NCBI RefSeq assembly: GCF_907163085.1
Contig: NZ_CAJQTX010000004.1
Coordinates: 390,956-454,955 of the forward strand
Direction: 5' to 3'
Length of the DNA: 64,000 bases
Source: Candidatus Accumulibacter sp. ACC003
Lineage (GTDB): Bacteria > Pseudomonadota > Gammaproteobacteria > Burkholderiales > Rhodocyclaceae
The notes beneath the pieces were generated by a model, which saw only the letters and a program-made list of their open reading frames with translations, ran no database searches and was not told the origin of the DNA. Positions within the stretch are counted from its first letter, which is position 1. Every line of letters starts with the position of its first letter. A program made the translations under genes and the position numbers. Of the stretch, positions 1 through 64,000 are shown piece after piece.

Positions 1-704
1 AAGCTTGACTTGACGACGCCACTTTCCGGCAGAAAGCTCTCGGCAGCGAGCTGGATCAGCTGGAACCCCTGTTGTTCGAGGTCATCAACGAGCTCTTCCA
101 GGGTGTAAAGGTGGTAATACATCTTCATTACGATCTTGTCGGCTGTCCGCTCGTAAAGAATGTCGCCGGCCTCGAGATGGCCGGCCTGCACCAGGGCCCG
201 GGCTGCCGCCTGTTGCTTCGCAAAGCGGCGGGCGGCGTTGGGTACGGTCAGCACCAGTCGCCCGCCCGGTCGCAGCAGGTCACGGATGGTGGCCAGAGTC
301 TCCCGGCGAAGTGCGCGAGAATAGATGTGACCGAGGACACCAAAGAGCATGATCGCCAGGTCGAATTTCTCGCCGTGCTCAATGCTTTTTGCGACCAGGG
401 AAAGGTCGCCATGGATGGCGCGCAGGCGTCCGCAAGCGATATGCTTGGCGCATCGAGAAGAGATCTCGTCGATCGCTTCCCGGCTGACATCGCAGGCAAC
501 AATCTTGGCGTTGCTGCGTTCAAGCAGTGATTCGGCATAGCGGCCATTGCCGCAGCCGACGTCGAGAACCCGCTGGCCCTGCGCGTCGATTTCGCCAACA
601 ACGACAGCGAAGGTCGACGGGTTTGGTCGCGGGTATCGCTGCTCATAGAGCCGGCTGGCAAAATACTGATCGTAGCTCTCGACGAGAGAGATTAGCGGCG
701 GCAT
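1..704 (-). CDS. Class I SAM-dependent methyltransferase (3' end outside window)
   Basis: Translating the minus strand from the ATG at 704 gives an open frame with no stop to the window edge, at least 234 residues. Motif I of class I methyltransferases, LDVGCGNGRY, lies near residue 47. An acidic post-II residue (VACDVS) and the late motif LLRPGGRLVLTVPN follow, the usual order for a SAM-binding Rossmann fold. The start is fixed by an in-frame stop just upstream and an AGGA-type ribosome binding site. The substrate cannot be told; the fold is used on small molecules, lipids and proteins. It stands alone, with no recognisable operon partner in the window. Confidence 0.8.
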   Translation of the reverse strand, partial: MPPLISLVESYDQYFASRLYEQRYPRPNPSTFAVVVGEIDAQGQRVLDVGCGNGRYAESLLERSNAKIVACDVSREAIDEISSRCAKHIACGRLRAIHGDLSLVAKSIEHGEKFDLAIMLFGVLGHIYSRALRRETLATIRDLLRPGGRLVLTVPNAARRFAKQQAAARALVQAGHLEAGDILYERTADKIVMKMYYHLYTLEELVDDLEQQGFQLIQLAAESFLPESGVVKSS

Positions 705-829
705 GGATTACATTCCTGAGGAAAACGACATAAACCCAGGAAGACCAACGCGGCGGAGCGCCGCGTTGGCAGAGCCGTTTCGCCAGCCGTCAATGAGACG
801 GCGCGCGCGCCTGGTCAGCAGATGCCGGG

Positions 830-1474
830 TCAAGGTCCTTTCTCGATTTCGCTCAGGAAGGTGGCGATGAACTGCTCGGTTATCCCCGGATGCTTGCCGG
901 TGATCAGGTCGCCGTCAACGACCAGGTCGACCGTGCCTTCGGGACCATAGATAACCTCGGCGCCGGCGTTTTCGACGTCACAGATGATGTTGTGGGCGCA
1001 AGTGACACGGCGACCTTTCAGCAGCGCGCGGTCGGCGCAGAGCAGCCAGAGGCTATGGCAGATGGTGCCGATTTTCAATTGGCGAGTGGCCATCGCCTGG
1101 CGGATGAAGACCACCGCCGGCGCCTGATTCGCCTCTCCCTTGCGGGGCGTGACCTGGTAGCGCAGGCGGTCGCTGGCGTAGGCGCCGATGATGATGATGC
1201 CCTTGAAATCGGCCGCTTTCACGGCATTGATTTCGGTCTCGACCTGCACGTGTTCTTCGACCCAGCCGTTGTCGGGATTGGAGCCGAAGGTGAGGTTTGC
1301 ATTGCCCCACAGGTGGGAGAGATAGACCACCTGATAACCGTTCTTGGGGAAGGACTCGTTGAAAAGACGATACTCGGTCATGTCGAAGTGTTCTTCGATG
1401 AGAACGCCGATCTTGCCCTTGGTCGGTTCGCCGACGATGCCGCGCAGAGGGGGGGGAGTGGAGGCTTCGGTCAT
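830..1474 (-). CDS. DJ-1/PfpI family protein
   Basis: A 214-residue protein of the DJ-1/ThiJ/PfpI superfamily, a class I glutamine-amidotransferase-like fold that includes chaperones, deglycases and proteases. It shows the central GIIIIGAYASDRLRY strand and the nucleophile elbow GTICHSLWLL with the expected Cys. The segment VTCAHNIICDVENAGAEVI and a late GKHPG loop match the rest of the fold. An upstream ATG at 1516 is in frame, but the ATG at 1474 is preceded by AGGAAT at good spacing and starts near the conserved region, so it is preferred. It is a single gene. The exact activity is unknown; stress or aldehyde detoxification is only a family-level guess. Confidence 0.8.
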   Translation of the reverse strand: MTEASTPPPLRGIVGEPTKGKIGVLIEEHFDMTEYRLFNESFPKNGYQVVYLSHLWGNANLTFGSNPDNGWVEEHVQVETEINAVKAADFKGIIIIGAYASDRLRYQVTPRKGEANQAPAVVFIRQAMATRQLKIGTICHSLWLLCADRALLKGRRVTCAHNIICDVENAGAEVIYGPEGTVDLVVDGDLITGKHPGITEQFIATFLSEIEKGP

Positions 1475-1970
1475 GGTGCGATTCCTTGAGTGGGGGTATT
1501 CAGTTATCGATGGCAAACGAAGATTCTTGCCGTGAGTGGTCGCCGCGCGGAGCCTCTTGCCGCTAGCCCTGATGGCAGGGACGGCGAGGCAGTTGCTGGT
1601 GACGAAGCGATTCGAAAGCGAGAAACGGCTCGATTCTCACCAGCACAAGCGGCGGCTTGACGTCGCCTGAAAGCTGTGATCGCGTGCCGTGCCTGGCTGG
1701 CCGGTCGCCAGGCCTTGCGTTGGCAAGTACGGCCCGGGATGTCGACGGCGAGCGAATCGGCACGCCGCACGCGGTCTGACGGAAAAGCGCTTTTGATTTC
1801 CGCGAGATCGAGCGGTCGATCGGCAACTCTGCGCTTCAGCTAGCGGGCCCTGACGGCGCAAGTGCCGGCGACCGTCTACACCGGGACGGAGGCTGCCGGT
1901 TGTCGCAGAAAGGACGATGCTCACCATACCGCGCCGGCAACGGTCTCCGCGCCGCGCGCCAGGCCTTTGG
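1475..1970. other. Intergenic stretch, no gene supported
   Basis: About 500 bases between two minus-strand genes. Short open frames on both strands are arginine- and alanine-rich, overlap each other and lack family motifs or convincing ribosome binding sites. I see no RNA gene or repeat in it. Confidence 0.5.
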
Positions 1971-2327
1971 CTAGGCCCTGGATTCCATGATGTCATTAAG
2001 GGCAGCAAAACAGCCAACCATCTTGTTGAACCCGGCATACACCGTCAGGAACAGGAACAACTCTTCGATCTCGTCTCGCGTCGCTCCCTGATTGAGGGCA
2101 ATATGGACGTGTGCCGCGAAGGCGCTGCCAGGCCCCCCCAGAGGGCTCTGGTTGACAGCGTCGGTTGTCAGGGCGATCAAGGCTTTGGTTTTCTGGTCGA
2201 TCAGCGGCAGTCCCCACATCTCGCCAGCAACCCGGGTTACCCAGGGACCGTACTTCGGGTTGATCGCTGCCAGTTTTTCCTGGAGATCCTTGTCATCGAG
2301 AACGGCGTTCGCGTAGGGTGTGGTCAT
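1971..2327 (-). CDS. Carboxymuconolactone decarboxylase / AhpD-like family protein
   Basis: A 118-residue protein resembling the carboxymuconolactone decarboxylase (CMD/AhpD) family. These are small helical proteins that act as gamma-carboxymuconolactone decarboxylases or as thiol-linked peroxidase partners. The helical core KTKALIALTTDAVNQSP and AAHVHIALNQGATRDEIEEL is typical. It lacks the AhpD CxxC pair: the AHVHIA segment has no Cys, so a redox role is doubtful. The ATG at 2327 is chosen over the in-frame ATG at 2369 because AAGGAAG precedes it closely. It is probably a single gene. Confidence 0.8.
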   Translation of the reverse strand: MTTPYANAVLDDKDLQEKLAAINPKYGPWVTRVAGEMWGLPLIDQKTKALIALTTDAVNQSPLGGPGSAFAAHVHIALNQGATRDEIEELFLFLTVYAGFNKMVGCFAALNDIMESRA

Positions 2328-2864
2328 AATCGCTTCCTTTTCGTGATCAGGTCTGACAGTTTTCCGCACGCGAGGATGTCGCGAACGAAGGTGAAGTGTT
2401 CACCTGTTAACGGCCGCCAACGAGCTGGCTGAAGACCCAGGCGAGGCATTCCTTGGCAATCATCTGGCATGTGCCTTCGTCGAAATCCGCGCATTCGAAG
2501 GACGGGGAATCGCCGTGAGAGCTGATGATCGACCGTGGCGAGTATAGAAGCCGTGTTAAAGCTGGGTCAAGCTCGCAGTCGGTCGTAGGTAAGAGTCTGC
2601 TGGCAAGGGAGCGCAGCAGATGCTCGCGAGCCTTCCGGGCAGCCAGCCCCAGGGAATTCGCGGTCTGCGCCAGTCGCGTCGCATAGATGCGGTGCCGCCG
2701 CGAGTCAGGGATCGGATGGAAGGCTGAACGTTGAAAAACCCCCTCGGGTGAAAAATTCCCGCGGCGCACAAGGCACAAGGCCTCCTTGGCAGCCGATCAG
2801 CAGTTGGCTTCCAGAAAATGAGAAGCCCAGTCCGCCAGACTCACGGGAATCCGGATTTCGGCAG
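2328..2864. other. Intergenic stretch, no confident gene
   Basis: This stretch holds a 123-codon minus-strand frame (2407-2778) with no recognisable domain, a mixed composition and no good ribosome binding site. Its last 40 codons look more protein-like (acidic, Cys-containing) than the rest, so a decayed gene end is possible. Nothing else is visible. Confidence 0.4.
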
Positions 2865-3434
2865 TCAACTGCGGGTAATCAATTGCAGCAATTCCGGCGA
2901 TGAAAAAACATCTCTGTAGAATGTCAATTGCTCACCTTTGAAGTGGCAACCGCCTCGATGACCGCGCCTGGCCCAGGCAACACTTCCTTTTGCAAGTATT
3001 TCATTGGTATGGTCATCGATACAGTTCCATTCGAACCATACGTACTCTCCGTGAAACATGACGATGGGCCAGGTCATGGTGACGCCCGGCTGGGCGATCA
3101 ATGCCCACCAATGCTGTTCCCTGACTTTTTGCTCGGCAATGCCGTAATAGGGTCCATCCTGGCAGAAGTAAACCAGGTCTTGCCGGTATTCACCGGTCAA
3201 GATGTCCCCTCGGCCCTGTCTCAATGCCTCGCAATGCGTCGGCCACCACTCCTTGTTCTCCTGCTCGATCTGGGACATCGTATAGTCGTCGCCAATCACT
3301 GGTGGCGATTCTTCCTGCATCTCGTTGATCTTCAGAGCAAGCGCGATAAAGTCGCTTTGCAATGACTCCGCGACAAGGCCGGGTCTTGAATAGTCGGCTG
3401 CGAGATCCTGGTAATAGTTCGTCCTGTTTTTCAT
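2865..3434 (-). CDS. NTF2-like / SnoaL-like domain protein
   Basis: A 189-residue protein whose second half reads like the curved sheet of the NTF2/SnoaL fold. Repeated aromatic strands (TMTWPIVMFHGEYVWFEW, then GHRGGCHFKGEQLTFYRDVF) are typical of this fold, which serves isomerases, dehydratases and non-enzymatic binding proteins. The first half is helical and acidic. The start is supported by GGAG six bases before the ATG. There is no signal peptide or membrane segment, so it is probably cytosolic. The family assignment is from fold pattern only and the function is unknown. A tiny gene with a strong ribosome binding site lies just upstream on the same strand. Confidence 0.65.
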   Translation of the reverse strand: MKNRTNYYQDLAADYSRPGLVAESLQSDFIALALKINEMQEESPPVIGDDYTMSQIEQENKEWWPTHCEALRQGRGDILTGEYRQDLVYFCQDGPYYGIAEQKVREQHWWALIAQPGVTMTWPIVMFHGEYVWFEWNCIDDHTNEILAKGSVAWARRGHRGGCHFKGEQLTFYRDVFSSPELLQLITRS

Positions 3435-3567
3435 ATTGACTCCGAATAGTTCTGGAAGACGGGCGGCTGCATTCGGCCGGCACCTGGAAGCGTGCGTTCC
3501 CGGCTTGAGCGACGCGAATACCCATACGGCGGAATGCTACGTGAAGCTGAAAGACCTGTTTTCACTA

Positions 3568-3666
3568 TCATGAGAAAATAGATCTGCATATACCATGGTC
3601 ATCGAGCTTGATGGTGTTTTCGTTGGCCAAGTGAATAATGAAACTGGCCTTGTTTTCCATTTTCAT
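3568..3666 (-). CDS. Possible 32-residue small protein
   Basis: A 33-codon frame starts MKMENKASFIIHLANENT and ends near RSIFS. A perfect AGGAGG sits eight bases before the ATG, better than most genes here. The peptide has no signal sequence, one Cys and a balanced charge. It precedes the NTF2-like gene on the same strand by about 130 bases. I do not recognise the family; it may be a leader or a precursor-like peptide. Support is only the ribosome binding site and the intact frame. Confidence 0.4.
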   Translation of the reverse strand: MKMENKASFIIHLANENTIKLDDHGICRSIFS

Positions 3667-3839
3667 GGTGCCTCCTTCTACTGCCGGTCCTTGCGAGGGA
3701 TCACAACTTCTTGATGGAGCAGGTTTTTAGGATGCCGTGTTGCCAAGTTCCAGGGCGTCTTGCCAGCGTTCTCATCTGGGTGCTTTCGGAAAATGAAGAG
3801 CTTCCGTACTCGAATGTCGTTGCTGTAAAGCCCCTGTGT

Positions 3840-3995
3840 GTTCATTCCGAGATTGTCATCTCAAGCGGCGGATTTGCGCTTCAGGCGTAAGCTGGCTTTG
3901 GTCTTGTCATATCCAGGCGGGTCATGCTGAGACCGAGTTTCTTCAGGAGCGAGAGATTCTGTAGCGCGTTGTTCTTGCGGATGGTGCTGCCGATG
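3840..3995 (-). pseudogene. Remnant of an ISAs1-family transposase, C-terminal end
   Basis: The minus strand reads STIRKNNALQNLSLLKK then RLD, and in another frame the equivalent of KTKASLRLKRKSAA followed by DDNL. This matches the last 60 residues of the intact ISAs1 transposase at 62625-63749 (STVRKDNAPQNLSLLKK and onward). At least one frameshift and an in-frame stop are present. No terminal repeats were found, so this is an old truncated copy. Confidence 0.7.
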
Positions 3996-4000
3996 CCGTT

Positions 4001-4870
4001 CTTACCGAGCAACGAGGCTGGGTCTGCATGCCCTTTTCGCGAAAGCCGACCACCCTCCTGTAGGAGCCCGATTCATCGGGCGATGACGGCGACGGTGTCG
4101 GCGCAAGCCTGCGAGATTACCGGGTTTAGGTCGTTTGGTGTGGAACGGTGCCGATGCCTGTGGCGAGCCCTTCGGGCGCCCCCACCCCTGACCCCGCCCC
4201 CGAGGGCGGGGAAGTTCTTGCCGCCGGACGGGCTCGGGGGCTGGCCGAAAAAACCGCAACCAGCCCCAAGCCTCTGAGCTTACTAGCGTTTCTGGCGCAG
4301 CGGCGGAGGTCGGTCGTGGCCCGTTCCACACGAAACGACATCGACCCTGCTTTCCTCGGATGCCTGTTTGCTGGGCAAATCTGAACGCACCGAAGTCACC
4401 AAGTTGCCCAACAAGAATGCCAGGGGAGTGCTGTGCTGATGGCCAAGAGCACCTTCGACATGAGTCGCCCAGTCGGTAGGCAAGAATCAAATTCTGTCGG
4501 ATTTTTCGCTGACACTTGATCGTGCTTGGCCTAAAACTCGTCGCTTTCGCTGCTTCGTCGACCGCAAAGAACATCTGTGGAAAACCTGTGGATAACTTGC
4601 GGATGAGGATAGCGTGAAAGTATCGTAGAAATATGCTCCGATTATTCCCGGCACGGGTACAAGGCTCACGGCAGGAGAGCGGCGTCCGGCGGCAGAGGCG
4701 GGGTCGGACTATCCTCAGGCGACGCCAGGCCGGTTGCGGTGATTGGCTGCGCGCCGAAGTTGGCGAACAAAGCGTGAGCAGCAACACAGACATCTCACGT
4801 CCGCAAGGTCACCCCCGCAGTTTGACCAACGCCCTCCGCCCACACTGCCAATTTCTGGTCGGCTGCGAGC
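4001..4870. other. Intergenic stretch before the RM cassette, no gene supported
   Basis: Overlapping frames on both strands are shadows of GC-rich DNA with no domain signal. The only structure seen is the inverted-repeat-bounded segment at 4131-4338. The promoter of the RM operon should lie in the last few hundred bases, but I cannot point to clear -35/-10 boxes. Confidence 0.4.
4131..4338. repeat. 208-bp segment bounded by 18-bp inverted repeats
   Basis: TCGTTTGGTGTGGAACGG at 4131-4148 is matched by its reverse complement at 4321-4338 with one mismatch. The interior has no plausible gene. It could be a MITE-like non-autonomous element or a structured intergenic repeat. No clear target duplication is seen outside the repeats. 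Confidence 0.5.
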
Positions 4871-4978
4871 ATGTCATTTTTCATGACAGATAACTCCGTT
4901 CAGAAGTGCCGGTCGCTTACAATTGCACGCCAAAGAACCGATGCGCGTCACGAACAGGCCGAGGGAGCAGAAAGCGCC

Positions 4979-7285
4979 GTGGACCAAGCAACGCACAACA
5001 AGATCGTCTCCTTCATCTGGGGCATCGCCGACGACGTCTTGCGCGACCTCTTCAGGCGCGGCAAGTACCCCGACGTGATCCTGCCGATGTGCGTCATCCG
5101 GCGCATGGACGCGGTGCTCGAGCCCAGCAAGCAAGCGGTGCTTGAGACCAGGGCGATGCTGGATGCGGCTCACATCACCGAGCAGCGCGCCGCGCTTTGC
5201 GACGCCGCCGGTCAGGCCTTCTACAACGCCTCCAGGTTCACCCTGCGCGACCTCAGATCCCGCGGCAGCCAGCAACAGCTCCTGGCCGACTTCGAGGACT
5301 ACCTCAACGGCTTTTCGCCGAACGTCCAGGATATCCTCGAGAACTTCAAGTTTCGCAACCAGCTGCCGACGCTGTCGCGCTCCGACTCGCTCGGCACCTT
5401 GATCAACAAATTCCTCGACCCCAGCATCGACCTCTCGCCGGCCGGCATCGACAACCACTCGATGGGCACCGTCTTCGAGGAACTGGTGCGCAAATTCAAC
5501 GAGGAGAACAACGAAGAGGCCGGCGAGCACTGGACGCCGCGCGACGCCGTGCGGCTGATGGCCAACCTCGTCTTCCTGCCGATCGAGGCCGAGATCCGAT
5601 CGGGTACCTATCTGCTCTACGACTGCGCCTGTGGGACGGGTGGCATGCTCACCGTCGCTGAGGAAACGCTGACCGCGATTGCCGAAAAGCGTGCTCAGCA
5701 GGTCAAGACACTGCTCTATGGCCAGGAGATCAACCCGGAAACCTACGCCGTCTGCAAGGCCGACATGCTGCTCAAGGGCGAGGGCGAGAGTGCCGAGCAC
5801 ATCGTTGGCGCCGCCGAGTGGTCCACGCTGTCGCACGACGCCTTCCCTGCGCAAGAGTTCGACTTCATGCTCGCCAATCCACCCTACGGCAAGAGCTGGA
5901 AGAAGGATCTCGAGGCGATGGGCGGCAAGGACGGCATGCGCGATCCTCGCTTCAAGGTTATGCACGACGGCGAGGAGCTGTCGCTGGTCACGCGCTCCAG
6001 CGATGGCCAGATGCTCTTCCTCGCCAACATGGCGGCGAAGATGAATGACAAGTCGGCCTTGGGCAGCCGCATCGCCGAGGTCCATAACGGCTCGTCGCTG
6101 TTCACCGGCGACGCGGGCCAGGGCGAGAGCAACATCCGCCGCTGGCTGATCGAGAACGACTGGCTCGAAGCCATCGTCGCCCTGCCACTCAACCTCTTCT
6201 ACAACACCGGCATCGCGACCTATATCTGGGTACTGTCGAATAGAAAGCCCGCTCACCGCCAGGGCCAGGTGCAATTGATCGACGCCAGCCAGTCGTTCAG
6301 GCCGTTGCGCAAGAACCTCGGCAAGAAGAACTGCGAGCTCTCGCCTGCCGACATCGAGCGTATCAGCCAGACCTTCCTCGACTTCAAGGAAACGCCGGAG
6401 TCGAAGATCTTTCCCAATGACGCCTTCGGCTACTGGAAGGTGACGGTCGAGCGCCCGCTGCGCCTGCATAGCCAGATCACTCTCAAGGCCATCGAGACGC
6501 TGAGCTTCGCGTCTGGTGACGAAGACCTGCGTGCTGCCCTCCACGACGAATTCGGCGACGAGCTGTTCACGGGTTTTCCCAGGATTGCCGCCGCAGTCGA
6601 GAAGCGCCTGGCCAACTGGGGCGCCGATGAGGATGACGGCGAAGATGAAGATGGCGCCGGCACCCGGAAAGGCCTGCCCGAGAACAAGAAGAGAAAACTG
6701 CTCGACGCCAGGACCTGGGCACGCGACGCTCGCCTGGTCGAAATCGCCACAATGCTGCGCGGCGCGCTCGGCGATCAGCTTTTCGAGGACCACAACGAGT
6801 TTTGCGACCGCTTGAGCACCGCGCTCAAGGAGGCCGGGCGCACGCTTCCCGCCACCGACCTCAAGCAGATCCTCAAGGCCGTGAGCTGGCGCGCCGAGAC
6901 CGCAGCGCCGGTCATCGCCAAGGTCCACAAGCCCGGCAAGCTCAAGGCTGACCCGCTACGCGGCCTGTTCGAGACTTCGGTGAATGGCAAGCCGGCCATC
7001 GTCGACTACGAGCCCGACGCCGAGCTGCGCGACACCGAACAGGTGCCGCTGCTGGAGGACGGCGGCATCGAAGCCTTCATCCGCCGCGAGGTAATGCCCT
7101 ACACGCCGGACGCGTGGATCAAGGCCGCGGCCACCAAGCTTGGCTACGAAGTCAGCTTCACGCGGCACTTCTACAAGCCGCAGCCATTGCGCACCCTGGA
7201 AGAGATCAGCGCCGACATCCTGGCCATCGAGAAGGAAGCCGAGGGTTTGCTCGATGGCTTGCTGATTGGCAGCTCACGCGCATGA
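4979..7285 (+). CDS. hsdM: Type I restriction-modification system, methyltransferase subunit HsdM
   Basis: HsdM binds SAM and, with HsdS, methylates adenine at the N6 position in the recognised site. The protein has the N-terminal helical HsdM domain (HNKIVSFIWGIADDVLRDLF). It then has HWTPRDAVRLMANLVF, the SAM motif CACGTGGML (codons near 5627) and the catalytic NPPYGKSW (near 5875). The frame is open from 4871, but family members begin at the residue encoded by the GTG at 4979 (VDQATHNK), so about 768 residues is preferred; the 4871 and 4883 ATGs lack good ribosome binding sites. The C-terminal extension with an acidic stretch near 6640 is common in this subgroup. It overlaps the next gene by ATGA. 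The gene looks intact, although other parts of the cassette are broken. Confidence 0.93.
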   Translation: MDQATHNKIVSFIWGIADDVLRDLFRRGKYPDVILPMCVIRRMDAVLEPSKQAVLETRAMLDAAHITEQRAALCDAAGQAFYNASRFTLRDLRSRGSQQQLLADFEDYLNGFSPNVQDILENFKFRNQLPTLSRSDSLGTLINKFLDPSIDLSPAGIDNHSMGTVFEELVRKFNEENNEEAGEHWTPRDAVRLMANLVFLPIEAEIRSGTYLLYDCACGTGGMLTVAEETLTAIAEKRAQQVKTLLYGQEINPETYAVCKADMLLKGEGESAEHIVGAAEWSTLSHDAFPAQEFDFMLANPPYGKSWKKDLEAMGGKDGMRDPRFKVMHDGEELSLVTRSSDGQMLFLANMAAKMNDKSALGSRIAEVHNGSSLFTGDAGQGESNIRRWLIENDWLEAIVALPLNLFYNTGIATYIWVLSNRKPAHRQGQVQLIDASQSFRPLRKNLGKKNCELSPADIERISQTFLDFKETPESKIFPNDAFGYWKVTVERPLRLHSQITLKAIETLSFASGDEDLRAALHDEFGDELFTGFPRIAAAVEKRLANWGADEDDGEDEDGAGTRKGLPENKKRKLLDARTWARDARLVEIATMLRGALGDQLFEDHNEFCDRLSTALKEAGRTLPATDLKQILKAVSWRAETAAPVIAKVHKPGKLKADPLRGLFETSVNGKPAIVDYEPDAELRDTEQVPLLEDGGIEAFIRREVMPYTPDAWIKAAATKLGYEVSFTRHFYKPQPLRTLEEISADILAIEKEAEGLLDGLLIGSSRA

Positions 7286-7614
7286 AGAAATGCGCTGAGC
7301 AGCCGGGCCGTGGCGCTGCCAAGCAGGCGGCGACGGGGCCAGGGCCCTCCGTCACCGCCGCGCCAACGCTCGCTGGCGAAGCCACGCTTCTCAGCGATCT
7401 GCGAACGCTCGTCCAGTCGGCCCGCCAGCGGCTGGCCAACGTTGCCAACGCCACCTACACGCTACTCTGCTGGCAGCTCGGGCGCCGCTTGCTGCGTGAG
7501 AACCTGCATGGGGGGCGCGCGGCTTACGGCAAGCAGGCTCTTGCGACAGTGTCGCAACAATTGACAACCGAGTTCGGAGCCGGATTCAACCAACGGTGTC
7601 CGGCTGCCTCATAG
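7282..7614 (+). pseudogene. YhcG-like (DUF1016) nuclease, 5' part, split by an IS4-family element
   Basis: The frame starts at the ATG overlapping the hsdM stop. It encodes the N-terminal DUF1016 helical domain (LLSDLRTLVQSARQRLANV and LLCWQLGRRLLRENL). True coding ends at 7590, where the IS4-family element begins; the last codons to 7614 are IS sequence. Joining 1-103 here to the segment at 9157-9975 gives a continuous 375-residue protein. YhcG-type proteins are PD-(D/E)xK nucleases often found in type I RM cassettes. Confidence 0.85.
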
Positions 7615-9147
7615 GTATGCCAACAACAATGGCCGCAACTGGGCCTCGTAGAGCGCCTGCGAGGCGGGTTTGTGAAAACAGTGCTTAAAAAACCGCAGGA
7701 CTTGGCGGCTCACCTTGGAGGTGTAGCGGAATACCGGGGCAGTCCAGTCGGGGCGATCGGTCCCGTCGGTCGCCGAGGTCTGGCGCCGGTCCTGCTTGCG
7801 CAAAGCCTTCTCGTCCACGATTCCGTGCTGCCCCATTCTGTAGTGCACCAGCAGGGCCACCAAGAGGCTGGTGACAACGGCCAGGCGGACCTGATTCTCG
7901 ATGGCCGCCACACTGGCGCCCCATGCCTTGGCGAGGCTGAAGTCGTTCTTCCATGTGTCGAAACATTTCTCCTCCTCCCAGCGGCGGGAGTAGAGGAAGG
8001 CGATGACGCCGGGCGCGAGGTCGAACTCGTTGGTCAGAAACTCCACGAGATGTCCTCGTCGGCTGCGGAAGGTGATCAGGCGCCAGTGTTGGCGGGAACT
8101 GAGCAAGGTGATGCGCAGATCGTTGAGCACCCCGTCGTTGGCCGGGACATCCTCGATCTTTAAGGGCTCGGTGGACTCGACGCACAGGCTGCTTTTCATG
8201 CGCGTGATCATGGTCACGCCCAAGCTCTTTTTCCGGTCATCCCAAAACGTCGCGTCGATGAAAGCGCGGTCGACCAGCCACAGCGCGCCCTTGTCACGGG
8301 TCATGGCCTGCGCGGATTGGTCATAGTCGCGCAACAGAGTGATTTCGTGGCGACTGCGGGTGTCGACGTGCACGTCGGTGGGGCAACCCAGGCGCACGTC
8401 GTAGAAGCTCAACAGCGCGTGCCCCTTGGGATTGTCCGTCCCGCCCTGGCGGGGCGTACACCGCCCGTAGTGGGCGCTTTCGCTCTGATAGGTCCCATCC
8501 ATTGCATACACCGGCCGTCCTTGCAGGGCTGGGAATTGCGCCAGGCGATCCGGCAGCGCGGCCCGGGCCTCGGTGAGCAACGGCGGCATCGCCGCCTCCA
8601 AGACCGTGCGGCGGCGGCGCGAGGACAGCGCGTCCGACCAGGTGGAACGTGCCAGCGGGACGCGCTGCGCCGTCCCCGGCTCGCAATGCAGCAGCGACTG
8701 CACCTGCTCGCGCAGGGTGCGCATGCCCTGCAGGTGGCGCAGCACCCCCAGGCCGATAAAATCCGCCATGCTCAACACTCGCGATACCGCGTCGGTACCG
8801 CGCACCTGCGCCAAGGCACGAGCCATCGGCGCCAACAATTCACCCAAGACGGTTTGGTTCATGAGGCTATCCATGACCGCAGTTAATCGTTCGGTATCCA
8901 CAAGACACTCCAATAAGCTGTTGTTTATACAGCCAAAATTGCGAGTATTTTGCCAAACCTTTGTCAAGTGTTTTTCGCATTATTTTAAAAATATTTTTGC
9001 CGCCTCAATATCCGCGCCATAGAGCACGTCGATTTCGAACCTGCCGCTTTTCTATTAAATGCTCAAATTATCCGCGTATAACACGACTGCGACGCCGCCT
9101 TGTGGTGGATTACCTGCTTCGGCCAAAATTCAAGCCGGACACCGTTG
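7591..9147 (-). mobile_element. IS4-family insertion sequence, 1557 bp
   Basis: The ends are 15-bp inverted repeats (CAACGGTGTCCGGCT). The element is flanked by the 9-bp direct repeat GGATTCAAC at 7582-7590 and 9148-9156, the normal footprint of a transposition event. It carries one transposase gene on the minus strand and interrupts the DUF1016 gene in frame. The perfect duplication and intact transposase suggest a recent insertion. Confidence 0.95.
7609..8901 (-). CDS. IS4-family transposase
   Basis: A DDE transposase of about 430 residues. The first Asp is in YAMDGTYQSE and the second in LWLVDRAFID. The YREK signature of the IS4 family is complete in YSRRWEEEKCFDTWK (Y-2-R-3-E-6-K). The GTG at 8901, eight bases after GGAG, is preferred; the frame is open further to a TTG at 8967. 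The stop is only 18 bases inside the left end of the element. The gene looks functional. Confidence 0.92.
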   Translation of the reverse strand: MDTERLTAVMDSLMNQTVLGELLAPMARALAQVRGTDAVSRVLSMADFIGLGVLRHLQGMRTLREQVQSLLHCEPGTAQRVPLARSTWSDALSSRRRRTVLEAAMPPLLTEARAALPDRLAQFPALQGRPVYAMDGTYQSESAHYGRCTPRQGGTDNPKGHALLSFYDVRLGCPTDVHVDTRSRHEITLLRDYDQSAQAMTRDKGALWLVDRAFIDATFWDDRKKSLGVTMITRMKSSLCVESTEPLKIEDVPANDGVLNDLRITLLSSRQHWRLITFRSRRGHLVEFLTNEFDLAPGVIAFLYSRRWEEEKCFDTWKNDFSLAKAWGASVAAIENQVRLAVVTSLLVALLVHYRMGQHGIVDEKALRKQDRRQTSATDGTDRPDWTAPVFRYTSKVSRQVLRFFKHCFHKPASQALYEAQLRPLLLAYL

Positions 9148-9156
9148 GGATTCAAC

Positions 9157-9975
9157 TACACCGCCCTGACACGGATGGCCCGGTTTGCCGAATGGATGAT
9201 CGACGAACAAATTCTTGCGACGCTGTCGCAAACATTGAGCTGGAGTCACTTCGTCGAATTGCTGCCGATCAAGGACCCGCTGGCAAGAGACTTCTACGCC
9301 GAGATGTGCCGTATCGAGCGCTGGGATGTGCGCACCTTGCGGCAGAAGATCGGCAGCATGTTGTTCCAGCGCACCGCGCTGTCGAAGAAACCGCAAGCCG
9401 TCATCGCGGCGGAGATCGACCGGCTGCGCGATGGGCACATGACTCCCGACATCGTATTTCGCGATCCCTACCTGCTCGACCTGCTCGGACTCAAAGGCGC
9501 CTATAGCGAACGCGACCTCGAGAGCGCCATCCTGCGCGAGATCGAGGGCGTGCTTTTGGAGCTGGGCTCGGGCTTCGCCTTCCTTGCCCGACAAAAGCGC
9601 ATGAGCGTCGGCAAGGACGATTTTCATCTCGATCTGCTTTTCTTTCACCGCCACCTGCACCGGCTGATTGCCGTCGAGTTGAAACTGGAGTCTTTCCAGC
9701 CCGCGCATGTCGGCCAGATGGAGCTGTACCTGCGCTGGCTGGATAAGCACGAACGCGCCCCCGGTGAGAAAGCCCCGATCGGACTTATCCTGTGCGCCGC
9801 CGCCGATGCCGAGCAGGTGGAGCTGCTTCAGCTCGACGCCAAGTCCATCCGTGTCAGCGAGTACCTCACGGAGTTGCCGCCACTGCCACTGCTGCGCGAG
9901 CGCCTGCACCAGGCGATCGAACACGCGCGAGAGCAGGCGGCCAGGCAACTGCCTGGCTCAGAGGAGCAAGCATGA
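9157..9975 (+). pseudogene. YhcG-like (DUF1016) nuclease, 3' part with catalytic domain
   Basis: This 273-codon segment continues the DUF1016 gene after the IS4 element (GFN, then YTALTRMARFAEWMID). It carries the C-terminal PD-(D/E)xK nuclease core: DFHLDLLFFHRHLHRLIAVE followed by LK supplies the Asp and the ExK. The apparent ATG at 9100 lies inside the IS, so any product would be a hybrid lacking the N-terminal domain. Its stop overlaps the next gene by ATGA, as in an operon. In related loci DUF1016 proteins are thought to help restriction or defence, but the role is not established. Confidence 0.85.
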
Positions 9976-10277
9976 GCGACGATGACGCCATGCAGGCGAT
10001 CCACCGCCTCGCCGGTAGTCTGCTGCATCTTCAGCAGCAGGCCGCCCAACAGTACCTGCCGGTTGTTGATAACATCCTGCGCACCCGCTCGCGCGATACC
10101 CGGCACATCGAGCATACGCTGGATGGTCTGCTCGACTTCTGCGGCCACGAACCCGTCCTGCGGATGTACAAGAAGCTCTGTCGTCACTATTGGGACATCG
10201 ACCCGAACGCCACTGCCTATTACGTCAATGCTTATCGCGAATATTGGGATAGTAACGAACAGGACGGCCAGCCATGA
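9972..10277 (+). CDS. Small conserved-looking protein of the RM cassette
   Basis: A 101-residue protein between the DUF1016 gene and hsdS, overlapping both neighbours by four bases, with GGAG eight bases before its ATG. It is helical and polar. Its C-terminal part (MYKKLCRHYWDIDPNATAYY, then VNAYREYWD) is rich in aromatic residues. No catalytic motif, membrane segment or zinc site is visible. I do not recognise a named family. The tight coupling with hsdS argues for a role in the RM complex or its control, which is inference. Confidence 0.7.
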   Translation: MSDDDAMQAIHRLAGSLLHLQQQAAQQYLPVVDNILRTRSRDTRHIEHTLDGLLDFCGHEPVLRMYKKLCRHYWDIDPNATAYYVNAYREYWDSNEQDGQP

Positions 10278-11701
10278 TCGCCGACCTCAAGCCGTATGCG
10301 GAATACAAGGAGTCGGGGTTGCCGTGGCTTGGTCAGGTGCCAGCGTCATGGCAACTGCGACGAGCCAAGTTTCTGTTTCGCGAGGTCGACGAACGATCCA
10401 AGACAGGCAAGGAAGAGGTGCTCTCTGTGTCGCATAAAACGGGAGTTACGCCGCGTAGTCAAAAAACCGTCACGATGTTTCTGGCCGAGTCCAACGTTGG
10501 GCACAAGATTTGCCGTCCTCAGGACTTGGTAATCAACACGCTATGGGCTTGGATGGCCGCCCTCGGAGTGTCGATGAACACGGGAATCGTCAGCCCGGCC
10601 TACGGCGTCTATCGCCCACTCACGCCAGGGCAATTGCTACCCCGCTTCGCAGACTTGCTACTGCGCACTTCTATCTATGCCGCTGAATATCAGCGCCGCT
10701 CGACGGGTGTAAGCAGTTCGCGTCTGCGGCTCTATCCAGAGGATTTCCTCCGTATTCCTGTTCTCTTCCCCAGCGCTGAGGAACAGGCCGTCATCTTGCG
10801 CTTTCTGGACTGGGCGACCGGGCGGCTGGAGCGGGCGATCCGGGCGAAGCGGAAGGTGATCGCGCTGCTCAACGAGCAGAAGCAGGCCATCATCCACCGC
10901 GCCGTCACCCGCGGCCTTGATCCCTCCGTTCCACTCAAACCGTCCGGCATCCCCTGGCTCGGGGACATTCCGCAGCATTGGGTGGTGCGCCGGCTGCGGA
11001 CGCTGGTCCACGACATCGATCAGGGTGTTAGTCCGCTCGCGGTGGGCTTTCTCGCCGAAGGCAATTCCTGGGGCGTGCTGAAGTCTGGTTGCGTTAATAG
11101 GGGAGTGTTCCGCGAAACTGAGCACAAACAGCTGGCACGCGGTTTTGAGATCGATCCCGATATTGTGGTGAAGGTCGGTGATGTCCTCATTTCACGTGCC
11201 TGCGGGTCACCTAAGCTAGTCGGTTCCGTTGGGCGCGTGAAGTCACTCCGCCATCAACTCATTCTCTCTGACAAGACATTTCGCGCCCGCTTTCGTGGCA
11301 GTGTGAACGTCGACTTCATGGTTTTTGCCATGAACTGCGTCTACTACCGTCATCAGGTTGAGCGGGCAATCAGTGGAGCGGAAGGAATGGCTAACAACCT
11401 TCCGTTGTCAGCTCTTCGCAATTTCACTTTCGCAGTTCCGCCTACGAACGAGGCTACAGCGATCTCTGGTTACGTTGAAAGCGAAACGGCGGAACTACAA
11501 ACTGTCACCGCTCGCCTCGAACGAGAAATCCAACTCCTCCGCGAATACCGCACCCGTCTCGTCGCCGACGTCGTCACCGGCAAGCTCGATGTGCGCGAGG
11601 CGGCGGCGCGGCTGCCCGACGAAGCGCCGCTCGACATCGCCGAGGACGACGACGCCCTGACCGACGAAGCCGAAGTCGCTGACGAGGAGCTCACCGAGTG
11701 A
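10274..11701 (+). CDS. hsdS: Type I restriction-modification system, specificity subunit HsdS
   Basis: HsdS (475 residues) sets the DNA target of the HsdM/HsdR complex through two target recognition domains separated by conserved helices. Each half opens with the typical GLPWLGQVPASW and GIPWLGDIPQHW motif (near residues 14 and 217). Each ends with the coiled region EEQAVILRFLDWATGRLERA or TAELQTVTARLEREIQLLRE. The length and duplicated layout are complete, so the subunit looks functional. The acidic C-terminal tail is somewhat long. It overlaps the genes on both sides. The recognised sequence cannot be predicted from here. Confidence 0.93.
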   Translation: MIADLKPYAEYKESGLPWLGQVPASWQLRRAKFLFREVDERSKTGKEEVLSVSHKTGVTPRSQKTVTMFLAESNVGHKICRPQDLVINTLWAWMAALGVSMNTGIVSPAYGVYRPLTPGQLLPRFADLLLRTSIYAAEYQRRSTGVSSSRLRLYPEDFLRIPVLFPSAEEQAVILRFLDWATGRLERAIRAKRKVIALLNEQKQAIIHRAVTRGLDPSVPLKPSGIPWLGDIPQHWVVRRLRTLVHDIDQGVSPLAVGFLAEGNSWGVLKSGCVNRGVFRETEHKQLARGFEIDPDIVVKVGDVLISRACGSPKLVGSVGRVKSLRHQLILSDKTFRARFRGSVNVDFMVFAMNCVYYRHQVERAISGAEGMANNLPLSALRNFTFAVPPTNEATAISGYVESETAELQTVTARLEREIQLLREYRTRLVADVVTGKLDVREAAARLPDEAPLDIAEDDDALTDEAEVADEELTE

Positions 11702-13275
11702 GCACCGAGCGCAGCGCCGACTATCTGGCGGGTCTGGTCCGCGAGCTGTGCAAGCTGCCACATGAAACCGAGTGGCTGGAGTTTAAGGTCGACAATGCCG
11801 ATCCGCAGGCGATTGGTGAGTATCTTTCGGCACTGGCCAACGCGGCGGCTTACAACGGAAAAGCGTTCGCGTACCTGGTCTGGGGTGTCGAAGACCAGAC
11901 CCATCGCATCGTTGGAACCCGCTTTGCACCTGCCACCTGCAAGAAAAGCAACGAGCCGCTGGAGAGCTGGTTGTTGCGGCTGCTCACGCCAAAGATTCAC
12001 TTCCGCTTCTACGAGCTGACGCTGGAGGACCTGCCGGTGGTGTTGCTGGAGATCGGCCGGGCCTTTCGTCATCCGCTGCGATTCCAGAATGAGGCCTTCA
12101 TTCGCATCGCTTCCGTCAAGAAGCCGCTGAAAAACGCCCCCGACCGCGAGCGTGAGCTGTGGCGGATCTTCGACCAGACGCCCTTCGAGGACTTGATTGC
12201 CGTTGAACGCGCCAGCGCGGACGAGGTATTGCGCTTGCTGGATTATCCGGCCTACTTCGACCTGCTCGAACAGGCCCTGCCGAGCAATCGCGATGGCATC
12301 CTCGAAGCCCTGGCCGACGATGGTCTGATCAAGCCCTGCGAAGCCGGAGGCTGGAATGTCACCAAGCTTGGCGCGATGCTGCTTGCCAAGCGTCTGGGAG
12401 ACTTCCGCGCCTTGCGGCGCAAGCTGCTGCGGGTGATTCAGTATCGCGGTATCGGCCGCACCGAGACACTCAAAGAGCACGAGTTGAGCAAGGGTTATGC
12501 CTGCGGTTTCGAGGAATTCAATGCCTACATCGACGGCCTGCTGCCGTCCAGCGAGGTCATCGGCCAGGCGCTGCGCAAGACCGTGCCGATGTTTCCGGCG
12601 CTTGCCGTGCGCGAACTGGTGGCGAATGCGCTGATCCACCAGGATTTCTTCGTCACGGGTGCCGGGCCGACCGTGGAGATCTTTGCCGACCGCATTGAAA
12701 TCACCAATCCGGGTGAACCGCTGGTGGACACCCAACGCTTCGTCGATACCCCGCCGAAATCTCGCAACGAGGCGTTCGCCTCACTGATGCGGCGGTTTCG
12801 GATTTGCGAGGAGCGCGGTAGCGGCATTGACAAGGTGATTGGCGAGGTCGAGCGCTTTCAGCTCCCGGCGCCGCTGTTCGAGGTGCCGCCGGGATTTACG
12901 CGGGTCGTGCTGTTTGCGCACCGCCCTCTGAATGAAATGGATAAGGCCGATCGGCTGCGGGCGTGCTATCTGCATGCCTGCCTTCGTCATGTGACCCGCC
13001 AGTCGATGACCAATGCCTCGGTACGGGCGCGTTTTGGTATCGCCGAAAAAAATTCGGCCACCGCCTCGCGGCTGATTCGGGAGGCTGTAGCCGCAAGATG
13101 TATCGCTCCCTACGATCCGCATGCGGCACCTAACGGTCATTGCGTGAGGCGGCTCGCGCCACCCCGGATGATGAAAGAAAATACGAGTGGGTGGAAACGG
13201 CAGAGGTCGAGCAATGAGATGGTGGTTGGACGAAGCCGCTACGCGGAGGAAACCCCGGTGCTGTCGTCGCGTTGA
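11698..13275 (+). pseudogene. AlbA_2/Schlafen-domain putative DNA-binding ATPase, C-terminus displaced by IS elements
   Basis: The native protein has an N-terminal AlbA_2 (Schlafen-like) domain (ETEWLEFKVDN and FAYLVWGVED). A GHKL-type ATP-binding region (VRELVANALIHQDF, IEITNPGEPL, EERGSGIDK) and a winged helix follow. It is the group formerly called RecG-related transcriptional regulators and is common in type I RM cassettes. Native coding runs to about 13131 (YDPHAAP); the remaining codons to 13275 are IS91-like DNA. The missing tail KLMRYVPIWA lies at 17113-17169, in frame once the inserts are removed, for about 496 residues. Because only the last 18 residues are replaced, the protein may still work. 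The start overlaps hsdS by ATGA. Confidence 0.85.
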
Positions 13276-13338
13276 CTCAAGATGTGACCTCGCCCCTCAT
13301 CCGAGGGACGTTCATGACGAATGCGAGGTTACCGCAAG

Positions 13339-14255
13339 ATGGAAGAGATGTCCGCTGTCGCAACGACGATTTTTGACACGAACTACGAGCTGCACCAGAA
13401 GCACCTGAAGCTCAAGGGCTTGCAGCCGAAGACGATCGACGCGTATTCGCGCGCCGTCCGCCGGGTGGGAGATTACTTCGCTCATCAGATCGACGATCTG
13501 AGCGAGGCCGACCTGTTGGATTACTTCGCCGACCTGCGTGAGACGCACTCCTGGAGTTCGCTCAAGCTCGATCTGTACGGGCTCAAGTTTTACTACGAGC
13601 ACGTGCTGAAGAAACCCTGGGTGGCGCCCGGTCTGATCAAGCCGCCGCGCTCGCTGCGCCTGCCGGACATCGTCACGGTCGAGGAGACCGAGCGGATTTT
13701 TCTGGCCACGCAGGTGCTCAGTTACCGCGTTTTCTTCTTCACCCTCTACAGTCTCGGCCTGCGCCTGGGCGAAGGCTTACGGCTGACGGTCGCCGACATC
13801 GACGGCGCGCGCGGGCGGGTGCATATCCGCGATGCCAAGGGCAACAAGGATCGCCTGGTGCCGCTGCCGACGGCCACCTACCGACTCCTGCGTTGTTTCT
13901 GGCAGCGCCACCGTAATCCCGTTCTGCTGTTTCCCAATCGCCGCGGCGGCTTGCCAGGTGCGAGCAGCGCCAGGACACCGCTCAATCGCAGCGGCGTTCA
14001 GAAGGCACTGCGGGCGGTGGTCGAATCCTGCGGGCTAAAAAAAACATTTCGCCGCACAGTTTGCGTCACGCCTATGCCACGCACCTGATCGAGGCGGGCG
14101 TCGAGCTCACCGAGGTGCAGAGCATTCTCGGCCATCACTCGATTCTCACGACGGTTCGCTACACCCATCTGACGGATCAAACCCGGCATCACGCCATCGA
14201 CCGCATCAACGCGCTGATGGACCGCTTTTGTCTGAGCAAGGGGACGCCGCGATGA
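13339..14255 (+). pseudogene. Tyrosine recombinase of the IS91-like element, frameshifted or -1 frameshift expressed
   Basis: The N-terminal SAM-like core-binding domain and the first catalytic Arg (GLRLGEGLRL) and Lys (KGNKDRLVPLP) are in the frame that ends at 14088. The HxxR box (PHSLRHAYATHL) and the Tyr nucleophile (TTVRYTHLT) are in the -1 frame, ending at 14255. The switch falls at a run of eight A (14037-14044). Either one A is missing, or ribosomal -1 slippage joins the halves. The full product would be about 305 residues. Its stop overlaps the start of the IS91 transposase. Confidence 0.8.
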
Positions 14256-15358
14256 TCCGCCTCGGCTCTGTCATTGCCGAATTCGAAGCGGACTTCATGA
14301 CGCAATTTCGCCACCGCCTGAGCTTCGATCAGCTTCGGGCACTCTCGGCGATGCGCGATTGCCGCGGCCCGGCCAGCCCGATGATGCAGCTCCAGTGCGA
14401 AGGCTGCGATCAGCAAAAACTCGTTCCGCATTCCTGCGGCCATCGCCTTTGCCCGCACTGCCAGCACCACGAGAGCCAGCAATGGCTGGAACGTCAGATA
14501 GAGCGCCTCGTCCCGGCCGACTACTTTCTGCTGACCTTCACGCTGCCGGCCGAATTGCGCGGGCTCGCTGCGGCGCACGCCGACGTCGTCTTCGATGGCT
14601 TGATGCGCTGTGCCTGGGAAACGGTGCACCGCTTCAGTCAGAACGACCGGCAGTTGCAGGGCACGCCCGGCGCCATCGCGGTCCTGCACACGCACTCGCG
14701 TCGGCTCGACTTCCACCCGCATGTCCATCTCGTCGTCCCCGCGGCAGCGATCGATGCCGCGAAGCAGCGCTGGCGACGCAAGCGGCGCGGCAAGAACGGC
14801 ACCTACCTGTTCAACGAGAAGGCGATGGCCAAGGTCTTCCGGGCCAAAATGCTGGCGGCGATCGAGGCGGCCGGCATTTGCCTGCCGGCGTCCTATCCGC
14901 GGGAATGGGTAGCGCACTGCAAATCGGTGGGCAGCGGCGAGAAGGCCCTGATCTACCTCGGTCGTTACCTCTACCGCGGCGTCATCCGTGAACAGGACAT
15001 CCTCGCTTGTAAGGATGGGCGGGTGAGCTTCCGCTACCGCAACGCACAAACCGGCAAGTCGGAAAAGCGCTCGCTAGCCGGCGCCGATTTCCTCTGGCTG
15101 ATCCTCCAGCACGTGCTACCCAAGGGCTTTCGCCGCGCCCGCAATTTCGGCTTCCTGCACGCCAACTGCAAGCGCCTGATCAGTTTGCTGCACCGCTTGC
15201 TGAAGTTCGATCCCAGCCGCTTCACGCCGCCGCGCAAGGAGCGGCCAGCGATGCTTTGCCCGTGCTGTGGCTCCGTGATGTCAATTGTCCGGACGCGTAT
15301 TCGATCAACATCGCCCGCCTTCGTCGCTGCTCCACCGCTCGTCGCGATCGCTGCCTGA
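14252..15358 (+). CDS. IS91-family (Y2 HUH) transposase
   Basis: A protein of about 368 residues with an N-terminal zinc-binding region (CEGCDQQKLVPHSCGHRLCP, then HCQHHES). It has the HUH metal site (FHPHVHLVV) and the two-tyrosine motif YLGRYLYRG. IS91 transposases move by rolling-circle-like single-strand transfer. The ATG at 14252 overlaps the recombinase stop and follows AAGGGG; the TTG at 14228 is the alternative. The C-terminal CPCCGSVMSI zinc knuckle is present. It appears intact. Confidence 0.92.
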   Translation: MIRLGSVIAEFEADFMTQFRHRLSFDQLRALSAMRDCRGPASPMMQLQCEGCDQQKLVPHSCGHRLCPHCQHHESQQWLERQIERLVPADYFLLTFTLPAELRGLAAAHADVVFDGLMRCAWETVHRFSQNDRQLQGTPGAIAVLHTHSRRLDFHPHVHLVVPAAAIDAAKQRWRRKRRGKNGTYLFNEKAMAKVFRAKMLAAIEAAGICLPASYPREWVAHCKSVGSGEKALIYLGRYLYRGVIREQDILACKDGRVSFRYRNAQTGKSEKRSLAGADFLWLILQHVLPKGFRRARNFGFLHANCKRLISLLHRLLKFDPSRFTPPRKERPAMLCPCCGSVMSIVRTRIRSTSPAFVAAPPLVAIAA

Positions 15359-15668
15359 TCGTGTAAGCCGCCTTCACAGCGCTGTCCGGCCGCCTTTGGG
15401 ACTTCAGTTTCCCCAAGCTGAGTGACGGGGTCGCCCGGAGTTCAGTGGCCGGGACGCCAAAACGGCCGGATTTGCGCGATCTTCGCTGACGGTGCCGCAG
15501 CGCGCGGCGACGGCCCGCTCCCCGCCCTTCGGCATTCATGCCTGCGGGGTAAATCCAAAAAAGATATTTGCAGAGGGCGCGCCCAGCGCTCCGGCCCGGG
15601 CTCGTCCAACAAACGGATCAGATCGTGGCTTCGCACGATCTATCCTTATTCGTTGGACCCCGATGCCT

Positions 15669-15810
15669 AACGTGACCCGCTGAACCGACTCGTACCCCGG
15701 ATTGCCTCGTAGAGAGCGCACGGTAAAAAGGCCGCAGGGGCAACCCTGCAGGTTGTTTCGGTCAAGCGCCGTTCCCACCCGTTCGTGACTTTACGGGAAA
15801 GGAGTAACGG
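15669..15810 (+). ncRNA. Candidate IS110 bridge RNA region
   Basis: Known IS110-group elements encode a bridge RNA in the noncoding end upstream of the recombinase gene; it pairs with target and donor DNA. This 142-base region upstream of the transposase fits in position and size. It contains at least one clear stem-loop (GCAGGGGCAACCCTGC near 15737-15752). The guide loops were not resolved, so the call rests on position and family knowledge. Confidence 0.4.
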
Positions 15811-17031
15811 ATGGAACTGGCGAAACTGTACAAGCGTGTCGTCGGGCTGGACGTTCATCAGGCGAAGATCACGGCCTGTGCGATCACGGAAGATGAGGCC
15901 GGCCAGACGAGTGTCGAGTTGGCCGAGTTTGGTGGTTTCAAGCGTGACCGCCAGGCGATGGCGCAATGGGTGGCCGCTCACGGCGCCGAGATGGTCGTCA
16001 TGGAGAGCACCGGCATCTACTGGAAGAGTCCGCATGCGGCGCTGGAACAGGTCGGCATCGTCGCGACGGTCGTCAATGCGCGGCACGTGAAGACCGTACC
16101 TGGCCGCAAGACGGACTGGGCGGATGCGCAGTGGCTGGCGATGCTGGCGCGAGCCGGCATGCTACGCGCGTCCTTTGTGCCGCCGGCACAGTTTCGGGCT
16201 TTGCGCCACGTCGGGCGACAACGCCAGCAGCTGGTCGGCATCCTTTCGAGCGAGAAGAACCGCGTGCACAAGATCCTCTCCGACGGCGGCATTCGTTTGT
16301 CGGTGGTGGTGAGCGACATCCACGGCGTCGCCGGGCGGGCGATGGTCAAGGCGCTGATCGCCGAGCACTCTCCCGCCGAGGTGTTGATGCTCGCCGGCAA
16401 CCGTCTCAAGGCCGACCGTACGGAACTGCTCGACGCGCTCGACGGCGAACTCACCGCCGACCACCGCTTCGTGCTGCATGAATTGATCGCGCACGTCGAG
16501 GAGCTCGAACGCCGTATCGATCGTTTCGACCAGTATCTGCTCGATCAACTGACACCCTACCGAAGCACGCTGGCATTGATGCAGACCATCCCCGGCATCG
16601 ACGCCGTCGGTGCCGCCTTGCTGCTGGTCGAGATCGGTAATGACATGAGCGCCTTCGGCTCGGTTGATCGACTGGCCTCATGGGTGGGCATTTGTCCTGG
16701 CAACAACGAGTCCGCCGGCAAGCGAAAGACCGGACGGATACGAAAAGGTAACCCCTGGGTCCGACGCCTGCTTTGCCAGTTCGCGCACGCGGCCAGTCGG
16801 ACGCGATGTGCTTTCAAGTCCAAGTTCGAGGCGCTTCGCTTGCGACGAGGGCATAAGCGCGCCATCGTCGCCATCGCCCACAAGATTCTCAAAACGGTCT
16901 TCCTGTTGATCAGCCGACAGACGCACTACCGGGACTCGGCAACCGACTTCGAAGCCCTATCTGTTGCACGCAACGCCCCTCGCTGGTTGAAGATGCTCAA
17001 GAAGCACGGTTTTATCCCCGCTGCCGCCTGA
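15811..17031 (+). CDS. IS110-family DEDD transposase
   Basis: A 406-residue recombinase with an N-terminal RuvC-like DEDD domain. The acidic residues are in GLDVHQAKITACAI, VVMESTGIYW and KTDWADAQWLAML. The C-terminal Tnp_20 domain includes the helix-hairpin TIPGIDAVGAALL and the serine-containing PGNNESAGKRKTGRIRKGN. AAAGGAG precedes the start. Length and motifs are complete, so the gene is probably active. It sits inside the AlbA_2 gene of the RM cassette. Confidence 0.94.
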   Translation: MELAKLYKRVVGLDVHQAKITACAITEDEAGQTSVELAEFGGFKRDRQAMAQWVAAHGAEMVVMESTGIYWKSPHAALEQVGIVATVVNARHVKTVPGRKTDWADAQWLAMLARAGMLRASFVPPAQFRALRHVGRQRQQLVGILSSEKNRVHKILSDGGIRLSVVVSDIHGVAGRAMVKALIAEHSPAEVLMLAGNRLKADRTELLDALDGELTADHRFVLHELIAHVEELERRIDRFDQYLLDQLTPYRSTLALMQTIPGIDAVGAALLLVEIGNDMSAFGSVDRLASWVGICPGNNESAGKRKTGRIRKGNPWVRRLLCQFAHAASRTRCAFKSKFEALRLRRGHKRAIVAIAHKILKTVFLLISRQTHYRDSATDFEALSVARNAPRWLKMLKKHGFIPAAA

Positions 17032-17112
17032 GCTACTCTTCCCGCCTGTTGCTCTCAATGGCATCAAGTGCCAGAGATTCGCTCGCCTTCAGGAGGGTGT
17101 TCTTTCACGGTA

Positions 17113-17169
17113 AACTGATGCGCTATGTGCCGATCTGGGCTGCCCCTGAACGGCGCATCGGTACTTGAC
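17113..17169 (+). pseudogene. C-terminal end of the AlbA_2 gene after the IS insertions
   Basis: The codons AAA CTG ATG CGC TAT GTG encode KLMRYVPIWAAPERRIGT and then a stop at 17167-17169. The stretch KLMRYVPIWA is the conserved C-terminus of this family, and it joins in frame to CCT at 13129-13131. This shows that the IS91-like and IS110 elements sit together inside one gene. Confidence 0.8.
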
Positions 17170-17271
17170 GGGTACTTGATGGCGAAGGGTGGAATACATC
17201 GATCAAGGAAAGTAGTTGCCATTGTTTCAATGGCTTATGTTCAGATTCGGTACTTGATGGGTAGTTGATGG
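17159..17271 (+). repeat. Two 25-bp direct repeats before hsdR
   Basis: The first copy (17159-17183) and the second (17247-17271) differ at two positions. Each is itself a near duplication of GGTACTTGA, giving four related units within 113 bases. The second copy ends 16 bases before the hsdR ATG, overlapping its leader. They could be operator sites or relics of tandem duplication. Confidence 0.6.
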
Positions 17272-17287
17272 AAAGGGGTGCAGCGGC

Positions 17288-17965
17288 ATGACCACCGACA
17301 CCAGCGAGAAAGGCCTCGAAACACTGATCATGCGACACATGACCGGCACCGACGGCCTTGCCGCGCTCCCGAACAGCGTCGCCGAACGGCCTCCGCCCTA
17401 TGGTGGCAGCGGCTACACCGCCGGCTGCGCCCGCGACTACGACCGCGCGCACGCGCTCGACGCGCCGCAGCTCTTCGCTTTCCTGCGCATCACCCAGCCG
17501 AGAACGCTCGAACGGCTGGCGATAGGCGACGCCAATGACGCCATGGACATCAACCGCCTGAAGTTCCTCAAGCGTCTGTCCGGCGAGATCGGCAAGCGCG
17601 GCGTCATCGACGTGCTGCGCAAGGGAATCGAGCACCATCCAGCCGGCCACTTCGACCTCTTCTACGGTACGCCGTCGCTGGGCAATGCCAGGGCTGAGGC
17701 GTTGCACGCCGAGAATCGTTTCTCGATCACCCGCCAGCTCGCCTACAGCATGGATGAGGCGCGCCGCGCGCTCGACCTGGGGCTGTTCATCAACGGCCTG
17801 CCGATCGCGACCTTCGAGCTGAAAAACAGCCTCACCAGGCAAACCGTTGCGGACGCCGTCCAGCAGTACAGGCGCGACCGCGACTGTTACGTCCGCCGCT
17901 CTCCAGGAACTGACGGCGTGAGATATCCCGTGGACGGCGAGGGCGAAAGAAGGCGGCCTGCCTGA
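17288..17965 (+). pseudogene. hsdR: hsdR, 5' segment (nuclease domain), cut by a Tn7/Tn5053-like transposon
   Basis: This is the N-terminal part of the type I restriction subunit, ending truly at 17884; later codons are transposon. It holds the PD-(D/E)xK-type nuclease region: AYSMDEARRALDLGLFINGL then IATFELKNSLTRQ supplies the ExK. AAAGGGG precedes the ATG. The gene resumes at 21171. Confidence 0.9.
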
Positions 17966-18060
17966 AGGATGTTGGGACGAAGTGAACGAAAGAAGGGCCG
18001 GGACAACTCTGCTATCGTGGGAAGTTATCAAGACAAACCACACCGCAAAGCGCCCAGCCC

Positions 18061-18594
18061 ATGCAGCGAATTGTAGCCGGCATCGAGACGATCGAGCAGC
18101 ATCTTGAGGCCATCAAGCAAACCCCCGAAGCGTATCGACCGCCGTGCTGCCCGCATTGCGGCCTGAAGATTCTCTGGCAGCACGGGCACTACGAGCGCAA
18201 GGCCGACCGGCGAGCCGGGCAGGATTCACTCAATCCGGTGCCGATCTGCCGCTACTGTTGCTCTGGATGTCGGCGCACGTGTTCGCGTCTGCCGGCGTGC
18301 ATCGCGCCGCGCCGCTGGTATGACTGGTCAGTGCAGCAAGCGGTCCTGGCACAGCGGCTGAGCGGTGCGCCCGATCGCCCCGGCGCACCCGGCGCGGCGC
18401 CCGAGCGGCGCACCGCCGGTCGCTGGTGGGCCTGGCTCCAGGAGCGCCGCCTGCTGTTCGAGTTTCACCTGCGTGCTCGCTTTGCCGACCTCGGGCGGAC
18501 GGTCGACGGCAGCGCTTTCTGGCGCCGGGTGTTCGAATCGATCGGCCTGGCACAGGCCATGACCTGGCTTGATCGGGAGATCAGCGTCCCGTGA
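18061..18594 (+). CDS. Zinc-ribbon accessory protein of the transposon (DUF6431-like)
   Basis: A 177-residue protein starting at an ATG 176 bases inside the left end. It has several Cys pairs (CCPHCG; ICRYCCSGCRRTC), suggesting a zinc ribbon, followed by a helix rich in Trp and Arg (RRWYDWSVQQAVLAQRL). Similar small zinc proteins precede the DDE transposase in related elements. DNA end recognition or regulation is plausible but inferred. Confidence 0.65.
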   Translation: MQRIVAGIETIEQHLEAIKQTPEAYRPPCCPHCGLKILWQHGHYERKADRRAGQDSLNPVPICRYCCSGCRRTCSRLPACIAPRRWYDWSVQQAVLAQRLSGAPDRPGAPGAAPERRTAGRWWAWLQERRLLFEFHLRARFADLGRTVDGSAFWRRVFESIGLAQAMTWLDREISVP

Positions 18595-18723
18595 TGAACT
18601 GATTCCGAACGAGCGGCAGACGGTGAGGTCCCCGCCCGGGCGGGGACCCCACACAGTTTGCTCCTGTCATTAGAACGGCCGTTCTGGTTTGATCACCGCT
18701 CCGATTTATCACCAGGAGTGGTT

Positions 18724-20052
18724 ATGAACCCGATTGATCCGAAAGCCCTGTTTCGCCTGTCCGTTCTCGGTCCCCTGATCAGCCGCGAGCGGCTGGAACG
18801 TGGCGAACTGCAACAGCTCCTCCGGGAGCTGGCCAGCCGCGAGTACGCCATCCCCGGCAGCCGTCGGCGCTATCTGAGCGAGAAGACGATTCAGGCGTGG
18901 TACTACGCCTGGCGCCTCCACCAGCTTGATGGCCTGACGCCCAAGGCGCGCGCCGACCGCGGGCAATCGAAGCTCCCGGCCGCCACCCAGGCGGCCATTC
19001 TCGCCGCCAAGCGCGACAACCCGCGGCGCTCGCTGTGCCAGATTCGACAATTGCTCGAAGCCACCGGCACCGTTGCCCGAGGCCGCCTGGCCCGGTCGAC
19101 CATTCACCGTCTGCTGCAGCAGCACGGCCTGTCACGGATCAGCGGCTCGGCCAGTCTGCCCGAGGAGAAACGCAGCTTCGTCGCCGCGACAGCGGGGGCG
19201 ATCTGGTATGGCGACGTGATGCACGGCCCACGCGTGCCGATCGACGGCAAACTCGCCAAGAGCTATCTCGTGTCGCTCTTCGACGACGCCTCCCGGCTAC
19301 TCACGCACAGCGCCTTCTGCCCCGGAGAAACCGCCCTGGACATCGAGGGCGTGCTCAAGCAGGCGGTGCTCAAACGCGGCATTCCGCTCAAGCTGGTGGT
19401 CGATAACGGCGCCGCCTACCGCGCCGAGACGCTGCAAGGGATCTGCGCCCGGCTCGGCATCCATCTGATTCACTGTCGGCCGTACGCGCCCGAGGGTAAA
19501 GGGAAGTTGGAGCGCTGGCACCGCCGCTGCCGCGATCAGTTTCTCAGCGAACTCGATGAGCGCCATATCGCCAGCCTGGACGATCTCAATGCTCGCCTGT
19601 GGGCCTGGCTTGAACAGGTCTATCACCGCAGCCCGCACGCCGGTCTCGCCGGCATGACGCCGTTGGCGCGTTACCAGCAGGACCTGTCCAGGATTCGTCC
19701 GTTGGGGCCGTTGGCGGCAAGCCTCGATGCCCTGTTCCAGCATCGCGTCACGCGACTGGTCAGGAAGGATGGCACGGTATCGTATCAGGGACAACGCTTC
19801 GAGGTGCCCTTTGAACTGTCGGGCAAAACGGTGTCTCTGGTGGTCGATCCGCATACCGAGACGGTGATCGGCGTCGAGGACGAGAAAGGGGAATCGATCG
19901 GTGCGGCGACGCCACTCGATGCGCTGGCCAATGCCACGCGCCAACGACGCCAGCCTGACCCAGCGGACGCTAGCCCGCCCCAGAAAGGGGCGAGCGGCCC
20001 GAATCTGATCGAGCAGATCTATCAGCAGTACTACGACCCCGAAGGAGAGTGA
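18724..20052 (+). CDS. DDE transposase (TniA/Mu-type, rve domain)
   Basis: A 442-residue integrase-fold transposase. N-terminal helix-turn-helix regions (YLSEKTIQAWYYAWRLHQLD) precede the catalytic core: Asp in IWYGDVMHGP, Asp in LVVDNGAAYRAET and Glu in GKGKLERWHRRC. A C-terminal Mu-type beta-barrel follows (SYQGQRFEVPFELSGKTVSL). The ATG at 18724 follows GGAG and is preferred to the upstream in-frame TTG. The stop is one base before the GTG start of the ATPase gene, implying coupling. Confidence 0.9.
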   Translation: MNPIDPKALFRLSVLGPLISRERLERGELQQLLRELASREYAIPGSRRRYLSEKTIQAWYYAWRLHQLDGLTPKARADRGQSKLPAATQAAILAAKRDNPRRSLCQIRQLLEATGTVARGRLARSTIHRLLQQHGLSRISGSASLPEEKRSFVAATAGAIWYGDVMHGPRVPIDGKLAKSYLVSLFDDASRLLTHSAFCPGETALDIEGVLKQAVLKRGIPLKLVVDNGAAYRAETLQGICARLGIHLIHCRPYAPEGKGKLERWHRRCRDQFLSELDERHIASLDDLNARLWAWLEQVYHRSPHAGLAGMTPLARYQQDLSRIRPLGPLAASLDALFQHRVTRLVRKDGTVSYQGQRFEVPFELSGKTVSLVVDPHTETVIGVEDEKGESIGAATPLDALANATRQRRQPDPADASPPQKGASGPNLIEQIYQQYYDPEGE

Positions 20053-20053
20053 G

Positions 20054-20849
20054 GTGGACCTTCAACACTTTGGTTTGCGGCATCCGCCGCTGGGCAAGCA
20101 AGCGGCCGAGCTGTGGGATGACGGTACGCTGGGACAGTTGGCCGAGCGCTTTGCGTGGTTGTTGCACTCGCCCGGGGTCGGCCTGATCACCGGCGAACCC
20201 GGGGTGGGCAAGACGGCGGCCTTGCGCCAATTGACCCGTGGCCTGAATCCGCATCGTTATCAGGTGATCTATCAGGCCGGAGACGGACTTTGGTCGGCTG
20301 GATATCTATCGCGGTCTGGCACGGGCGCTGGGCGTCGAGCCGGGGTATCGGCGGGCGCAGCTGTGGCGCGATCTGAAGGAGCGGATTCTGCAGTTGGTCG
20401 ATAGCCGTCAGCTGATGCCGGTGTGGATCATCGATGAGGCGCAGAATCTGCCGCCGGAGTTCTTTCGGGATTTGCCGGCCTTCCTCAACTTCGCCTTCGA
20501 TACGCGCGATGTGATGGCGGTCTGGTTGATCGGTCATCCAACACTGGCGCAAACGCTGGAGCGGGCGCCTTATGCGGCGCTGGCGGGGCGGATTCAGGTG
20601 CGCGTGCAGCTCAAGCCGGTGCTCGAACGCGAGCGCTTCGCGCTGCTGATCCAGCACAGCCTGAAGAGTGCCGGTTGTACCAGTACGCTGCTCAGCGATT
20701 CAGGCCTGGAGATCTTGCGCCAAGCGAGCAAGGGCTTGCCGCGGCATGCCGGGCGAATTCTGCGCACGGCGATGCGCCTGGCGGTGCCGCGTGGTTTGAA
20801 TCATTTGCCGGACGATCTGTTGCAGTTGGCGATCGAGGAATTGCGATGA
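20054..20849 (+). pseudogene. AAA+ ATPase of the transposon (TniB/ExeA-like), frameshifted
   Basis: The frame starts at a GTG with GGAG upstream. It holds a Walker A motif (ITGEPGVGKTAALRQL). After about 80 codons the coding signal moves to another frame near 20289. From there FGRLDIYRGLARALGVEPGY, the Walker B VWIIDEAQNLP and the sensor region run to 20849. Dropping one G near 20285 would give a normal ATPase of about 264 residues. Such ATPases activate the transposase and choose targets, so the element may be non-autonomous now, unless this is a sequencing error. Confidence 0.85.
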
Positions 20850-21046
20850 AGCGCCGCTCTGCCGAGCCGCTATTCCCCGACGGCCTCTCCGATGAAAGCG
20901 TGGCCGCGCTCAGCCACTTCCTTCACCAACTCGCCGTCGCTTGCGAAAGCCGCTATGCCGTACAGCTACGCCGCTACCACCAGCGGCAGATGAATCTGTA
21001 CGACCCCGAAGAGCCTTGGCGGTTGCCGCTGCTGCCGCCTCGGTAG
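20846..21046 (+). CDS. Small protein of the transposon
   Basis: A 66-residue protein whose ATG overlaps the ATPase stop (ATGA). It is helical, with the core LSDESVAALSHFLHQLAVA and a Pro-rich tail. Its position as fourth gene in a coupled operon makes it probably real. No domain is recognised; a regulatory or target-selection role is only a guess. Confidence 0.6.
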   Translation: MKRRSAEPLFPDGLSDESVAALSHFLHQLAVACESRYAVQLRRYHQRQMNLYDPEEPWRLPLLPPR

Positions 21047-21170
21047 GGCCTTCATCCCACGTTGCCGCCGGGATCACTCTTCCGGTTGCAGCATGGGACT
21101 CGGCCATCGTTTCAACCTCGAAAAGCTTGGGCCGAGGAGTCTGGATTAGGGCCGGACGTAACACCGCGAC

Positions 21171-23471
21171 CCGCGCGAGCGGCTGTTCGAGTTCGGCCGC
21201 TGCGCGGTGCACTTCGCGGTGGACGATAGCGAAGGGCGGATGTGCACCCACCTGAAAGGCAAAGGCTCGTGGTTCCTGCCTTTCAACAAGGGTGACCAGG
21301 ACGGCGCCGGCAACCCGCCCAACCGCTGCGGCCTCAAGACGGACTATCTCTGGAAGGAAGTGCTGACGCCGGCAGGGCTGACCAATATCCTCGAGAACTA
21401 CGCGCAGATCGTCGAGGAGAAAGACCCGCGCACCGGCAGGAAAAAGCGCGCGCAGATCTGGCCGCCCTACCACCAGCTCGGCGTCGTGCGGCAGGCACTG
21501 GCGCACGTGCGTGCGCATGGCGTCGGCAAGCGCTACCTGATCCAGCACTCGGCGGGCAGCGGCAAATCGAACTCGATCGCCTGGCTGGCGCACCAGCTCA
21601 TCGGCTTGAAACGCGACAGCGCTCAGGCCAATGGCGAGATCTTCGATTCGGTCATCGTGGTCACCGACCGGCGCCTGCTCGACCAGCAAATTCAAACCAC
21701 CCTCAAGCAGTTCATGCAGGTGGGCGCGACCGTGGGCCACGCGGAGCGCTCCGGCGACCTGCGCAAGTTCATTCAGGAGGGGAAGAAAATCATCGTCTCG
21801 ACGGTGCAGAAATTCCCGTTCATCCTCGACGAAATCGCCGTCGAGGGCGGCAGGACTTTCGCCATCGTCATCGACGAGGCGCACTCGAGCCAGGGCGGCA
21901 AGACATCGGCGGCAATGAGCGAGGCGCTCGGCGGTGCGGCGAAGGGTGATGACGACGGCCCCGATCCCCAGGATACGGTGAACGAAGCGCTCGAAAGGCG
22001 CATGGCAGCGCGCAAGATGCTGAGGAATGCCAGCTACTTCGCCTTCACCGCGACACCCAATAACAAGACGCTGGAGATGTTTGGCGAACCGCTGCCGCCC
22101 GACGCCACGGGCAAGATCAAGCACCGGCCCTTCCACGGCTACACCATGAAGCAGGCGATCGAGGAGGGCTTCATCCTCGACGTGCTCAAGGCCTACACTC
22201 CGGTAGACAGCTACTACAAGCTGGTCAAGAAAACCGAGGACGACCCGGAGTTCGACACCAGGAAGGCACAGAAGAAACTGCGCCGGTACGTGGAAAGCCA
22301 CGACCACGCGATCCGGCTCAAGGCCGAGATCATGGTGGATCACTTCCACGAGCAGGTCATGGCGGCTGGAAAGATCGGCGGGCAGGCGCGCGCGATGGTG
22401 ATCAGCAGCGGTATCGAGCGGGCCATCCAGTATTTCCACGCCTTCAAGAGCTATCTGCTGGAGCGCAAGAGCCCGTACCAGGCGATTGTCGCCTTCTCGG
22501 GAGAGTACGAGTACCGGGACATCAAGGTGAGCGAGGCGTCGCTCAATGGCTTCCCAGGTGGTGACATCGCCGGAAAGATTCAGACGGACCCCTACCGCTT
22601 CCTGATCTGTGCCGACAAGTTTCAGACTGGCTACGACGAGCCGCTCTTGCACACGATGTACGTCGACAAGCCGCTTTCGGGGATCAAGGCCGTGCAGACC
22701 CTCTCGCGCCTGAACCGCGCGCACCCGCAGAAGCACGACTGCTTCGTGCTCGACTTCCAGAACAACAGCGAGGCGATCACCTTCGCCTTCCAGGACTACT
22801 ACTGCACGACGCTGCTGGCCGATGAGACCGACCCCAACAAGCTGCACGACCTGAAGGCCGTACTGGATGCTGCGCAGGTGTATTCGCCCGATCAGGTGCA
22901 GCAGGTGGTGGAGCTGTTCCTCGGCGGTGCGGACCGCGACCAGCTCGACCCGATCCTCGATTCCTGCAAGACCGTCTACGTCAACAAGCTCGACGAGGAC
23001 GGGCAGGTGGAGTTCAAGGGAAAGGCCAAGGTGTTTTGTCGCACCTACAGTTTCCTCTCGTCGGTGATTCCATACAGCAACGCGGACTGGGAGAAGCTCT
23101 CAATCTTTCTTGACCTGCTGACGCCCAAGCTGCCGGCGCCACACGATGAAGACCTCGCCAAGGGCATCCTCGAAGCCATCGACATGGACAGCTACCGTGT
23201 CGAGAAGAAGGCTGCGATGAAGATCGCGCTGGCGGCCGACGACGCAGAGATCGATCCTCTCCGGCCCGACGACTGGGGTGGTGGCAGGGGCCAGCCAGAT
23301 CTCGACCGATTGAGCAATATCCTGAAGAGCTTCAACGAGCAGTTTGGCACCCTGTTTACCGACACCGACCGTGTCGCCAGGCGCATCCGCGATGACATCG
23401 CACCGCAGGTCGCTGCGGACAAGGCTTATCAGAACGCGAAGGAGAACACCCTCGACGCTCACGAAACCTGA
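21171..23471 (+). pseudogene. hsdR: hsdR, central segment (helicase/translocase domains)
   Basis: HsdR uses ATP to translocate DNA and cuts it remotely from the HsdS site. This segment carries the helicase Walker A (LIQHSAGSGKSNSIAWL), the DEAH box (IVIDEAHSSQGG), ATPNNKTLEMFG and late helicase motifs (QTGYDEPLLHTMYVDKPLSG). Native coding stops at 23449, where the IS21-family element begins; the remaining codons to the TGA at 23471 are IS sequence. Joined with 17288-17884 and 30309-30489 the gene totals 3057 bases, exactly 1018 codons plus stop. As it stands no full HsdR can be made, so restriction is presumably lost while methylation may persist. Confidence 0.93.
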
Positions 23472-23703
23472 CCCTTTTTCGCTCACTAGAACGGATCCAG
23501 GAGATGCGCAGGAGTCGGCCATCTGCGCGATGCCGGCTGTGATCGAATGAGGTTTTGTGGCGGCGCGGCGGCGCGGCGACACGCTCCGTCCGACGGGGAT
23601 TTTTTTGACGGTAAATGGATGCGCTTGGCGCGTGCGGCAGGGAGGCCTCGGAGCTGGGTCAAGGGCAGGCTGCGGCTTTTTGCAGCCTGGCGAAGCCTCC
23701 CTT

Positions 23704-26079
23704 CAGATTTCCTGATCTCGGAGGAAACCGGGTTGGCACTTCAGACAAGAGTGAAGGTCATTCTTGCCCCGGTTTCCGGATGCGGAAAATCTTGCAGGGT
23801 GAGTTCCTCGAGGAGCGCGGCGATAGCGCGATCATGAGCTGGGCTGGCCATCCGGTGAATTTTGATGGTCAGGGTGTTGGCTAGCGCGTTCGGTTCGATG
23901 TCAGCGGAAGAAACGAACAATTCGCGAATGAGCGCACGTGCGTCGTCCTCCTTCTTCAAGTGGCGGCGCAATAGCGCCACCATGGCGGTCTCGGCCCGGT
24001 AGGCGACCATTTTCACGGTATCGCAGAGCATCTTGTTCAGCGGCGGCAGTTGGGTCGGTCGCTCGGCCTCGGGCAGACTGTCGATCGTCACCTTTCGGGG
24101 GCTTGCCTTGCGCGCCGCGCAAAGTCGCTTGAGCTCCTCCTGAACGGCCTGCAGTGCTTCGACAGACTCGGCGTTTTTCTGGATTTCGCCGCCGTCGTTC
24201 AAGGCCGTCCTGGCGATTGCGGCCTGCAGTTTTCTTTCGCTCTGGCGGGTTTGCCTGACGGCCTTGTCGAGTTCCCGCCAGCGGGGGTTAACGACCTGGT
24301 GAGTGCCGGGAAGAGATTCGTCTCCGTACTCGATAAGCCCATCAATATCATAATGTTCCATCATGTACGCGAAGTAGTTTTCCTGGCACCAACGGGCGAA
24401 CATCCGCCCAGCGATGGTGGTGTTTCCGAGTTGCCGGGCGGTCGTGATCACGGCTGTTTGATGTCCCGTCTGGGTCAGCCGACGAACTTCGCTCACGGCC
24501 AGGCTGCCATCGCCTGTGCCGAGTCGGGTTTCGCGCATGGCGAGTTTCATCCCGGTGCTGCCGCCTGCCGGCAGATGGACTTCCTGTTCCTGAAACACCT
24601 CTTCGGACCAGAGGTCCTTGACGTTCTTGCGGTAGGTCAGTGCGCCGATGCGCTGTTTCCAGAGTCTGCCGAGGAGACTCTGGGTGGCCCCTTCCCGATC
24701 GAAGACCATGACAAACCGGTGCAGGGTCGGGTCGGCGTCCAGTTCGGCCGGCGTCGGCTGTCCCGGGACAATCTCCAGCAGTTGCGGGACGATGTCCTTG
24801 AGCAGGGTCTCGGCGAGTCCGTCATTGAGCGGCTGCGAAACCACAAAGAACGGGCGACCCAGGGCATCGTTAACCCAGTAGTCGGTGGTGCCCCGCAGGC
24901 ACAGGCGTTCGCGCGAGACGTAGCGCTTCGACAGCCTGGCCTGCTCGCCGTGATACACCCGAACATGACCATCGACATACAGGTAACCCGCTTCTTCTGG
25001 CTCGCTTTCCATCCAGAGCTTCGCGAGATCCCGCATCCAGGCTGCCGGGTCACCCGTCTTGGCCAGCAGATGGACCTTTTCCCGCAGGGTGCGGACTTCC
25101 GGTACCCGGTCCAGGCCGATGACTTTGCCGAGTTCTCCGGGCGAGGTTTGTCGCAGATGTTCCGGCCGCTTGATTCGCCCCAGGGCCATGAAGCCGAGGA
25201 CGAGAAGGATGTGCAAGGCGCTGTAGAATCCCCGGGGCAGCTTGAGATGGCGATCCAGGCCGGTCAGTAGCCCGTTCGCGCACAAGGCCGGCAAGCCGGC
25301 CAACAGCCCCCCCATCGCCACATCGTGGCTCGCTTCGAAGCGCGTCGTCGCACCGGTCGCCAATCCCAGCGCCGTTTGGATCCGCTCGTCGGCGCGCGTG
25401 CAGGCGGTGCCCATCCCCGCGGCGGCTTCCGCATCCGCCCGGCTGCGCTCACTCTTGGTGCTCGCCGCTTCCAACTCCCCTGCCTCTTGCGGCAAGGCGG
25501 CCAACTGCGGCACGCCCTGGCGCCGGATCGCCTTGCGCAGCGTCGACTCCTGGACGCCCACCTGCCGTGCCACTTCGGCAGGACGCTTTCCCTCGCTCAA
25601 CAGCCGCGCGCATTCGGCACTCTTGTCCGGCGTCATGATCCGCGGCCGGCTCGCCGCCGCCGGTCGAAAGAAAGACGATGGCCCGGCTTTGCGGCTTTGT
25701 CCCACCCAGTTCATCAGCGTGCGGTGCGGGATGCACAGCGGTGGCCTTTCCAGTTCGACCGCCTTGACGTGCCCGTTCTCCATCAGGCTGGTCAGAGCGA
25801 ACCTGCGGCCAGCGTCGTCTCCTACGGGGTGCGAGAAGTAATTGTCTCCCCCAACAAAGTAGATCGCTTGGCCATCCTTCTCCAGAATGGCCAACCCTTC
25901 TCCCACTTTCTGCGCACCATCCGGAAACCCTGGAAGCCACGATTGCCTCAACGTCTGCTCCTCCTTGCACTCCTAGCGAAGCTTGGTTTATGCCATAAGA
26001 AAATCATGGCCGTCAAAATAAAGTGCCACGTGCAATTCCGGAATTCTACCTACATTCCCGGCCGGGATCAGGAAATCTG
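23704..26079 (-). mobile_element. Nested 2.4-kb IS with a 736-aa transposase
   Basis: The ends are 18-bp inverted repeats of the form CAGATTTCCTGATCYCGG with one mismatch. The flanking 5-bp duplication is CCCTT (23699-23703 and 26080-26084). It lies between istB and the left end of the IS21-family element, so it arrived after that element. I cannot assign it to a named IS family. Confidence 0.85.
23741..25951 (-). CDS. Large putative transposase, 736 residues, family unassigned
   Basis: The sole gene of the nested IS fills nearly all of it. The N-terminal part contains a helix-turn-helix (SEGKRPAEVARQVGVQESTL). The middle contains acidic residues in segments like YLYVDGHVRVYHG and RFVMVFDREG, spaced as in DDE enzymes, with a later candidate Glu in ENYFAYMMEHYDIDGLIEYG. 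The C-terminal half is helical. The first in-frame ATG at 25951 is used, about 130 bases inside the right end. The gene looks intact. Confidence 0.75.
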   Translation of the reverse strand: MRQSWLPGFPDGAQKVGEGLAILEKDGQAIYFVGGDNYFSHPVGDDAGRRFALTSLMENGHVKAVELERPPLCIPHRTLMNWVGQSRKAGPSSFFRPAAASRPRIMTPDKSAECARLLSEGKRPAEVARQVGVQESTLRKAIRRQGVPQLAALPQEAGELEAASTKSERSRADAEAAAGMGTACTRADERIQTALGLATGATTRFEASHDVAMGGLLAGLPALCANGLLTGLDRHLKLPRGFYSALHILLVLGFMALGRIKRPEHLRQTSPGELGKVIGLDRVPEVRTLREKVHLLAKTGDPAAWMRDLAKLWMESEPEEAGYLYVDGHVRVYHGEQARLSKRYVSRERLCLRGTTDYWVNDALGRPFFVVSQPLNDGLAETLLKDIVPQLLEIVPGQPTPAELDADPTLHRFVMVFDREGATQSLLGRLWKQRIGALTYRKNVKDLWSEEVFQEQEVHLPAGGSTGMKLAMRETRLGTGDGSLAVSEVRRLTQTGHQTAVITTARQLGNTTIAGRMFARWCQENYFAYMMEHYDIDGLIEYGDESLPGTHQVVNPRWRELDKAVRQTRQSERKLQAAIARTALNDGGEIQKNAESVEALQAVQEELKRLCAARKASPRKVTIDSLPEAERPTQLPPLNKMLCDTVKMVAYRAETAMVALLRRHLKKEDDARALIRELFVSSADIEPNALANTLTIKIHRMASPAHDRAIAALLEELTLQDFPHPETGARMTFTLV

Positions 26080-26087
26080 CCCTTGAC

Positions 26088-26295
26088 GCAGCGGAGGGGC
26101 GCGAGACTGAGGGGTGGCAGTAAGCGCGGCAGTATCGGGCTTACTGCCCTGGAGACGGGTGTTTGCGTGGATCGAATTCGCGCCGATCGCCGTTTCAGCT
26201 ACTGATTATGGTGACCCTCCCGGCGGCGGTCAGGGCGCGAGCGGGCGAGCAGCTCAGCCGCCGGCGAGCGATCCAGTGCACACGCCGCCGCGCCT
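26088..26295. other. Noncoding stretch between the nested IS and istB
   Basis: About 200 bases of the IS21-family element downstream of istB. It contains an inverted repeat around 26130-26152 (GCAGTAAGC...GCTTACTGC) that could form a hairpin and may act as a terminator for the minus-strand operon. No gene is seen. Confidence 0.4.
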
Positions 26296-27117
26296 TCAGG
26301 ACGCCGCGGACTCGTTCGTTGGGGCGATGCTCCTCGACGCCGAGCCTTTCGCCGCCGCTACCGAGGCCGCCGTCGCGATCGTCGGGGCGCTTCCTGGCTC
26401 GCTGCGCAGAGAAGGTCCGCTCAAGCGCAGGATGATGCAACGATGCTGAAGTCGGTCGAGCAGCGCATCGACGAGCGGCTTCCTCTGAAACAGCTCGTAC
26501 CAGTCGGGCAGATCGAGATTCGTCGTGATCAGCGTTGACAGCCCCAGGCTATAGCGCTGATCCATCAGGCGGAAGAAGGCGTTGACCTGTTCCGGCTTCA
26601 GGTTGAGGTAGCCCAGTTCATCGATGGCGATCAGCGGCATGCGGCACAACTGGTTGAGCAGGCCCACCGTCGAGCGATCGGCAAGCGAGGCATACAAGGC
26701 GTCGAGCAAAGCCTGCGCGTTGAAGAAGCGTGCGCGATAACCGTTCAGACACGCTTCACGGAGCAATCCCAGCGCGATCCCGGACTTGCCGGTCCCCGGC
26801 GGACCGATCAACAACACGTTCTCGCCCCGGCGCAGGAATTCCAGTCCGGCCAGCGTCATCACCTGCGCCTTGTTCACGCTCGGCTGCCGCGCAAACGGAA
26901 ACGACTGCAAGGTCCACGGCCAAGGCAAATGCGCCTGGCTCAGGCGATAAGCCAGACTCTTCTCACGTCGGGCCGCGTCTTCCGCGCCGAGCAGACGGAA
27001 GAGCACCTCCGGAACCGGCGTCCCCTGGCGCTCGGCCAAATCGAGTTCCGCATCGAGCACCGCCGCCATCCCCGACCAGCGCATCTGCCCAAGCAAAGCC
27101 TTCAGACGCTCACGCAT
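26296..27117 (-). CDS. istB: IS21-family ATPase IstB
   Basis: IstB (273 residues) is the AAA+ helper that loads the IstA transposase onto target DNA. Walker A is LLIGPPGTGKSGIALGL and Walker B is MPLIAIDELGYLNL, followed by sensor TLITTNLDLPDWYELF. The ATG at 27117 fits the GGAGG upstream; in-frame ATGs at 27120 and 27129 are alternatives. It overlaps the istA end. The C-terminal tail (after CIILRLSG) is longer and more Ala/Ser-rich than in most IstB proteins. Confidence 0.9.
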   Translation of the reverse strand: MRERLKALLGQMRWSGMAAVLDAELDLAERQGTPVPEVLFRLLGAEDAARREKSLAYRLSQAHLPWPWTLQSFPFARQPSVNKAQVMTLAGLEFLRRGENVLLIGPPGTGKSGIALGLLREACLNGYRARFFNAQALLDALYASLADRSTVGLLNQLCRMPLIAIDELGYLNLKPEQVNAFFRLMDQRYSLGLSTLITTNLDLPDWYELFQRKPLVDALLDRLQHRCIILRLSGPSLRSEPGSAPTIATAASVAAAKGSASRSIAPTNESAAS

Positions 27118-28537
27118 CATCACCTCCATCGTCGAGATTGAAGAAATCCCCCGCCACCTGCTGCAGGATCATGTGCTCCAGGCGACCCATGTCGAACAGA
27201 CCGAACTGCAGCGCCTGTGCCACGGCTGCCAGCAAAGGCTCCTTCGGATAGGTCCGCTTGAAGTCCAGCAAGCGGCGCAGCGGTCGCACCCCCCGGCCAT
27301 GCGCCTGCCGGACCAGCGCGGCGACATACGCATCGAGCAGCGGGTCGTGCCCCTGCAACAATGTCGCCTCGCGAGGCGGCGTGCGCGGCCGCGGCTGCGG
27401 GGTCGGGTGATGCCCGGGGAGCTTCTGCTTCGTATCGCGCACGCCAAGCAGGCGGGCATGCACGGCGAGCAGTTGCTCACCCCGGCAGACCCTGACCTCG
27501 GTGGCATACAGATAGACGCTCAGCGCCTTGCCCACCCAGCGCTCGGGCACCGAATAGCGATTCGTCTCAAGCGACACGAAGCCCTGCAGATCGACCACCC
27601 GCTCGACGACTTGATAGACCGGCGGCAGCACCGCCGGCAGCGGCTGCAGGCAAGGCCTCTCGACGGCGTAGGCGGCGCTTGGCGCCACCCCCAGAGCGCG
27701 CTTCGGTTTGGCATTGGCGACGTTCTCGCACCAGGCCAGCACCTGCGCGTTCAGGTCGGCGAAATCGCGAAACGTCCGGCCGGCCAGGAAATTGCCTTCG
27801 ATCCAGGAAAAAGGTCTTTCAATCCTCCCCTTGCGATCGGGTTTGTTCACCGCGTGCGCGCGGAAAGCGAAGCCCAGCGTACGTGCCAGGGCGACCATCT
27901 CGGGCGCAAACACGGCCTCGTCGCCGGCCCCGGCGACGACGATCACGCTGGTATTGTCGATGACGCAGGTCGGGCAGCTGCCGGCCATGAAACGGACGGC
28001 TTCGAGCAGGAACTGCTTGGCTTCGAAACGCGTGAAACGCGGAAAGTACTGAACGAAGAGCCGCCGCGAATACGCCAGGATCAGTGAGGCGCATTGCGCC
28101 GTCAGCGGCTTGCCGGCCAGGATCACGCGATGTGGCGAGGTATCGTGTTGCATCTCCTGACCAGGGGCGAAGTAATATTCGCCGGCGCGTTTCGGCGGCG
28201 TGCGCAGATCGGCATCGCGGATCCAGCGGGTCAGCGTGCTGTAGCCCGGACGAAGGTCCAGCTCCGCGGCCAGCATCTCCTGGATCCGCACCCCATTGCC
28301 GCGCGCGCGCTCGAAGGCCGAGACCAGCCAAAGCCGAACCGGCGCTGGGCACGCGACAGGCGCCGGGCACGCGGCTGGCCGAGCGCCCTCTGCGGTATCG
28401 GGCGGGGAAGCCGCCGGATACCGCAGGATACGGCGAACGGTGTTACGCGAGAGCTTCAAGAGCCGGCTGATCTCGCGCAGCGCCAGACCTTGCTGATGCA
28501 ATGTCAGCACGGCTTGATGAATTTCGGGCGATTTCAT
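27110..28537 (-). CDS. istA: IS21-family transposase IstA
   Basis: A 475-residue DDE transposase. It opens with a helix-turn-helix (LALREISRLLKLSRNTVRRI) and has integrase-core acidic residues in QHDTSPHRV, CVIDNTSVIVV and RKGRIERPFSWIEGNF. A C-terminal beta-barrel domain follows. GAGGAAGG lies nine bases before the ATG. The start lies within the 3' end of the ParB-like gene (95-base overlap), so the two are probably translationally coupled. istB follows with a short overlap. Confidence 0.92.
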   Translation of the reverse strand: MKSPEIHQAVLTLHQQGLALREISRLLKLSRNTVRRILRYPAASPPDTAEGARPAACPAPVACPAPVRLWLVSAFERARGNGVRIQEMLAAELDLRPGYSTLTRWIRDADLRTPPKRAGEYYFAPGQEMQHDTSPHRVILAGKPLTAQCASLILAYSRRLFVQYFPRFTRFEAKQFLLEAVRFMAGSCPTCVIDNTSVIVVAGAGDEAVFAPEMVALARTLGFAFRAHAVNKPDRKGRIERPFSWIEGNFLAGRTFRDFADLNAQVLAWCENVANAKPKRALGVAPSAAYAVERPCLQPLPAVLPPVYQVVERVVDLQGFVSLETNRYSVPERWVGKALSVYLYATEVRVCRGEQLLAVHARLLGVRDTKQKLPGHHPTPQPRPRTPPREATLLQGHDPLLDAYVAALVRQAHGRGVRPLRRLLDFKRTYPKEPLLAAVAQALQFGLFDMGRLEHMILQQVAGDFFNLDDGGDDA

Positions 28538-29438
28538 CGGGGCATACCTTCCTCAGGTGGCACTGAAGAGACGCCAGCGCCAATTGCAAAGCGCCGACCG
28601 CGGTGGTGACGGCGGGCGGCAGCTCCGCTGGCGAGGGCGCCAGGGCGAACAACCGCCGAGCCAGACGGGCGCCCACCGCGTCGAGAATGCGGATGTCGGC
28701 CAGGACTTCGCCTTCCGGACCCTCGCGCAGGCTCTCGGCGCTCTTCTCGTCGGCTTTGGCGGTCAGCGAATTGAGCAACAGCTGTGGGGCCTCGACCATC
28801 CGCTCGCGCACCGTCCGGGAAGCGCCTTGATACTGCGCGAACCAGGTCGCCAGCTGGCGGGTCGTCAGCGGCGTCGTGTGCAAACTCTCCAGTAGCTGTT
28901 CGGCGTGGGCGCTGTTGGCGCGCGCCAACGGGCCGAGAATCCGCACCGCCGCCCAGGTCGAGACCTTTCCCTGGCGTACCGCCGTCAACACCGCATCCGA
29001 GAGGACCGTCACGAGTTGCAGGCGGCGACTGACCCAGCTCACGTCGCGGCCGCAGCGGCGGGCGATTTCATGCTGGCTCAGGGGGCCGCTGGCGATCAGT
29101 TCGCGCAGCAGCAGCGCTTCTTCGATCGGCGCAAACGCGCGGCTGCGGGTTCGTGCCAACACGCCCAGCAGGCCTTGCACCGGATCGCCGTCCCAGCATT
29201 CGACCTCGGCCGTATCCCGGCCGAGTTGCCGCAACGCGGCGACGCGTCGATAGCCGTCGAGCAGGATCGCCGAGTTGCCCTCGCCGGCGACCGCGATGCA
29301 CGGGACGAGCTGGCCATTGACCGCGATCGATTGGGCCAGACGCGTGATCGCCGCCGTATCCAGCACGCGAAGATCGGCGTAGCGCAACTCCAGGCGGTGC
29401 AAATCCAGAGTCTGAGCCGTAGCGGCCGTGTGATCCAT
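28443..29438 (-). CDS. ParB-like N-terminal nuclease/partition domain protein of the IS21-family element
   Basis: A 331-residue protein with the ParB/Sulfiredoxin fold: DTAAITRLAQSIAVNGQLVP, then ILLDGYRRVAALRQLG, and a helix-turn-helix SQHEIARRCGRDVSWVSRRL typical of KorB/ParB DNA binding. AGGAGGT precedes the ATG. The C-terminal half has helices without an obvious dimer domain. As second gene of a four-gene IS21 operon it may bind the GGGTCA end repeats or influence target choice. This is inference; plain IS21 elements lack such a gene. Confidence 0.8.
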   Translation of the reverse strand: MDHTAATAQTLDLHRLELRYADLRVLDTAAITRLAQSIAVNGQLVPCIAVAGEGNSAILLDGYRRVAALRQLGRDTAEVECWDGDPVQGLLGVLARTRSRAFAPIEEALLLRELIASGPLSQHEIARRCGRDVSWVSRRLQLVTVLSDAVLTAVRQGKVSTWAAVRILGPLARANSAHAEQLLESLHTTPLTTRQLATWFAQYQGASRTVRERMVEAPQLLLNSLTAKADEKSAESLREGPEGEVLADIRILDAVGARLARRLFALAPSPAELPPAVTTAVGALQLALASLQCHLRKVCPDEIARNSSSRADIASARSGAARDQPALEALA

Positions 29439-29524
29439 GCGCTTGACCTCCTATGGCATCCAGCCTAGCGAGGCGACCGCCGCAAGGCGATCGAGTCCTC
29501 TCTTTGCAAGCCGCGGCAGGGGCC

Positions 29525-29956
29525 TCAGGGCGAGGCGCAAGCGGCTGAAATAACGGTGATTTCAACCATCCACGCGTTCTTCTTTGCAAGCGACGCGTCC
29601 ACTACCCGCGATAGGCGATAAGTGCCTGAGGAAAAGCCTGTTTCAGCCATTGACGCGTCCATCTTTGCAACGCCGGCCGGGGCGGGCGCGCGTTCCCGCT
29701 GCCGAGCCCGATTGCGTGCGACGTACTCCGGATGCTGCTCTCGATACGCCCGCCAGTAGTCGGGGTGACGCTCCGCCCAGGCCTTCTGCGCACGCTTCTG
29801 GTTATCGCGATAGTCGGGATCGTTCTGGCGCTTGGCCGCCTGCCAACGCCGTCGCCGTTCGCGCTGGCAGGCGGCGGCCGAACAGAAGCATTGGTCGGGG
29901 TTCTGCGGACGCGGCCGGAACGGCTGGTGACACGCCTCGCACTGTCGGAATTCCAT
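29525..29956 (-). CDS. Small Cys-zinc-finger protein of the IS21-family element
   Basis: A 143-residue basic protein that starts MEFRQCEACHQPFRPRPQ. Cys at CEAC and then CFCSAAAC form a likely zinc knuckle, followed by a long Arg/Tyr-rich helix (QKRAQKAWAERHPDYWRAYR). GGGGAG precedes the ATG. It is the first gene of the element's operon. DNA or RNA binding is likely from composition. The C-terminal part is less conserved-looking. Confidence 0.65.
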   Translation of the reverse strand: MEFRQCEACHQPFRPRPQNPDQCFCSAAACQRERRRRWQAAKRQNDPDYRDNQKRAQKAWAERHPDYWRAYREQHPEYVARNRARQRERAPAPAGVAKMDASMAETGFSSGTYRLSRVVDASLAKKNAWMVEITVISAACASP

Positions 29957-30302
29957 GACGGTTTCTCCCCACACGACGTCGTGCGGGAAGAATGGGCCCG
30001 TGCCGGGCTTCCTGTCGCGGAGCCGGAGAGCTGGCGAGGCTTGATCGCAACCTGGCGGCGGGCGGACTCGGCGAACGCGACGAGCTTGGCGAAGGGGCTT
30101 GACCGCGCAATCAGAAGGTCGGGCAGCCGGAGCGACGCGCGCTGCCGCGTTGCCAACGGGCGATGCCTGCCGAACCAAGCTTGGGGAGTTACGAAGTTCG
30201 CTTTCCGGGAACCACTACGGGCCTCAACACGGGCTCAATGGGTCACGCTTGATGGGTCAGCTTTGGTGAGCAAAGGCGGGTCAGTTCCGGGGAGCGTCAA
30301 GG
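29957..30302. other. Upstream end of the IS21-family element
   Basis: This stretch holds the presumed promoter of the minus-strand operon and the terminal repeats with three GGGTCA units. An apparent plus-strand frame here is a shadow. Confidence 0.5.
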
Positions 30303-30308
30303 GAACAC

Positions 30309-30489
30309 GCCTCACACCGCACGCATGGCGCACGACCAGGCGCTGGCCAAGGCTATGCAGCACCTACTGAAAGACGACACGCAGGTCTACAAGCAGTTTG
30401 TCGAGAATGAGTCGTTCAAGCGTTTCGTGGGCGATATGGTGTTCACGATGACCAATCAGGGTGGGGGAATGCCTTCTTCCAGGCTTTAG
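30309..30489 (+). pseudogene. hsdR: hsdR, 3' segment
   Basis: After the duplicated GAACAC the frame reads PHTARMAHDQALAKAMQHLL and then KQFVENESFKRFVGDMVF, the conserved C-terminus of this HsdR subgroup. It joins in frame to KEN at 23443 through the TSD codons. The ATG at 30325 is internal to the original gene. The stop is TAG at 30487-30489. Confidence 0.85.
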
Positions 30490-30720
30490 AGAGATTGCGA
30501 TCAATTGCCCTGGATCGAGCAGCCCGTCAGGGGCGCTACCTTGGCTTTGGGATCGATCAAGCTTGGGGCGGTCTGAAAGCGCCAGCGTAAGGTGGCAGTC
30601 CGGGAAAGGGGAGCAAGAGCGTACGCACGCGCTTGGAACGGGGGGGGGCGGTACGGCGAAGCAGGAGGTGACGTGGTCTAATTTCCCTGGACACCTCGAT
30701 AGGTGGATGATCCACCCTAA

Positions 30721-31916
<1,196 letters not shown>

Positions 31917-32048
31917 CCACGACAAGGCCCCGGTATTCGCCGACCGGTGTCCCGTTCTCTCCAAGCACCTCCTTCTCCGGGCAGATCGAGGTCGAGGCCG
32001 CCTGAGTCACACCTTGCCGCCGTTGCCAATCCTTCCTCCAACGCCTAT

Positions 32049-32072
32049 ATTCGCTATTCGCGAATAGCGAAT
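32049..32072. promoter_or_regulatory. 24-bp perfect palindrome, likely operator
   Basis: A perfect dyad with half-site ATTCGCTATTCG is centred between 32060 and 32061. It ends 14 bases before the GTG start of the regulator gene, just before its ribosome binding site. Placement matches an autoregulatory operator for the toxin-antitoxin-like pair downstream. The protein that binds it is inferred. Confidence 0.65.
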
Positions 32073-32086
32073 GAAGGAGTCACACG

Positions 32087-32632
32087 GTGCCGCGCCCAAA
32101 ATCAAATCCACAAGTCGTATTGCGCCCGCAAGACCTGGTGGTATTGCTGCGTTTGGCGCTGGAGCGCGGCCCGGCACCCACCTATGCGGCCCTGGCGGCC
32201 GAGCTGGGTATGACGGCGTCCGAGATTCACGCTGCTGTGGATCGGGCCGTCGCTGCGCAGCTTGCGCACAAGGGTACGAGCGGCAAGGCGACGGTGATCC
32301 TTGCCGCGTTGCGCCTGTTTGTCCAGTACGGGGCGCGGTACTGTTTTCCGGCGGTTCGGGGCAGCCTGACGCGCGGTCTGCCGACCGGCTATGCGGCGGC
32401 GCCGCTCAAAGATTTGATCGTCGCGGGCGCCGACCCGGCTCCGGTGTGGCCGCAGAAGAACGGCACGGTGCGCGGCATCGCCTTTTATCCGCTCTATCCG
32501 AGCGTGCCGGAGACGGCTGAACGCAACCCGGCGCTGTATGGCTTGCTGGCGCTGTTTGATGCGGTGCGCGGCGGCAGCGCCCGCGAACGCGCATTGGCGA
32601 TTGACCTGCTGGAAAAGCGCTTGCAGCCATGA
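32087..32632 (+). CDS. Winged-helix regulator / antitoxin-like partner of the AbiEii-type gene
   Basis: A 181-residue protein starting at GTG with AGGAG nine bases upstream. The N-terminal half is a winged helix (PTYAALAAELGMTASEIHAA, then VDRAVAAQLAHKG). The rest is a conserved-looking domain with LFVQYGARYCFPAVRG and a late helix. The gene overlaps the nucleotidyltransferase gene by ATGA. Regulator-plus-nucleotidyltransferase pairs of this layout resemble AbiE-type toxin-antitoxin systems, in which the first protein represses its own operon and neutralises the second. It is intact here although the partner is broken. Confidence 0.75.
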   Translation: MPRPKSNPQVVLRPQDLVVLLRLALERGPAPTYAALAAELGMTASEIHAAVDRAVAAQLAHKGTSGKATVILAALRLFVQYGARYCFPAVRGSLTRGLPTGYAAAPLKDLIVAGADPAPVWPQKNGTVRGIAFYPLYPSVPETAERNPALYGLLALFDAVRGGSARERALAIDLLEKRLQP

Positions 32633-33195
32633 ACGCCAACGATCCCAATGTGGCCTTGCTGGAAGCCGTCGCCGAACGTCTGGGCGATGCCTTGCGCGAG
32701 GAGATGGTCTTCGTCGGTGGCGCGGTAGCCGGACTACTGATCACCGACCCGGCGATGCCGTCGATCCGGTCCACCGAAGACGTGGACCTGGTCTGCCAGG
32801 CGTTGATGCTGGCCGACTACCATCGGGTCGAGACGCTATTGCGCGCCCGCGGCTTTGTGCAGGACATGCGTCCGGAGGCGCCAATCTGCCGTTGGCTGGT
32901 GGGGCCGGTGGTGGTGGATGTGATGCCGACGCTGGAAAAGATTCTCGGCTTTGCGAACCGCTGGTATCTGCTGGCGCTGACCACCGCGCTGCCCGTCGCG
33001 TTGCCCAGCGGTCGCCTGATACGCCTGATCGCCGCGCCGGTGTTTCTGGCCACCAAACTGGAAGCGTTTGACGGACGTGGCAATGGAGACTTCCTGTTCA
33101 GCCACGATCTCGGCGACCTGCTGGCGGTAGTTGATGGCCGCGATACGCTGCTGGAAGAGTGCCGCAGCAGCCGTAAGTATTCGGCCAACCCGTAG
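32629..33195 (+). pseudogene. AbiEii-type nucleotidyltransferase, 5' part, split by an IS66-family element
   Basis: The protein shows a nucleotidyltransferase core: VFVGGAVAGLLI then IRSTEDVDLVC with the two Asp residues, and later AAPVFLATKLEAFDGRGNGD. AbiEii-like toxins transfer nucleotides to cellular targets such as tRNA. True coding ends at 33172; the last codons to the stop at 33195 are IS66 DNA. Joined to 35897-36063 the gene is 711 bases, 236 codons plus stop. The catalytic core is retained in this fragment, so a truncated active protein is possible. Confidence 0.8.
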
Positions 33196-33221
33196 CGCGC
33201 CAGCGCCATTGCCGAGGCGGG

Positions 33222-34079
33222 TTAGCGGCAGAGGACTGATCGGAAGGATCGGTGAAGGGGATAGAGCCAGATATCCTTGATCGGGAGGATCGACTTGCGG
33301 GTGGGGCACTTCTTGCCTCGGCCGGCGGTTTGGCCGACCTTGATCCAGTTGGCGGCCTGGTAGCAGGTGCCGCGATGGCGGGGCGTCTCGACGAAGGTTT
33401 CGAGTAGTACGGGGCGGTAGCCGTAGCGCGCCAGCCAGTCCTTGGGCAATTGCCGCTGCATAAGCGAGAGGATCTTGGAGGCCAGGCCCTTGCACTGGAT
33501 CCAGGGCAGGATCAGAAAGCGGGCATTGTTCACCACCAGTTGCAGGTTCCTTTGTCGCTGCTCATCGTGCCAACCGATGAATTGCTCGCGCGCGGCGAGT
33601 TTCCAGGCGCTGGCGCCGAAGCTGAGCAAGGCGACCAGGGTCTCGCCGGCGAAGACGAAGTAGCGGCTCTGACTGCCCGCCATGGGCGTGTGGCCGAGAT
33701 AGTGGTAGCGGGCGATGTACTCGTTCCACAGACGCGAGTTCGCCGAACCGACGACCTGATGCAGACGCAGCGGCGGCAGTTCATGCACCGGCTGGGTGAG
33801 CAACGGTTGTGGATCGGTGGCGTGAGTAGGCAGATACTCGGGTTGGCGAGGAGCGGCCCGTCGTGCCGCCGGCAGGGTGAGCAGGCCGTCGGCCTGCATA
33901 CGCAGCATGGCCACCCGGCAGGTCATATCCTTCAGCTCGCCATTGGGCTTACGCCAGTCGAAGAGCTCACACACCTGGCGCGACAGTTGCGCGCGGCTGC
34001 TGCCAGGATGGGCTTCGATCAGGCGGCAGAGGGCCTGCAGTTCGTCGTCGGTAAAGTGACGCCCGCAATAAGGCTTCAC
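33222..34079 (-). CDS. DruA-like (DUF4338) protein in an IS66-family element
   Basis: A 285-residue protein. The N-terminal part is a helical winged-helix-like region (FTDDELQALCRLIEAHPGSS). The DUF4338 domain follows with LLSFGASAWKLAAREQFIGW, NNARFLILPW, LASKILSLMQRQL and VLLETFVETPRHRGTCYQ. DUF4338 includes DruA of the Druantia anti-phage system, whose activity is unknown. The GTG start overlaps the transposase stop, so the two are co-translated. Its co-mobility with a transposase suggests a transposition role or a cargo defence gene; this is inference. Confidence 0.88.
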   Translation of the reverse strand: MKPYCGRHFTDDELQALCRLIEAHPGSSRAQLSRQVCELFDWRKPNGELKDMTCRVAMLRMQADGLLTLPAARRAAPRQPEYLPTHATDPQPLLTQPVHELPPLRLHQVVGSANSRLWNEYIARYHYLGHTPMAGSQSRYFVFAGETLVALLSFGASAWKLAAREQFIGWHDEQRQRNLQLVVNNARFLILPWIQCKGLASKILSLMQRQLPKDWLARYGYRPVLLETFVETPRHRGTCYQAANWIKVGQTAGRGKKCPTRKSILPIKDIWLYPLHRSFRSVLCR

Positions 34080-35776
34080 GAGCTATCGATGGGACGGCTC
34101 TGATCGACCGGGATGCCACGCATCTGAGCCAGTCGATCGGTCGCCATCGCCCAGGGCAGAAAGGCACTCAAGTCCGTCGGCGGCAGGTTGCCGTTGGCGG
34201 CGCAGGCCTCCAGATACGCCGTCAGCCAGGTGCGCGGGTTGATTCCCCACAAGCGCAGCGTCAGCAGCAAGCTGAACATCGTCGCGGCGAGTGCGCCGGA
34301 CCAGAGACTGCCCGACCCATAGAAGTTCTTGCGTGCGACCACCGGCGTGCGCTGTGCGCGCTCGGCGGCATTATTGTCCATCGCCACCTCGGGGCGGTCG
34401 ACAAAGACGGTCAGGCCGGACCAATGTTTGCGCATGCTTCGCAGCACCTTGCTCGCCGGCATTTTGAGCGCCGGGTTCGCCAGTTCGCTTTCCCGTTGAC
34501 TGGCCATTTGCGTGATCGCCTGCCGCAAGGCGCGGTCGCGTTCGGCCCACTGTACTGGGTCGCTACGGACTTCCAGGCGCCGTCCATTCAAGTGGTAGAG
34601 CTGAGCGATCTGCTCGACCCAGGCCAGTGCCCAGTCCGCGAGCTCCGGATGGGCGTTGGCCAGTTCCAGGAAATCACGCCGCTGATGTGCCCAGCAGAAA
34701 GCCAGAATGAAGTGGTCAAGAACTCGCGCGAGCTTCTTGTAGGCCGAATAGCGATCACAGATGATGACTCCTCCGGCGCTACCGGAGAGCTCCCGGATCG
34801 GCACCGCCGCCGAGCGGCTCGGGTCGAGCACGAAGTGGATGACCGATGGGCCGTGGAACACCCAGAAATACCAGCGATGTCCGACCTTCCCTTCGGTCTC
34901 GGCAAAGACCCGCCAGCGGGTCTCGTCTGCGTGCCACTGTTTCTCGCTGCGTAGTTGGCCAAGCAGTGCTTCTTCAAGCGGCTCGAACAGCGGTGCCAAG
35001 GCACGCAGTCCGCCGGCCACCGTTCCTGCCGAGAGCGTCAGTCCGTGGTCGGACAAGTCTCGCAGAAGCCGATGCGTCGGCTGGCCGTACAAGAACTTCG
35101 ACAGCAGCAGGTGCACCCAGATCGACACGCCGTACTTTCCACGCGGGATCAATCGTGCCGGCGGTGGCGCGGTCAGAATACCCCGCGCGCCCGAACACTG
35201 ACAGGTCCGCCGGTAGCGCCGCCGGCAGATCTTCCGGCGGTAGGCCTTGACCTCGATCTCGAGGACTTCACTGTCTTCCGTGCCGGGAAAGTCGACGTAG
35301 CCCAGACCACAGTCCGGGCAATGCGGGCAGTCGATGTCGATGACCTCGATCTGCGTCGGCAAGTGACTTTCCGGGTTCCGCCCGTGACCCGCTGCTCCCG
35401 GTTGCTGACCTCGAGCTCGCGACGATTTTTGGTCCGCCGCCGGGTTCTTCTCGGCTCCCGAAGAGCGTTCTGACTTGCGACCAAACAGGCGTTTTTGCAG
35501 ATCGCGGATCTTGCCCTTGGCCTGCTCCAGTTCGCTGCGCAAGGCCGCCTCGCGCGCCGCCGCTTGCGCCATTTCCACCCGATGAGCGGCCTCCGATTGC
35601 GCCAACCGAACCAGCGCTTGTCGATGTTGGCTCCGCCAGAAGCTGGCCTCCCAGCGGAGCTTGATTTCCTGCTCCTTGGTCAACGTCACCAACACCTCGG
35701 CGAACGGCGCCACTTGGCGGTGACTTGCCGCCGATCCTCCGCCAATGATGTCCGCACCCGTGTCCATGCGCCGCAT
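34076..35776 (-). CDS. IS66-family transposase (TnpC type)
   Basis: A 566-residue transposase. An N-terminal coiled coil (AQAAAREAALRSELEQAKGK) leads into the zinc-finger region (CPHCPDCGLGYVDF) and the DDE_Tnp_IS66 core. The Asp residues are in QWHADETRWRVF and VIICDRYSAYKK; the Glu is in MDNNAAERAQRTPVV. A C-terminal extension completes it. The ATG at 35776 has a weak ribosome binding site; ATG 35767 is an alternative. It is intact. Confidence 0.94.
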   Translation of the reverse strand: MRRMDTGADIIGGGSAASHRQVAPFAEVLVTLTKEQEIKLRWEASFWRSQHRQALVRLAQSEAAHRVEMAQAAAREAALRSELEQAKGKIRDLQKRLFGRKSERSSGAEKNPAADQKSSRARGQQPGAAGHGRNPESHLPTQIEVIDIDCPHCPDCGLGYVDFPGTEDSEVLEIEVKAYRRKICRRRYRRTCQCSGARGILTAPPPARLIPRGKYGVSIWVHLLLSKFLYGQPTHRLLRDLSDHGLTLSAGTVAGGLRALAPLFEPLEEALLGQLRSEKQWHADETRWRVFAETEGKVGHRWYFWVFHGPSVIHFVLDPSRSAAVPIRELSGSAGGVIICDRYSAYKKLARVLDHFILAFCWAHQRRDFLELANAHPELADWALAWVEQIAQLYHLNGRRLEVRSDPVQWAERDRALRQAITQMASQRESELANPALKMPASKVLRSMRKHWSGLTVFVDRPEVAMDNNAAERAQRTPVVARKNFYGSGSLWSGALAATMFSLLLTLRLWGINPRTWLTAYLEACAANGNLPPTDLSAFLPWAMATDRLAQMRGIPVDQSRPIDSS

Positions 35777-35896
35777 GGTGCCGGATTTCCGCTGCTGTGT
35801 CCAGTCCAGATTTCCGGTCTACCCGCCAATCGCTGACTGAACCACGCCGACCAAAAAAGCGGGGGCTACGGGTTCACCGAATACTTACCAGCAGCC

Positions 35897-36063
35897 CGCC
35901 TGAACTCCGGGACTACTTGCGCGAGCGCTTTCGGGGCTTGCTGGCGCAGCCTTCGTTCATCAATGCACTGTCGGGCCACTTGCCGGGCGATGCGGCGAGC
36001 CAGGAACGTCTGCCCGAATTTGAAGGCAAACTGCGAGAAATTGCCGGACTGCCGCAGCCATGA
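35897..36063 (+). pseudogene. AbiEii-type nucleotidyltransferase, 3' part
   Basis: This segment, after the CAGCAGCC duplication, encodes PPELRDYLRERFRGLLAQPS and onward to a TGA at 36061-36063. It restores the C-terminal helices of the nucleotidyltransferase in frame with CRSS at 33172. It has no start of its own outside the IS. Confidence 0.8.
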
Positions 36064-36089
36064 GCGCCCACCCCTGGAGTTAGAACCAG

Positions 36090-36234
36090 CTCGTTGAGCA
36101 ACCCGCCATTGGGCTCTTTGCCACGCTCGGCTGGCAGACGGTGTCGGCGCTGGACGAAGCTTTTGGGCCACTCGGCTGTATTCGAGCATGTCTATGAGAG
36201 CTACCCGGAGGGCAATGCCGGGGTTTATGCGTAG
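36090..36234 (+). pseudogene. Deletion-fused scrap of a second type I hsdR
   Basis: The stretch reads LVEQPAIGLFATLGWQ, an HsdR N-terminal motif. Then, in another frame, it reads VFEHVYESYPEGNAGVYA and a stop, which is like an HsdR C-terminus. About 1000 intervening codons are missing. It is thus a relic of a separate type I RM gene, removed by internal deletion. Confidence 0.6.
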
Positions 36235-36341
36235 CCTCCGGCGGCAGACGCGCCAATGTTCAAGTGGCTGGCAAAGCTTGTCGTTGACGTGAGCGGTCTT
36301 GCGCGTCCTCTGCCGCGCGGCCGGATCGCGGCCCGCGCCAG

Positions 36342-37151
36342 CTATTCGCCGTGTTTTTGGCCAGCCATGTACTGCAGATAGGCGATTACCTCGTCGATTT
36401 CCCGGGGCGTCAGCTGTGTTGGCGGCATTCTTGCGCGGGCCCGAAATTGACTGGGGTCGTGGATCCACTGACGCAGAAATTCGCTGCTGCGGTATTCGGT
36501 GATGTTCTTCGGGATATTCAGCTCGGGGCCGACTTCGCCGCCCTGCAAATTGACCGAGTGGCATTTCAGGCATTGCTCGCGAAATACCCCGAAGCCCCTG
36601 GAAACTTCGCCGTCGGCGGCGGCGCCGCTGGGCAGGGTCAGCGGGAACTTCCTGGCGAAGGAGACGGCCTCGATGCGGTTCATCTGAAATGGCCAGGAAA
36701 AGGTCTTCGAGTCCGAGGTATTGGCACTGATGACGATGAACGGTGCCGGGTCGGTCATCGTCTTGCCGGTGGGAATGGCTGACCACCGTTCAGGGACGCC
36801 GTCTTCGCCGTAAGCGAGCCGAAGGTCGAGTTTGGCGACGTTGGCGGCAGCGGTGTTGGCCGCGTAACCGTCCAGACAATGAAAAACCAGATCGTCGGCG
36901 TCGCCGGCGTCCATCAGCTTGAGAACGTCGGCGAGCGAGAATGTCAGGTAGCGAACGGGTCTGCCCAGATCCGGATTGACGACTTCGATCTCGCGTGTTT
37001 CGAGGCGGCGACGCAAGTCGTCGAGGCTCAGGCTTTGACTGCCGCGCTCACCCTCAACGGTCAATAGGGGATTGGCGGATTGCGCGAGCGCCGATGCGCT
37101 GATCACGAGCATTAGAAGAGCGAAAAATGATCGAGTCACTAAGGCGTGCAT
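36342..37151 (-). CDS. Periplasmic c-type cytochrome with N-terminal oxidoreductase-like domain
   Basis: A 269-residue protein with a signal peptide (cleavage near SALAQS). The first two thirds resemble the small molybdopterin-oxidoreductase-like domain of sulfite-oxidase relatives (SLSLDDLRRRLETREIEVV, then LVFHCLDGYAA). The C-terminal third is a monohaem cytochrome c: CLKCH binds haem and a Met in RARARMPPTQL is the likely axial ligand. It should pass electrons in the periplasm. It stands alone beyond ychF; its partner enzyme is not visible. Confidence 0.8.
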   Translation of the reverse strand: MHALVTRSFFALLMLVISASALAQSANPLLTVEGERGSQSLSLDDLRRRLETREIEVVNPDLGRPVRYLTFSLADVLKLMDAGDADDLVFHCLDGYAANTAAANVAKLDLRLAYGEDGVPERWSAIPTGKTMTDPAPFIVISANTSDSKTFSWPFQMNRIEAVSFARKFPLTLPSGAAADGEVSRGFGVFREQCLKCHSVNLQGGEVGPELNIPKNITEYRSSEFLRQWIHDPSQFRARARMPPTQLTPREIDEVIAYLQYMAGQKHGE

Positions 37152-37216
37152 GGCGGTTCCTGTGTCGATTCCCTTGGCAGAACGCCATGGTACGGCAAGG
37201 TGCTGGCGCGGCGCGA

Positions 37217-38308
37217 TCAGACGTTGAACAGGAAGTTCAGCACATCGCCGTCCTTGACGACGTATTCCTTGCCTTCGGCGCGCATTTTGCCGGCTTCCTT
37301 GGCGCCCTGTTCGCCCTTGCAGGCGATGAAGTCGGCCAGGGCGATGGTCTGGGCGCGGATGAAGCCTCGTTCGAAGTCGGTGTGGATGACGCCGGCCGCT
37401 TGCGGTGCGGTATCGCCAACGTGGATCGTCCAGGCGCGAACTTCCTTGACGCCGGCCGTGAAGTAGGTCTGCAGGCCGAGCAGCTGATAGCCCACCCGAA
37501 TCAGGCGATTGAGGCCGGGCTCTTCGAGGCCGAGGTCGGCAAGGAAGTCCTGTTTGTCGTCGTCGTCGAGATCGGCGAGTTCGGCTTCGATTTTGGCGCA
37601 GAGCGCGACTACCGGTGCGCCTTCCTTGGCGGCGTGGGCGCGCAGCTGGTCGAGGTGCGGGTTATTCTCGAAGCCGTCTTCGACGACGTTACCGACGTAC
37701 ATGGTCGGCTTGATGGTCAGCAGGCAGAGTGGTTTGAGCAGCGCTTTGTCGTCGGCGGAAAGCGCCAGCGTGCGCGCCGGCTGGCCGTCGTTGAGATGCG
37801 GCAGCAGGCGTTCAAGAACGGCGACCAGATGCTGCGCGTCCTTGTCGCCGGATCGGGCCTTCTTGCCGTCGCGGTTGATCGTGCGTTCGACGACGGCCAT
37901 GTCGGCGAGCGCCAGCTCGGTCATGATCGTCTCGATATCGGACAGCGGGTCGACGCGGCCCGAGACGTGAATGACGTTCTCGTCTTCGAAGCAGCGGACG
38001 ACATTGACGATGGCGTCGGTCTCACGGATGTTGGCCAGGAACTGGTTGCCCAGGCCTTCGCCTCTGGAGGCGCCGGCAACCAGCCCGGCGATATCGACGA
38101 ACTCGACGATTGCCGGCTGCACGCGCTGCGGCTTGACGATGGCGGTCAGCTGCGCGAGGCGCGGATCGGGAACTTCGACGATGCCGACGTTGGGCTCGAT
38201 GGTGCAGAAGGGGTAGTTCTCGGCGGCGATTCCCGCCTTGGTCAGGGCATTGAAGAGGGTCGATTTGCCGACGTTCGGCAGGCCGACGATACCGCATTTG
38301 AGGCTCAT
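37217..38308 (-). CDS. ychF: Redox-regulated ATPase/GTPase YchF
   Basis: YchF (363 residues, the usual length) is an Obg-family P-loop protein that prefers ATP and binds ribosomes. The P-loop is [18 protein letters not shown], and the C-terminal TGS domain ends [15 protein letters not shown]. The ATG at 38308 ([10 protein letters not shown]) is the family start; the upstream extension is spurious. It follows pth by 10 bases, the classical pth-ychF pair. Confidence 0.97.
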
Positions 38309-38318
38309 GCTCGGATTC

Positions 38319-38894
38319 CTATGGTGAAAGCGTCTTGACGTGCAGTTGCCGTTGCGCCGCCGCATAATCGCCGGCGGCGAGATCGGGCCAGGCCAGCAGG
38401 CAGCGGTCGATGGCGCGGTCGATCAGTTCCTGCTCTTCGCGTCGTGGTGCCTTGAGGACGTAGCCGATGACTTCGGAGCGCTCGCCGGGGTGGCCGATTC
38501 CCAATCGTAGTCGCCAGAAATCTGGCGTCGACAAGCGCGCCTGAATATCTTTCAGGCCATTGTGTCCGCCGTTGCCGCCGCCCTGCTTGACGCGGATGCT
38601 GCCCGGTTCGAGGTCGAGGTCGTCGTGTACGACCAGCGTTTCGTCGGCGGCGATCTTGTAGAAACGCGCCAGCGCGGCAACGGCCTGGCCCGACAGGTTC
38701 ATGAAGGTGGTCGGCTGCAACAGCCACAGTTCGCCGTGGCGGGCGACGCGGCCAAGGAACTTGCCCTGTGGTGCCAGCGGCGCGCGCAGGCGGCTGGCCA
38801 GCTGGTCGATAAACCAGAAGCCGACGTTGTGCCGGTTATCCTCGTATTGGCCGCCGGGGTTGCCGAGGCCGACGATCAGACGGGGTGCAGGCAT
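38319..38894 (-). CDS. pth: Peptidyl-tRNA hydrolase
   Basis: Pth (191 residues) releases tRNA from stalled peptidyl-tRNA. The motif [20 protein letters not shown] contains the catalytic His region, and [15 protein letters not shown] and [13 protein letters not shown] follow. The ATG at 38894 matches the family; the long upstream in-frame region is not coding. It lies between rplY and ychF, all on the minus strand. Confidence 0.97.
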
Positions 38895-38985
38895 GACTTC
38901 TATTGGATCGGTAAAAAGAACAGGCCGCCGTGGGCACTGGGTGCCGGACGGCGGCCTGAGTTTGGCTGGATGCCTGGCGTCGGAC

Positions 38986-39624
38986 CTAGTCGGCCTTTTC
39001 GTCGTCGGCTGCGGCTGGCTCGGCGGCGGCTTCGTCTGCGGCTTCGAGATCCTCTGCGACGACCTTCGGCGCGATGATGCTGACGACGACCTGATCGTCG
39101 CCGGCGAGCACCGGCGTGACCTTGTCCGGGAAGGCGAGTTGCGAAACGTGGATGCTGTCGCCGAGTTCGAGATCCTTGAGGTCCACTTCGATGAACGCGG
39201 GCAGGTCCTGTGGCAGGCAGCTGATTTCAATTTCGTTCATCGCCGGCGCGACCGCGCCACCACCGAGCTTGACGCCGGGGGCGATGTCGCCGTTGAGGAA
39301 GTGCAGCGGGATCGTCTGGTTGATGGCGTGCGTCGCGTCTACGCGCAGGAAGTCGCAGTGCAGGACCAGTGGTTTCCACGGGTGCATCTGCGAATCGCGC
39401 AGGATGGCGTCCTGACGGGTACCGTCGATCATCAGCGTGATCACCGACGAGCCGAATGCTTCCTTGCGCAGGTTCAGCAGGATTCCGTTGTGATCGAGGT
39501 CGATCATCAGTGGTGCGGCGGTGCCCCCGTAGACGATCGCCGGGACGCGGTTGGCGTGGCGCAGGCGGCGGCTCGCTCCGGACCCCTGCAGAGTGCGCTT
39601 ACGCGCTTCAAGTTGAAATTTCAT
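38986..39624 (-). CDS. rplY: 50S ribosomal protein L25 (Ctc/TL5 form)
   Basis: A 212-residue long-form L25 that binds 5S rRNA. The N-terminal L25 domain includes [11 protein letters not shown] and [11 protein letters not shown]. The C-terminal TL5 domain includes [19 protein letters not shown]. The acidic Ala/Glu tail is typical of the Ctc type. It lies between prs and pth, as in most Beta- and Gammaproteobacteria. Confidence 0.96.
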
Positions 39625-39699
39625 GGACAGCTCCTGGTTGAAACAAACCCCGCCCGCGACCAGGCGAGGGGTTGGGAAATCTTGCGGGCGCGCAGCGCC

Positions 39700-40650
39700 T
39701 TATTCGATGAACAGCGAGGACACAGAATCCTCGTTGCTGATTCGGCGAATCGTTTCGGCCATCACTTCGGCCACCGACAGTTGTCGGATACGCGGCGAAT
39801 TCCTGGCGTCCTCGCGAAGGGGAATGGTGTCGGTCACAACCAGTTCATCGAGATCCGAGGCATTGATACGCTCGACAGCCTCGCCCGAAAGGACCGGGTG
39901 TACGCAGTAGGCGAAAACCTGCCGGGCGCCGTCTGCCTTGAGCGCGGTGGCCGCTTTGCACAGCGTGCCGGCGGTGTCGACCAGGTCGTCCATGATCACG
40001 CAGGTGCGTCCCTGGACCTCACCGATGATGTTCATCACTTCCGAGACGTTGGCTTTCGGGCGCCGCTTGTCGATGATCGCCAGGTCGCATTCGAGCCGTT
40101 TGGCCAGCGCACGGGCGCGCACGACGCCACCGACGTCGGGCGAAACGACCATCAAATGGTCGAAGTCTTTCTTCCAGACGTCGCCGAGCATGATCGGCAG
40201 CGAGTAGATGTTATCGACCGGGATGTTGAAGAAGCCCTGGATTTGCTCGGTGTGCAGGTCCATGGTCAATACCCGGTGTACGCCGGCAGCGGTCAGCAGG
40301 TCGGCGACCAGCTTGGCGGCGATCGGCACCCGCGCCGAGCGAACGCGTCGATCCTGGCGAGCGTAGCCAAAGTACGGAATGGCGGCGGTGATCCGGGCAG
40401 CCGAAGCGCGCTTGAGCGCGTCGACCATCACCAGCAGCTCCATCAGGTTCTCGTTGGTCGGCGCACACGTCGATTGCAGGATGAAGACGTCCATGCCGCG
40501 CACGTGCTCCTGGATTTCGACGCTGATCTCGCCGTCGGAAAAACGGGCCACCTGGGCTCGACCGAGCGAGATATTGAGGCGCTTGACGACTTCGGCGGCC
40601 AACGCAGGGTTGGCGTTGCCGGTGAATACCATCAGGCTGTCGTAGGCCAT
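39700..40650 (-). CDS. prs: Ribose-phosphate pyrophosphokinase
   Basis: PRPP synthetase (316 residues, normal length) makes PRPP from ribose 5-phosphate and ATP for nucleotide, His and Trp synthesis. Motifs include [43 protein letters not shown] and the PRPP-binding [13 protein letters not shown]. The ATG at 40650 ([15 protein letters not shown]) is the family start. It lies downstream of tRNA-Gln with a hairpin between them. Confidence 0.97.
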
Positions 40651-40692
40651 GGATCGCTTCCCGGGGCGCCCGCGAAACGGGGGCCGTGTAAA

Positions 40693-40722
40693 GCAAAACG
40701 GGCAGGCGACGTGGCCTGCCCG
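40693..40722 (-). terminator. Hairpin between tRNA-Gln and prs
   Basis: On the minus strand CGGGCAGGC, a 6-base loop and GCCTGCCCG form a perfect 9-bp stem followed by TTTTGCTTT. This is a rho-independent-like terminator or attenuator just after the tRNA. Confidence 0.65.
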
Positions 40723-40739
40723 CGTTGTCAGAAATGGAA

Positions 40740-40816
40740 TGGCTGGGGAAGAAGGATTCGAACCTTCGAATGCCGGAATCAAAATCCGGTGCCTTGACCA
40801 ACTTGGCGACTCCCCA
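40740..40816 (-). tRNA. tRNA-Gln (TTG)
   Basis: The minus strand folds as a cloverleaf. The acceptor is TGGGGAG/TTCCCCA, the D arm GCC...GGC, the anticodon arm CCGGA-TTTTGAT-TCCGG with anticodon TTG, and the T arm carries GGTTCGAATCC. CCA is encoded at the 3' end. Its place between ispE and prs is the usual betaproteobacterial order. Confidence 0.95.
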
Positions 40817-40922
40817 ACTGTCACTCGTATCGCGTTGCTGGCGAACGAGGCGCGCATTGTACCCGGGATTTTTCAGGAAAAGAAGCCCAGCGACGAGAAA
40901 TTTGGTGATTGCGTCGCTGCAG

Positions 40923-41783
40923 TCAGCGCGCCAGGTCGCGCAGCGGATGCGCGTCGAGACCGGCGGCGACCCAGCCACGAACGCCTTTGGGCATTTGCCG
41001 AAGGGCGGTTTCGGCATCTTCTCGGACGGCAAATTCGGCGAACACGCAGGCCCCGGAACCGCTCATCCGCGCGGGCGAACAGCGCGACAGCCAGGCCAGA
41101 TGCTCGGCGATTTCTGGAAAGCGGGCCGCCGCCACGGTCTGCAGATCGTTGCTGCCGAAGCCGGGGTACCAGTCGTCGGCGCGGATCGGGAGCGTCTCGC
41201 GTTTGAGTTCCGGGGCGGCAAAAATGGCCGCCGTCGCGACCTGCAGCGGCGGTTCCAGGACCACATACCAGCTCTTCGGCACAGCGACTGCCTGCAGAAC
41301 TTCGCCGACACCGTCGGCAAAGGCGTTGCGCCCGAAGACAAAGACCGGCACGTCGGCGCCGAGTTGGAGGCCGATTTCCTGCAGCTGCCGACGCGGCAAG
41401 TGCAGTTGCCAGAGATGGTTGAGCGCCAGCAGGACGGTGGCCGCGTCCGAGCTGCCGCCGCCGAGGCCGCCGCCCAGCGGCAGTTTTTTTTCGACGCGGA
41501 TGTCGACGCCAAGCCGGCAAGCGCTGGCGGTCTGCAACAGGCGCGCGGCGCGCACCGTCAGATCGCTTTCAGGCGCGACGCCAGGCAGTGGCGTGGCCAG
41601 CCTTATCGCGCCGTCAGAGCGCGCCGAGAAGCGCAAGCTGTCGCCGTAGCCGACGAAGCGAAAGACCGTTTGCAGCAGGTGGTAGCCGTCGCCACGCTGG
41701 CCGACCACGTGCAGGAAGAGGTTGAGCTTGGCTGGCGCCGGGTAAGCGCTGTGCCAACCCCAGCTGTCGTCAGCCGGCGTCAT
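40923..41783 (-). CDS. ispE: 4-diphosphocytidyl-2-C-methyl-D-erythritol kinase
   Basis: IspE (286 residues) phosphorylates CDP-methylerythritol in the MEP isoprenoid pathway. It is a GHMP kinase: PAPAKLNLFLHVVGQRGDGY at the N-terminus, the ATP loop PLGGGLGGGSSDAATVLLAL, and the late motif MSGSGACVFAEF. Its start overlaps the lolB stop by four bases. Confidence 0.96.
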   Translation of the reverse strand: MTPADDSWGWHSAYPAPAKLNLFLHVVGQRGDGYHLLQTVFRFVGYGDSLRFSARSDGAIRLATPLPGVAPESDLTVRAARLLQTASACRLGVDIRVEKKLPLGGGLGGGSSDAATVLLALNHLWQLHLPRRQLQEIGLQLGADVPVFVFGRNAFADGVGEVLQAVAVPKSWYVVLEPPLQVATAAIFAAPELKRETLPIRADDWYPGFGSNDLQTVAAARFPEIAEHLAWLSRCSPARMSGSGACVFAEFAVREDAETALRQMPKGVRGWVAAGLDAHPLRDLAR

Positions 41784-42520
41784 TGGCTCGGCGCGGCTGG
41801 CGTCAGCGGCGCCCAGTCGTCGATGCGCAGGTGCAGTTCAAGAACGCTGTCGAGTTCGACGAAGACGCGGCCGGGCAGCGCTTGCGGGTCGTCGTCGTCG
41901 TATTCGTAGGCGATGCGCCAGCCGCGATGCTGGACGCGCAATGGTCGCCCGAGCGCGTCGACGGTGAGTTGGTCGCCGGCCGCCTGGCGGCCGCGTAGCC
42001 AGTCGGTCAGTTTGTCCAGCGGCAGCGGATAACCGACGACCGACTGCAGCAACTCGTCAGCGCTCGCCGCCTCATGGACGCTGCCGTCCTTGTCGGTCAG
42101 GCGCGCGCCACCGGCATTGCTGACGATCTCCGCCAGGCCCTGCCCGAGCGGCGACGACAGCAGCAGTTCGTCGCTGTTGTCGTCGTGGCGCCACTGGATC
42201 TGGCCGATATAGCTCTGCCCCTCATGGCGCAGCGAAAAGCGCCCGGCGAGCGAAAAGTCGTGCAGGCTGTCGCGCCGGGGCGGCGGCTGGGTGCCGGCCG
42301 CTGTCTGCAGGCCGCCACAGGCGCTGAGCCCGAGCACAGCGAAAATCAGGATCAGCGACAGCAGAACGGCCGCTGACGCCGGGCCGAAGCGCGCCTTGTC
42401 GTGCGACGGAGTCAGGGTGAGAACCTGCTCGTCGCTGCTTTGAGTGCCTCGTTCTCGGGGTGCTTCTTGAGCGCTTCGCGCAAGCTGTTTTGCGCTTCGT
42501 CCTTGCGCCCCAGCATCCAC
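41780..42520 (-). CDS. lolB: Outer-membrane lipoprotein receptor LolB
   Basis: LolB takes lipoproteins from LolA and inserts them in the outer membrane. A hydrophobic stretch (AAVLLSLILIFAVLGLSAC) with a lipobox ending in Cys is followed by the LolB fold (DFSLAGRFSLRHEGQSYIG, then LPLDKLTDWLRGR). The frame opens at 42520, giving about 47 residues before the signal, so the true start is probably nearer 42420 at a non-ATG codon; none is convincing. It overlaps the TPR gene upstream and ispE downstream. Confidence 0.88.
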   Translation of the reverse strand: MDAGAQGRSAKQLARSAQEAPRERGTQSSDEQVLTLTPSHDKARFGPASAAVLLSLILIFAVLGLSACGGLQTAAGTQPPPRRDSLHDFSLAGRFSLRHEGQSYIGQIQWRHDDNSDELLLSSPLGQGLAEIVSNAGGARLTDKDGSVHEAASADELLQSVVGYPLPLDKLTDWLRGRQAAGDQLTVDALGRPLRVQHRGWRIAYEYDDDDPQALPGRVFVELDSVLELHLRIDDWAPLTPAAPSQ

Positions 42521-44211
42521 AGCACTTCGCCGAGGTGCGCGGCGATCTCCGGGTCTGGGCGTTGCGCGTAGGCGCGTTGCAGGTGCGTCAGGGCGCCTTC
42601 GAGATCGCCCTGCCGATAGAGCACCCAGGCCATGCTGTCGAGAATGAAGGGGTCGTTGGGCGCCAGCTTGAGCGCCTGTTCGATCAACTGCCGCGCTTCT
42701 GGTAGCCGCATGTTGCGATCGGCGTACGAGTAGCCGAGCGCGTTGTACGCTTGCGCGCTCTCCGGCTGCAGCTTGATCAGCGTACGCAGGCGGCTCTCCA
42801 TCAGCTCCAGCCGGCCAAGCCGCTCGGCGAGCAGCGCCGATTCGTACAGCAGGTCGGGCTGCTCCGGCTGCTCTTTCAACTCGCGTTCAAGGAGCTCCAG
42901 CGCCGCCGCGGTCTGTTTGGCGTCGCGCAGTAGCGCCGCTTCGGCGATCGCCATCTGGACGCGCAATTGCGGGTCTCTGGCGGCGGCGTCGCGCAGCAGC
43001 GTCTTGGCTTCGTCGAGCTTGCCCTGCTGGGCGAGGATCGCCGCGCTGCGGATCTGCGCCGGCAGATAATGCTCACCAGCTCCCACCTGCTGGTAATAGC
43101 TCAGCGCTTCGTCGCGCTGCCCGTTTTCCTCGGCGACCTGGCCAAGGTAGTAAAAGGGCGTGCTCTTGTCGGGAAGGTCAAGCGTCACCAGGTGTTTCAG
43201 CTGCGCCTCGGCAAGCGTCTTGTCGCCCTCCTGCAGCGCCAGGATGGCCACCGGGAAGACGACGTCGGGATTGTCTGGATACGCCAGTAGCAATTGCCCG
43301 AACAGCCGCTTGGCTTCGCCGTAACGCTTGTCGCCGACCAGAGCGCGCGCCAGGTGGAGTTCGACGTCGCGCGCCTGCGGATACTTTTCGACAAAGGCTT
43401 GCATGGCGGTGATCGCCTCGGTCGGCGAGGTGCGTGCCAGCAGCTGCGCTTCGAGCAGCGCGCCGACCTGCCAATCAGGCCGCAACTGCAAGGCCTGGTG
43501 CGCTTCGGCGAGTGCCAGCTCGTGCTCGCCAGCCGAGTTGGCGGCGACGGCGATCGCGTAATGGGCCTCGGGAAGCTTGAGGAAGGGCGCACAAACGTCT
43601 TTGATCATCTGCAGAACGACGCGGCGGTTCGGGTTGCGGGCAAACATCCGGTTGAGCGCCAGCAGGTTGCCGGGCAGCGCCTGCTGGTCGGCCTCGAGCA
43701 TGCTGATCAATTTCGGCGCCAGGCCGTCGAGCTGGTTGGACATCACCAGCACACCGATCAGCACCTGCTGGGCGCGCTTGGACTCGGGTTCGATCTCCAC
43801 CCACAGGCGCGCGAGTTGCAGGACGCGGTCAAAACGACGCGCGTAACCTGCCACCTCGATAGCCCGTTCGAGAATGCCCGGGTCGCGCGTACGCGTCGCC
43901 AGGTCGGCGTAGGCCTGGCTGGCGAACTCGTTGCGGCCGCGCTGCAGCGCCACCTCGGCGAGCAGGACCTGGTAGACGACCTGTCCGCTCAGTTCGCTGC
44001 TGTCTTTGCTGTCGGCGGCGTACGCCAGCGTCGATTCCGCCGTGTCCTCTCTGGTCGTGCGCTTGCTCGGTTTGCTGGGCTTGGCCGGCTTGGCCGGCCT
44101 GGTCGCTTTGTCCTGCTGCTTGCCTGCTGGGCTGCCTTCGGCCGCTTGCACGGGCGTGCCGATGGCCAGCACCAGCGCGGCGCAAAGGAGAGTGCTCTTG
44201 ATATATTTCAT
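42412..44211 (-). CDS. Exported tetratricopeptide-repeat protein
   Basis: A 599-residue protein with a signal peptide (LCAALVLAIGTPVQAAEG) and repeated TPR units through most of its length, for example VELHLARALVGDKRYGEAKR and DSMAWVLYRQGDLEGALTHL. TPR arrays hold protein complexes together. Proteins of this type commonly precede lolB in Betaproteobacteria and are thought to help envelope assembly. The ATG at 44211 follows AAGGAA and starts the signal peptide; upstream codons are spurious. It is divergent from mutM. Confidence 0.88.
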   Translation of the reverse strand: MKYIKSTLLCAALVLAIGTPVQAAEGSPAGKQQDKATRPAKPAKPSKPSKRTTREDTAESTLAYAADSKDSSELSGQVVYQVLLAEVALQRGRNEFASQAYADLATRTRDPGILERAIEVAGYARRFDRVLQLARLWVEIEPESKRAQQVLIGVLVMSNQLDGLAPKLISMLEADQQALPGNLLALNRMFARNPNRRVVLQMIKDVCAPFLKLPEAHYAIAVAANSAGEHELALAEAHQALQLRPDWQVGALLEAQLLARTSPTEAITAMQAFVEKYPQARDVELHLARALVGDKRYGEAKRLFGQLLLAYPDNPDVVFPVAILALQEGDKTLAEAQLKHLVTLDLPDKSTPFYYLGQVAEENGQRDEALSYYQQVGAGEHYLPAQIRSAAILAQQGKLDEAKTLLRDAAARDPQLRVQMAIAEAALLRDAKQTAAALELLERELKEQPEQPDLLYESALLAERLGRLELMESRLRTLIKLQPESAQAYNALGYSYADRNMRLPEARQLIEQALKLAPNDPFILDSMAWVLYRQGDLEGALTHLQRAYAQRPDPEIAAHLGEVLWMLGRKDEAQNSLREALKKHPENEALKAATSRFSP

Positions 44212-44306
44212 GGTTTCCTTGCCTGCTGCAAACAGTTGGCAGAACTGGCGAGCGTTTGCGTCATAATTCTTGCTGCGCATGTTATGGACTTTTCACGGTA
44301 GCAGCA

Positions 44307-45134
44307 ATGCCAGAACTGCCCGAAGTTGAAGTGAGTCGCCTGGGTTTGCTCCCTTTTCTGCCTGGACAAGCGATTGTCGGCGCCATCGTGCGCACGCCGA
44401 AATTGCGTCACGAGATCCCGCTCGGGCTCGCTTCGCGGCTGACCGGATTGCGCGTAGATGCCATTGCGCGACGTGGCAAGTACCTGCTGCTCGACTGTGC
44501 TAGCGCTCGCGGCGGCGGCTGGCTACTGCTACACCTCGGGATGTCGGGCAGTCTGCGTCTGGTGCCGCCGGATACGCCGGCGCAGAAGCACGACCACTTC
44601 GACCTGCTGTTCAGCCGCACCGTGCTGCGCCTGCGCGACCCGCGCCGCTTCGGGGCGTTGCTCTGGCACGAAGGCGCCGATGTTGACCGGCATCCGCTGC
44701 TCGCCGCGCTGGGAATTGAACCGCTGTCGGACGCTTTCGACGGCGACTGGCTGCACGCCGCGACGCGTGGGCGACGCGTGCCGGTCAAGCCGCTGCTGAT
44801 GGACAGCCGTCTGGTCGTCGGTATCGGCAACATCTACGCCGCGGAAAGCCTCTTTCATGCGGGTATTTCGCCGTTACGTGCGTCGGACAGGATCAGTCAG
44901 CGCCGCTACCGGCTGCTCGCCGACTCGATTCGCTCGACGCTCGAGGCGTCGATCGCCGCCGGCGGCAGCAGTGTCCGCGATTATGTGCATAGCGACGGTG
45001 GTGCGGGCTCCTTCCAGCTGTCGTGTGCCGTTTATGATCGCCGGGGCGAGCCCTGTCCGAGCTGCTTGCGGCCGGTGCGCGCGATCCGTCAGGCCGGGCG
45101 ATCGACCTTCTATTGCCCGGCTTGCCAGCGCTGA
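44307..45134 (+). CDS. mutM: Formamidopyrimidine-DNA glycosylase
   Basis: MutM/Fpg (275 residues) removes oxidised purines such as 8-oxoguanine. The N-terminus MPELPEVEV provides the catalytic Pro and Glu after Met removal. VGIGNIYAAESLFHAGISP is the H2TH region. CPSCLRPVRAIRQAGRSTFY followed by CPAC forms the C4 zinc finger. The upstream in-frame ATG at 44256 is excluded because the Pro must be residue 2. Confidence 0.97.
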   Translation: MPELPEVEVSRLGLLPFLPGQAIVGAIVRTPKLRHEIPLGLASRLTGLRVDAIARRGKYLLLDCASARGGGWLLLHLGMSGSLRLVPPDTPAQKHDHFDLLFSRTVLRLRDPRRFGALLWHEGADVDRHPLLAALGIEPLSDAFDGDWLHAATRGRRVPVKPLLMDSRLVVGIGNIYAAESLFHAGISPLRASDRISQRRYRLLADSIRSTLEASIAAGGSSVRDYVHSDGGAGSFQLSCAVYDRRGEPCPSCLRPVRAIRQAGRSTFYCPACQR

Positions 45135-45225
45135 CCGCGCCGGCGCCCACGCCGCCGGGGCATGTCCCTGATTGCTCTGGACTTTGTGATAGAGTGCGGG
45201 GCTGTATCTTGCGCCGGGACGGGTC

Positions 45226-47187
45226 ATGACTCTCGCTCAACATTTTGCCGCCTACAGTGATTGGCGCGCCGAGCTCTCTGCGGTCATCGAGAAGTTCGGT
45301 GGCTGGCTGGTCGATAACGAACTGACCGACGCCCAGACCGACCGGCGGATTGTCCAATTGCTCGAAAAACTGCGCGAAGACCGGCTGAATGTGGCTTTCG
45401 TCGCCGAATTTTCGCGCGGCAAATCGGAGTTGATCAACGCCATATTCTTCGCTGATTACGGCAATCGGATACTTCCTTCGACACCCGGGCGGACGACGAT
45501 GTGTCCGACCGAACTGCTCTTCGATCGGCACAAGCCGCCGTCGATCGAGTTGCTGCCAATCGAAAGCCGGGAGTCCAGGGACAGCATCAGCGAGTACAAA
45601 CGCTTTCCCGACGAGTGGACCGTGCTGCCTCTCGACACCAGCTCGGCGGCGGCGATGCAGGAAGCGCTTCGCCATGTCAGCGACGTCACCCGGGTTGATC
45701 GGGCGTTTGCTGAAAAACTAGGCTTCACGATCGCCGACGGCGATACCGCGGTGTTTCGCGTCGACGCCGCCGGCACCGTCGAGATCCCGCGTTGGCGGCA
45801 CGCGGTCATCAACTTTCCACATCCCTTGTTGCAGCAAGGACTGGTCATTCTCGACACCCCCGGTTTGAACGCCATCGGCACCGAGCCCGAACTGACGCTT
45901 TCGCTGCTGCCCAACGCGCACGCGGTGCTGTTCATCCTGGCGGCTGATACCGGCGTCACCCAGTCGGATCTGATGGTCTGGCGTGAGCACATCGGAACAC
46001 TGGGCGGCCGCAAGAAGGGTCGTCTGGTGGTTCTCAACAAGATCGACAGTCTGTGGGACGAACTCAAGTCAGCGGACCAGATTGCCAGCGAAATAGCCAA
46101 GCAGATCGACACCTGCGCGTGGACGCTCAGCTTGCCCGAGGACCAGGTTTTCCCGGTTTCCGCGCAGAAAGCGCTGCTCGCCAAGATCAACGGCGATGGC
46201 GAGCTGCTGACGCGTAGCGGCTTGCTCGAACTCGAGCGGGCGCTTTCCGAAGAACTGATCCCGGCCAAGCAGGAAATCGTTCGTGACAACACCGACGGTG
46301 AGTTCGCCGATTGCTATCTACGGACGCGCAGCCTGCTCGAATCGCGGCTCATTGGCCTGCGCGAACAGATCACCGAACTGACCGAACTGCGCGGCAAGAA
46401 CAAGGGCGTTGTCGAGTACATGATGGGCAAGGTGCGCCTCGAGCAAGAGGAGTTCGACACCGGCCTGCAGCGTTACTACGCGGTGCGCAGCGTTTTTTCA
46501 CAGCTGACCAACAACCTGTTTGCGCACCTGGGACTCGATTCGCTGCGCTTGCTGACCAACACGACGCGGGCGGCGATGGTGCATGCGACTTTCTCGAGAA
46601 CGCTGTCGGCCGCCATGCAGAATTTTTTCGACTCGGCGCGCGCCAACCTCACCCGCTCCCGGGCAGAGGTCACCGAAATCCTGGCGATGATGGAGGCGAT
46701 CTACAAGAAATTTGCCGTCGAGCACGGACTGAAGCTCGGTACGCCGGTCACTTTTTCCCTACGCAGCTACGAAAAGGAGATCGATCGCCTCGATCAATGG
46801 TGCGCGACACACATCAACTCGATGTTCCAGCTGTTGACGCACGAAAAGGGCCAGCTCACGCAGCGCTTCTTTGAGGAGGTCACCGTGCAGGTCCGAAAGA
46901 CCTTCGAACACGCCAATCGTGACGCCGAGGGGTGGTTGAAGGCGATCATGGCGCCGATGGAGATTCAGATCCGCGAGCACCAGATTCAGTTGAAGCGGCG
47001 GCTGGAAAGCATCAAGCGAATCCACCAGGCGACCGATACGCTCGAAGAGCGAATCGAGGAGTTGCTGCACGTCGAGAAAAATCTGCTGGCGCAGATGCAG
47101 GTACTCAAGAACATCGGCCAGGACGTTCGCGACGTTCTCCAGCAGACGGTGACCGGCGAGGACGAGGGCGAGCGCAGCGCCGCCTGA
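45226..47187 (+). CDS. Dynamin-like GTPase family protein
   Basis: A 653-residue P-loop GTPase. The G1 motif is AEFSRGKSELINAIF, G3 is VILDTPGLNAIGTE, and G4 is LVVLNKIDSLWDE. Long helical segments follow (residues 350-650), as in bacterial dynamin-like proteins that remodel membranes. No transmembrane segment is evident. It is convergent with miaA. The specific role is unknown. Confidence 0.85.
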   Translation: MTLAQHFAAYSDWRAELSAVIEKFGGWLVDNELTDAQTDRRIVQLLEKLREDRLNVAFVAEFSRGKSELINAIFFADYGNRILPSTPGRTTMCPTELLFDRHKPPSIELLPIESRESRDSISEYKRFPDEWTVLPLDTSSAAAMQEALRHVSDVTRVDRAFAEKLGFTIADGDTAVFRVDAAGTVEIPRWRHAVINFPHPLLQQGLVILDTPGLNAIGTEPELTLSLLPNAHAVLFILAADTGVTQSDLMVWREHIGTLGGRKKGRLVVLNKIDSLWDELKSADQIASEIAKQIDTCAWTLSLPEDQVFPVSAQKALLAKINGDGELLTRSGLLELERALSEELIPAKQEIVRDNTDGEFADCYLRTRSLLESRLIGLREQITELTELRGKNKGVVEYMMGKVRLEQEEFDTGLQRYYAVRSVFSQLTNNLFAHLGLDSLRLLTNTTRAAMVHATFSRTLSAAMQNFFDSARANLTRSRAEVTEILAMMEAIYKKFAVEHGLKLGTPVTFSLRSYEKEIDRLDQWCATHINSMFQLLTHEKGQLTQRFFEEVTVQVRKTFEHANRDAEGWLKAIMAPMEIQIREHQIQLKRRLESIKRIHQATDTLEERIEELLHVEKNLLAQMQVLKNIGQDVRDVLQQTVTGEDEGERSAA

Positions 47188-47212
47188 ACAAGCGGCGGCA
47201 CCCCACGGCCGG

Positions 47213-47235
47213 TGTCCTGCGGCGGCGGCAGGACA
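47213..47235. terminator. Hairpin between convergent genes
   Basis: TGTCCTGC, a GC-rich 7-base loop and GCAGGACA form a perfect 8-bp stem between the dynamin-like gene and miaA. There is no T-tract on either side, so it is only a possible bidirectional terminator. Confidence 0.4.
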
Positions 47236-47272
47236 GTCAAACGCTGCCGCCATCGCCGCCGGCCAGCGGCGG

Positions 47273-48223
47273 TCAGCGCAGGAAGCGTTCGAGCTGCTCG
47301 CTGACCTGCTCGGCGACGTCGGCGGCGAGGCAGTCGACGGTCTGCGGCCGCAGCGTGTTGCCGATCCAGGTGATCTGTCGCTTGGCCAGTTGGCGGGTCG
47401 CATAGATGCCGCGATCAAGCAATTCGGCGCGTGCCGCCAGGCCATCCTGCACTTCCCACACCTGCCGGTAGCCGACACAGCGCATCGACGGCAGGCCGGC
47501 GTGCAGGCTGTATTTCTCGCGCAGCGCCGCGACCTCGGCTTCGAGGCCGGCGTCGAGCATCGCCGCGAAGCGTTCGGCGATGCGCTGGTGCAGGACGCTG
47601 CGCTGCGAGGGCAGCAGGCCGATCGCCAGGAAGCGGTACGGCGGCGGCTGCTTCTCGCCGGCAGCGAGCAGCGCCGACAGCGGCCGGCCCGACAGACGGA
47701 AAACCTCCAGCGCCCGCTGGATGCGCTGGGCATCGGTGCGCTGCAGGCGCGCCGCGGTGGGCGGATCGATTTGCGCGAGTTCGGCGTGCAGCGCCGGCCA
47801 GCCGTCGACGGCGGCTTGCTGGTCGATCGCCGCACGCGTCGCCGGGTCGGCTGCCGGCAGGTCGGCGAGGCCTTCAATGAGCGCCCTGAAATAGAGCATG
47901 GTGCCGCCAACGAGCAAGGGCAGCTTGCCGCGCGCGCTGATCAAGGCCATCGCCGCCAGAGCGTCGCTCCTGAAACGCGCCGCCGAGTAGGCTTCCTGCG
48001 GGCTGATCACGTCGATCAGCTGGTGCGGGAAGCGCGCCAGCGTTGCCGCGTCGGGTTTGGCCGTGCCAATGTTCATGTCGCGGAAGACCTGCGCCGAGTC
48101 GACGCTGATCAGCTCGACCGGGAAGCGGCGCGCCAGCGACATCGCCACGTCGGTCTTGCCGCTGGCCGTTGGTCCCATCAGCAGGATCGCCGGCGGCAGC
48201 GGTGCTCGCGGCGGCGCGCTCAT
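47273..48223 (-). CDS. miaA: tRNA dimethylallyltransferase
   Basis: MiaA (316 residues) adds the isopentenyl group to A37 of tRNAs reading U-starting codons. The P-loop is [20 protein letters not shown], then [19 protein letters not shown] and [19 protein letters not shown]. Its start overlaps the mutL stop by ATGA, so the pair is translationally coupled, as in many Proteobacteria. Confidence 0.97.
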
Positions 48224-50133
48224 CGGCCGCGCAGGAAGTGGCGGTCGAGCTCAGCCATCGTCAGCTGCGTCCATGTCGGCCGGCCGTGGTTGCAGTGATC
48301 GGCGCGCTCGGTTTCTTCCATCTGTCGGAGGAGCGCGTTCATTTCGGCTACCGACAACAGGCGCCGGGCGCGTACGGCACCCTGGCAGGCCATGCTGGCG
48401 AGGAAATCGTTGCGGCGCGCGGTCAGCACCTGGCTGACGCCGTGCTCGCGTAGTTCGCCGAGAACGGCGCGCGCCAGCGCCGCCGGGTCGGCCGCCTGCA
48501 GGAGCGCCGGCACGCGGCGGACAGCGAGCTGTCGGGGGCCCATCGGCGCCAGTTCGAAACCGAGTTTCTGCAGCGTTTCGGCGTATTCCTCGGCCGCCGC
48601 GACGTCGATCGCTTCGGCGCTGAAGACGGCTGGAATGAGCAGTGCCTGCGTCGCCAGCTGTTGTTCGTCGAGAGCGCCCTTGAGCTTCTCGTAGAGGATC
48701 CGTTCGTGCGCCGCGTGCATGTCGACGACGACCAGTCCCTGGCTGTTCTGCGCCAGGATGTAGACGCCGTGCAGCTGCGCCAGGGCATAACCGAGCGGCG
48801 GTAGGTCGGGATCGGCTGGTGGGCTCGGCAGGGTGGCCGGCGGGCCGCCGGCGGGCGCGCGCGCGGCGTCGATAAACGCCAGGTAAGCGCCGCTGCTGCT
48901 GGGTTCGCCGACGCCCAGCGAACACTGGTAGGGGACCCTGGCGGCGAAGGCGGCGGCGTCGGCGCTTGTCGTCGAAGATCCGGCGCCGCCGTCCGGCCAA
49001 TATGCAGGGCTGCCGTTCAGCGCCTGCGCGAGCCCGGTGCCGTCGGCGGTTGGCGCAGGCGCCGTGGCGAGTGGTGTCGACAGCAGGCGTTGCACGGCGT
49101 GAAAGACAAACTGGTGCACGGCGCGCGAATCGCGGAAGCGGACTTCGGTCTTCTGCGGGTGTACGTTGACGTCGACGGTCGCCGGGTCGATCTCCAGGAA
49201 CAGGCAGTAAGCCGGGTAGCGGCTGCCGTGCAGGAGGTCCTGGTAGGCGGCGCGCAGCGCGTGTGCCAGTAGCTTGTCGCGGACGAAGCGGCCATTGACG
49301 TAGCAGTACTGGCCGTCGGCACGCGCCCGTGAGTACGCCGGCAGCGCGCAGTAACCCGAGATCCGCAGCGGGCCGGCGGAAACCTCAAGCGGCCGCGACT
49401 CGGCGAGGAAGCCGTCGCCGAGGATCGCGCCGGCACGGCGTTGGGCGTCGCTCCTGGCCAGATGCAGGCTGACGCGGTCGTTGTGGGCGAGGGTAAAGGC
49501 GACCTCGGGGTGCGCCAGAGCGATCCTCTTGACGGCCTCGGCACAATGCGCGAATTCCGTACTGTCGGACTTGAGGAATTTGCGGCGGGCGGGCGTGTTG
49601 TAGTACAGGTCGCGCATCTCAACGACGCTGCCGGCGAGCAGCGCGGCGGGTTCGGGCGACGCCCCCGGCTCGCCAGCGAGTCGCCAGGCGTGCGCCGTGC
49701 CACCGCTGCCACCACTCTCGGAAGTTTCACCGCCGGCAGCACGATGACCACTGTCGGCGCGCTGACGACTGGTCAGCGTCAGGCGAGCGACCCCAGCGAT
49801 CGAAGCCAGCGCCTCGCCACGAAAGCCGAGCGTGCCGACGCGTTCGAGGTCGTCGAGCGAGGCGATCTTCGACGTCGCGTGCCGGGTGAGCGCCAGCGCC
49901 AGTTGCTCACGGGCGATACCGGCGCCGTCGTCGCTGACGCGGATCAGCTTGACGCCGCCTTCCTCGAGCTGGATCTGGATCGTCGAGCTGCCGGCGTCGA
50001 GGGCGTTTTCCAGCAGCTCCTTGAGCACCGATGCCGGCCTATCGACGACTTCGCCAGCGGCGATCTGGCTGATCAGCAGATCGGGCAGCAGCTGGATGGG
50101 CGGGCGGGGCGGCGTTGCGGCGGTGGCGGGCAT
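48220..50133 (-). CDS. mutL: DNA mismatch repair protein MutL
   Basis: MutL (637 residues) links MutS to downstream repair. The GHKL ATPase domain has [31 protein letters not shown] and [13 protein letters not shown]. The C-terminal dimerisation domain has [21 protein letters not shown] Gly/Ser-rich linker sits between. It is intact and coupled to miaA. Confidence 0.97.
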
Positions 50134-50262
50134 CGACCGATTATCCCACGCCGACCGGGGCCGACGTTAACCTACCTAGCTGCGGCGCGAGGTCTTCGGC
50201 GCTGGCAAGCTGCGGTCAGCATGCGCCGCGTGGCGTCGTCGACCAGCAGGAGTCGTGCGTGC

Positions 50263-52569
50263 TCAGGAAGTGCTGGGCTTGTTTTCGTGGCTTGTCGGCG
50301 TGGTGCGATGGCGCGTTAGCGCCAGTTCGAAGGCGCTGTAGGATTGGCGCAGCACGGTCGGCCAGTCGGTCGCCGCGTCGCCGCCAGCGCGCAGCAACAT
50401 TTCGAGCTGCCTTGCCTGTTCGGACAAGGCCAGCGCGCCGACCGCCACACTCGACGACTTGAGCGAATGCGCCGAACGTTGCAGGGTGGGCGTGTCGCCC
50501 TGCGTGCTCGCCTTCTCGATGCTCGTGAGGAGCTGCTCGGCGCTACCGGCAAACACCTCGAGGAGACGCTCGGCGAACGCCGGGTTGCTACCGTCGGCAA
50601 CCATCGGCAGTGCTTGCACCACGCTTGGATCGTAGGCCGGAGGCGGGTCGGGTGCATCGTCGCTGACGGCGGCGTTGGCTTCGTTCGCCGCCGTCAGCGC
50701 GCTCGCGTCGGCGGCCGTTGCTCGCGTTGCTGGCGGCGGCTGGTCTTGCGTTGTGGCGCTAGCTTGACCCGATCGGAGCGAGCCGGGAGCGGAGGCAGCA
50801 GGGCTGCGGTCGGTGGACGCCGTGGCGGTCGCGTTTGCCGGCGCCGGATCGGGCAACCAGCGCTGCAGCGTGGCGGCCAAGCGTGCGCGCGTGAACGGCT
50901 TGCTCACGTAATCGTCCATGCCGGCTGCCAGGCAGCGCTCGCGGTCGCCGTCGACGGCGTTAGCCGTTAGCGCGATGATCGGCAGCCGGCGCGGCAGGCG
51001 GCCATCGCGTTGCCAGGCACGCACCTGCGCCGTCGCCTCGAAACCGTCGAGTACCGGCATCTGGCAGTCCATCAGCACCAGATCGTACGGCTCACGCGAC
51101 AAACGGTCGAGCGCCACCTGGCCATTTTCAGCCACGCTGTAGCCAAGCCCGAGCGAATCGAGCATGCTCGACGCGACCAGCTGATTGACAGGATTGTCCT
51201 CGACGACGAGTACGCGGGCGGCCGCTCCGCCAGCAAAACCCTCGGCGGTCGGCAGCCGTGGCACGGCGGGCGGGCGCTCGGCGGCAACTGCCTGCCGCGA
51301 CAATACGGTCGCGATTGCGTCATGGAGGTCGGATTGACGCAGCGGTTTGCGCAGGCAAAGGTCGATCGGCGGGTGCTGGCGGTTCGGGTGATCGGCGCTG
51401 ACATCTGCCGCCGACAGCATGATCACCGGCAGCGCCGCCCAGCGGGGATCGGCCTTGATCCTTTGCGCCAGCTCGACGCCGTCCCTCTCCGGCCTATGCA
51501 GGTCGATAATTGCTAGGTCGAACAGCGGCACGGCGGGCCGCCGCAATTCGGCCAGCGCGCTGCGCCCGCTGGCGGCAGTGGTGCAGGCCATCGACCAGTC
51601 AGCGAGTTGACGAGCGAGCTTGTCGCGGGTGGCGTCGTGGTCATCGACGAGCAGTACGTGCAAGTCCTTGTGGCGGGCGACCGCCGCCACCTCGGAAGGC
51701 GCGCCGACTTCCTGCTTGAGCAAGGGCACCTCGAACCAGAAGCGGCTGCCACGGCCAGCTTCGCTGTGCAGTCCGATCTCGCCGTGCATCATCTCGACAA
51801 GCTGTTTGGCGATCGCCAGGCCGAGGCCGCTGCCGCCGTAGCGCCGGGTGGTCGAGATGTCTGCCTGAACGAAGGCGTTGAACAAGCGCCCCTGTGTTTC
51901 CTCGCTGATGCCGATGCCGCTATCCTCGACGTTGAAGCGAACACGGGCTTGCAGAGGCGTCTCGTCGAGCAAATCGAGGCGTATGGCAATCTCGCCACGG
52001 CTGGTAAATTTGACCGCGTTGCCGACCAGGTTGGTCATGATCTGGCGCATTCGAACCGGATCGCCCTTGACGGCCACCGGCAGCTCGGCGGGCATGCAGC
52101 AGCTCAACTCAACGCCCTTGGCGGCGGCCTGCTCGGTGAAAGTTGAAACGATATCGTCGAGCAGTTGACGAAGGTCGAAGCGGCGGCTCTCCAGTTCCAG
52201 CTTGCCGGCTTCGACCTTCGAAAAGTCGAGAATGTCGTTGATGATGCTCAGCAACTGCTCGCCCGACTGATGCACCGCGTCGGCAAAGCGCTGCTGCTGC
52301 AGCGTAAGCGGCGTTCCGCGCAGCAGCTCGTTCATGCCGAGAATGCCGTTCATCGGGGTGCGGATTTCATGGCTCATCGCTGCCAGGAAATCGCTCTTGG
52401 CCTTGCTGCCGGCTTCGGCGAGGTCCTTGGCCTGGCGTAAGTCTTCGGTGACCCTCGCCAATGCCGTCAAGGCCTTGAGCGGTAGTACTTTCACCACCAG
52501 ATAGACGACGACCGCAAACAGCAAGGTGGGTAGCACACCACGGTAAATTTGTTCTCGTGCCGGGATCAA
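50263..52569 (-). pseudogene. Hybrid sensor histidine kinase, C-terminal part, split by an ISAs1-DruA element
   Basis: Native coding ends at 52538 (plus-strand coordinate) where the IS begins. The segment has the second membrane helix ([19 protein letters not shown]), HisKA ([20 protein letters not shown]) and HATPase. Two receiver domains follow (LIDLHRPERDG-type Asp in DLAIIDLHRPERDG, and DLVLMDCQMPVLDG), then an Hpt domain with His in RSAHSLKSSS. Joined to 54457-54886 it gives 901 codons in frame. Without the sensor half it cannot perceive its signal, though the part after the IS may still be translated from a TTG at 52569. Confidence 0.9.
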
Positions 52570-54446
52570 GGTGATACGTGGCCTGTAGAATTTTTGGTCA
52601 TGCGCAGGTAGTCGAAGACCAATCGGATGTTGCGGTTGAGGTGGCGCATTTTTTCGGAAATGCTGGTTTTGCCGTCGGAGAAGTGGTGCAGGATTCCGAC
52701 GGCAAAGCGGCGCAGGCGTGACATGTTCTCGGGTCCGTAACCAGTCCGAATACGGCTACGGTCCTCGTCGTAGTTCCAGTCGATGACGTAGTGACAGCGG
52801 TTCTCTATCGACCAATGGCCGCGATTGATGGCGAGGATTTGCTGTGGGCTGGCCTGTTCTGGAGGGCGACTGGTGATCCCGAGAGCGATTTCGTGCGTCC
52901 GCTTGCCGCTCTTCTTGTGCAGCACTTCGCGCTCGATCAAGAACACCTGGCCGACATACGGGAAGTCGAGATAGGCGTTGAGGGCATTGCTGCACCAAAT
53001 ACGCCGAGTCTCGATCCGACCATGGTCAGGTGGCGAAACCGCCACGAAGTCTGCCCCCTTCCGATCCTGGAAGAGGAGCGCGATATCGGCTTGCAGTGTT
53101 GGCTGATTGCCTTTGACCGTGAAGTGATAGTGCGCCTTGCGCTCCACCAGGTAGGTCGCCAGCTTGCGCTGTGTCAGTAGCGCGTCGGCGGTGATGTCCT
53201 TGCCCTGAATATCGATCGCATCGAGCAGGGGTATGAACATCCCGATTTCATTGGTCTGCTTGAGCTCGTCCCCGCCATTTACGGGCAAGGTGCCGACTTT
53301 TTTTGGGTGTGACACACGCCGGTCTGATGCCCGACCACGCTCATGATGTGTGCTTGCTGACCGTGCTCGTCATGGGCATTGCGCATGGTCTTGCCGTCGA
53401 CCGCCAGACTGGGGTCGTCTTGAGCATAGGCCTTGTTCCACTGCTGACACGCTTGATCGAGCGCCATGGGATCGACACGGATCAGGACGTCACGAATGAT
53501 GAACTCGCTGGGTACGCGGTAAACGCCCTTCTCGCGACGACAGCGGAAACGCTCGCGTGCTTTCGGTGTGAGGTCTTTGGCCCACCCGGCGATGGCTTTG
53601 TAGCCCCGCATTCCGCACAAGACCGCCGCCGTGGCGATGGCCAGAACGGCAGGAAGGGGGTGACGCCTTCCTTGCGCGCGCCGCGGGTCGGCGATGCCGG
53701 CAAAGAAATCGGGAAGCGTGCGCATCTGTTCGGCGGTGAGCATCATCCTGGGCGCTCCTGTGCGATAGCGGGGGTTGAGTATCGAGCGGGAAAGTTGGCC
53801 GCGAGCGTCCGCCTGCAAGGGGCGAACAAAGACAACTTTGGGCGACGTCGGGTGGGCGCTGTAGCCTTCTCGGGTGCGGCGAAAGCCTTGCGTCAGCCCC
53901 AGAGGCGTCCAGTTCGCGGCGCGATAGACGGTCCCCTGGAAGCGCGAGGGGTCCACAAAGGTCTCCAGCAGTAACAGCGGCTTCCCGAAATGCGCCTGCC
54001 AATCCTCGGCGACCCGTCGCTCGCACAGCGAGAGCACCTTGGAGCCGAGATTGGGGTAATGCCAATCGGGAAGGATCAGAAAGCGACTGTTGTTGGCGAC
54101 CAGGCCCAAGCGATCGTACTGATGCCGATAGTCCCAGCCGATCCAGCGGTCACGAACGCCGCATTTCCAGGCCGCCGCAGAGAAACTCAGCAGGGCCGTC
54201 CACTTTTCGCCGTAGGTGGCCACGTACCAAAGCGTGTGCCCGATCTTCGCCAGGTCGCCCAGGTAGTGATGCTCTGCCATCAACTCCCGATAGCGAGCCT
54301 CTTCGCTCTTGCCCACCAAGCGAACACGCAATGCACCAAGAACGCTTTCCATGCGCCATTTATACGGACTTCCGGCGCAGATGTCCAGGGGGAAGAACTA
54401 ACTGCTTGATTGCCCGTGCGTTGCCTGAGAGGACAAATCCACCCTG
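52539..54446 (-). mobile_element. ISAs1-family element with DruA-like N-terminal extension, 1908 bp
   Basis: The inverted repeats at the ends are imperfect (CACGGTAAATTTGTTCTC and complement of a CAGGGTGGATTTGTCCTC). The 10-bp duplication GGTAGCACAC flanks the element (52529-52538, 54447-54456). This size and repeat fit ISAs1, but the element is longer because a DUF4338 domain precedes the transposase. It splits a sensor kinase. Confidence 0.9.
52566..54352 (-). pseudogene. DruA (DUF4338)-ISAs1 fusion transposase, two frames
   Basis: The first frame (54352 to 53279) encodes a DUF4338 domain (LLSFSAAAWKCGVRDRWIGW, NNSRFLILPD, LLLETFVDPSRFQGTVYRAA) followed by the ISAs1 N-terminal domain with DDPRRAQGRRHPLP-like and LAVDGKTMRNA. 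The second frame (53315 to 52566) completes the DDE enzyme (NEIGMFIPLLDAIDIQGKDI and later HWSIENRCHYVIDW). The frames meet at CAA AAA AAG (53297-53305), where a -1 shift gives a continuous protein of about 595 residues. This is either a one-base deletion or programmed frameshifting at the classic A AAA AAG heptamer. Confidence 0.85.
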
Positions 54447-54886
54447 GGTAGCACACTGCCCAAGGTGTACCAGAGCAGCGGGCGCATCGAGCCCGAGAGC
54501 ATGATTTGGCCGACAACGTCACCGCCATCGTGGAGGGGGTAGGCCCGCTGCAACACCGGTTGCGGCGGGCTGTCACCCGCCAGCGCGACGAGCGACTGAT
54601 CCTGGTAGCGCACTTCTACCTGTTCGTTGGTCAAGGGTATCGGCTCACGCGAGATCAGTCCCTGCACGCGGTTTTCGGCAAACATCCAGGTATCGGGGTT
54701 GCTGGTAATCAGCTTGCTCAGCGTCGAAGCCTTGACCCTGGCCTTGAAGTCGAGAGAGTCGGCCAGATCGCGATAGGCAACGAAGCAATAAGCGAGCGGA
54801 ATGCTCAGGGCGACCACCCACGCCAGCGCCAGCGCCGAGCGATGGACGCTGCGCTCGAGAGAGCGGCGCGGTTGCTGGTCCGGCAT
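54398..54886 (-). pseudogene. Hybrid sensor histidine kinase, N-terminal sensor part
   Basis: The segment (true end 54457) has a first membrane helix (ALALAWVVALSIPLAYCFVA) and a periplasmic region of about 100 residues. The start of the second helix (LLWYTLGSVLP) is cut by the IS. Codons after 54446 going down belong to the IS. Its ATG is 2 bases after the stop of the PstS-like gene, so the two form an operon in which the binding protein may deliver a signal to the kinase. Confidence 0.85.
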
Positions 54887-54888
54887 GG

Positions 54889-55725
54889 TCAGGGAACGAT
54901 GTGGCCGTTTTCTTCCAGGATCCTTCGCCCCGGCGGCGAGCGCATGAATTGAACGAATTCCTTTGCTGCCGGTGTGGGCTCCTTCGGCAACACGAGATAG
55001 AAGTGTTTGAACATCGGGTAGCGTCCGGAGGAGAGGTTCTCGAGGTTCGGCTCGACGCCGTCAAGGGCCAGGGGACGCAGGCTTCGCTTCTCGGAGCGAA
55101 TCAGGGCGATCGTTGTGACGCCGATGCTGCCCGAAATATGTTCCATCTTGTCGGCCGCTTCCTGATCGGTCGCGGCGTAGGTCAGACCCTCGCGTTTCTC
55201 GGCGGCGTCAAGCGCTTGCTCGATCGCGGCGGAGAGGCGCTTGATCTGGCGGGTATTGTCGTCACCCGGTTGGCGCATTACTGGCCGGATCTTGCTACCG
55301 TCCGGCCAGGTGGTCAGTTTGCCGCTGTAGATGTCGGCAACTTGCGCCAGCGTGATCGAGGCGACCGCGCTGCTGCCGGGGACAGCGAAGACAGCGAGCG
55401 AGCGGGCGTATTCGACGGTCGTCATGCCATTGCGAGCTTCCTCATCGCTTGGCAGGCGGGAGGACAGGCCGATTTCGATGGCTCCCTTCGGCACGGCCCT
55501 GATTGCGCCGCTGGTACCTATGCTGTCGAGGACGATGACAGTGGTTTCGGGGTGCGCTTTGGTGAAAGCTTCGCCCAGCAGACGCATCGTGCCCAGCGCA
55601 TTGCCGGTGCCAGCGATGCGGAGTACGGCGGCACTCGCCGAAAAAGGTAGTAAAAGTAGCGTCAACAAGGAGGCGAGGACGATACCGCGCAAAATGGTGA
55701 GGCGGGCTATTGATCCGGTGAGCAT
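54889..55725 (-). CDS. PstS-like phosphate/anion-binding periplasmic protein
   Basis: A 278-residue exported solute-binding protein with a signal peptide (ASLLTLLLLPFSASAAVL). The PBP-like fold resembles PstS: IAGTGNALGTMRLLGEAFTK, VLDSIGTSGAIRAVPKGAIE and IEIGLSSRLPSDEE. A Ser/Gly anion pocket is likely. The ATG at 55725 fits GGGAAG; 55740 is the alternative. No ABC transporter genes follow; a sensor kinase does, so it is probably a sensory binding protein. Phosphate as ligand is inferred from fold only. Confidence 0.85.
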   Translation of the reverse strand: MLTGSIARLTILRGIVLASLLTLLLLPFSASAAVLRIAGTGNALGTMRLLGEAFTKAHPETTVIVLDSIGTSGAIRAVPKGAIEIGLSSRLPSDEEARNGMTTVEYARSLAVFAVPGSSAVASITLAQVADIYSGKLTTWPDGSKIRPVMRQPGDDNTRQIKRLSAAIEQALDAAEKREGLTYAATDQEAADKMEHISGSIGVTTIALIRSEKRSLRPLALDGVEPNLENLSSGRYPMFKHFYLVLPKEPTPAAKEFVQFMRSPPGRRILEENGHIVP

Positions 55726-56146
55726 TGGCACGCTTCCCAAAAAGAGAAAAAAATGGTCGATAAACCGACCTGATCGGATGGTACAAGCTGCTGCCGCACC
55801 CGTCCCATTTTGTTTAACGGCAGATCAATGGGAAAAGTGAAGCGGCCAAGCTTCTGGAAACACGGACAGGCGATGGTTTTGACCTTGTTCGCCGGAGTCG
55901 CCGAAGGGGTGAGCCAAAATTGCCGTACTTGATCGCCGACGAAAGATCGCTCACTCGTCGGCGCGACGATCACCCCGATTAGCGGGCGCTGGAGCGTGGA
56001 GCCTGAGCGCCTGGATGCGGGTAGCCACTGATCGCTGGCGCGCGATCTCAAGTAGAATGTGCCGCGGAACGCTCATGACCCGTCGAGACCCCCGGTCATG
56101 ACCGTTTCCCTCTCCGATGGTGTGAACGAACTGAAGAGCGCAGCGC
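55726..56146. other. Divergent intergenic region, no gene supported
   Basis: About 420 bases between the divergent PstS-like and coaBC genes, where both promoters must lie. A minus-strand frame at 55707-56051 has no domain signal. A short plus-strand stretch near 55850-55910 looks protein-like but has no start or family match. Confidence 0.4.
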
Positions 56147-57340
56147 ATGGAACTGGCGGGAAAAAGCATCGTCCTCGGCGTCACCGGCGGTATCGCCGCC
56201 TACAAGGCGGCTGAACTGGTTCGCTTGCTGGTCAAGGAGGGCGCCAGCGTACAGGTGGTGATGAGCGAAGCCGCGACGCACTTCGTTGGCCCGGTCACCT
56301 TCCAGGCGTTGTCGGGCAGGCCGGTGTTCACCGACCAGTGGGATTCGCGCGTCGATAACAATATGGCGCACATTGACCTGTCGCGTGCCGCCGACGCCCT
56401 GTTGGTCGCCCCGGCGTCGGCCGATTTCCTCGCCAAGCTGGCCAATGGCCTGGCCGACGACTTGCTGACGACTCTGGTACTGGCGCGCGACTGCCCGCTG
56501 CTGGTGGCGCCGGCGATGAACCGCCAGATGTGGGACAACCCGGCGACGCGGCGCAATGTCGCCAGCCTGCGCGGCGATGGCGTGCTGATCGTGGGCCCGG
56601 GCTGCGGTGACCAGGCGTGTGGCGAAAGCGGCCTCGGGCGGATGCTCGAAGCGGCAGAAATCCTCGACGAAATGGTCGCCCATTTCCAGCCCAAGCTGCT
56701 TGCTGGCAAGCGCGTGCTGCTCACCGCCGGTCCGACTTTCGAGGCGATCGATCCGGTACGCGGCATCACCAACCTGTCGACCGGGAAAATGGGCTACGCG
56801 ATCAGCCGTGCGGCACGCGAAGCCGGCGCTGCCGTCACGCTGATCTCGGGCCCGGTCTGCCTGCCGTGCCCGGTGGGCGTCCGGCGCATCGCCGTGACCA
56901 GCGCGCTGCAGATGCACGCGGCGGTGCACGCTCAGGTCGCCGACAACGATATCTTCATCGCTGTCGCAGCGGTCGCCGACTACCGGCCGGCGCAGTTCGT
57001 CGAGCAGAAGATCAAGAAAGGCCTGCGCGCCGCAGCGCCGACGATCGAACTGCAGCAGAACCCGGATATCCTCGGTGAAATTGCCGCGCTGCCGGAGCCG
57101 CCGCTATGCGTTGGTTTTGCCGCCGAAAGCGAGAATCTTGCCGAGTATGCGGAAAGCAAGCGGCGCAGCAAGAAGATTCCGCTGATCGTCGGCAATCTGA
57201 TCGGCGACGGTTTTGGCGGTGACCAGAACACGCTGATTCTGTTTGACGACGACGGCCAGCATCCGCTGCCGCCGGCCGCCAAGATCGATCTGGCGCGTCA
57301 GCTCGTGGTGCGCATCGCGATGCTGCTGGAGAAGCGCTGA
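56147..57340 (+). CDS. coaBC: Bifunctional phosphopantothenoylcysteine decarboxylase/synthase
   Basis: CoaBC (397 residues) makes 4'-phosphopantetheine in CoA synthesis. The CoaC flavoprotein half has [20 protein letters not shown] and the [11 protein letters not shown] motif. The CoaB half has [34 protein letters not shown] and [10 protein letters not shown] with the lysine KIKKG. The TGATG overlap couples it to dut, a widespread pairing. Confidence 0.97.
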
Positions 57341-57801
57341 TGTCAGCGATAGTCCGGTCGGTAGACGTCAAGCTGCTCGATCCTCGCCTGCGCGACAAGC
57401 CGCCGCACTACGCCAGCGTCGGCGCGGCCGGCCTCGACCTGCGGGCGTGCATCGTCGCAGCGCTGGAAATTTTGCCGGGGCAAACGGTGCTCGTTCCGAC
57501 CGGGATGGCGATCCACCTCGCCGACCCTGGATTGGCGGCGATGATCCTGCCGCGTTCGGGTCTTGGTCACAAACACGGCATCGTCCTCGGTAATCTGGTC
57601 GGGCTGATCGACTCCGACTACCAGGGCGAGATCATGGTGTCGACCTGGAACCGGGGCGGCACGCCGTTTACGCTGCAACCGCTCGATCGCCTGGCGCAAT
57701 TGGTGGTCGTGCCGGTATTGCAGGTGGCCTTCAACGTCGTCGAGGAATTCGCCGCCAGTGCCCGCGGCGACGGCGGTTTTGGCAGTAGCGGTCGCGCCTG
57801 A
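57340..57801 (+). CDS. dut: dUTP diphosphatase
   Basis: A 153-residue trimeric dUTPase that hydrolyses dUTP. The five motifs are visible, including [43 protein letters not shown] and the C-terminal Gly-rich [11 protein letters not shown]. Its ATG overlaps the coaBC stop. Confidence 0.97.
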
Positions 57802-57821
57802 AACTGGTGCGGGGTCGTCTG

Positions 57822-58313
57822 CTAGCGCCGGCCGCTGCTGATCACCAGGTGCACGGCGGCGGCGATAAAAGCGAGGAAGACCAGCGCCGACCAGTTGGCC
57901 ATCGATAGCCCGAGGAACAGCCAGTCCTTGCTTGAGCAGAAGCCGGTGGCCATGAACAGCTCGGGCCAGCGCACGCCAAACCAGTCGACGATCTGCTCGA
58001 TGAGTGTCGGTTCGCCGAAACCACACGCCAGGCCGCCGGCGTCGGGATAGAACTGTAGCCAGCTCTGGTAGGCGGCGGTGGCGAGGCCGCCGGCTGCCGT
58101 CAGGCCGGCCAGCACGCCCCACAGGCGCCCGTAGCCGGGCGAGAGCACACCGCACACGGCGAACAGGGCAAGCAGGAGATAGAGCAGCCGCTGAAAAATG
58201 CACAGGGGGCACGGCTGCAAACGCATCATTTCACCGATCACCACGCCAGCAGCCGTCAGGCCGAGCGCAGCCAGGGCGAGCAGGGCAAAACGGCTACGCA
58301 GCGAAAAAGGCAT
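57822..58313 (-). CDS. dsbB: Disulfide bond formation protein DsbB
   Basis: DsbB (163 residues) reoxidises DsbA using quinones. It has four membrane helices, the first Cys pair in QPCPLCIFQR and the second pair as single Cys in LACGFGEP and GFCSSKDW. The ATG at 58313 is the family start; the upstream extension has no support. It is convergent with dut. Confidence 0.94.
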   Translation of the reverse strand: MPFSLRSRFALLALAALGLTAAGVVIGEMMRLQPCPLCIFQRLLYLLLALFAVCGVLSPGYGRLWGVLAGLTAAGGLATAAYQSWLQFYPDAGGLACGFGEPTLIEQIVDWFGVRWPELFMATGFCSSKDWLFLGLSMANWSALVFLAFIAAAVHLVISSGRR

Positions 58314-58330
58314 CGGCGGCCGCGATCCGG

Positions 58331-59494
58331 TCAGGTCAGAGCGTAGCTGCGCAAGCGCATCGACAGCTCGTGCAGTTGCCGGACTCCCGAGTTCTCGGCG
58401 CGCTCGCACCAGTCCTGCAAGGTCTTCAGCAGGTGTTCACGCGAGGCATTCGAGCGCTCCCAGATCGCCAGCAGTTCCTGGCGCATGGCGTAGAGCGTAT
58501 GCAGCGCACGGCTTTCGCCGCGCAGCAACTCGAGTCGTCCGCGCAATTCGTGCGGCACGGCGCGCGCGTCCTCAGCCAACCAGGGCTTCAGTCCCTTGAA
58601 GCGATTGCTGTCGTGGCGCTGGTCGAGTTCCTCGCGATACGCTTGTTTCAGCGACTGCGTGTAGCGCGACAGGACGTCGTAGCGATTGACGATCACCGCC
58701 TGCAAGGTGTCGAAGTCGACCACCGGGCGCAGCGTGCCGAGGCGGGGTCTGGGCGCGACCTTTTTGACCGTCGCCAGCCCCAGCGCTGCCAGGGTGCGGA
58801 TGTAAAGCCAGCCGATATCGAACTCGTACCAACGATACGACAAGCGCGCCGAGGTTGGAAAGGCGTGATGGTTGTTATGCAGTTCCTCGCCACCGATGAG
58901 GATGCCGAGAGGCGAGATATTGGTGCTGGCGTCGGCGGTGCCGAAGTTCCGGTAGCCCCAGAAATGCCCGAGCCCGTTGATCACGCCGGCCGCCCAGAAC
59001 GGAATCCAGGCGACTTGCGCGAACCACAGCAGCGGCCCGGCCAGGACGCCGAAGACGGCGACGTCGATGGCCAGCAGAATGACCACGCCGAGCTTGTGCC
59101 ACGGCGTGTAGAGATGATTCTCGAGCCAGTCGTTCGGTGTGCCGTGGCCGTAGCGCTGCAGCGTCTCGTCGTTGCGCGCTTCACGGACGTAGAGAAAAAC
59201 CCCCGCCCAGAGGACCCGGTGGATGCCGTAGACCTGCGGGCTGTGCGGATCCTCGGCGGTTTCACACTTGGCGTGATGCTTGCGATGGATCGACGCCCAC
59301 TCTTTGGTGACCATGCCGGTGGTCAGCCACAGCCAGAAACGAAAGAAATGTGCGACCACTGGGTGCAGGTCGAGGGAGCGATGCGCCTGATGCCGGTGTA
59401 GAAAGATAGTGACCGCGGCGATGGTCACGTGCGTCAAAGCGAGCATTGCCAGGACGTAGGCCCACCAAGGCCAATCGACTATTCCAGCGTACAT
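58331..59494 (-). CDS. Fatty acid desaturase
   Basis: A membrane desaturase of 387 residues. The three His boxes are HRHQAHRSLD, HRKHHAKCE and HNNHHAFP, set among hydrophobic helices. It inserts a double bond into acyl chains, probably at delta-9 by family resemblance. The C-terminal 130 residues after the last box are soluble and helical (ALHTLYAMRQELLAIWERSN), a tail that betaproteobacterial desaturases often share and that resembles transposase ends. Confidence 0.9.
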   Translation of the reverse strand: MYAGIVDWPWWAYVLAMLALTHVTIAAVTIFLHRHQAHRSLDLHPVVAHFFRFWLWLTTGMVTKEWASIHRKHHAKCETAEDPHSPQVYGIHRVLWAGVFLYVREARNDETLQRYGHGTPNDWLENHLYTPWHKLGVVILLAIDVAVFGVLAGPLLWFAQVAWIPFWAAGVINGLGHFWGYRNFGTADASTNISPLGILIGGEELHNNHHAFPTSARLSYRWYEFDIGWLYIRTLAALGLATVKKVAPRPRLGTLRPVVDFDTLQAVIVNRYDVLSRYTQSLKQAYREELDQRHDSNRFKGLKPWLAEDARAVPHELRGRLELLRGESRALHTLYAMRQELLAIWERSNASREHLLKTLQDWCERAENSGVRQLHELSMRLRSYALT

Positions 59495-59675
59495 GGGTCA
59501 CTCTCAAAAGATCGAACCGTTGATTCTAAGGCAATCGCCGCGTCGCGCCAAACGGCGCTTGCCCACTGCAGCGGCAGGGGTTGCTGGTAGAGATCGCTGT
59601 CGGCCGCCGATCGATCGCTGATGGATTGCCGTCGCGCACGTTTGTCGGCTACGCACAACCCGCTATCATTGGGCC

Positions 59676-60398
59676 ATGAAGACACGAATTCTGTTGGTCG
59701 AGGACGACGAGCGCCTCGCTGAGCTGACCGCCGAGTACCTGCGCAAGAACGACATGGAAGTCATGATCGAGGCGCATGGCAAGGTCGCCGAGGCGCGCAT
59801 CATCGATGAGCGGCCCGACCTGGTGATTCTCGACGTCATGCTGCCGGGCAAGGACGGCTTCGAGATTTGCCGTGCCGTGCGCGCACGCTATAGCGGCGTG
59901 ATCCTGATGCTCACCGCGCGGGACGAGGACTTCGATCAGATCCTCGGGCTTGAACTGGGTGCCGATGATTACATCGCCAAGCCGGTACAGCCACGGCTCT
60001 TGTTGGCGCGAATCAAGGCATTGCTGCGGCGTTCGCCGACGATGCCGAGCGCGGTTGCCGGCGACAACCGGGCAGCGAGCAGTCCGGCTGAACTGGCCTT
60101 CGGCAGCTTCCGCATCAGCCAGTCGACGCGCAGCACGTATCTTGGCAAGGACGGCATCGACCTGACCACCGCCGAATTCGACCTGCTATGGCTGCTCGCG
60201 CGCCACGCCGGCAGCGTCCTGTCACGCGACGACCTGCTCCAGGAACTACGCGGAATCGGTTTCGACGGGCTCGACCGCTCGATCGACGCGCGCATTTCGC
60301 GTCTGCGCCGCAAGCTCGGTGACGACCCCGAGAATCCAACGCGGATCAAGACGGTACGCGGCAAGGGCTACCTGTTCAGCAAGCATGACTGGCAATAG
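59676..60398 (+). CDS. OmpR-family response regulator (RstA-like)
   Basis: A 240-residue response regulator. The phosphoacceptor Asp is in DLVILDVMLPGKDG with DD near the start (LLVEDDERL) and Lys in YIAKPVQ. The C-terminal winged helix has TTAEFDLLWLLARHAGSVLS and VRGKGYLFSKHDW. It overlaps the kinase gene by 14 bases. The likeness to RstA is by sequence feel and gene order. Confidence 0.92.
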   Translation: MKTRILLVEDDERLAELTAEYLRKNDMEVMIEAHGKVAEARIIDERPDLVILDVMLPGKDGFEICRAVRARYSGVILMLTARDEDFDQILGLELGADDYIAKPVQPRLLLARIKALLRRSPTMPSAVAGDNRAASSPAELAFGSFRISQSTRSTYLGKDGIDLTTAEFDLLWLLARHAGSVLSRDDLLQELRGIGFDGLDRSIDARISRLRRKLGDDPENPTRIKTVRGKGYLFSKHDWQ

Positions 60399-61791
60399 CC
60401 GCAAGCTGTTCTCGATCCTCGCGCCGTACACGCCGGCGCCATGGCGCGAGCGCTACAGCCTGTCGCGGCTGTTCTTCAACTTCTACCTGCTGGTCATGGG
60501 GTCGTTCGTGGCCATCGCGATCTTCGCCGACTTCGTTATTTCGACGGCGGTCAAGGGCATCACCGACGACTACACCAGCCGCTTCATGCACGGCACCATC
60601 GTCCTGATCGAAGACGAACTGTTCCGCAAGCCACGCTCGAAGTGGCCGCAGACGATTGAGGCGCTGGACCAGAAGTTTGCCTACAAGCTTGATATCGTCG
60701 ATCGCTGGACCTTGAAACTGCCGCCCAAGCAGGCCGAAAAGCTCGACAACGGCGAACTGGCCATCGACGCCCAGGGCGACGTCCTCTATCACCGTCTCAA
60801 GCAGACGCCGCAGGTCCTGATCGTCGGGCCGATCTCTCCCGATCGCAATCCGGAGTACCACCGCGGCCTGCCGCTCGATCTGCGCATCAGCCTGCTGACC
60901 TGGAGTCTGATCGGCGTCTGCCTGGCGATCGTCGTCTGGCTGTGGGTGCACCCGGTGTGGAGAGACCTGGAAGCGATGCGGCAGACCGCTCGCGCGCTCG
61001 GTGAAGGGCTGTTCGAAGCGCGCGCGCCAAGCATGCGCAGCAGCGCTTTCGGACCCCTCGCGGAGACGCTGAACGGCATGGCTGAACGAATTCAGCGATT
61101 GATCGCGACGCAAAAGGAGTTGTCGAGCGCGATTTCGCACGAGTTGCGCACGCCGATCGCGCGCATCCGTTTCGCGCTCGAAATGCTGGCCGAATCAGAC
61201 GTGCCGGCTGAGCGCGAGCGTCTATGGCGCTTGACGGAAGGCGATCTCGAAGAGCTCGACGGCTTGATCGACGCCAGTCTGACCTACGCCCGATTCGGCC
61301 GCGAGCAGCCTGACCTCCAGCTCACCGCCGTCGACCTGGCGCCGTGGCTCGAAGAACAGGTCGAAGCGTCGCGTCTGTTGGGCCGCGAGCTCGAGCTGCA
61401 GGTCGACACCGCCGCCCTGCCGTCGATGTTGTACGTCGAGCTTGATCGCCGGACGATGCCGCACGCCATCACCAACCTGCTGCGCAATGCCATGAAGTAC
61501 GCCAAGGCGAAGATCCGGGTCAGCGTCGAAGTCGTCGGCGACGACATTCGTCTGCACGTCGATGACGACGGGATCGGCATCCCGGCGGACGAGCGCGAAC
61601 GCATCTTTTCGCCGTTCACCCGCCTCGACCGGTCGCGCGATCGGGCCACCGGCGGTTACGGTCTCGGGCTGGCGATCGTGCAACTGGTCCTCGAACAACA
61701 TCATGGCGACGCCAGCGCCGATGAGTCGCCGCTCGGCGGCGCGCGCTTCACGCTCAGCTGGCCGCTGTCACAGAGCGTCACCGAAAGCTGA
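60385..61791 (+). CDS. Sensor histidine kinase (RstB-like)
   Basis: A 468-residue kinase with two membrane helices (residues 30-50 and around 175) around a periplasmic domain, then a HAMP domain, HisKA (SSAISHELRTPIARIRFALE) and HATPase motifs (LLRNAMKYAKAKI, VDDDGIGIPADERER, GGYGLGLAIVQL). The ATG at 60385 lies inside the end of the regulator gene. The frame is open further upstream but without support. Confidence 0.92.
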   Translation: MTGNSRKLFSILAPYTPAPWRERYSLSRLFFNFYLLVMGSFVAIAIFADFVISTAVKGITDDYTSRFMHGTIVLIEDELFRKPRSKWPQTIEALDQKFAYKLDIVDRWTLKLPPKQAEKLDNGELAIDAQGDVLYHRLKQTPQVLIVGPISPDRNPEYHRGLPLDLRISLLTWSLIGVCLAIVVWLWVHPVWRDLEAMRQTARALGEGLFEARAPSMRSSAFGPLAETLNGMAERIQRLIATQKELSSAISHELRTPIARIRFALEMLAESDVPAERERLWRLTEGDLEELDGLIDASLTYARFGREQPDLQLTAVDLAPWLEEQVEASRLLGRELELQVDTAALPSMLYVELDRRTMPHAITNLLRNAMKYAKAKIRVSVEVVGDDIRLHVDDDGIGIPADERERIFSPFTRLDRSRDRATGGYGLGLAIVQLVLEQHHGDASADESPLGGARFTLSWPLSQSVTES

Positions 61792-61868
61792 CGCAATCGC
61801 TGCAGACGGACTTGCGCGTCACCTCTATCATCGCCCGCTGTCCCAAAGAACAATAATGGAGGAAGACG

Positions 61869-62027
61869 ATGAGCGAATTTACAAGGACTTGCGAGCAGTT
61901 TCTGGCTGCCACCCGCGAACATTTCTTTGCTGCTGACGACATCGTCAGCGCGCACCAGCGCGCGGGTGATGACGCCTGCGAAGGCGCCAGCGGCGATCCA
62001 TCACACCGCGCGCACGCCGGCAGCTGA
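61869..62027 (+). CDS. Possible small protein, 52 residues
   Basis: A short frame starting MSEFTRTCEQFLAATREHFF with a strong GGAGGAAG eight bases before its ATG. The first 40 residues are amphipathic-helical. A stop follows, and a membrane-like coding segment appears soon after in another frame. The two could be one gene with a frameshift. No family is recognised. Confidence 0.4.
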   Translation: MSEFTRTCEQFLAATREHFFAADDIVSAHQRAGDDACEGASGDPSHRAHAGS

Positions 62028-62032
62028 GCGTT

Positions 62033-62221
62033 TTGGCGGAACCGCCCGTCTCCTTTCCAGCGGCCGAGGGTGTTGGGATCTTTGTTGGCATCGTTGCTTG
62101 GGACGTTCTCAGCGTCGGCGAGACGGAGCTGCTCAAGGCGCTGCTGATCGCCGCCGCCAGCACGCTGGTTTGGTACGGCGCGCGTCACTGGCGGACGGCC
62201 AATCGCCGCAAGCGTGACTGA
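62033..62221 (+). CDS. Possible small membrane protein fragment
   Basis: A 62-codon frame with a hydrophobic helix (LLKALLIAAASTLVWYGARH) and a basic end. It starts only at TTG without a clear ribosome binding site. It may be the C-terminal end of the gene starting at 61869, displaced by a frameshift. Confidence 0.3.
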   Translation: MAEPPVSFPAAEGVGIFVGIVAWDVLSVGETELLKALLIAAASTLVWYGARHWRTANRRKRD

Positions 62222-62304
62222 TGGGCCGGTGATGGCGAAGCTGGAATCGCGCGCAGGCGCTGCTGCTGTTTTTTTGCCGTCAATGACGTCGCGCTTGGTG
62301 GTGG

Positions 62305-62486
62305 ATGGTGGCCGGAACCTGGTACTTCTACCCGGCACGCCGTGAACCGTATCCGGATCCGCAGCCGCCGCCGCTGGTCGTGATTCCCGGGCAGGGCGCG
62401 CCAGCGCAGTACTGGTACTACTGCCAAAATCCCGCCGCCTACTATATTCCTACCTTGCTGGCTGTCTCCCTGCCGGGATCTACATC
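62305..62486 (+). pseudogene. Pro/Tyr-rich envelope-type protein, truncated by an ISAs1 element
   Basis: The frame reads YPARREPYPDPQPPPLVVIP then QYWYYCQNPAAYY, a pattern of small betaproteobacterial lipoprotein-like proteins with a YWYYC motif. The expected signal peptide is missing, and the coding pattern changes frame after AAYY. The IS begins at 62487. A repeat of the last 65 bases appears after the IS, followed by what looks like the degraded end (YLAGCLPAG in another frame). Confidence 0.55.
62422..62486 (+). repeat. 65-bp direct repeat, left copy
   Basis: The 65 bases ending at the left border of the ISAs1 element recur with one mismatch immediately after its right border (63771-63835). 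The copy starts TGCCAAAATCCCGCCG and ends GGGATCTACATC. Confidence 0.95.
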
Positions 62487-63770
62487 CAGTGCCTCCGCAC
62501 TCGGATAGCATAGTGCTTGTTGTCATACTCGATCAGCGGAAAATCGTTAACATTCATGGGCTTATGACAACCACTTGTAAACCCTGTTGAAATCAGGTCT
62601 ACTCTCGTCTTTTGGACAACCGAAATGACTGTGACGACGGGAGTGAGCCTGATGTGCTGCTTGAGGGAAGTGGACGACCCGCGCAGACCCAGCAACGGGA
62701 CGCTGCATGACTTCCAGGAGATTTTGGTGATTGCCATGGCAGGGGCACTCTCGGATTGTGACACCATCGAAGACATCGCCTACTGGGGGCGCCGGAAAGA
62801 AAAATGGCTGCGTGAATTCCTGGTGCTCAAGAACGGGGTTCCCTCCACGGAGACGTTTCTGCGGGTGTTCCGAGCGCTTGACCCGAAGCAATTTGAGGTC
62901 GCGTTTCGCCGCTGGGTGGCCGGGGTGGTCGGCGCCTTGCGAGGCAGCGTCGCGTTCGATGGCAAGACGGTGCGAGGTTCCGGCAGTGGTGGCGAAACCG
63001 CGATTCACATGGTCAGCGCCTTCGCTACGGAATTGGGTATTGTCCTCGGTCAGGAAAAGGTCGCCAGCAAGAGTAATGAGATCACCGCCATCCCGGAACT
63101 GCTCAAGGCACTGTATATCAATGGGTTGCTGGTCACCATCGACGCCATGGGCTGCCAGAAAACTATCGCCCGGCAGATCACGGATCAAGGCGGCGACTAC
63201 CTGCTGGCGGTCAAAGGCAACCAGCCGACGTTGCTGGAAGCCATCGAGACCGAGTTCATCGACCAGTATCAATCCGAGGCCGTTGATCGCCACCGTCAGG
63301 CCCGCAAGTCCCATGGTCGAATCGTCGGACAGATCGCCTCGGTCTTGCCTGCGCAAGGACTCGTTGATCTGGCCGATTGGCCGAAGTGCCAGACGATCGG
63401 CCTGGTCGACTCCCTGCGCAAGGTTGGCGACAAGGAATCGAACTTCGAGCGACGCTACTACATCAGTTCTCGTGCCTTGACCGCCGAAGAGCTGGCGGCC
63501 GCGGTGCGAGGCCATTGGGGCGTAGAAAACCGCCTTCACTGGGTGCTCGACGTCAGCTTTCGTGAAGATGCCAGCACTGTACGCAAGGATAACGCCCCAC
63601 AGAACCTCTCCCTCTTGAAGAAAATCGTTCTCAACCTGATTCGTCTGGATACGACCGACAAGACTAAAGCCAGCTTACGCTTGAAGCGCAAAGGAGCTGC
63701 TTGGGATGACGATGTCCGGATGACGATGCTGGGCCTCACACCGCTATGACAGCCGAGTGCGGAGGCCCTG
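62487..63770 (+). mobile_element. ISAs1-family element, 1284 bp
   Basis: The ends are imperfect inverted repeats starting CAGTGCCTCCGCACTCGG (left) and CAGGGCCTCCGCACTCGG (right, complement), then CATAG. One intact transposase is present. The flanks carry a 65-bp direct repeat instead of the usual 8-10 bp duplication. Confidence 0.94.
62625..63749 (+). CDS. ISAs1-family transposase
   Basis: A 374-residue DDE transposase. The N-terminal DDE_Tnp_1-associated region has CLREVDDPRRPSNGTLHD. Acidic residues are in VAFDGKTVRGSG, LLVTIDAMGCQKT and HWGVENRLHWVLDV. It is full length and lacks frameshifts, unlike the remnant near 3.9 kb and the DruA fusion at 52.6-54.4 kb. Confidence 0.95.
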   Translation: MTVTTGVSLMCCLREVDDPRRPSNGTLHDFQEILVIAMAGALSDCDTIEDIAYWGRRKEKWLREFLVLKNGVPSTETFLRVFRALDPKQFEVAFRRWVAGVVGALRGSVAFDGKTVRGSGSGGETAIHMVSAFATELGIVLGQEKVASKSNEITAIPELLKALYINGLLVTIDAMGCQKTIARQITDQGGDYLLAVKGNQPTLLEAIETEFIDQYQSEAVDRHRQARKSHGRIVGQIASVLPAQGLVDLADWPKCQTIGLVDSLRKVGDKESNFERRYYISSRALTAEELAAAVRGHWGVENRLHWVLDVSFREDASTVRKDNAPQNLSLLKKIVLNLIRLDTTDKTKASLRLKRKGAAWDDDVRMTMLGLTPL

Positions 63771-63835
63771 TGCCAAAATCCCGCCGCCTACTATATTCCT
63801 ACCTTGCCGGCTGTCTCCCTGCCGGGATCTACATC
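63771..63835 (+). repeat. 65-bp direct repeat, right copy
   Basis: This is the second copy of the 65-base sequence next to the ISAs1 element, differing by one base (CCGGCT here, CTGGCT on the left). It starts at the first base after the IS. Confidence 0.95.
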
Positions 63836-63860
63836 TTCCTGCTCCATGCCGGGCCTTGGC

Positions 63861-64000
63861 CTAGCGCAGACCACCCTGTTGCAGGCCGCGCGTCAGCGCT
63901 GTGCAGTGTTCAGCTTTCAGATGAATATCGCGCTGCGGGAAGGGAATCACGATATTGTTTTCCTTGAATAATTCCCAGATATGGTAATAAATGGCACTCT
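63861..64000 (-). CDS. MscS-family mechanosensitive channel, C-terminal end (5' part outside window)
   Basis: The minus strand reads YHIWELFKENNIVIPFPQRD then IHLK and ends in a TAG at 63861-63863. The IPFPQRDIHLK segment is the hallmark C-terminus of MscS channels, which release solutes on osmotic downshock. Only 46 codons are in the window. Confidence 0.8.
   Translation of the reverse strand, partial: SAIYYHIWELFKENNIVIPFPQRDIHLKAEHCTALTRGLQQGGLR

Follow-up and report, generated by a model that had tools for sequence, protein, structure and literature searches.

A type I cassette carrying six mobile elements

We analysed a 64-kb window of the Candidatus Accumulibacter sp. ACC003 genome (coordinates below are positions in this window), which lies within a contig of ~630 kb in an assembly of 13 contigs. 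Searches with Pfam and PADLOC identified a type I restriction–modification (R–M) cassette with the gene order hsdM, a DUF1016/YhcG nuclease gene, a 101-amino-acid open reading frame (ORF), hsdS, an AlbA_2 gene and hsdR (Table 1). Without inserts the whole cassette is 9711 bases long. The sequence-only reading of this DNA had described an insert-riddled type I cassette with these genes, and we found all of them, with six elements in the span. The hallmarks of a type I system (HsdM domains, hsdS, and HSDR_N with SWI2/SNF2) are all present, the last two on separate pieces of hsdR.

The frames of hsdM and hsdS are intact, as had been proposed. HsdM matched the MTase_I model (E 1.3e-252), and its gene likely starts at the GTG rather than at the ATG that opens the longest ORF, given that the match began at or beyond residue 31 of the longer frame in 66 of 80 related loci and before it in the other 14. 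HsdS matched the Specificity_I model but 0 Pfam families at E 0.001, and the 101-aa ORF had no match in Pfam, NCBIfam or PADLOC. When rejoined without its insert, the DUF1016 gene has 1128 bases and a single, terminal stop. The AlbA_2 gene is cut directly after codon 477; a native origin of the end of its open frame (13129–13275) was ruled out, this being IS110/IS91-like sequence that recurs at other genome sites. Thus the genes of the sequence-only reading stand, with its limits for hsdM and AlbA_2 corrected.

hsdR, the longest gene of the cassette, is interrupted twice. Its three pieces join in frame to exactly 3057 bases with one terminal stop, confirming the length given before. A working fused or re-started HsdR was considered and set aside as improbable, since its nuclease part (17288–17884) and its motor part (starting at 21171) are encoded on different pieces. 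Because no HsdR can be translated whole, restriction has presumably been lost, and the functions of DUF1016 and AlbA_2 have probably gone with it.

Table 1 Genes and mobile elements of the cassette (window positions; TSD, target-site duplication)
Feature	Position	Strand	Remarks
hsdM, intact	4979–7285	+	HsdM_N + N6_Mtase; NPPY motif; start probably GTG 4979; ATG 4871 opens the longest ORF
DUF1016/YhcG-type PDDEXK nuclease gene, 5′ part	7282–7590	+	
IS4-family element, 1557 bp	7591–9147	−	Terminal repeat CAACGGTGTCCGGCT; TSD GGATTCAAC, 7582–7590 / 9148–9156
DUF1016/YhcG gene, 3′ part	9157–9975	+	PADLOC PDC-S02
101-aa ORF	9972–10277	+	Present in 5/90 related loci
hsdS, intact, 475 aa	10274–11701	+	Specificity_I model, E 8.4e-102
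AlbA_2 + HATPase_c_4 (Schlafen-type) gene, codons 1–477	11698–13128	+	
IS110-family element	13129–17113	+	Interrupted by IS91-like element; left end same in own-genome copies
IS91-like element (tyrosine recombinase + Y2 transposase)	13225–15658	+	Nested in left end of IS110
AlbA_2 gene, 3′ tail	17114–17168	+	
hsdR, 5′ part	17288–17884	+	HSDR_N
DUF6431 + rve transposase (IS481-like) + AAA element	17885–21163	+	Terminal repeat TGTTACGTCCG; TSD CCGCGAC
hsdR, middle part	21171–23449	+	SWI2/SNF2, T1R_D3-like
IS21-family element: istA, istB, ParB/KorB-like genes	23450–30302	−	TSD GAACAC
Transposase_29 element	23704–26079	−	Nested in IS21; TSD CCCTT
hsdR, 3′ part	30309–30489	+	Stop TAG

The six elements are of six kinds. 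Four are primary hits (one in DUF1016, one in AlbA_2 and two in hsdR) and two are nested inside these, so that IS110 preceded the IS91-like element and IS21 preceded the Transposase_29 element. hsdM and hsdS now have the IS4-type element between them. The IS481-like assignment of the rve transposase scored below the NCBIfam cut-off. Perfect target duplications of 5–9 bp flank four of the six elements (IS4-type, IS481-like, IS21 and Transposase_29). One duplication for every insert had been claimed; this holds for those four, whereas none was identified at the edges of IS110, and the edges of the IS91-like element are ambiguous by a few bases. The junctions are those of the assembly, and the elements are multicopy, as would be needed for misjoined repeats to make genes merely seem interrupted. 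We regard such an artefact as extremely improbable, because perfect duplications and in-frame flanks are not expected of misjoins and the window is interior to its contig.

Relatives retain the uninterrupted cassette

A Nitrosovibrio metagenome-assembled genome (locus L046) carries the identical set of six genes with no interruption. The IS481-like and IS21 sites were each empty without gaps in four of four related loci, and the IS4-type site was empty and gap-free in two of three loci tried (L027 and L046). At the IS110 site no nucleotide match was obtained in the three loci tried; here the evidence is at the protein level, the tail past the element reading KLMRYVPIWA against KLMKYVPFWA in L046. 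Thus the IS4-type, IS481-like and IS21 elements show the marks of gene inactivation by an insertion sequence (IS): terminal repeats, a duplicated target and, in relatives, the same site unoccupied.

A different gene order in relatives had been set beforehand as a refuting test. Among 90 related loci, a set that counts at least one genome twice, 59 have M, S and R together, and all 59 have the order M–S–R on one strand. Most of these relatives are known from metagenome assemblies, in which stops and gaps may be errors. Together with the target duplications, these results bear out the earlier proposal of an intact ancestral cassette, of insertion as the cause of its disruption and of the loss of a whole HsdR.

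The insertions look recent

Each element has near-full copies elsewhere in the genome at 96–100% identity, except for one IS110 copy at 88%. There are no stop codons inside the hsdR pieces, and constraint on hsdR is similar to that on hsdM. Median dN/dS values for the three hsdR pieces were 0.19, 0.14 and 0.10 in pairs that include the window and 0.17, 0.14 and 0.07 in pairs of uninterrupted relatives (pairwise Nei–Gojobori estimates, not branch-specific). Because hsdR is constrained as in uninterrupted relatives and the elements are so alike, the hits look recent, and the intactness of hsdM and hsdS therefore requires no selection. By length alone, four primary hits would all spare these two genes with p = 0.14.

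The number of hits is unlikely to be due to chance. At the counted density, ~0.11 primary hits would be expected in the 9.7-kb cassette and four were observed (Poisson p ~6e-6, a post-hoc value); this density is a lower bound from 63 near-full copies, partial copies having been left out without a strict length cut-off, and assumes 50 kb each for contigs C12 and C13. Copy numbers are likewise lower bounds, with the best 40 of 214 and 40 of 228 candidates scored; the Transposase_29 element has at least 23 near-full copies, including that in the cassette. The densest cluster of counted copies in the genome is this pile-up itself, with seven within ~40 kb (p = 0.009 for reaching seven in 2000 shuffles). 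Such clustering could reflect target preference or selection instead of neutrality. Thirteen control stretches (260 kb), whose rounded coordinates were chosen in knowledge of the copy lists and which are thus not a blind sample, had no match of more than 90 bases to the six elements apart from an IS21 cross-match of 126–128 bases at ~77% in four of them.

We also considered whether IS pile-ups mark R–M loci, and rejected this idea: among seven IS-rich stretches (L115 and L121–L126, the latter six picked for their copy clusters), R–M families were found only in L115, in Pfam scans that covered 5 L115 proteins and 30 of the 56 ORFs listed for L121–L126. Three proteins, in L123, L124 and L125, matched PF14236, a family whose name comes from the Druantia defence protein DruA. 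One of them shares a frame with transposase domains and another adjoins a separate DDE transposase frame; we took all three for putative transposon parts, which is not a clean negative for defence.

Other type I systems in the genome and genus

A second type I cassette of the same genome (contig C1, 102939–118334) has decayed similarly: only hsdM is kept, hsdS is a remnant and hsdR has been hit. hsdR is thus struck in both damaged cassettes, an observation that counts against a neutral reading. Two further type I systems, on contigs C7 and C5, have open R, S and M frames.

In other species of the genus the same cassette decays by other routes. Ca. A. meliphilus has a broken hsdM next to an hsdR that is whole, and in another genome (G014) the cassette is nearly deleted. 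In Ca. A. appositus hsdR is incomplete, with codons 1–21 and from ~164 onward at two contig ends that finish in repeats; G009 is this same genome, judging by contig number, length and coordinates, and adds no further species with an hsdR break. An open hsdR frame of 995–1070 codons is present in 6 of the 10 genus genomes that have this hsdR family.

Probable neutral decay of a dispensable locus

We think it very probable that this was a dispensable defence locus, whole in an ancestor, which was broken by recent transposition and is decaying neutrally during an IS expansion. The ancestor would have carried the complete cassette with its cargo genes (M, DUF1016 nuclease, 101-aa ORF, S, AlbA_2, R). 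Four elements then entered the cargo genes and hsdR in this Ca. Accumulibacter lineage, and two more jumped into two of these four. With IS families active in this genome, the locus is most likely decaying neutrally.

The sequence-only reading had gone further, proposing a functional switch to methylation only and a relieved cost of restriction as the reason why so many inserts were tolerated. In its genes, the locus does have the pattern of an orphan type I methyltransferase, with hsdM and hsdS intact, hsdR lost and NPPY in HsdM. Under such domestication, loss of HsdR would have been favoured or would have freed the locus, and a useful methylation pattern would keep hsdM and hsdS. In Staphylococcus aureus, according to the available part of PMC13216270, loss-of-function alleles of hsdR (4% of strains) outnumber those of hsdM (0.2%) and hsdS (0.9%). 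We nevertheless consider domestication unlikely. The sparing of M and S has the p value by length given above, hsdR is not changing faster, which speaks for recency only, and the hsdS of the second cassette is down to a remnant. Moreover, the IS4-type element parts the two genes and may have a polar effect on hsdS; transcription of hsdS through this element, or from a start beyond it, would have to persist for the assembly of an M2S1 methyltransferase to be possible. A promoter scan found no plus-strand sigma-70-like site in 8700–10300, between this element and hsdS; this is a weak point, as no promoter-like plus-strand site was found upstream of hsdM (4300–5100) either. Neither the switch nor the relieved cost was supported; in Ca. 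A. meliphilus, too, hsdM is the broken subunit and hsdR is whole.

Selection could instead have acted on the loss of restriction itself, with methylation dispensable: HsdR-negative cells would gain foreign DNA or avoid self-restriction, and IS hits in hsdR would spread. The broken hsdR of both damaged cassettes and the incomplete one of Ca. A. appositus fit this, and there are precedents in IS elements that disable cas genes and are present in RM and Dnd loci (available part of PMC10359306) and in hsdR-negative S. aureus strains that act as transfer gateways (PMC13216270, likewise in part). We find this very doubtful, given that hsdR, as the longest gene, is the likeliest target, that DUF1016 and AlbA_2 were lost too, that most genus genomes with this hsdR family keep an open frame, and that the C7 and C5 systems remain open. 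A broader proposal, that IS activity is a recurrent off-switch for Ca. Accumulibacter type I immunity under selection, acting through hsdR and the linked DUF1016 nuclease and leaving a methylation-only remnant in some lineages, seems to us a long shot. We read the locus as ordinary gene decay, though unusually legible, and there is no good evidence for a turn into a methylation-only system.

The locus offers a clear snapshot of the death of a defence cassette by transposition, in which relatives show the ancestral state and nesting shows part of the order of events. Should selection have favoured the loss of restriction, the locus would be relevant to the trade-off between immunity and DNA uptake in phage-exposed wastewater bacteria. 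It is also a warning that Accumulibacter genomes annotated with this R–M family may be without restriction.

Comparison with known systems

Judged by their listings, papers on Accumulibacter with restriction–modification and transposase, or with type I restriction, do not treat this locus, and nothing on it appeared among the matches listed in the broader literature. In the available part of PMC10359306, IS1 and IS10 insertions are described in cas genes, and genome mining found insertions in RM and Dnd clusters. The ACC003 cassette is similar in that IS elements have entered defence genes, but its six elements are all of different kinds, with two sitting inside others, and a second type I cassette of the same genome is damaged as well. 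The mlo and rlo type I loci of Campylobacter jejuni also have additional ORFs on both sides of hsdS, in the intervals that separate it from hsdM and from hsdR (PMC5183652, and for rlo PMC2610378, each as available in part); the likeness to the ACC003 cargo of DUF1016, 101-aa ORF and AlbA_2 is one of position. Geobacillus kaustophilus has a dead hsdR piece beside an IS4-family transposon that carries rloC, but there the relic is C-terminal and a complete hsd locus lies elsewhere in the genome (PMC2610378, same part), whereas the ACC003 cassette is still wholly in place. Similar to lineage-specific (orphan or solitary) DNA methyltransferases, as the available part of PMC12707154 describes them, ACC003 would have a modification enzyme without its partner restriction function; the likeness comes from the genes alone, and the disruption in ACC003 looks recent.

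A transposon-riddled but legible type I cassette

The sequence-only reading had described a type I restriction–modification cassette hit repeatedly by transposons yet readable back to intact genes; this anatomy is confirmed and can be read with unusual clarity. The cassette lies in the window (G000:C4:390956-454955), part of a genome of the genus Ca. Accumulibacter (G000; 5.39 Mb, 13 contigs). hsdM carries HsdM_N and N6_Mtase (Pfam, PADLOC), the nuclease gene DUF1016_N/YhcG_C (Pfam; PDC-S02 in PADLOC), AlbA_2 also HATPase_c_4 (Pfam) and hsdR HSDR_N, SWI2/SNF2 and T1R_D3-like domains (Pfam/PADLOC). hsdS was recognised by PADLOC only, with no Pfam match at E 0.001. Between hsdM and AlbA_2, each frame shares four bases with the next, an operon-like arrangement. 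hsdM probably starts at GTG 4979, because the longer frame matched only from residue 31 or later in 66 of 80 loci.

By comparison with same-genome copies and relatives, we mapped sharp edges (to within a few bases for the IS91-like element) for six elements, at least six having been proposed: four primary insertions (DUF1016, AlbA_2 and, twice, hsdR) and two subsequent insertions, one within IS110 and one within IS21. Without its inserts, hsdR is restored to exactly the 3057 in-frame bases claimed and DUF1016 to 1128, each with one stop, at the end. The claim of one target duplication per insert held for the IS4-type, IS481-like, IS21 and Transposase_29 elements but not for IS110, for which none was identified. 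When 45-base flanks were joined and aligned to relatives' loci, gap-free empty sites were found for the IS4-type (2 of 3 loci tried), IS481-like (4 of 4) and IS21 (4 of 4) elements; the joined IS110 flanks had no match in three of three loci. The AlbA_2 frame is broken after codon 477, the rest of that ORF being IS110 sequence.

Positions of inserted elements, neighbouring features and other type I systems
Feature	Position	Target duplication	Remarks
IS4-type element	7591-9147	GGATTCAAC	primary, in DUF1016
101-aa ORF	9972-10277		directly upstream of hsdS
IS110	13129-17113	none identified	primary, in AlbA_2
IS91-like element	13225-15658		2434 bases; later, near IS110 left end
Native AlbA_2 tail	17114-17168		beyond IS110
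IS481-like/AAA element	17885-21163	CCGCGAC	primary, in hsdR
IS21-type element with ParB-like gene	23450-30302	GAACAC	primary, in hsdR
Transposase_29 element	23704-26079	CCCTT	later, in IS21
ParB/KorB-like gene	28443-29438		in IS21-type element, beside istA and istB
Two-ORF transposon	30669-31924		just 3' of hsdR stop
Damaged second cassette (L115)	G000:C1:99000-118999, positions 3940-19335		DUF1016, hsdS, hsdR broken
C5 system (L116)	G000:C5:203000-222999, positions 578-8192		order R - S - AlbA_2 - M; every frame open, looks undamaged

The ParB/KorB-like stretch belongs to the IS21-type element, because three near-full copies elsewhere match it. The IS91-like element interrupts the non-coding left end of IS110, where IS110 elements encode a guide RNA; the window copy may be unable to move. 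The two-ORF transposon has HTH_Tnp_1 and rve domains and imperfect terminal repeats, and is IS3-like by inspection.

The cassette in relatives

Among 90 related loci, hsdM, hsdS and hsdR occurred together in 59, always in this order on one strand, and no other order was found. The M–S spacing exceeded 300 bases in 53 of 59 loci and the S–R spacing in 38 of 58; cargo genes are therefore the rule in this cassette family. One of the 90, an uninterrupted locus in a Nitrosovibrio MAG (L046), has the full set of six genes, arranged as in the window. By record names, the HsdM family of these loci is found across many phyla. The 101-aa ORF had no family match in Pfam, PADLOC or NCBIfam; it is present in five of the 90 loci (L035, L046, L048, L086 and L090), two of which have no whole DUF1016, and as a remnant in G014 (L210).

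Within Ca. Accumulibacter, the hsdR family (at least 67% identity, a cut-off chosen after the list was viewed) is present in 10 of 28 genomes. In six of these the frame is open over 995-1070 codons (G022, G012, G019, G004, G027 and G017, the last with an additional set in pieces). The other four are G000, with its inserts; G006, where hsdR seems to be divided between two contigs that share about 200 bases; G014, with the last 125 codons only; and G009 (Ca. A. appositus), with codons 1-21 at one contig end and about 164 onward at another, the part between not being seen. Both of these ends are 57-63-base repeats present at further places in the genome. In Ca. A. appositus DUF1016 and AlbA_2 are scars, Ca. 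A. meliphilus has a whole hsdR but an hsdM lacking about 77 codons and carrying an in-frame stop, and in G014 M, S, AlbA_2 and R are mostly gone. Such varied damage points to several decay routes, not always involving hsdR. In L035 (14200-14345), the Ca. A. appositus AlbA_2 retains its first ~10 and last ~10 codons, an internal deletion.

Two of the four type I systems of G000 are damaged. In L115, hsdM is open (588 codons, both domains). DUF1016 is interrupted by a Transposase_29 element (duplication AACTG), followed by another DDE transposase gene, and hsdR by a further Transposase_29 element (CACTT). Of hsdS only about 100 codons are left, beside a SIR2-like gene; they stop at an IS4-type copy that is not flanked by matching target duplications, so that a deletion is probable at this junction. 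These breaks involve copies of two IS families also found in the window cassette. The M, S and R frames on C7 (L117) look undamaged. The L116 AlbA_2 gene also has HATPase_c_4. AlbA_2 genes are present in two type I systems of G000 that differ from each other.

Probable recent decay or a possible shift to methylation

What fits best is that a dispensable defence cassette has recently decayed in a genome whose IS families are active. Among the matches listed, the inserts are 96-100% identical to near-full copies elsewhere in the genome, except for one IS110 copy (88%); the copies of IS21 (96-99%) and of the IS481-like element (98-99%) are more diverged than the others, and shorter fragments go down to 77%. 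The three hsdR pieces contain no internal stops. Their median pairwise dN/dS was 0.19, 0.14 and 0.10 in window pairs versus 0.17, 0.14 and 0.07 in uninterrupted relatives (28 pairs each), with no clearly visible relaxation; for hsdM it was 0.13 in both. With at least 63 element copies and 2000 random placements, the largest cluster, the window locus, held 7 copies versus a random mean of 3.7, and 7 was reached in 0.9% of placements. The window's elements were absent from thirteen 20-kb stretches at round coordinates of G000, picked with the copy lists in view, apart from a short IS21 cross-match (126-128 bases, ~77%) in four. As far as scanned, other clusters adjoin housekeeping or mobile genes, so restriction–modification genes are not the sole collectors of elements.

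The intact hsdM and hsdS had been taken to suggest a possible change to methylation only. Such a state is possible, but no positive evidence for it emerged. Four random insertions would spare both genes with p = 0.14 by length alone, and no special cause is needed for their survival. Because HsdR requires M and S to act on DNA, losing M or S should also be harmless. hsdM and hsdS are separated by the IS4-type element, whose transposase is in the opposite orientation, and polar loss of hsdS expression would be plausible from this arrangement. Assemblies of both M2S1 and R2M2S1 are described in excerpts of PMC12707154.

Restriction–modification loci have already been reported as IS insertion sites (PMC10359306), which the IS-inserted window cassette resembles, and hsd loci with internal cargo genes, an arrangement also seen in the window cassette, have likewise been reported (PMC5183652, PMC2610378).
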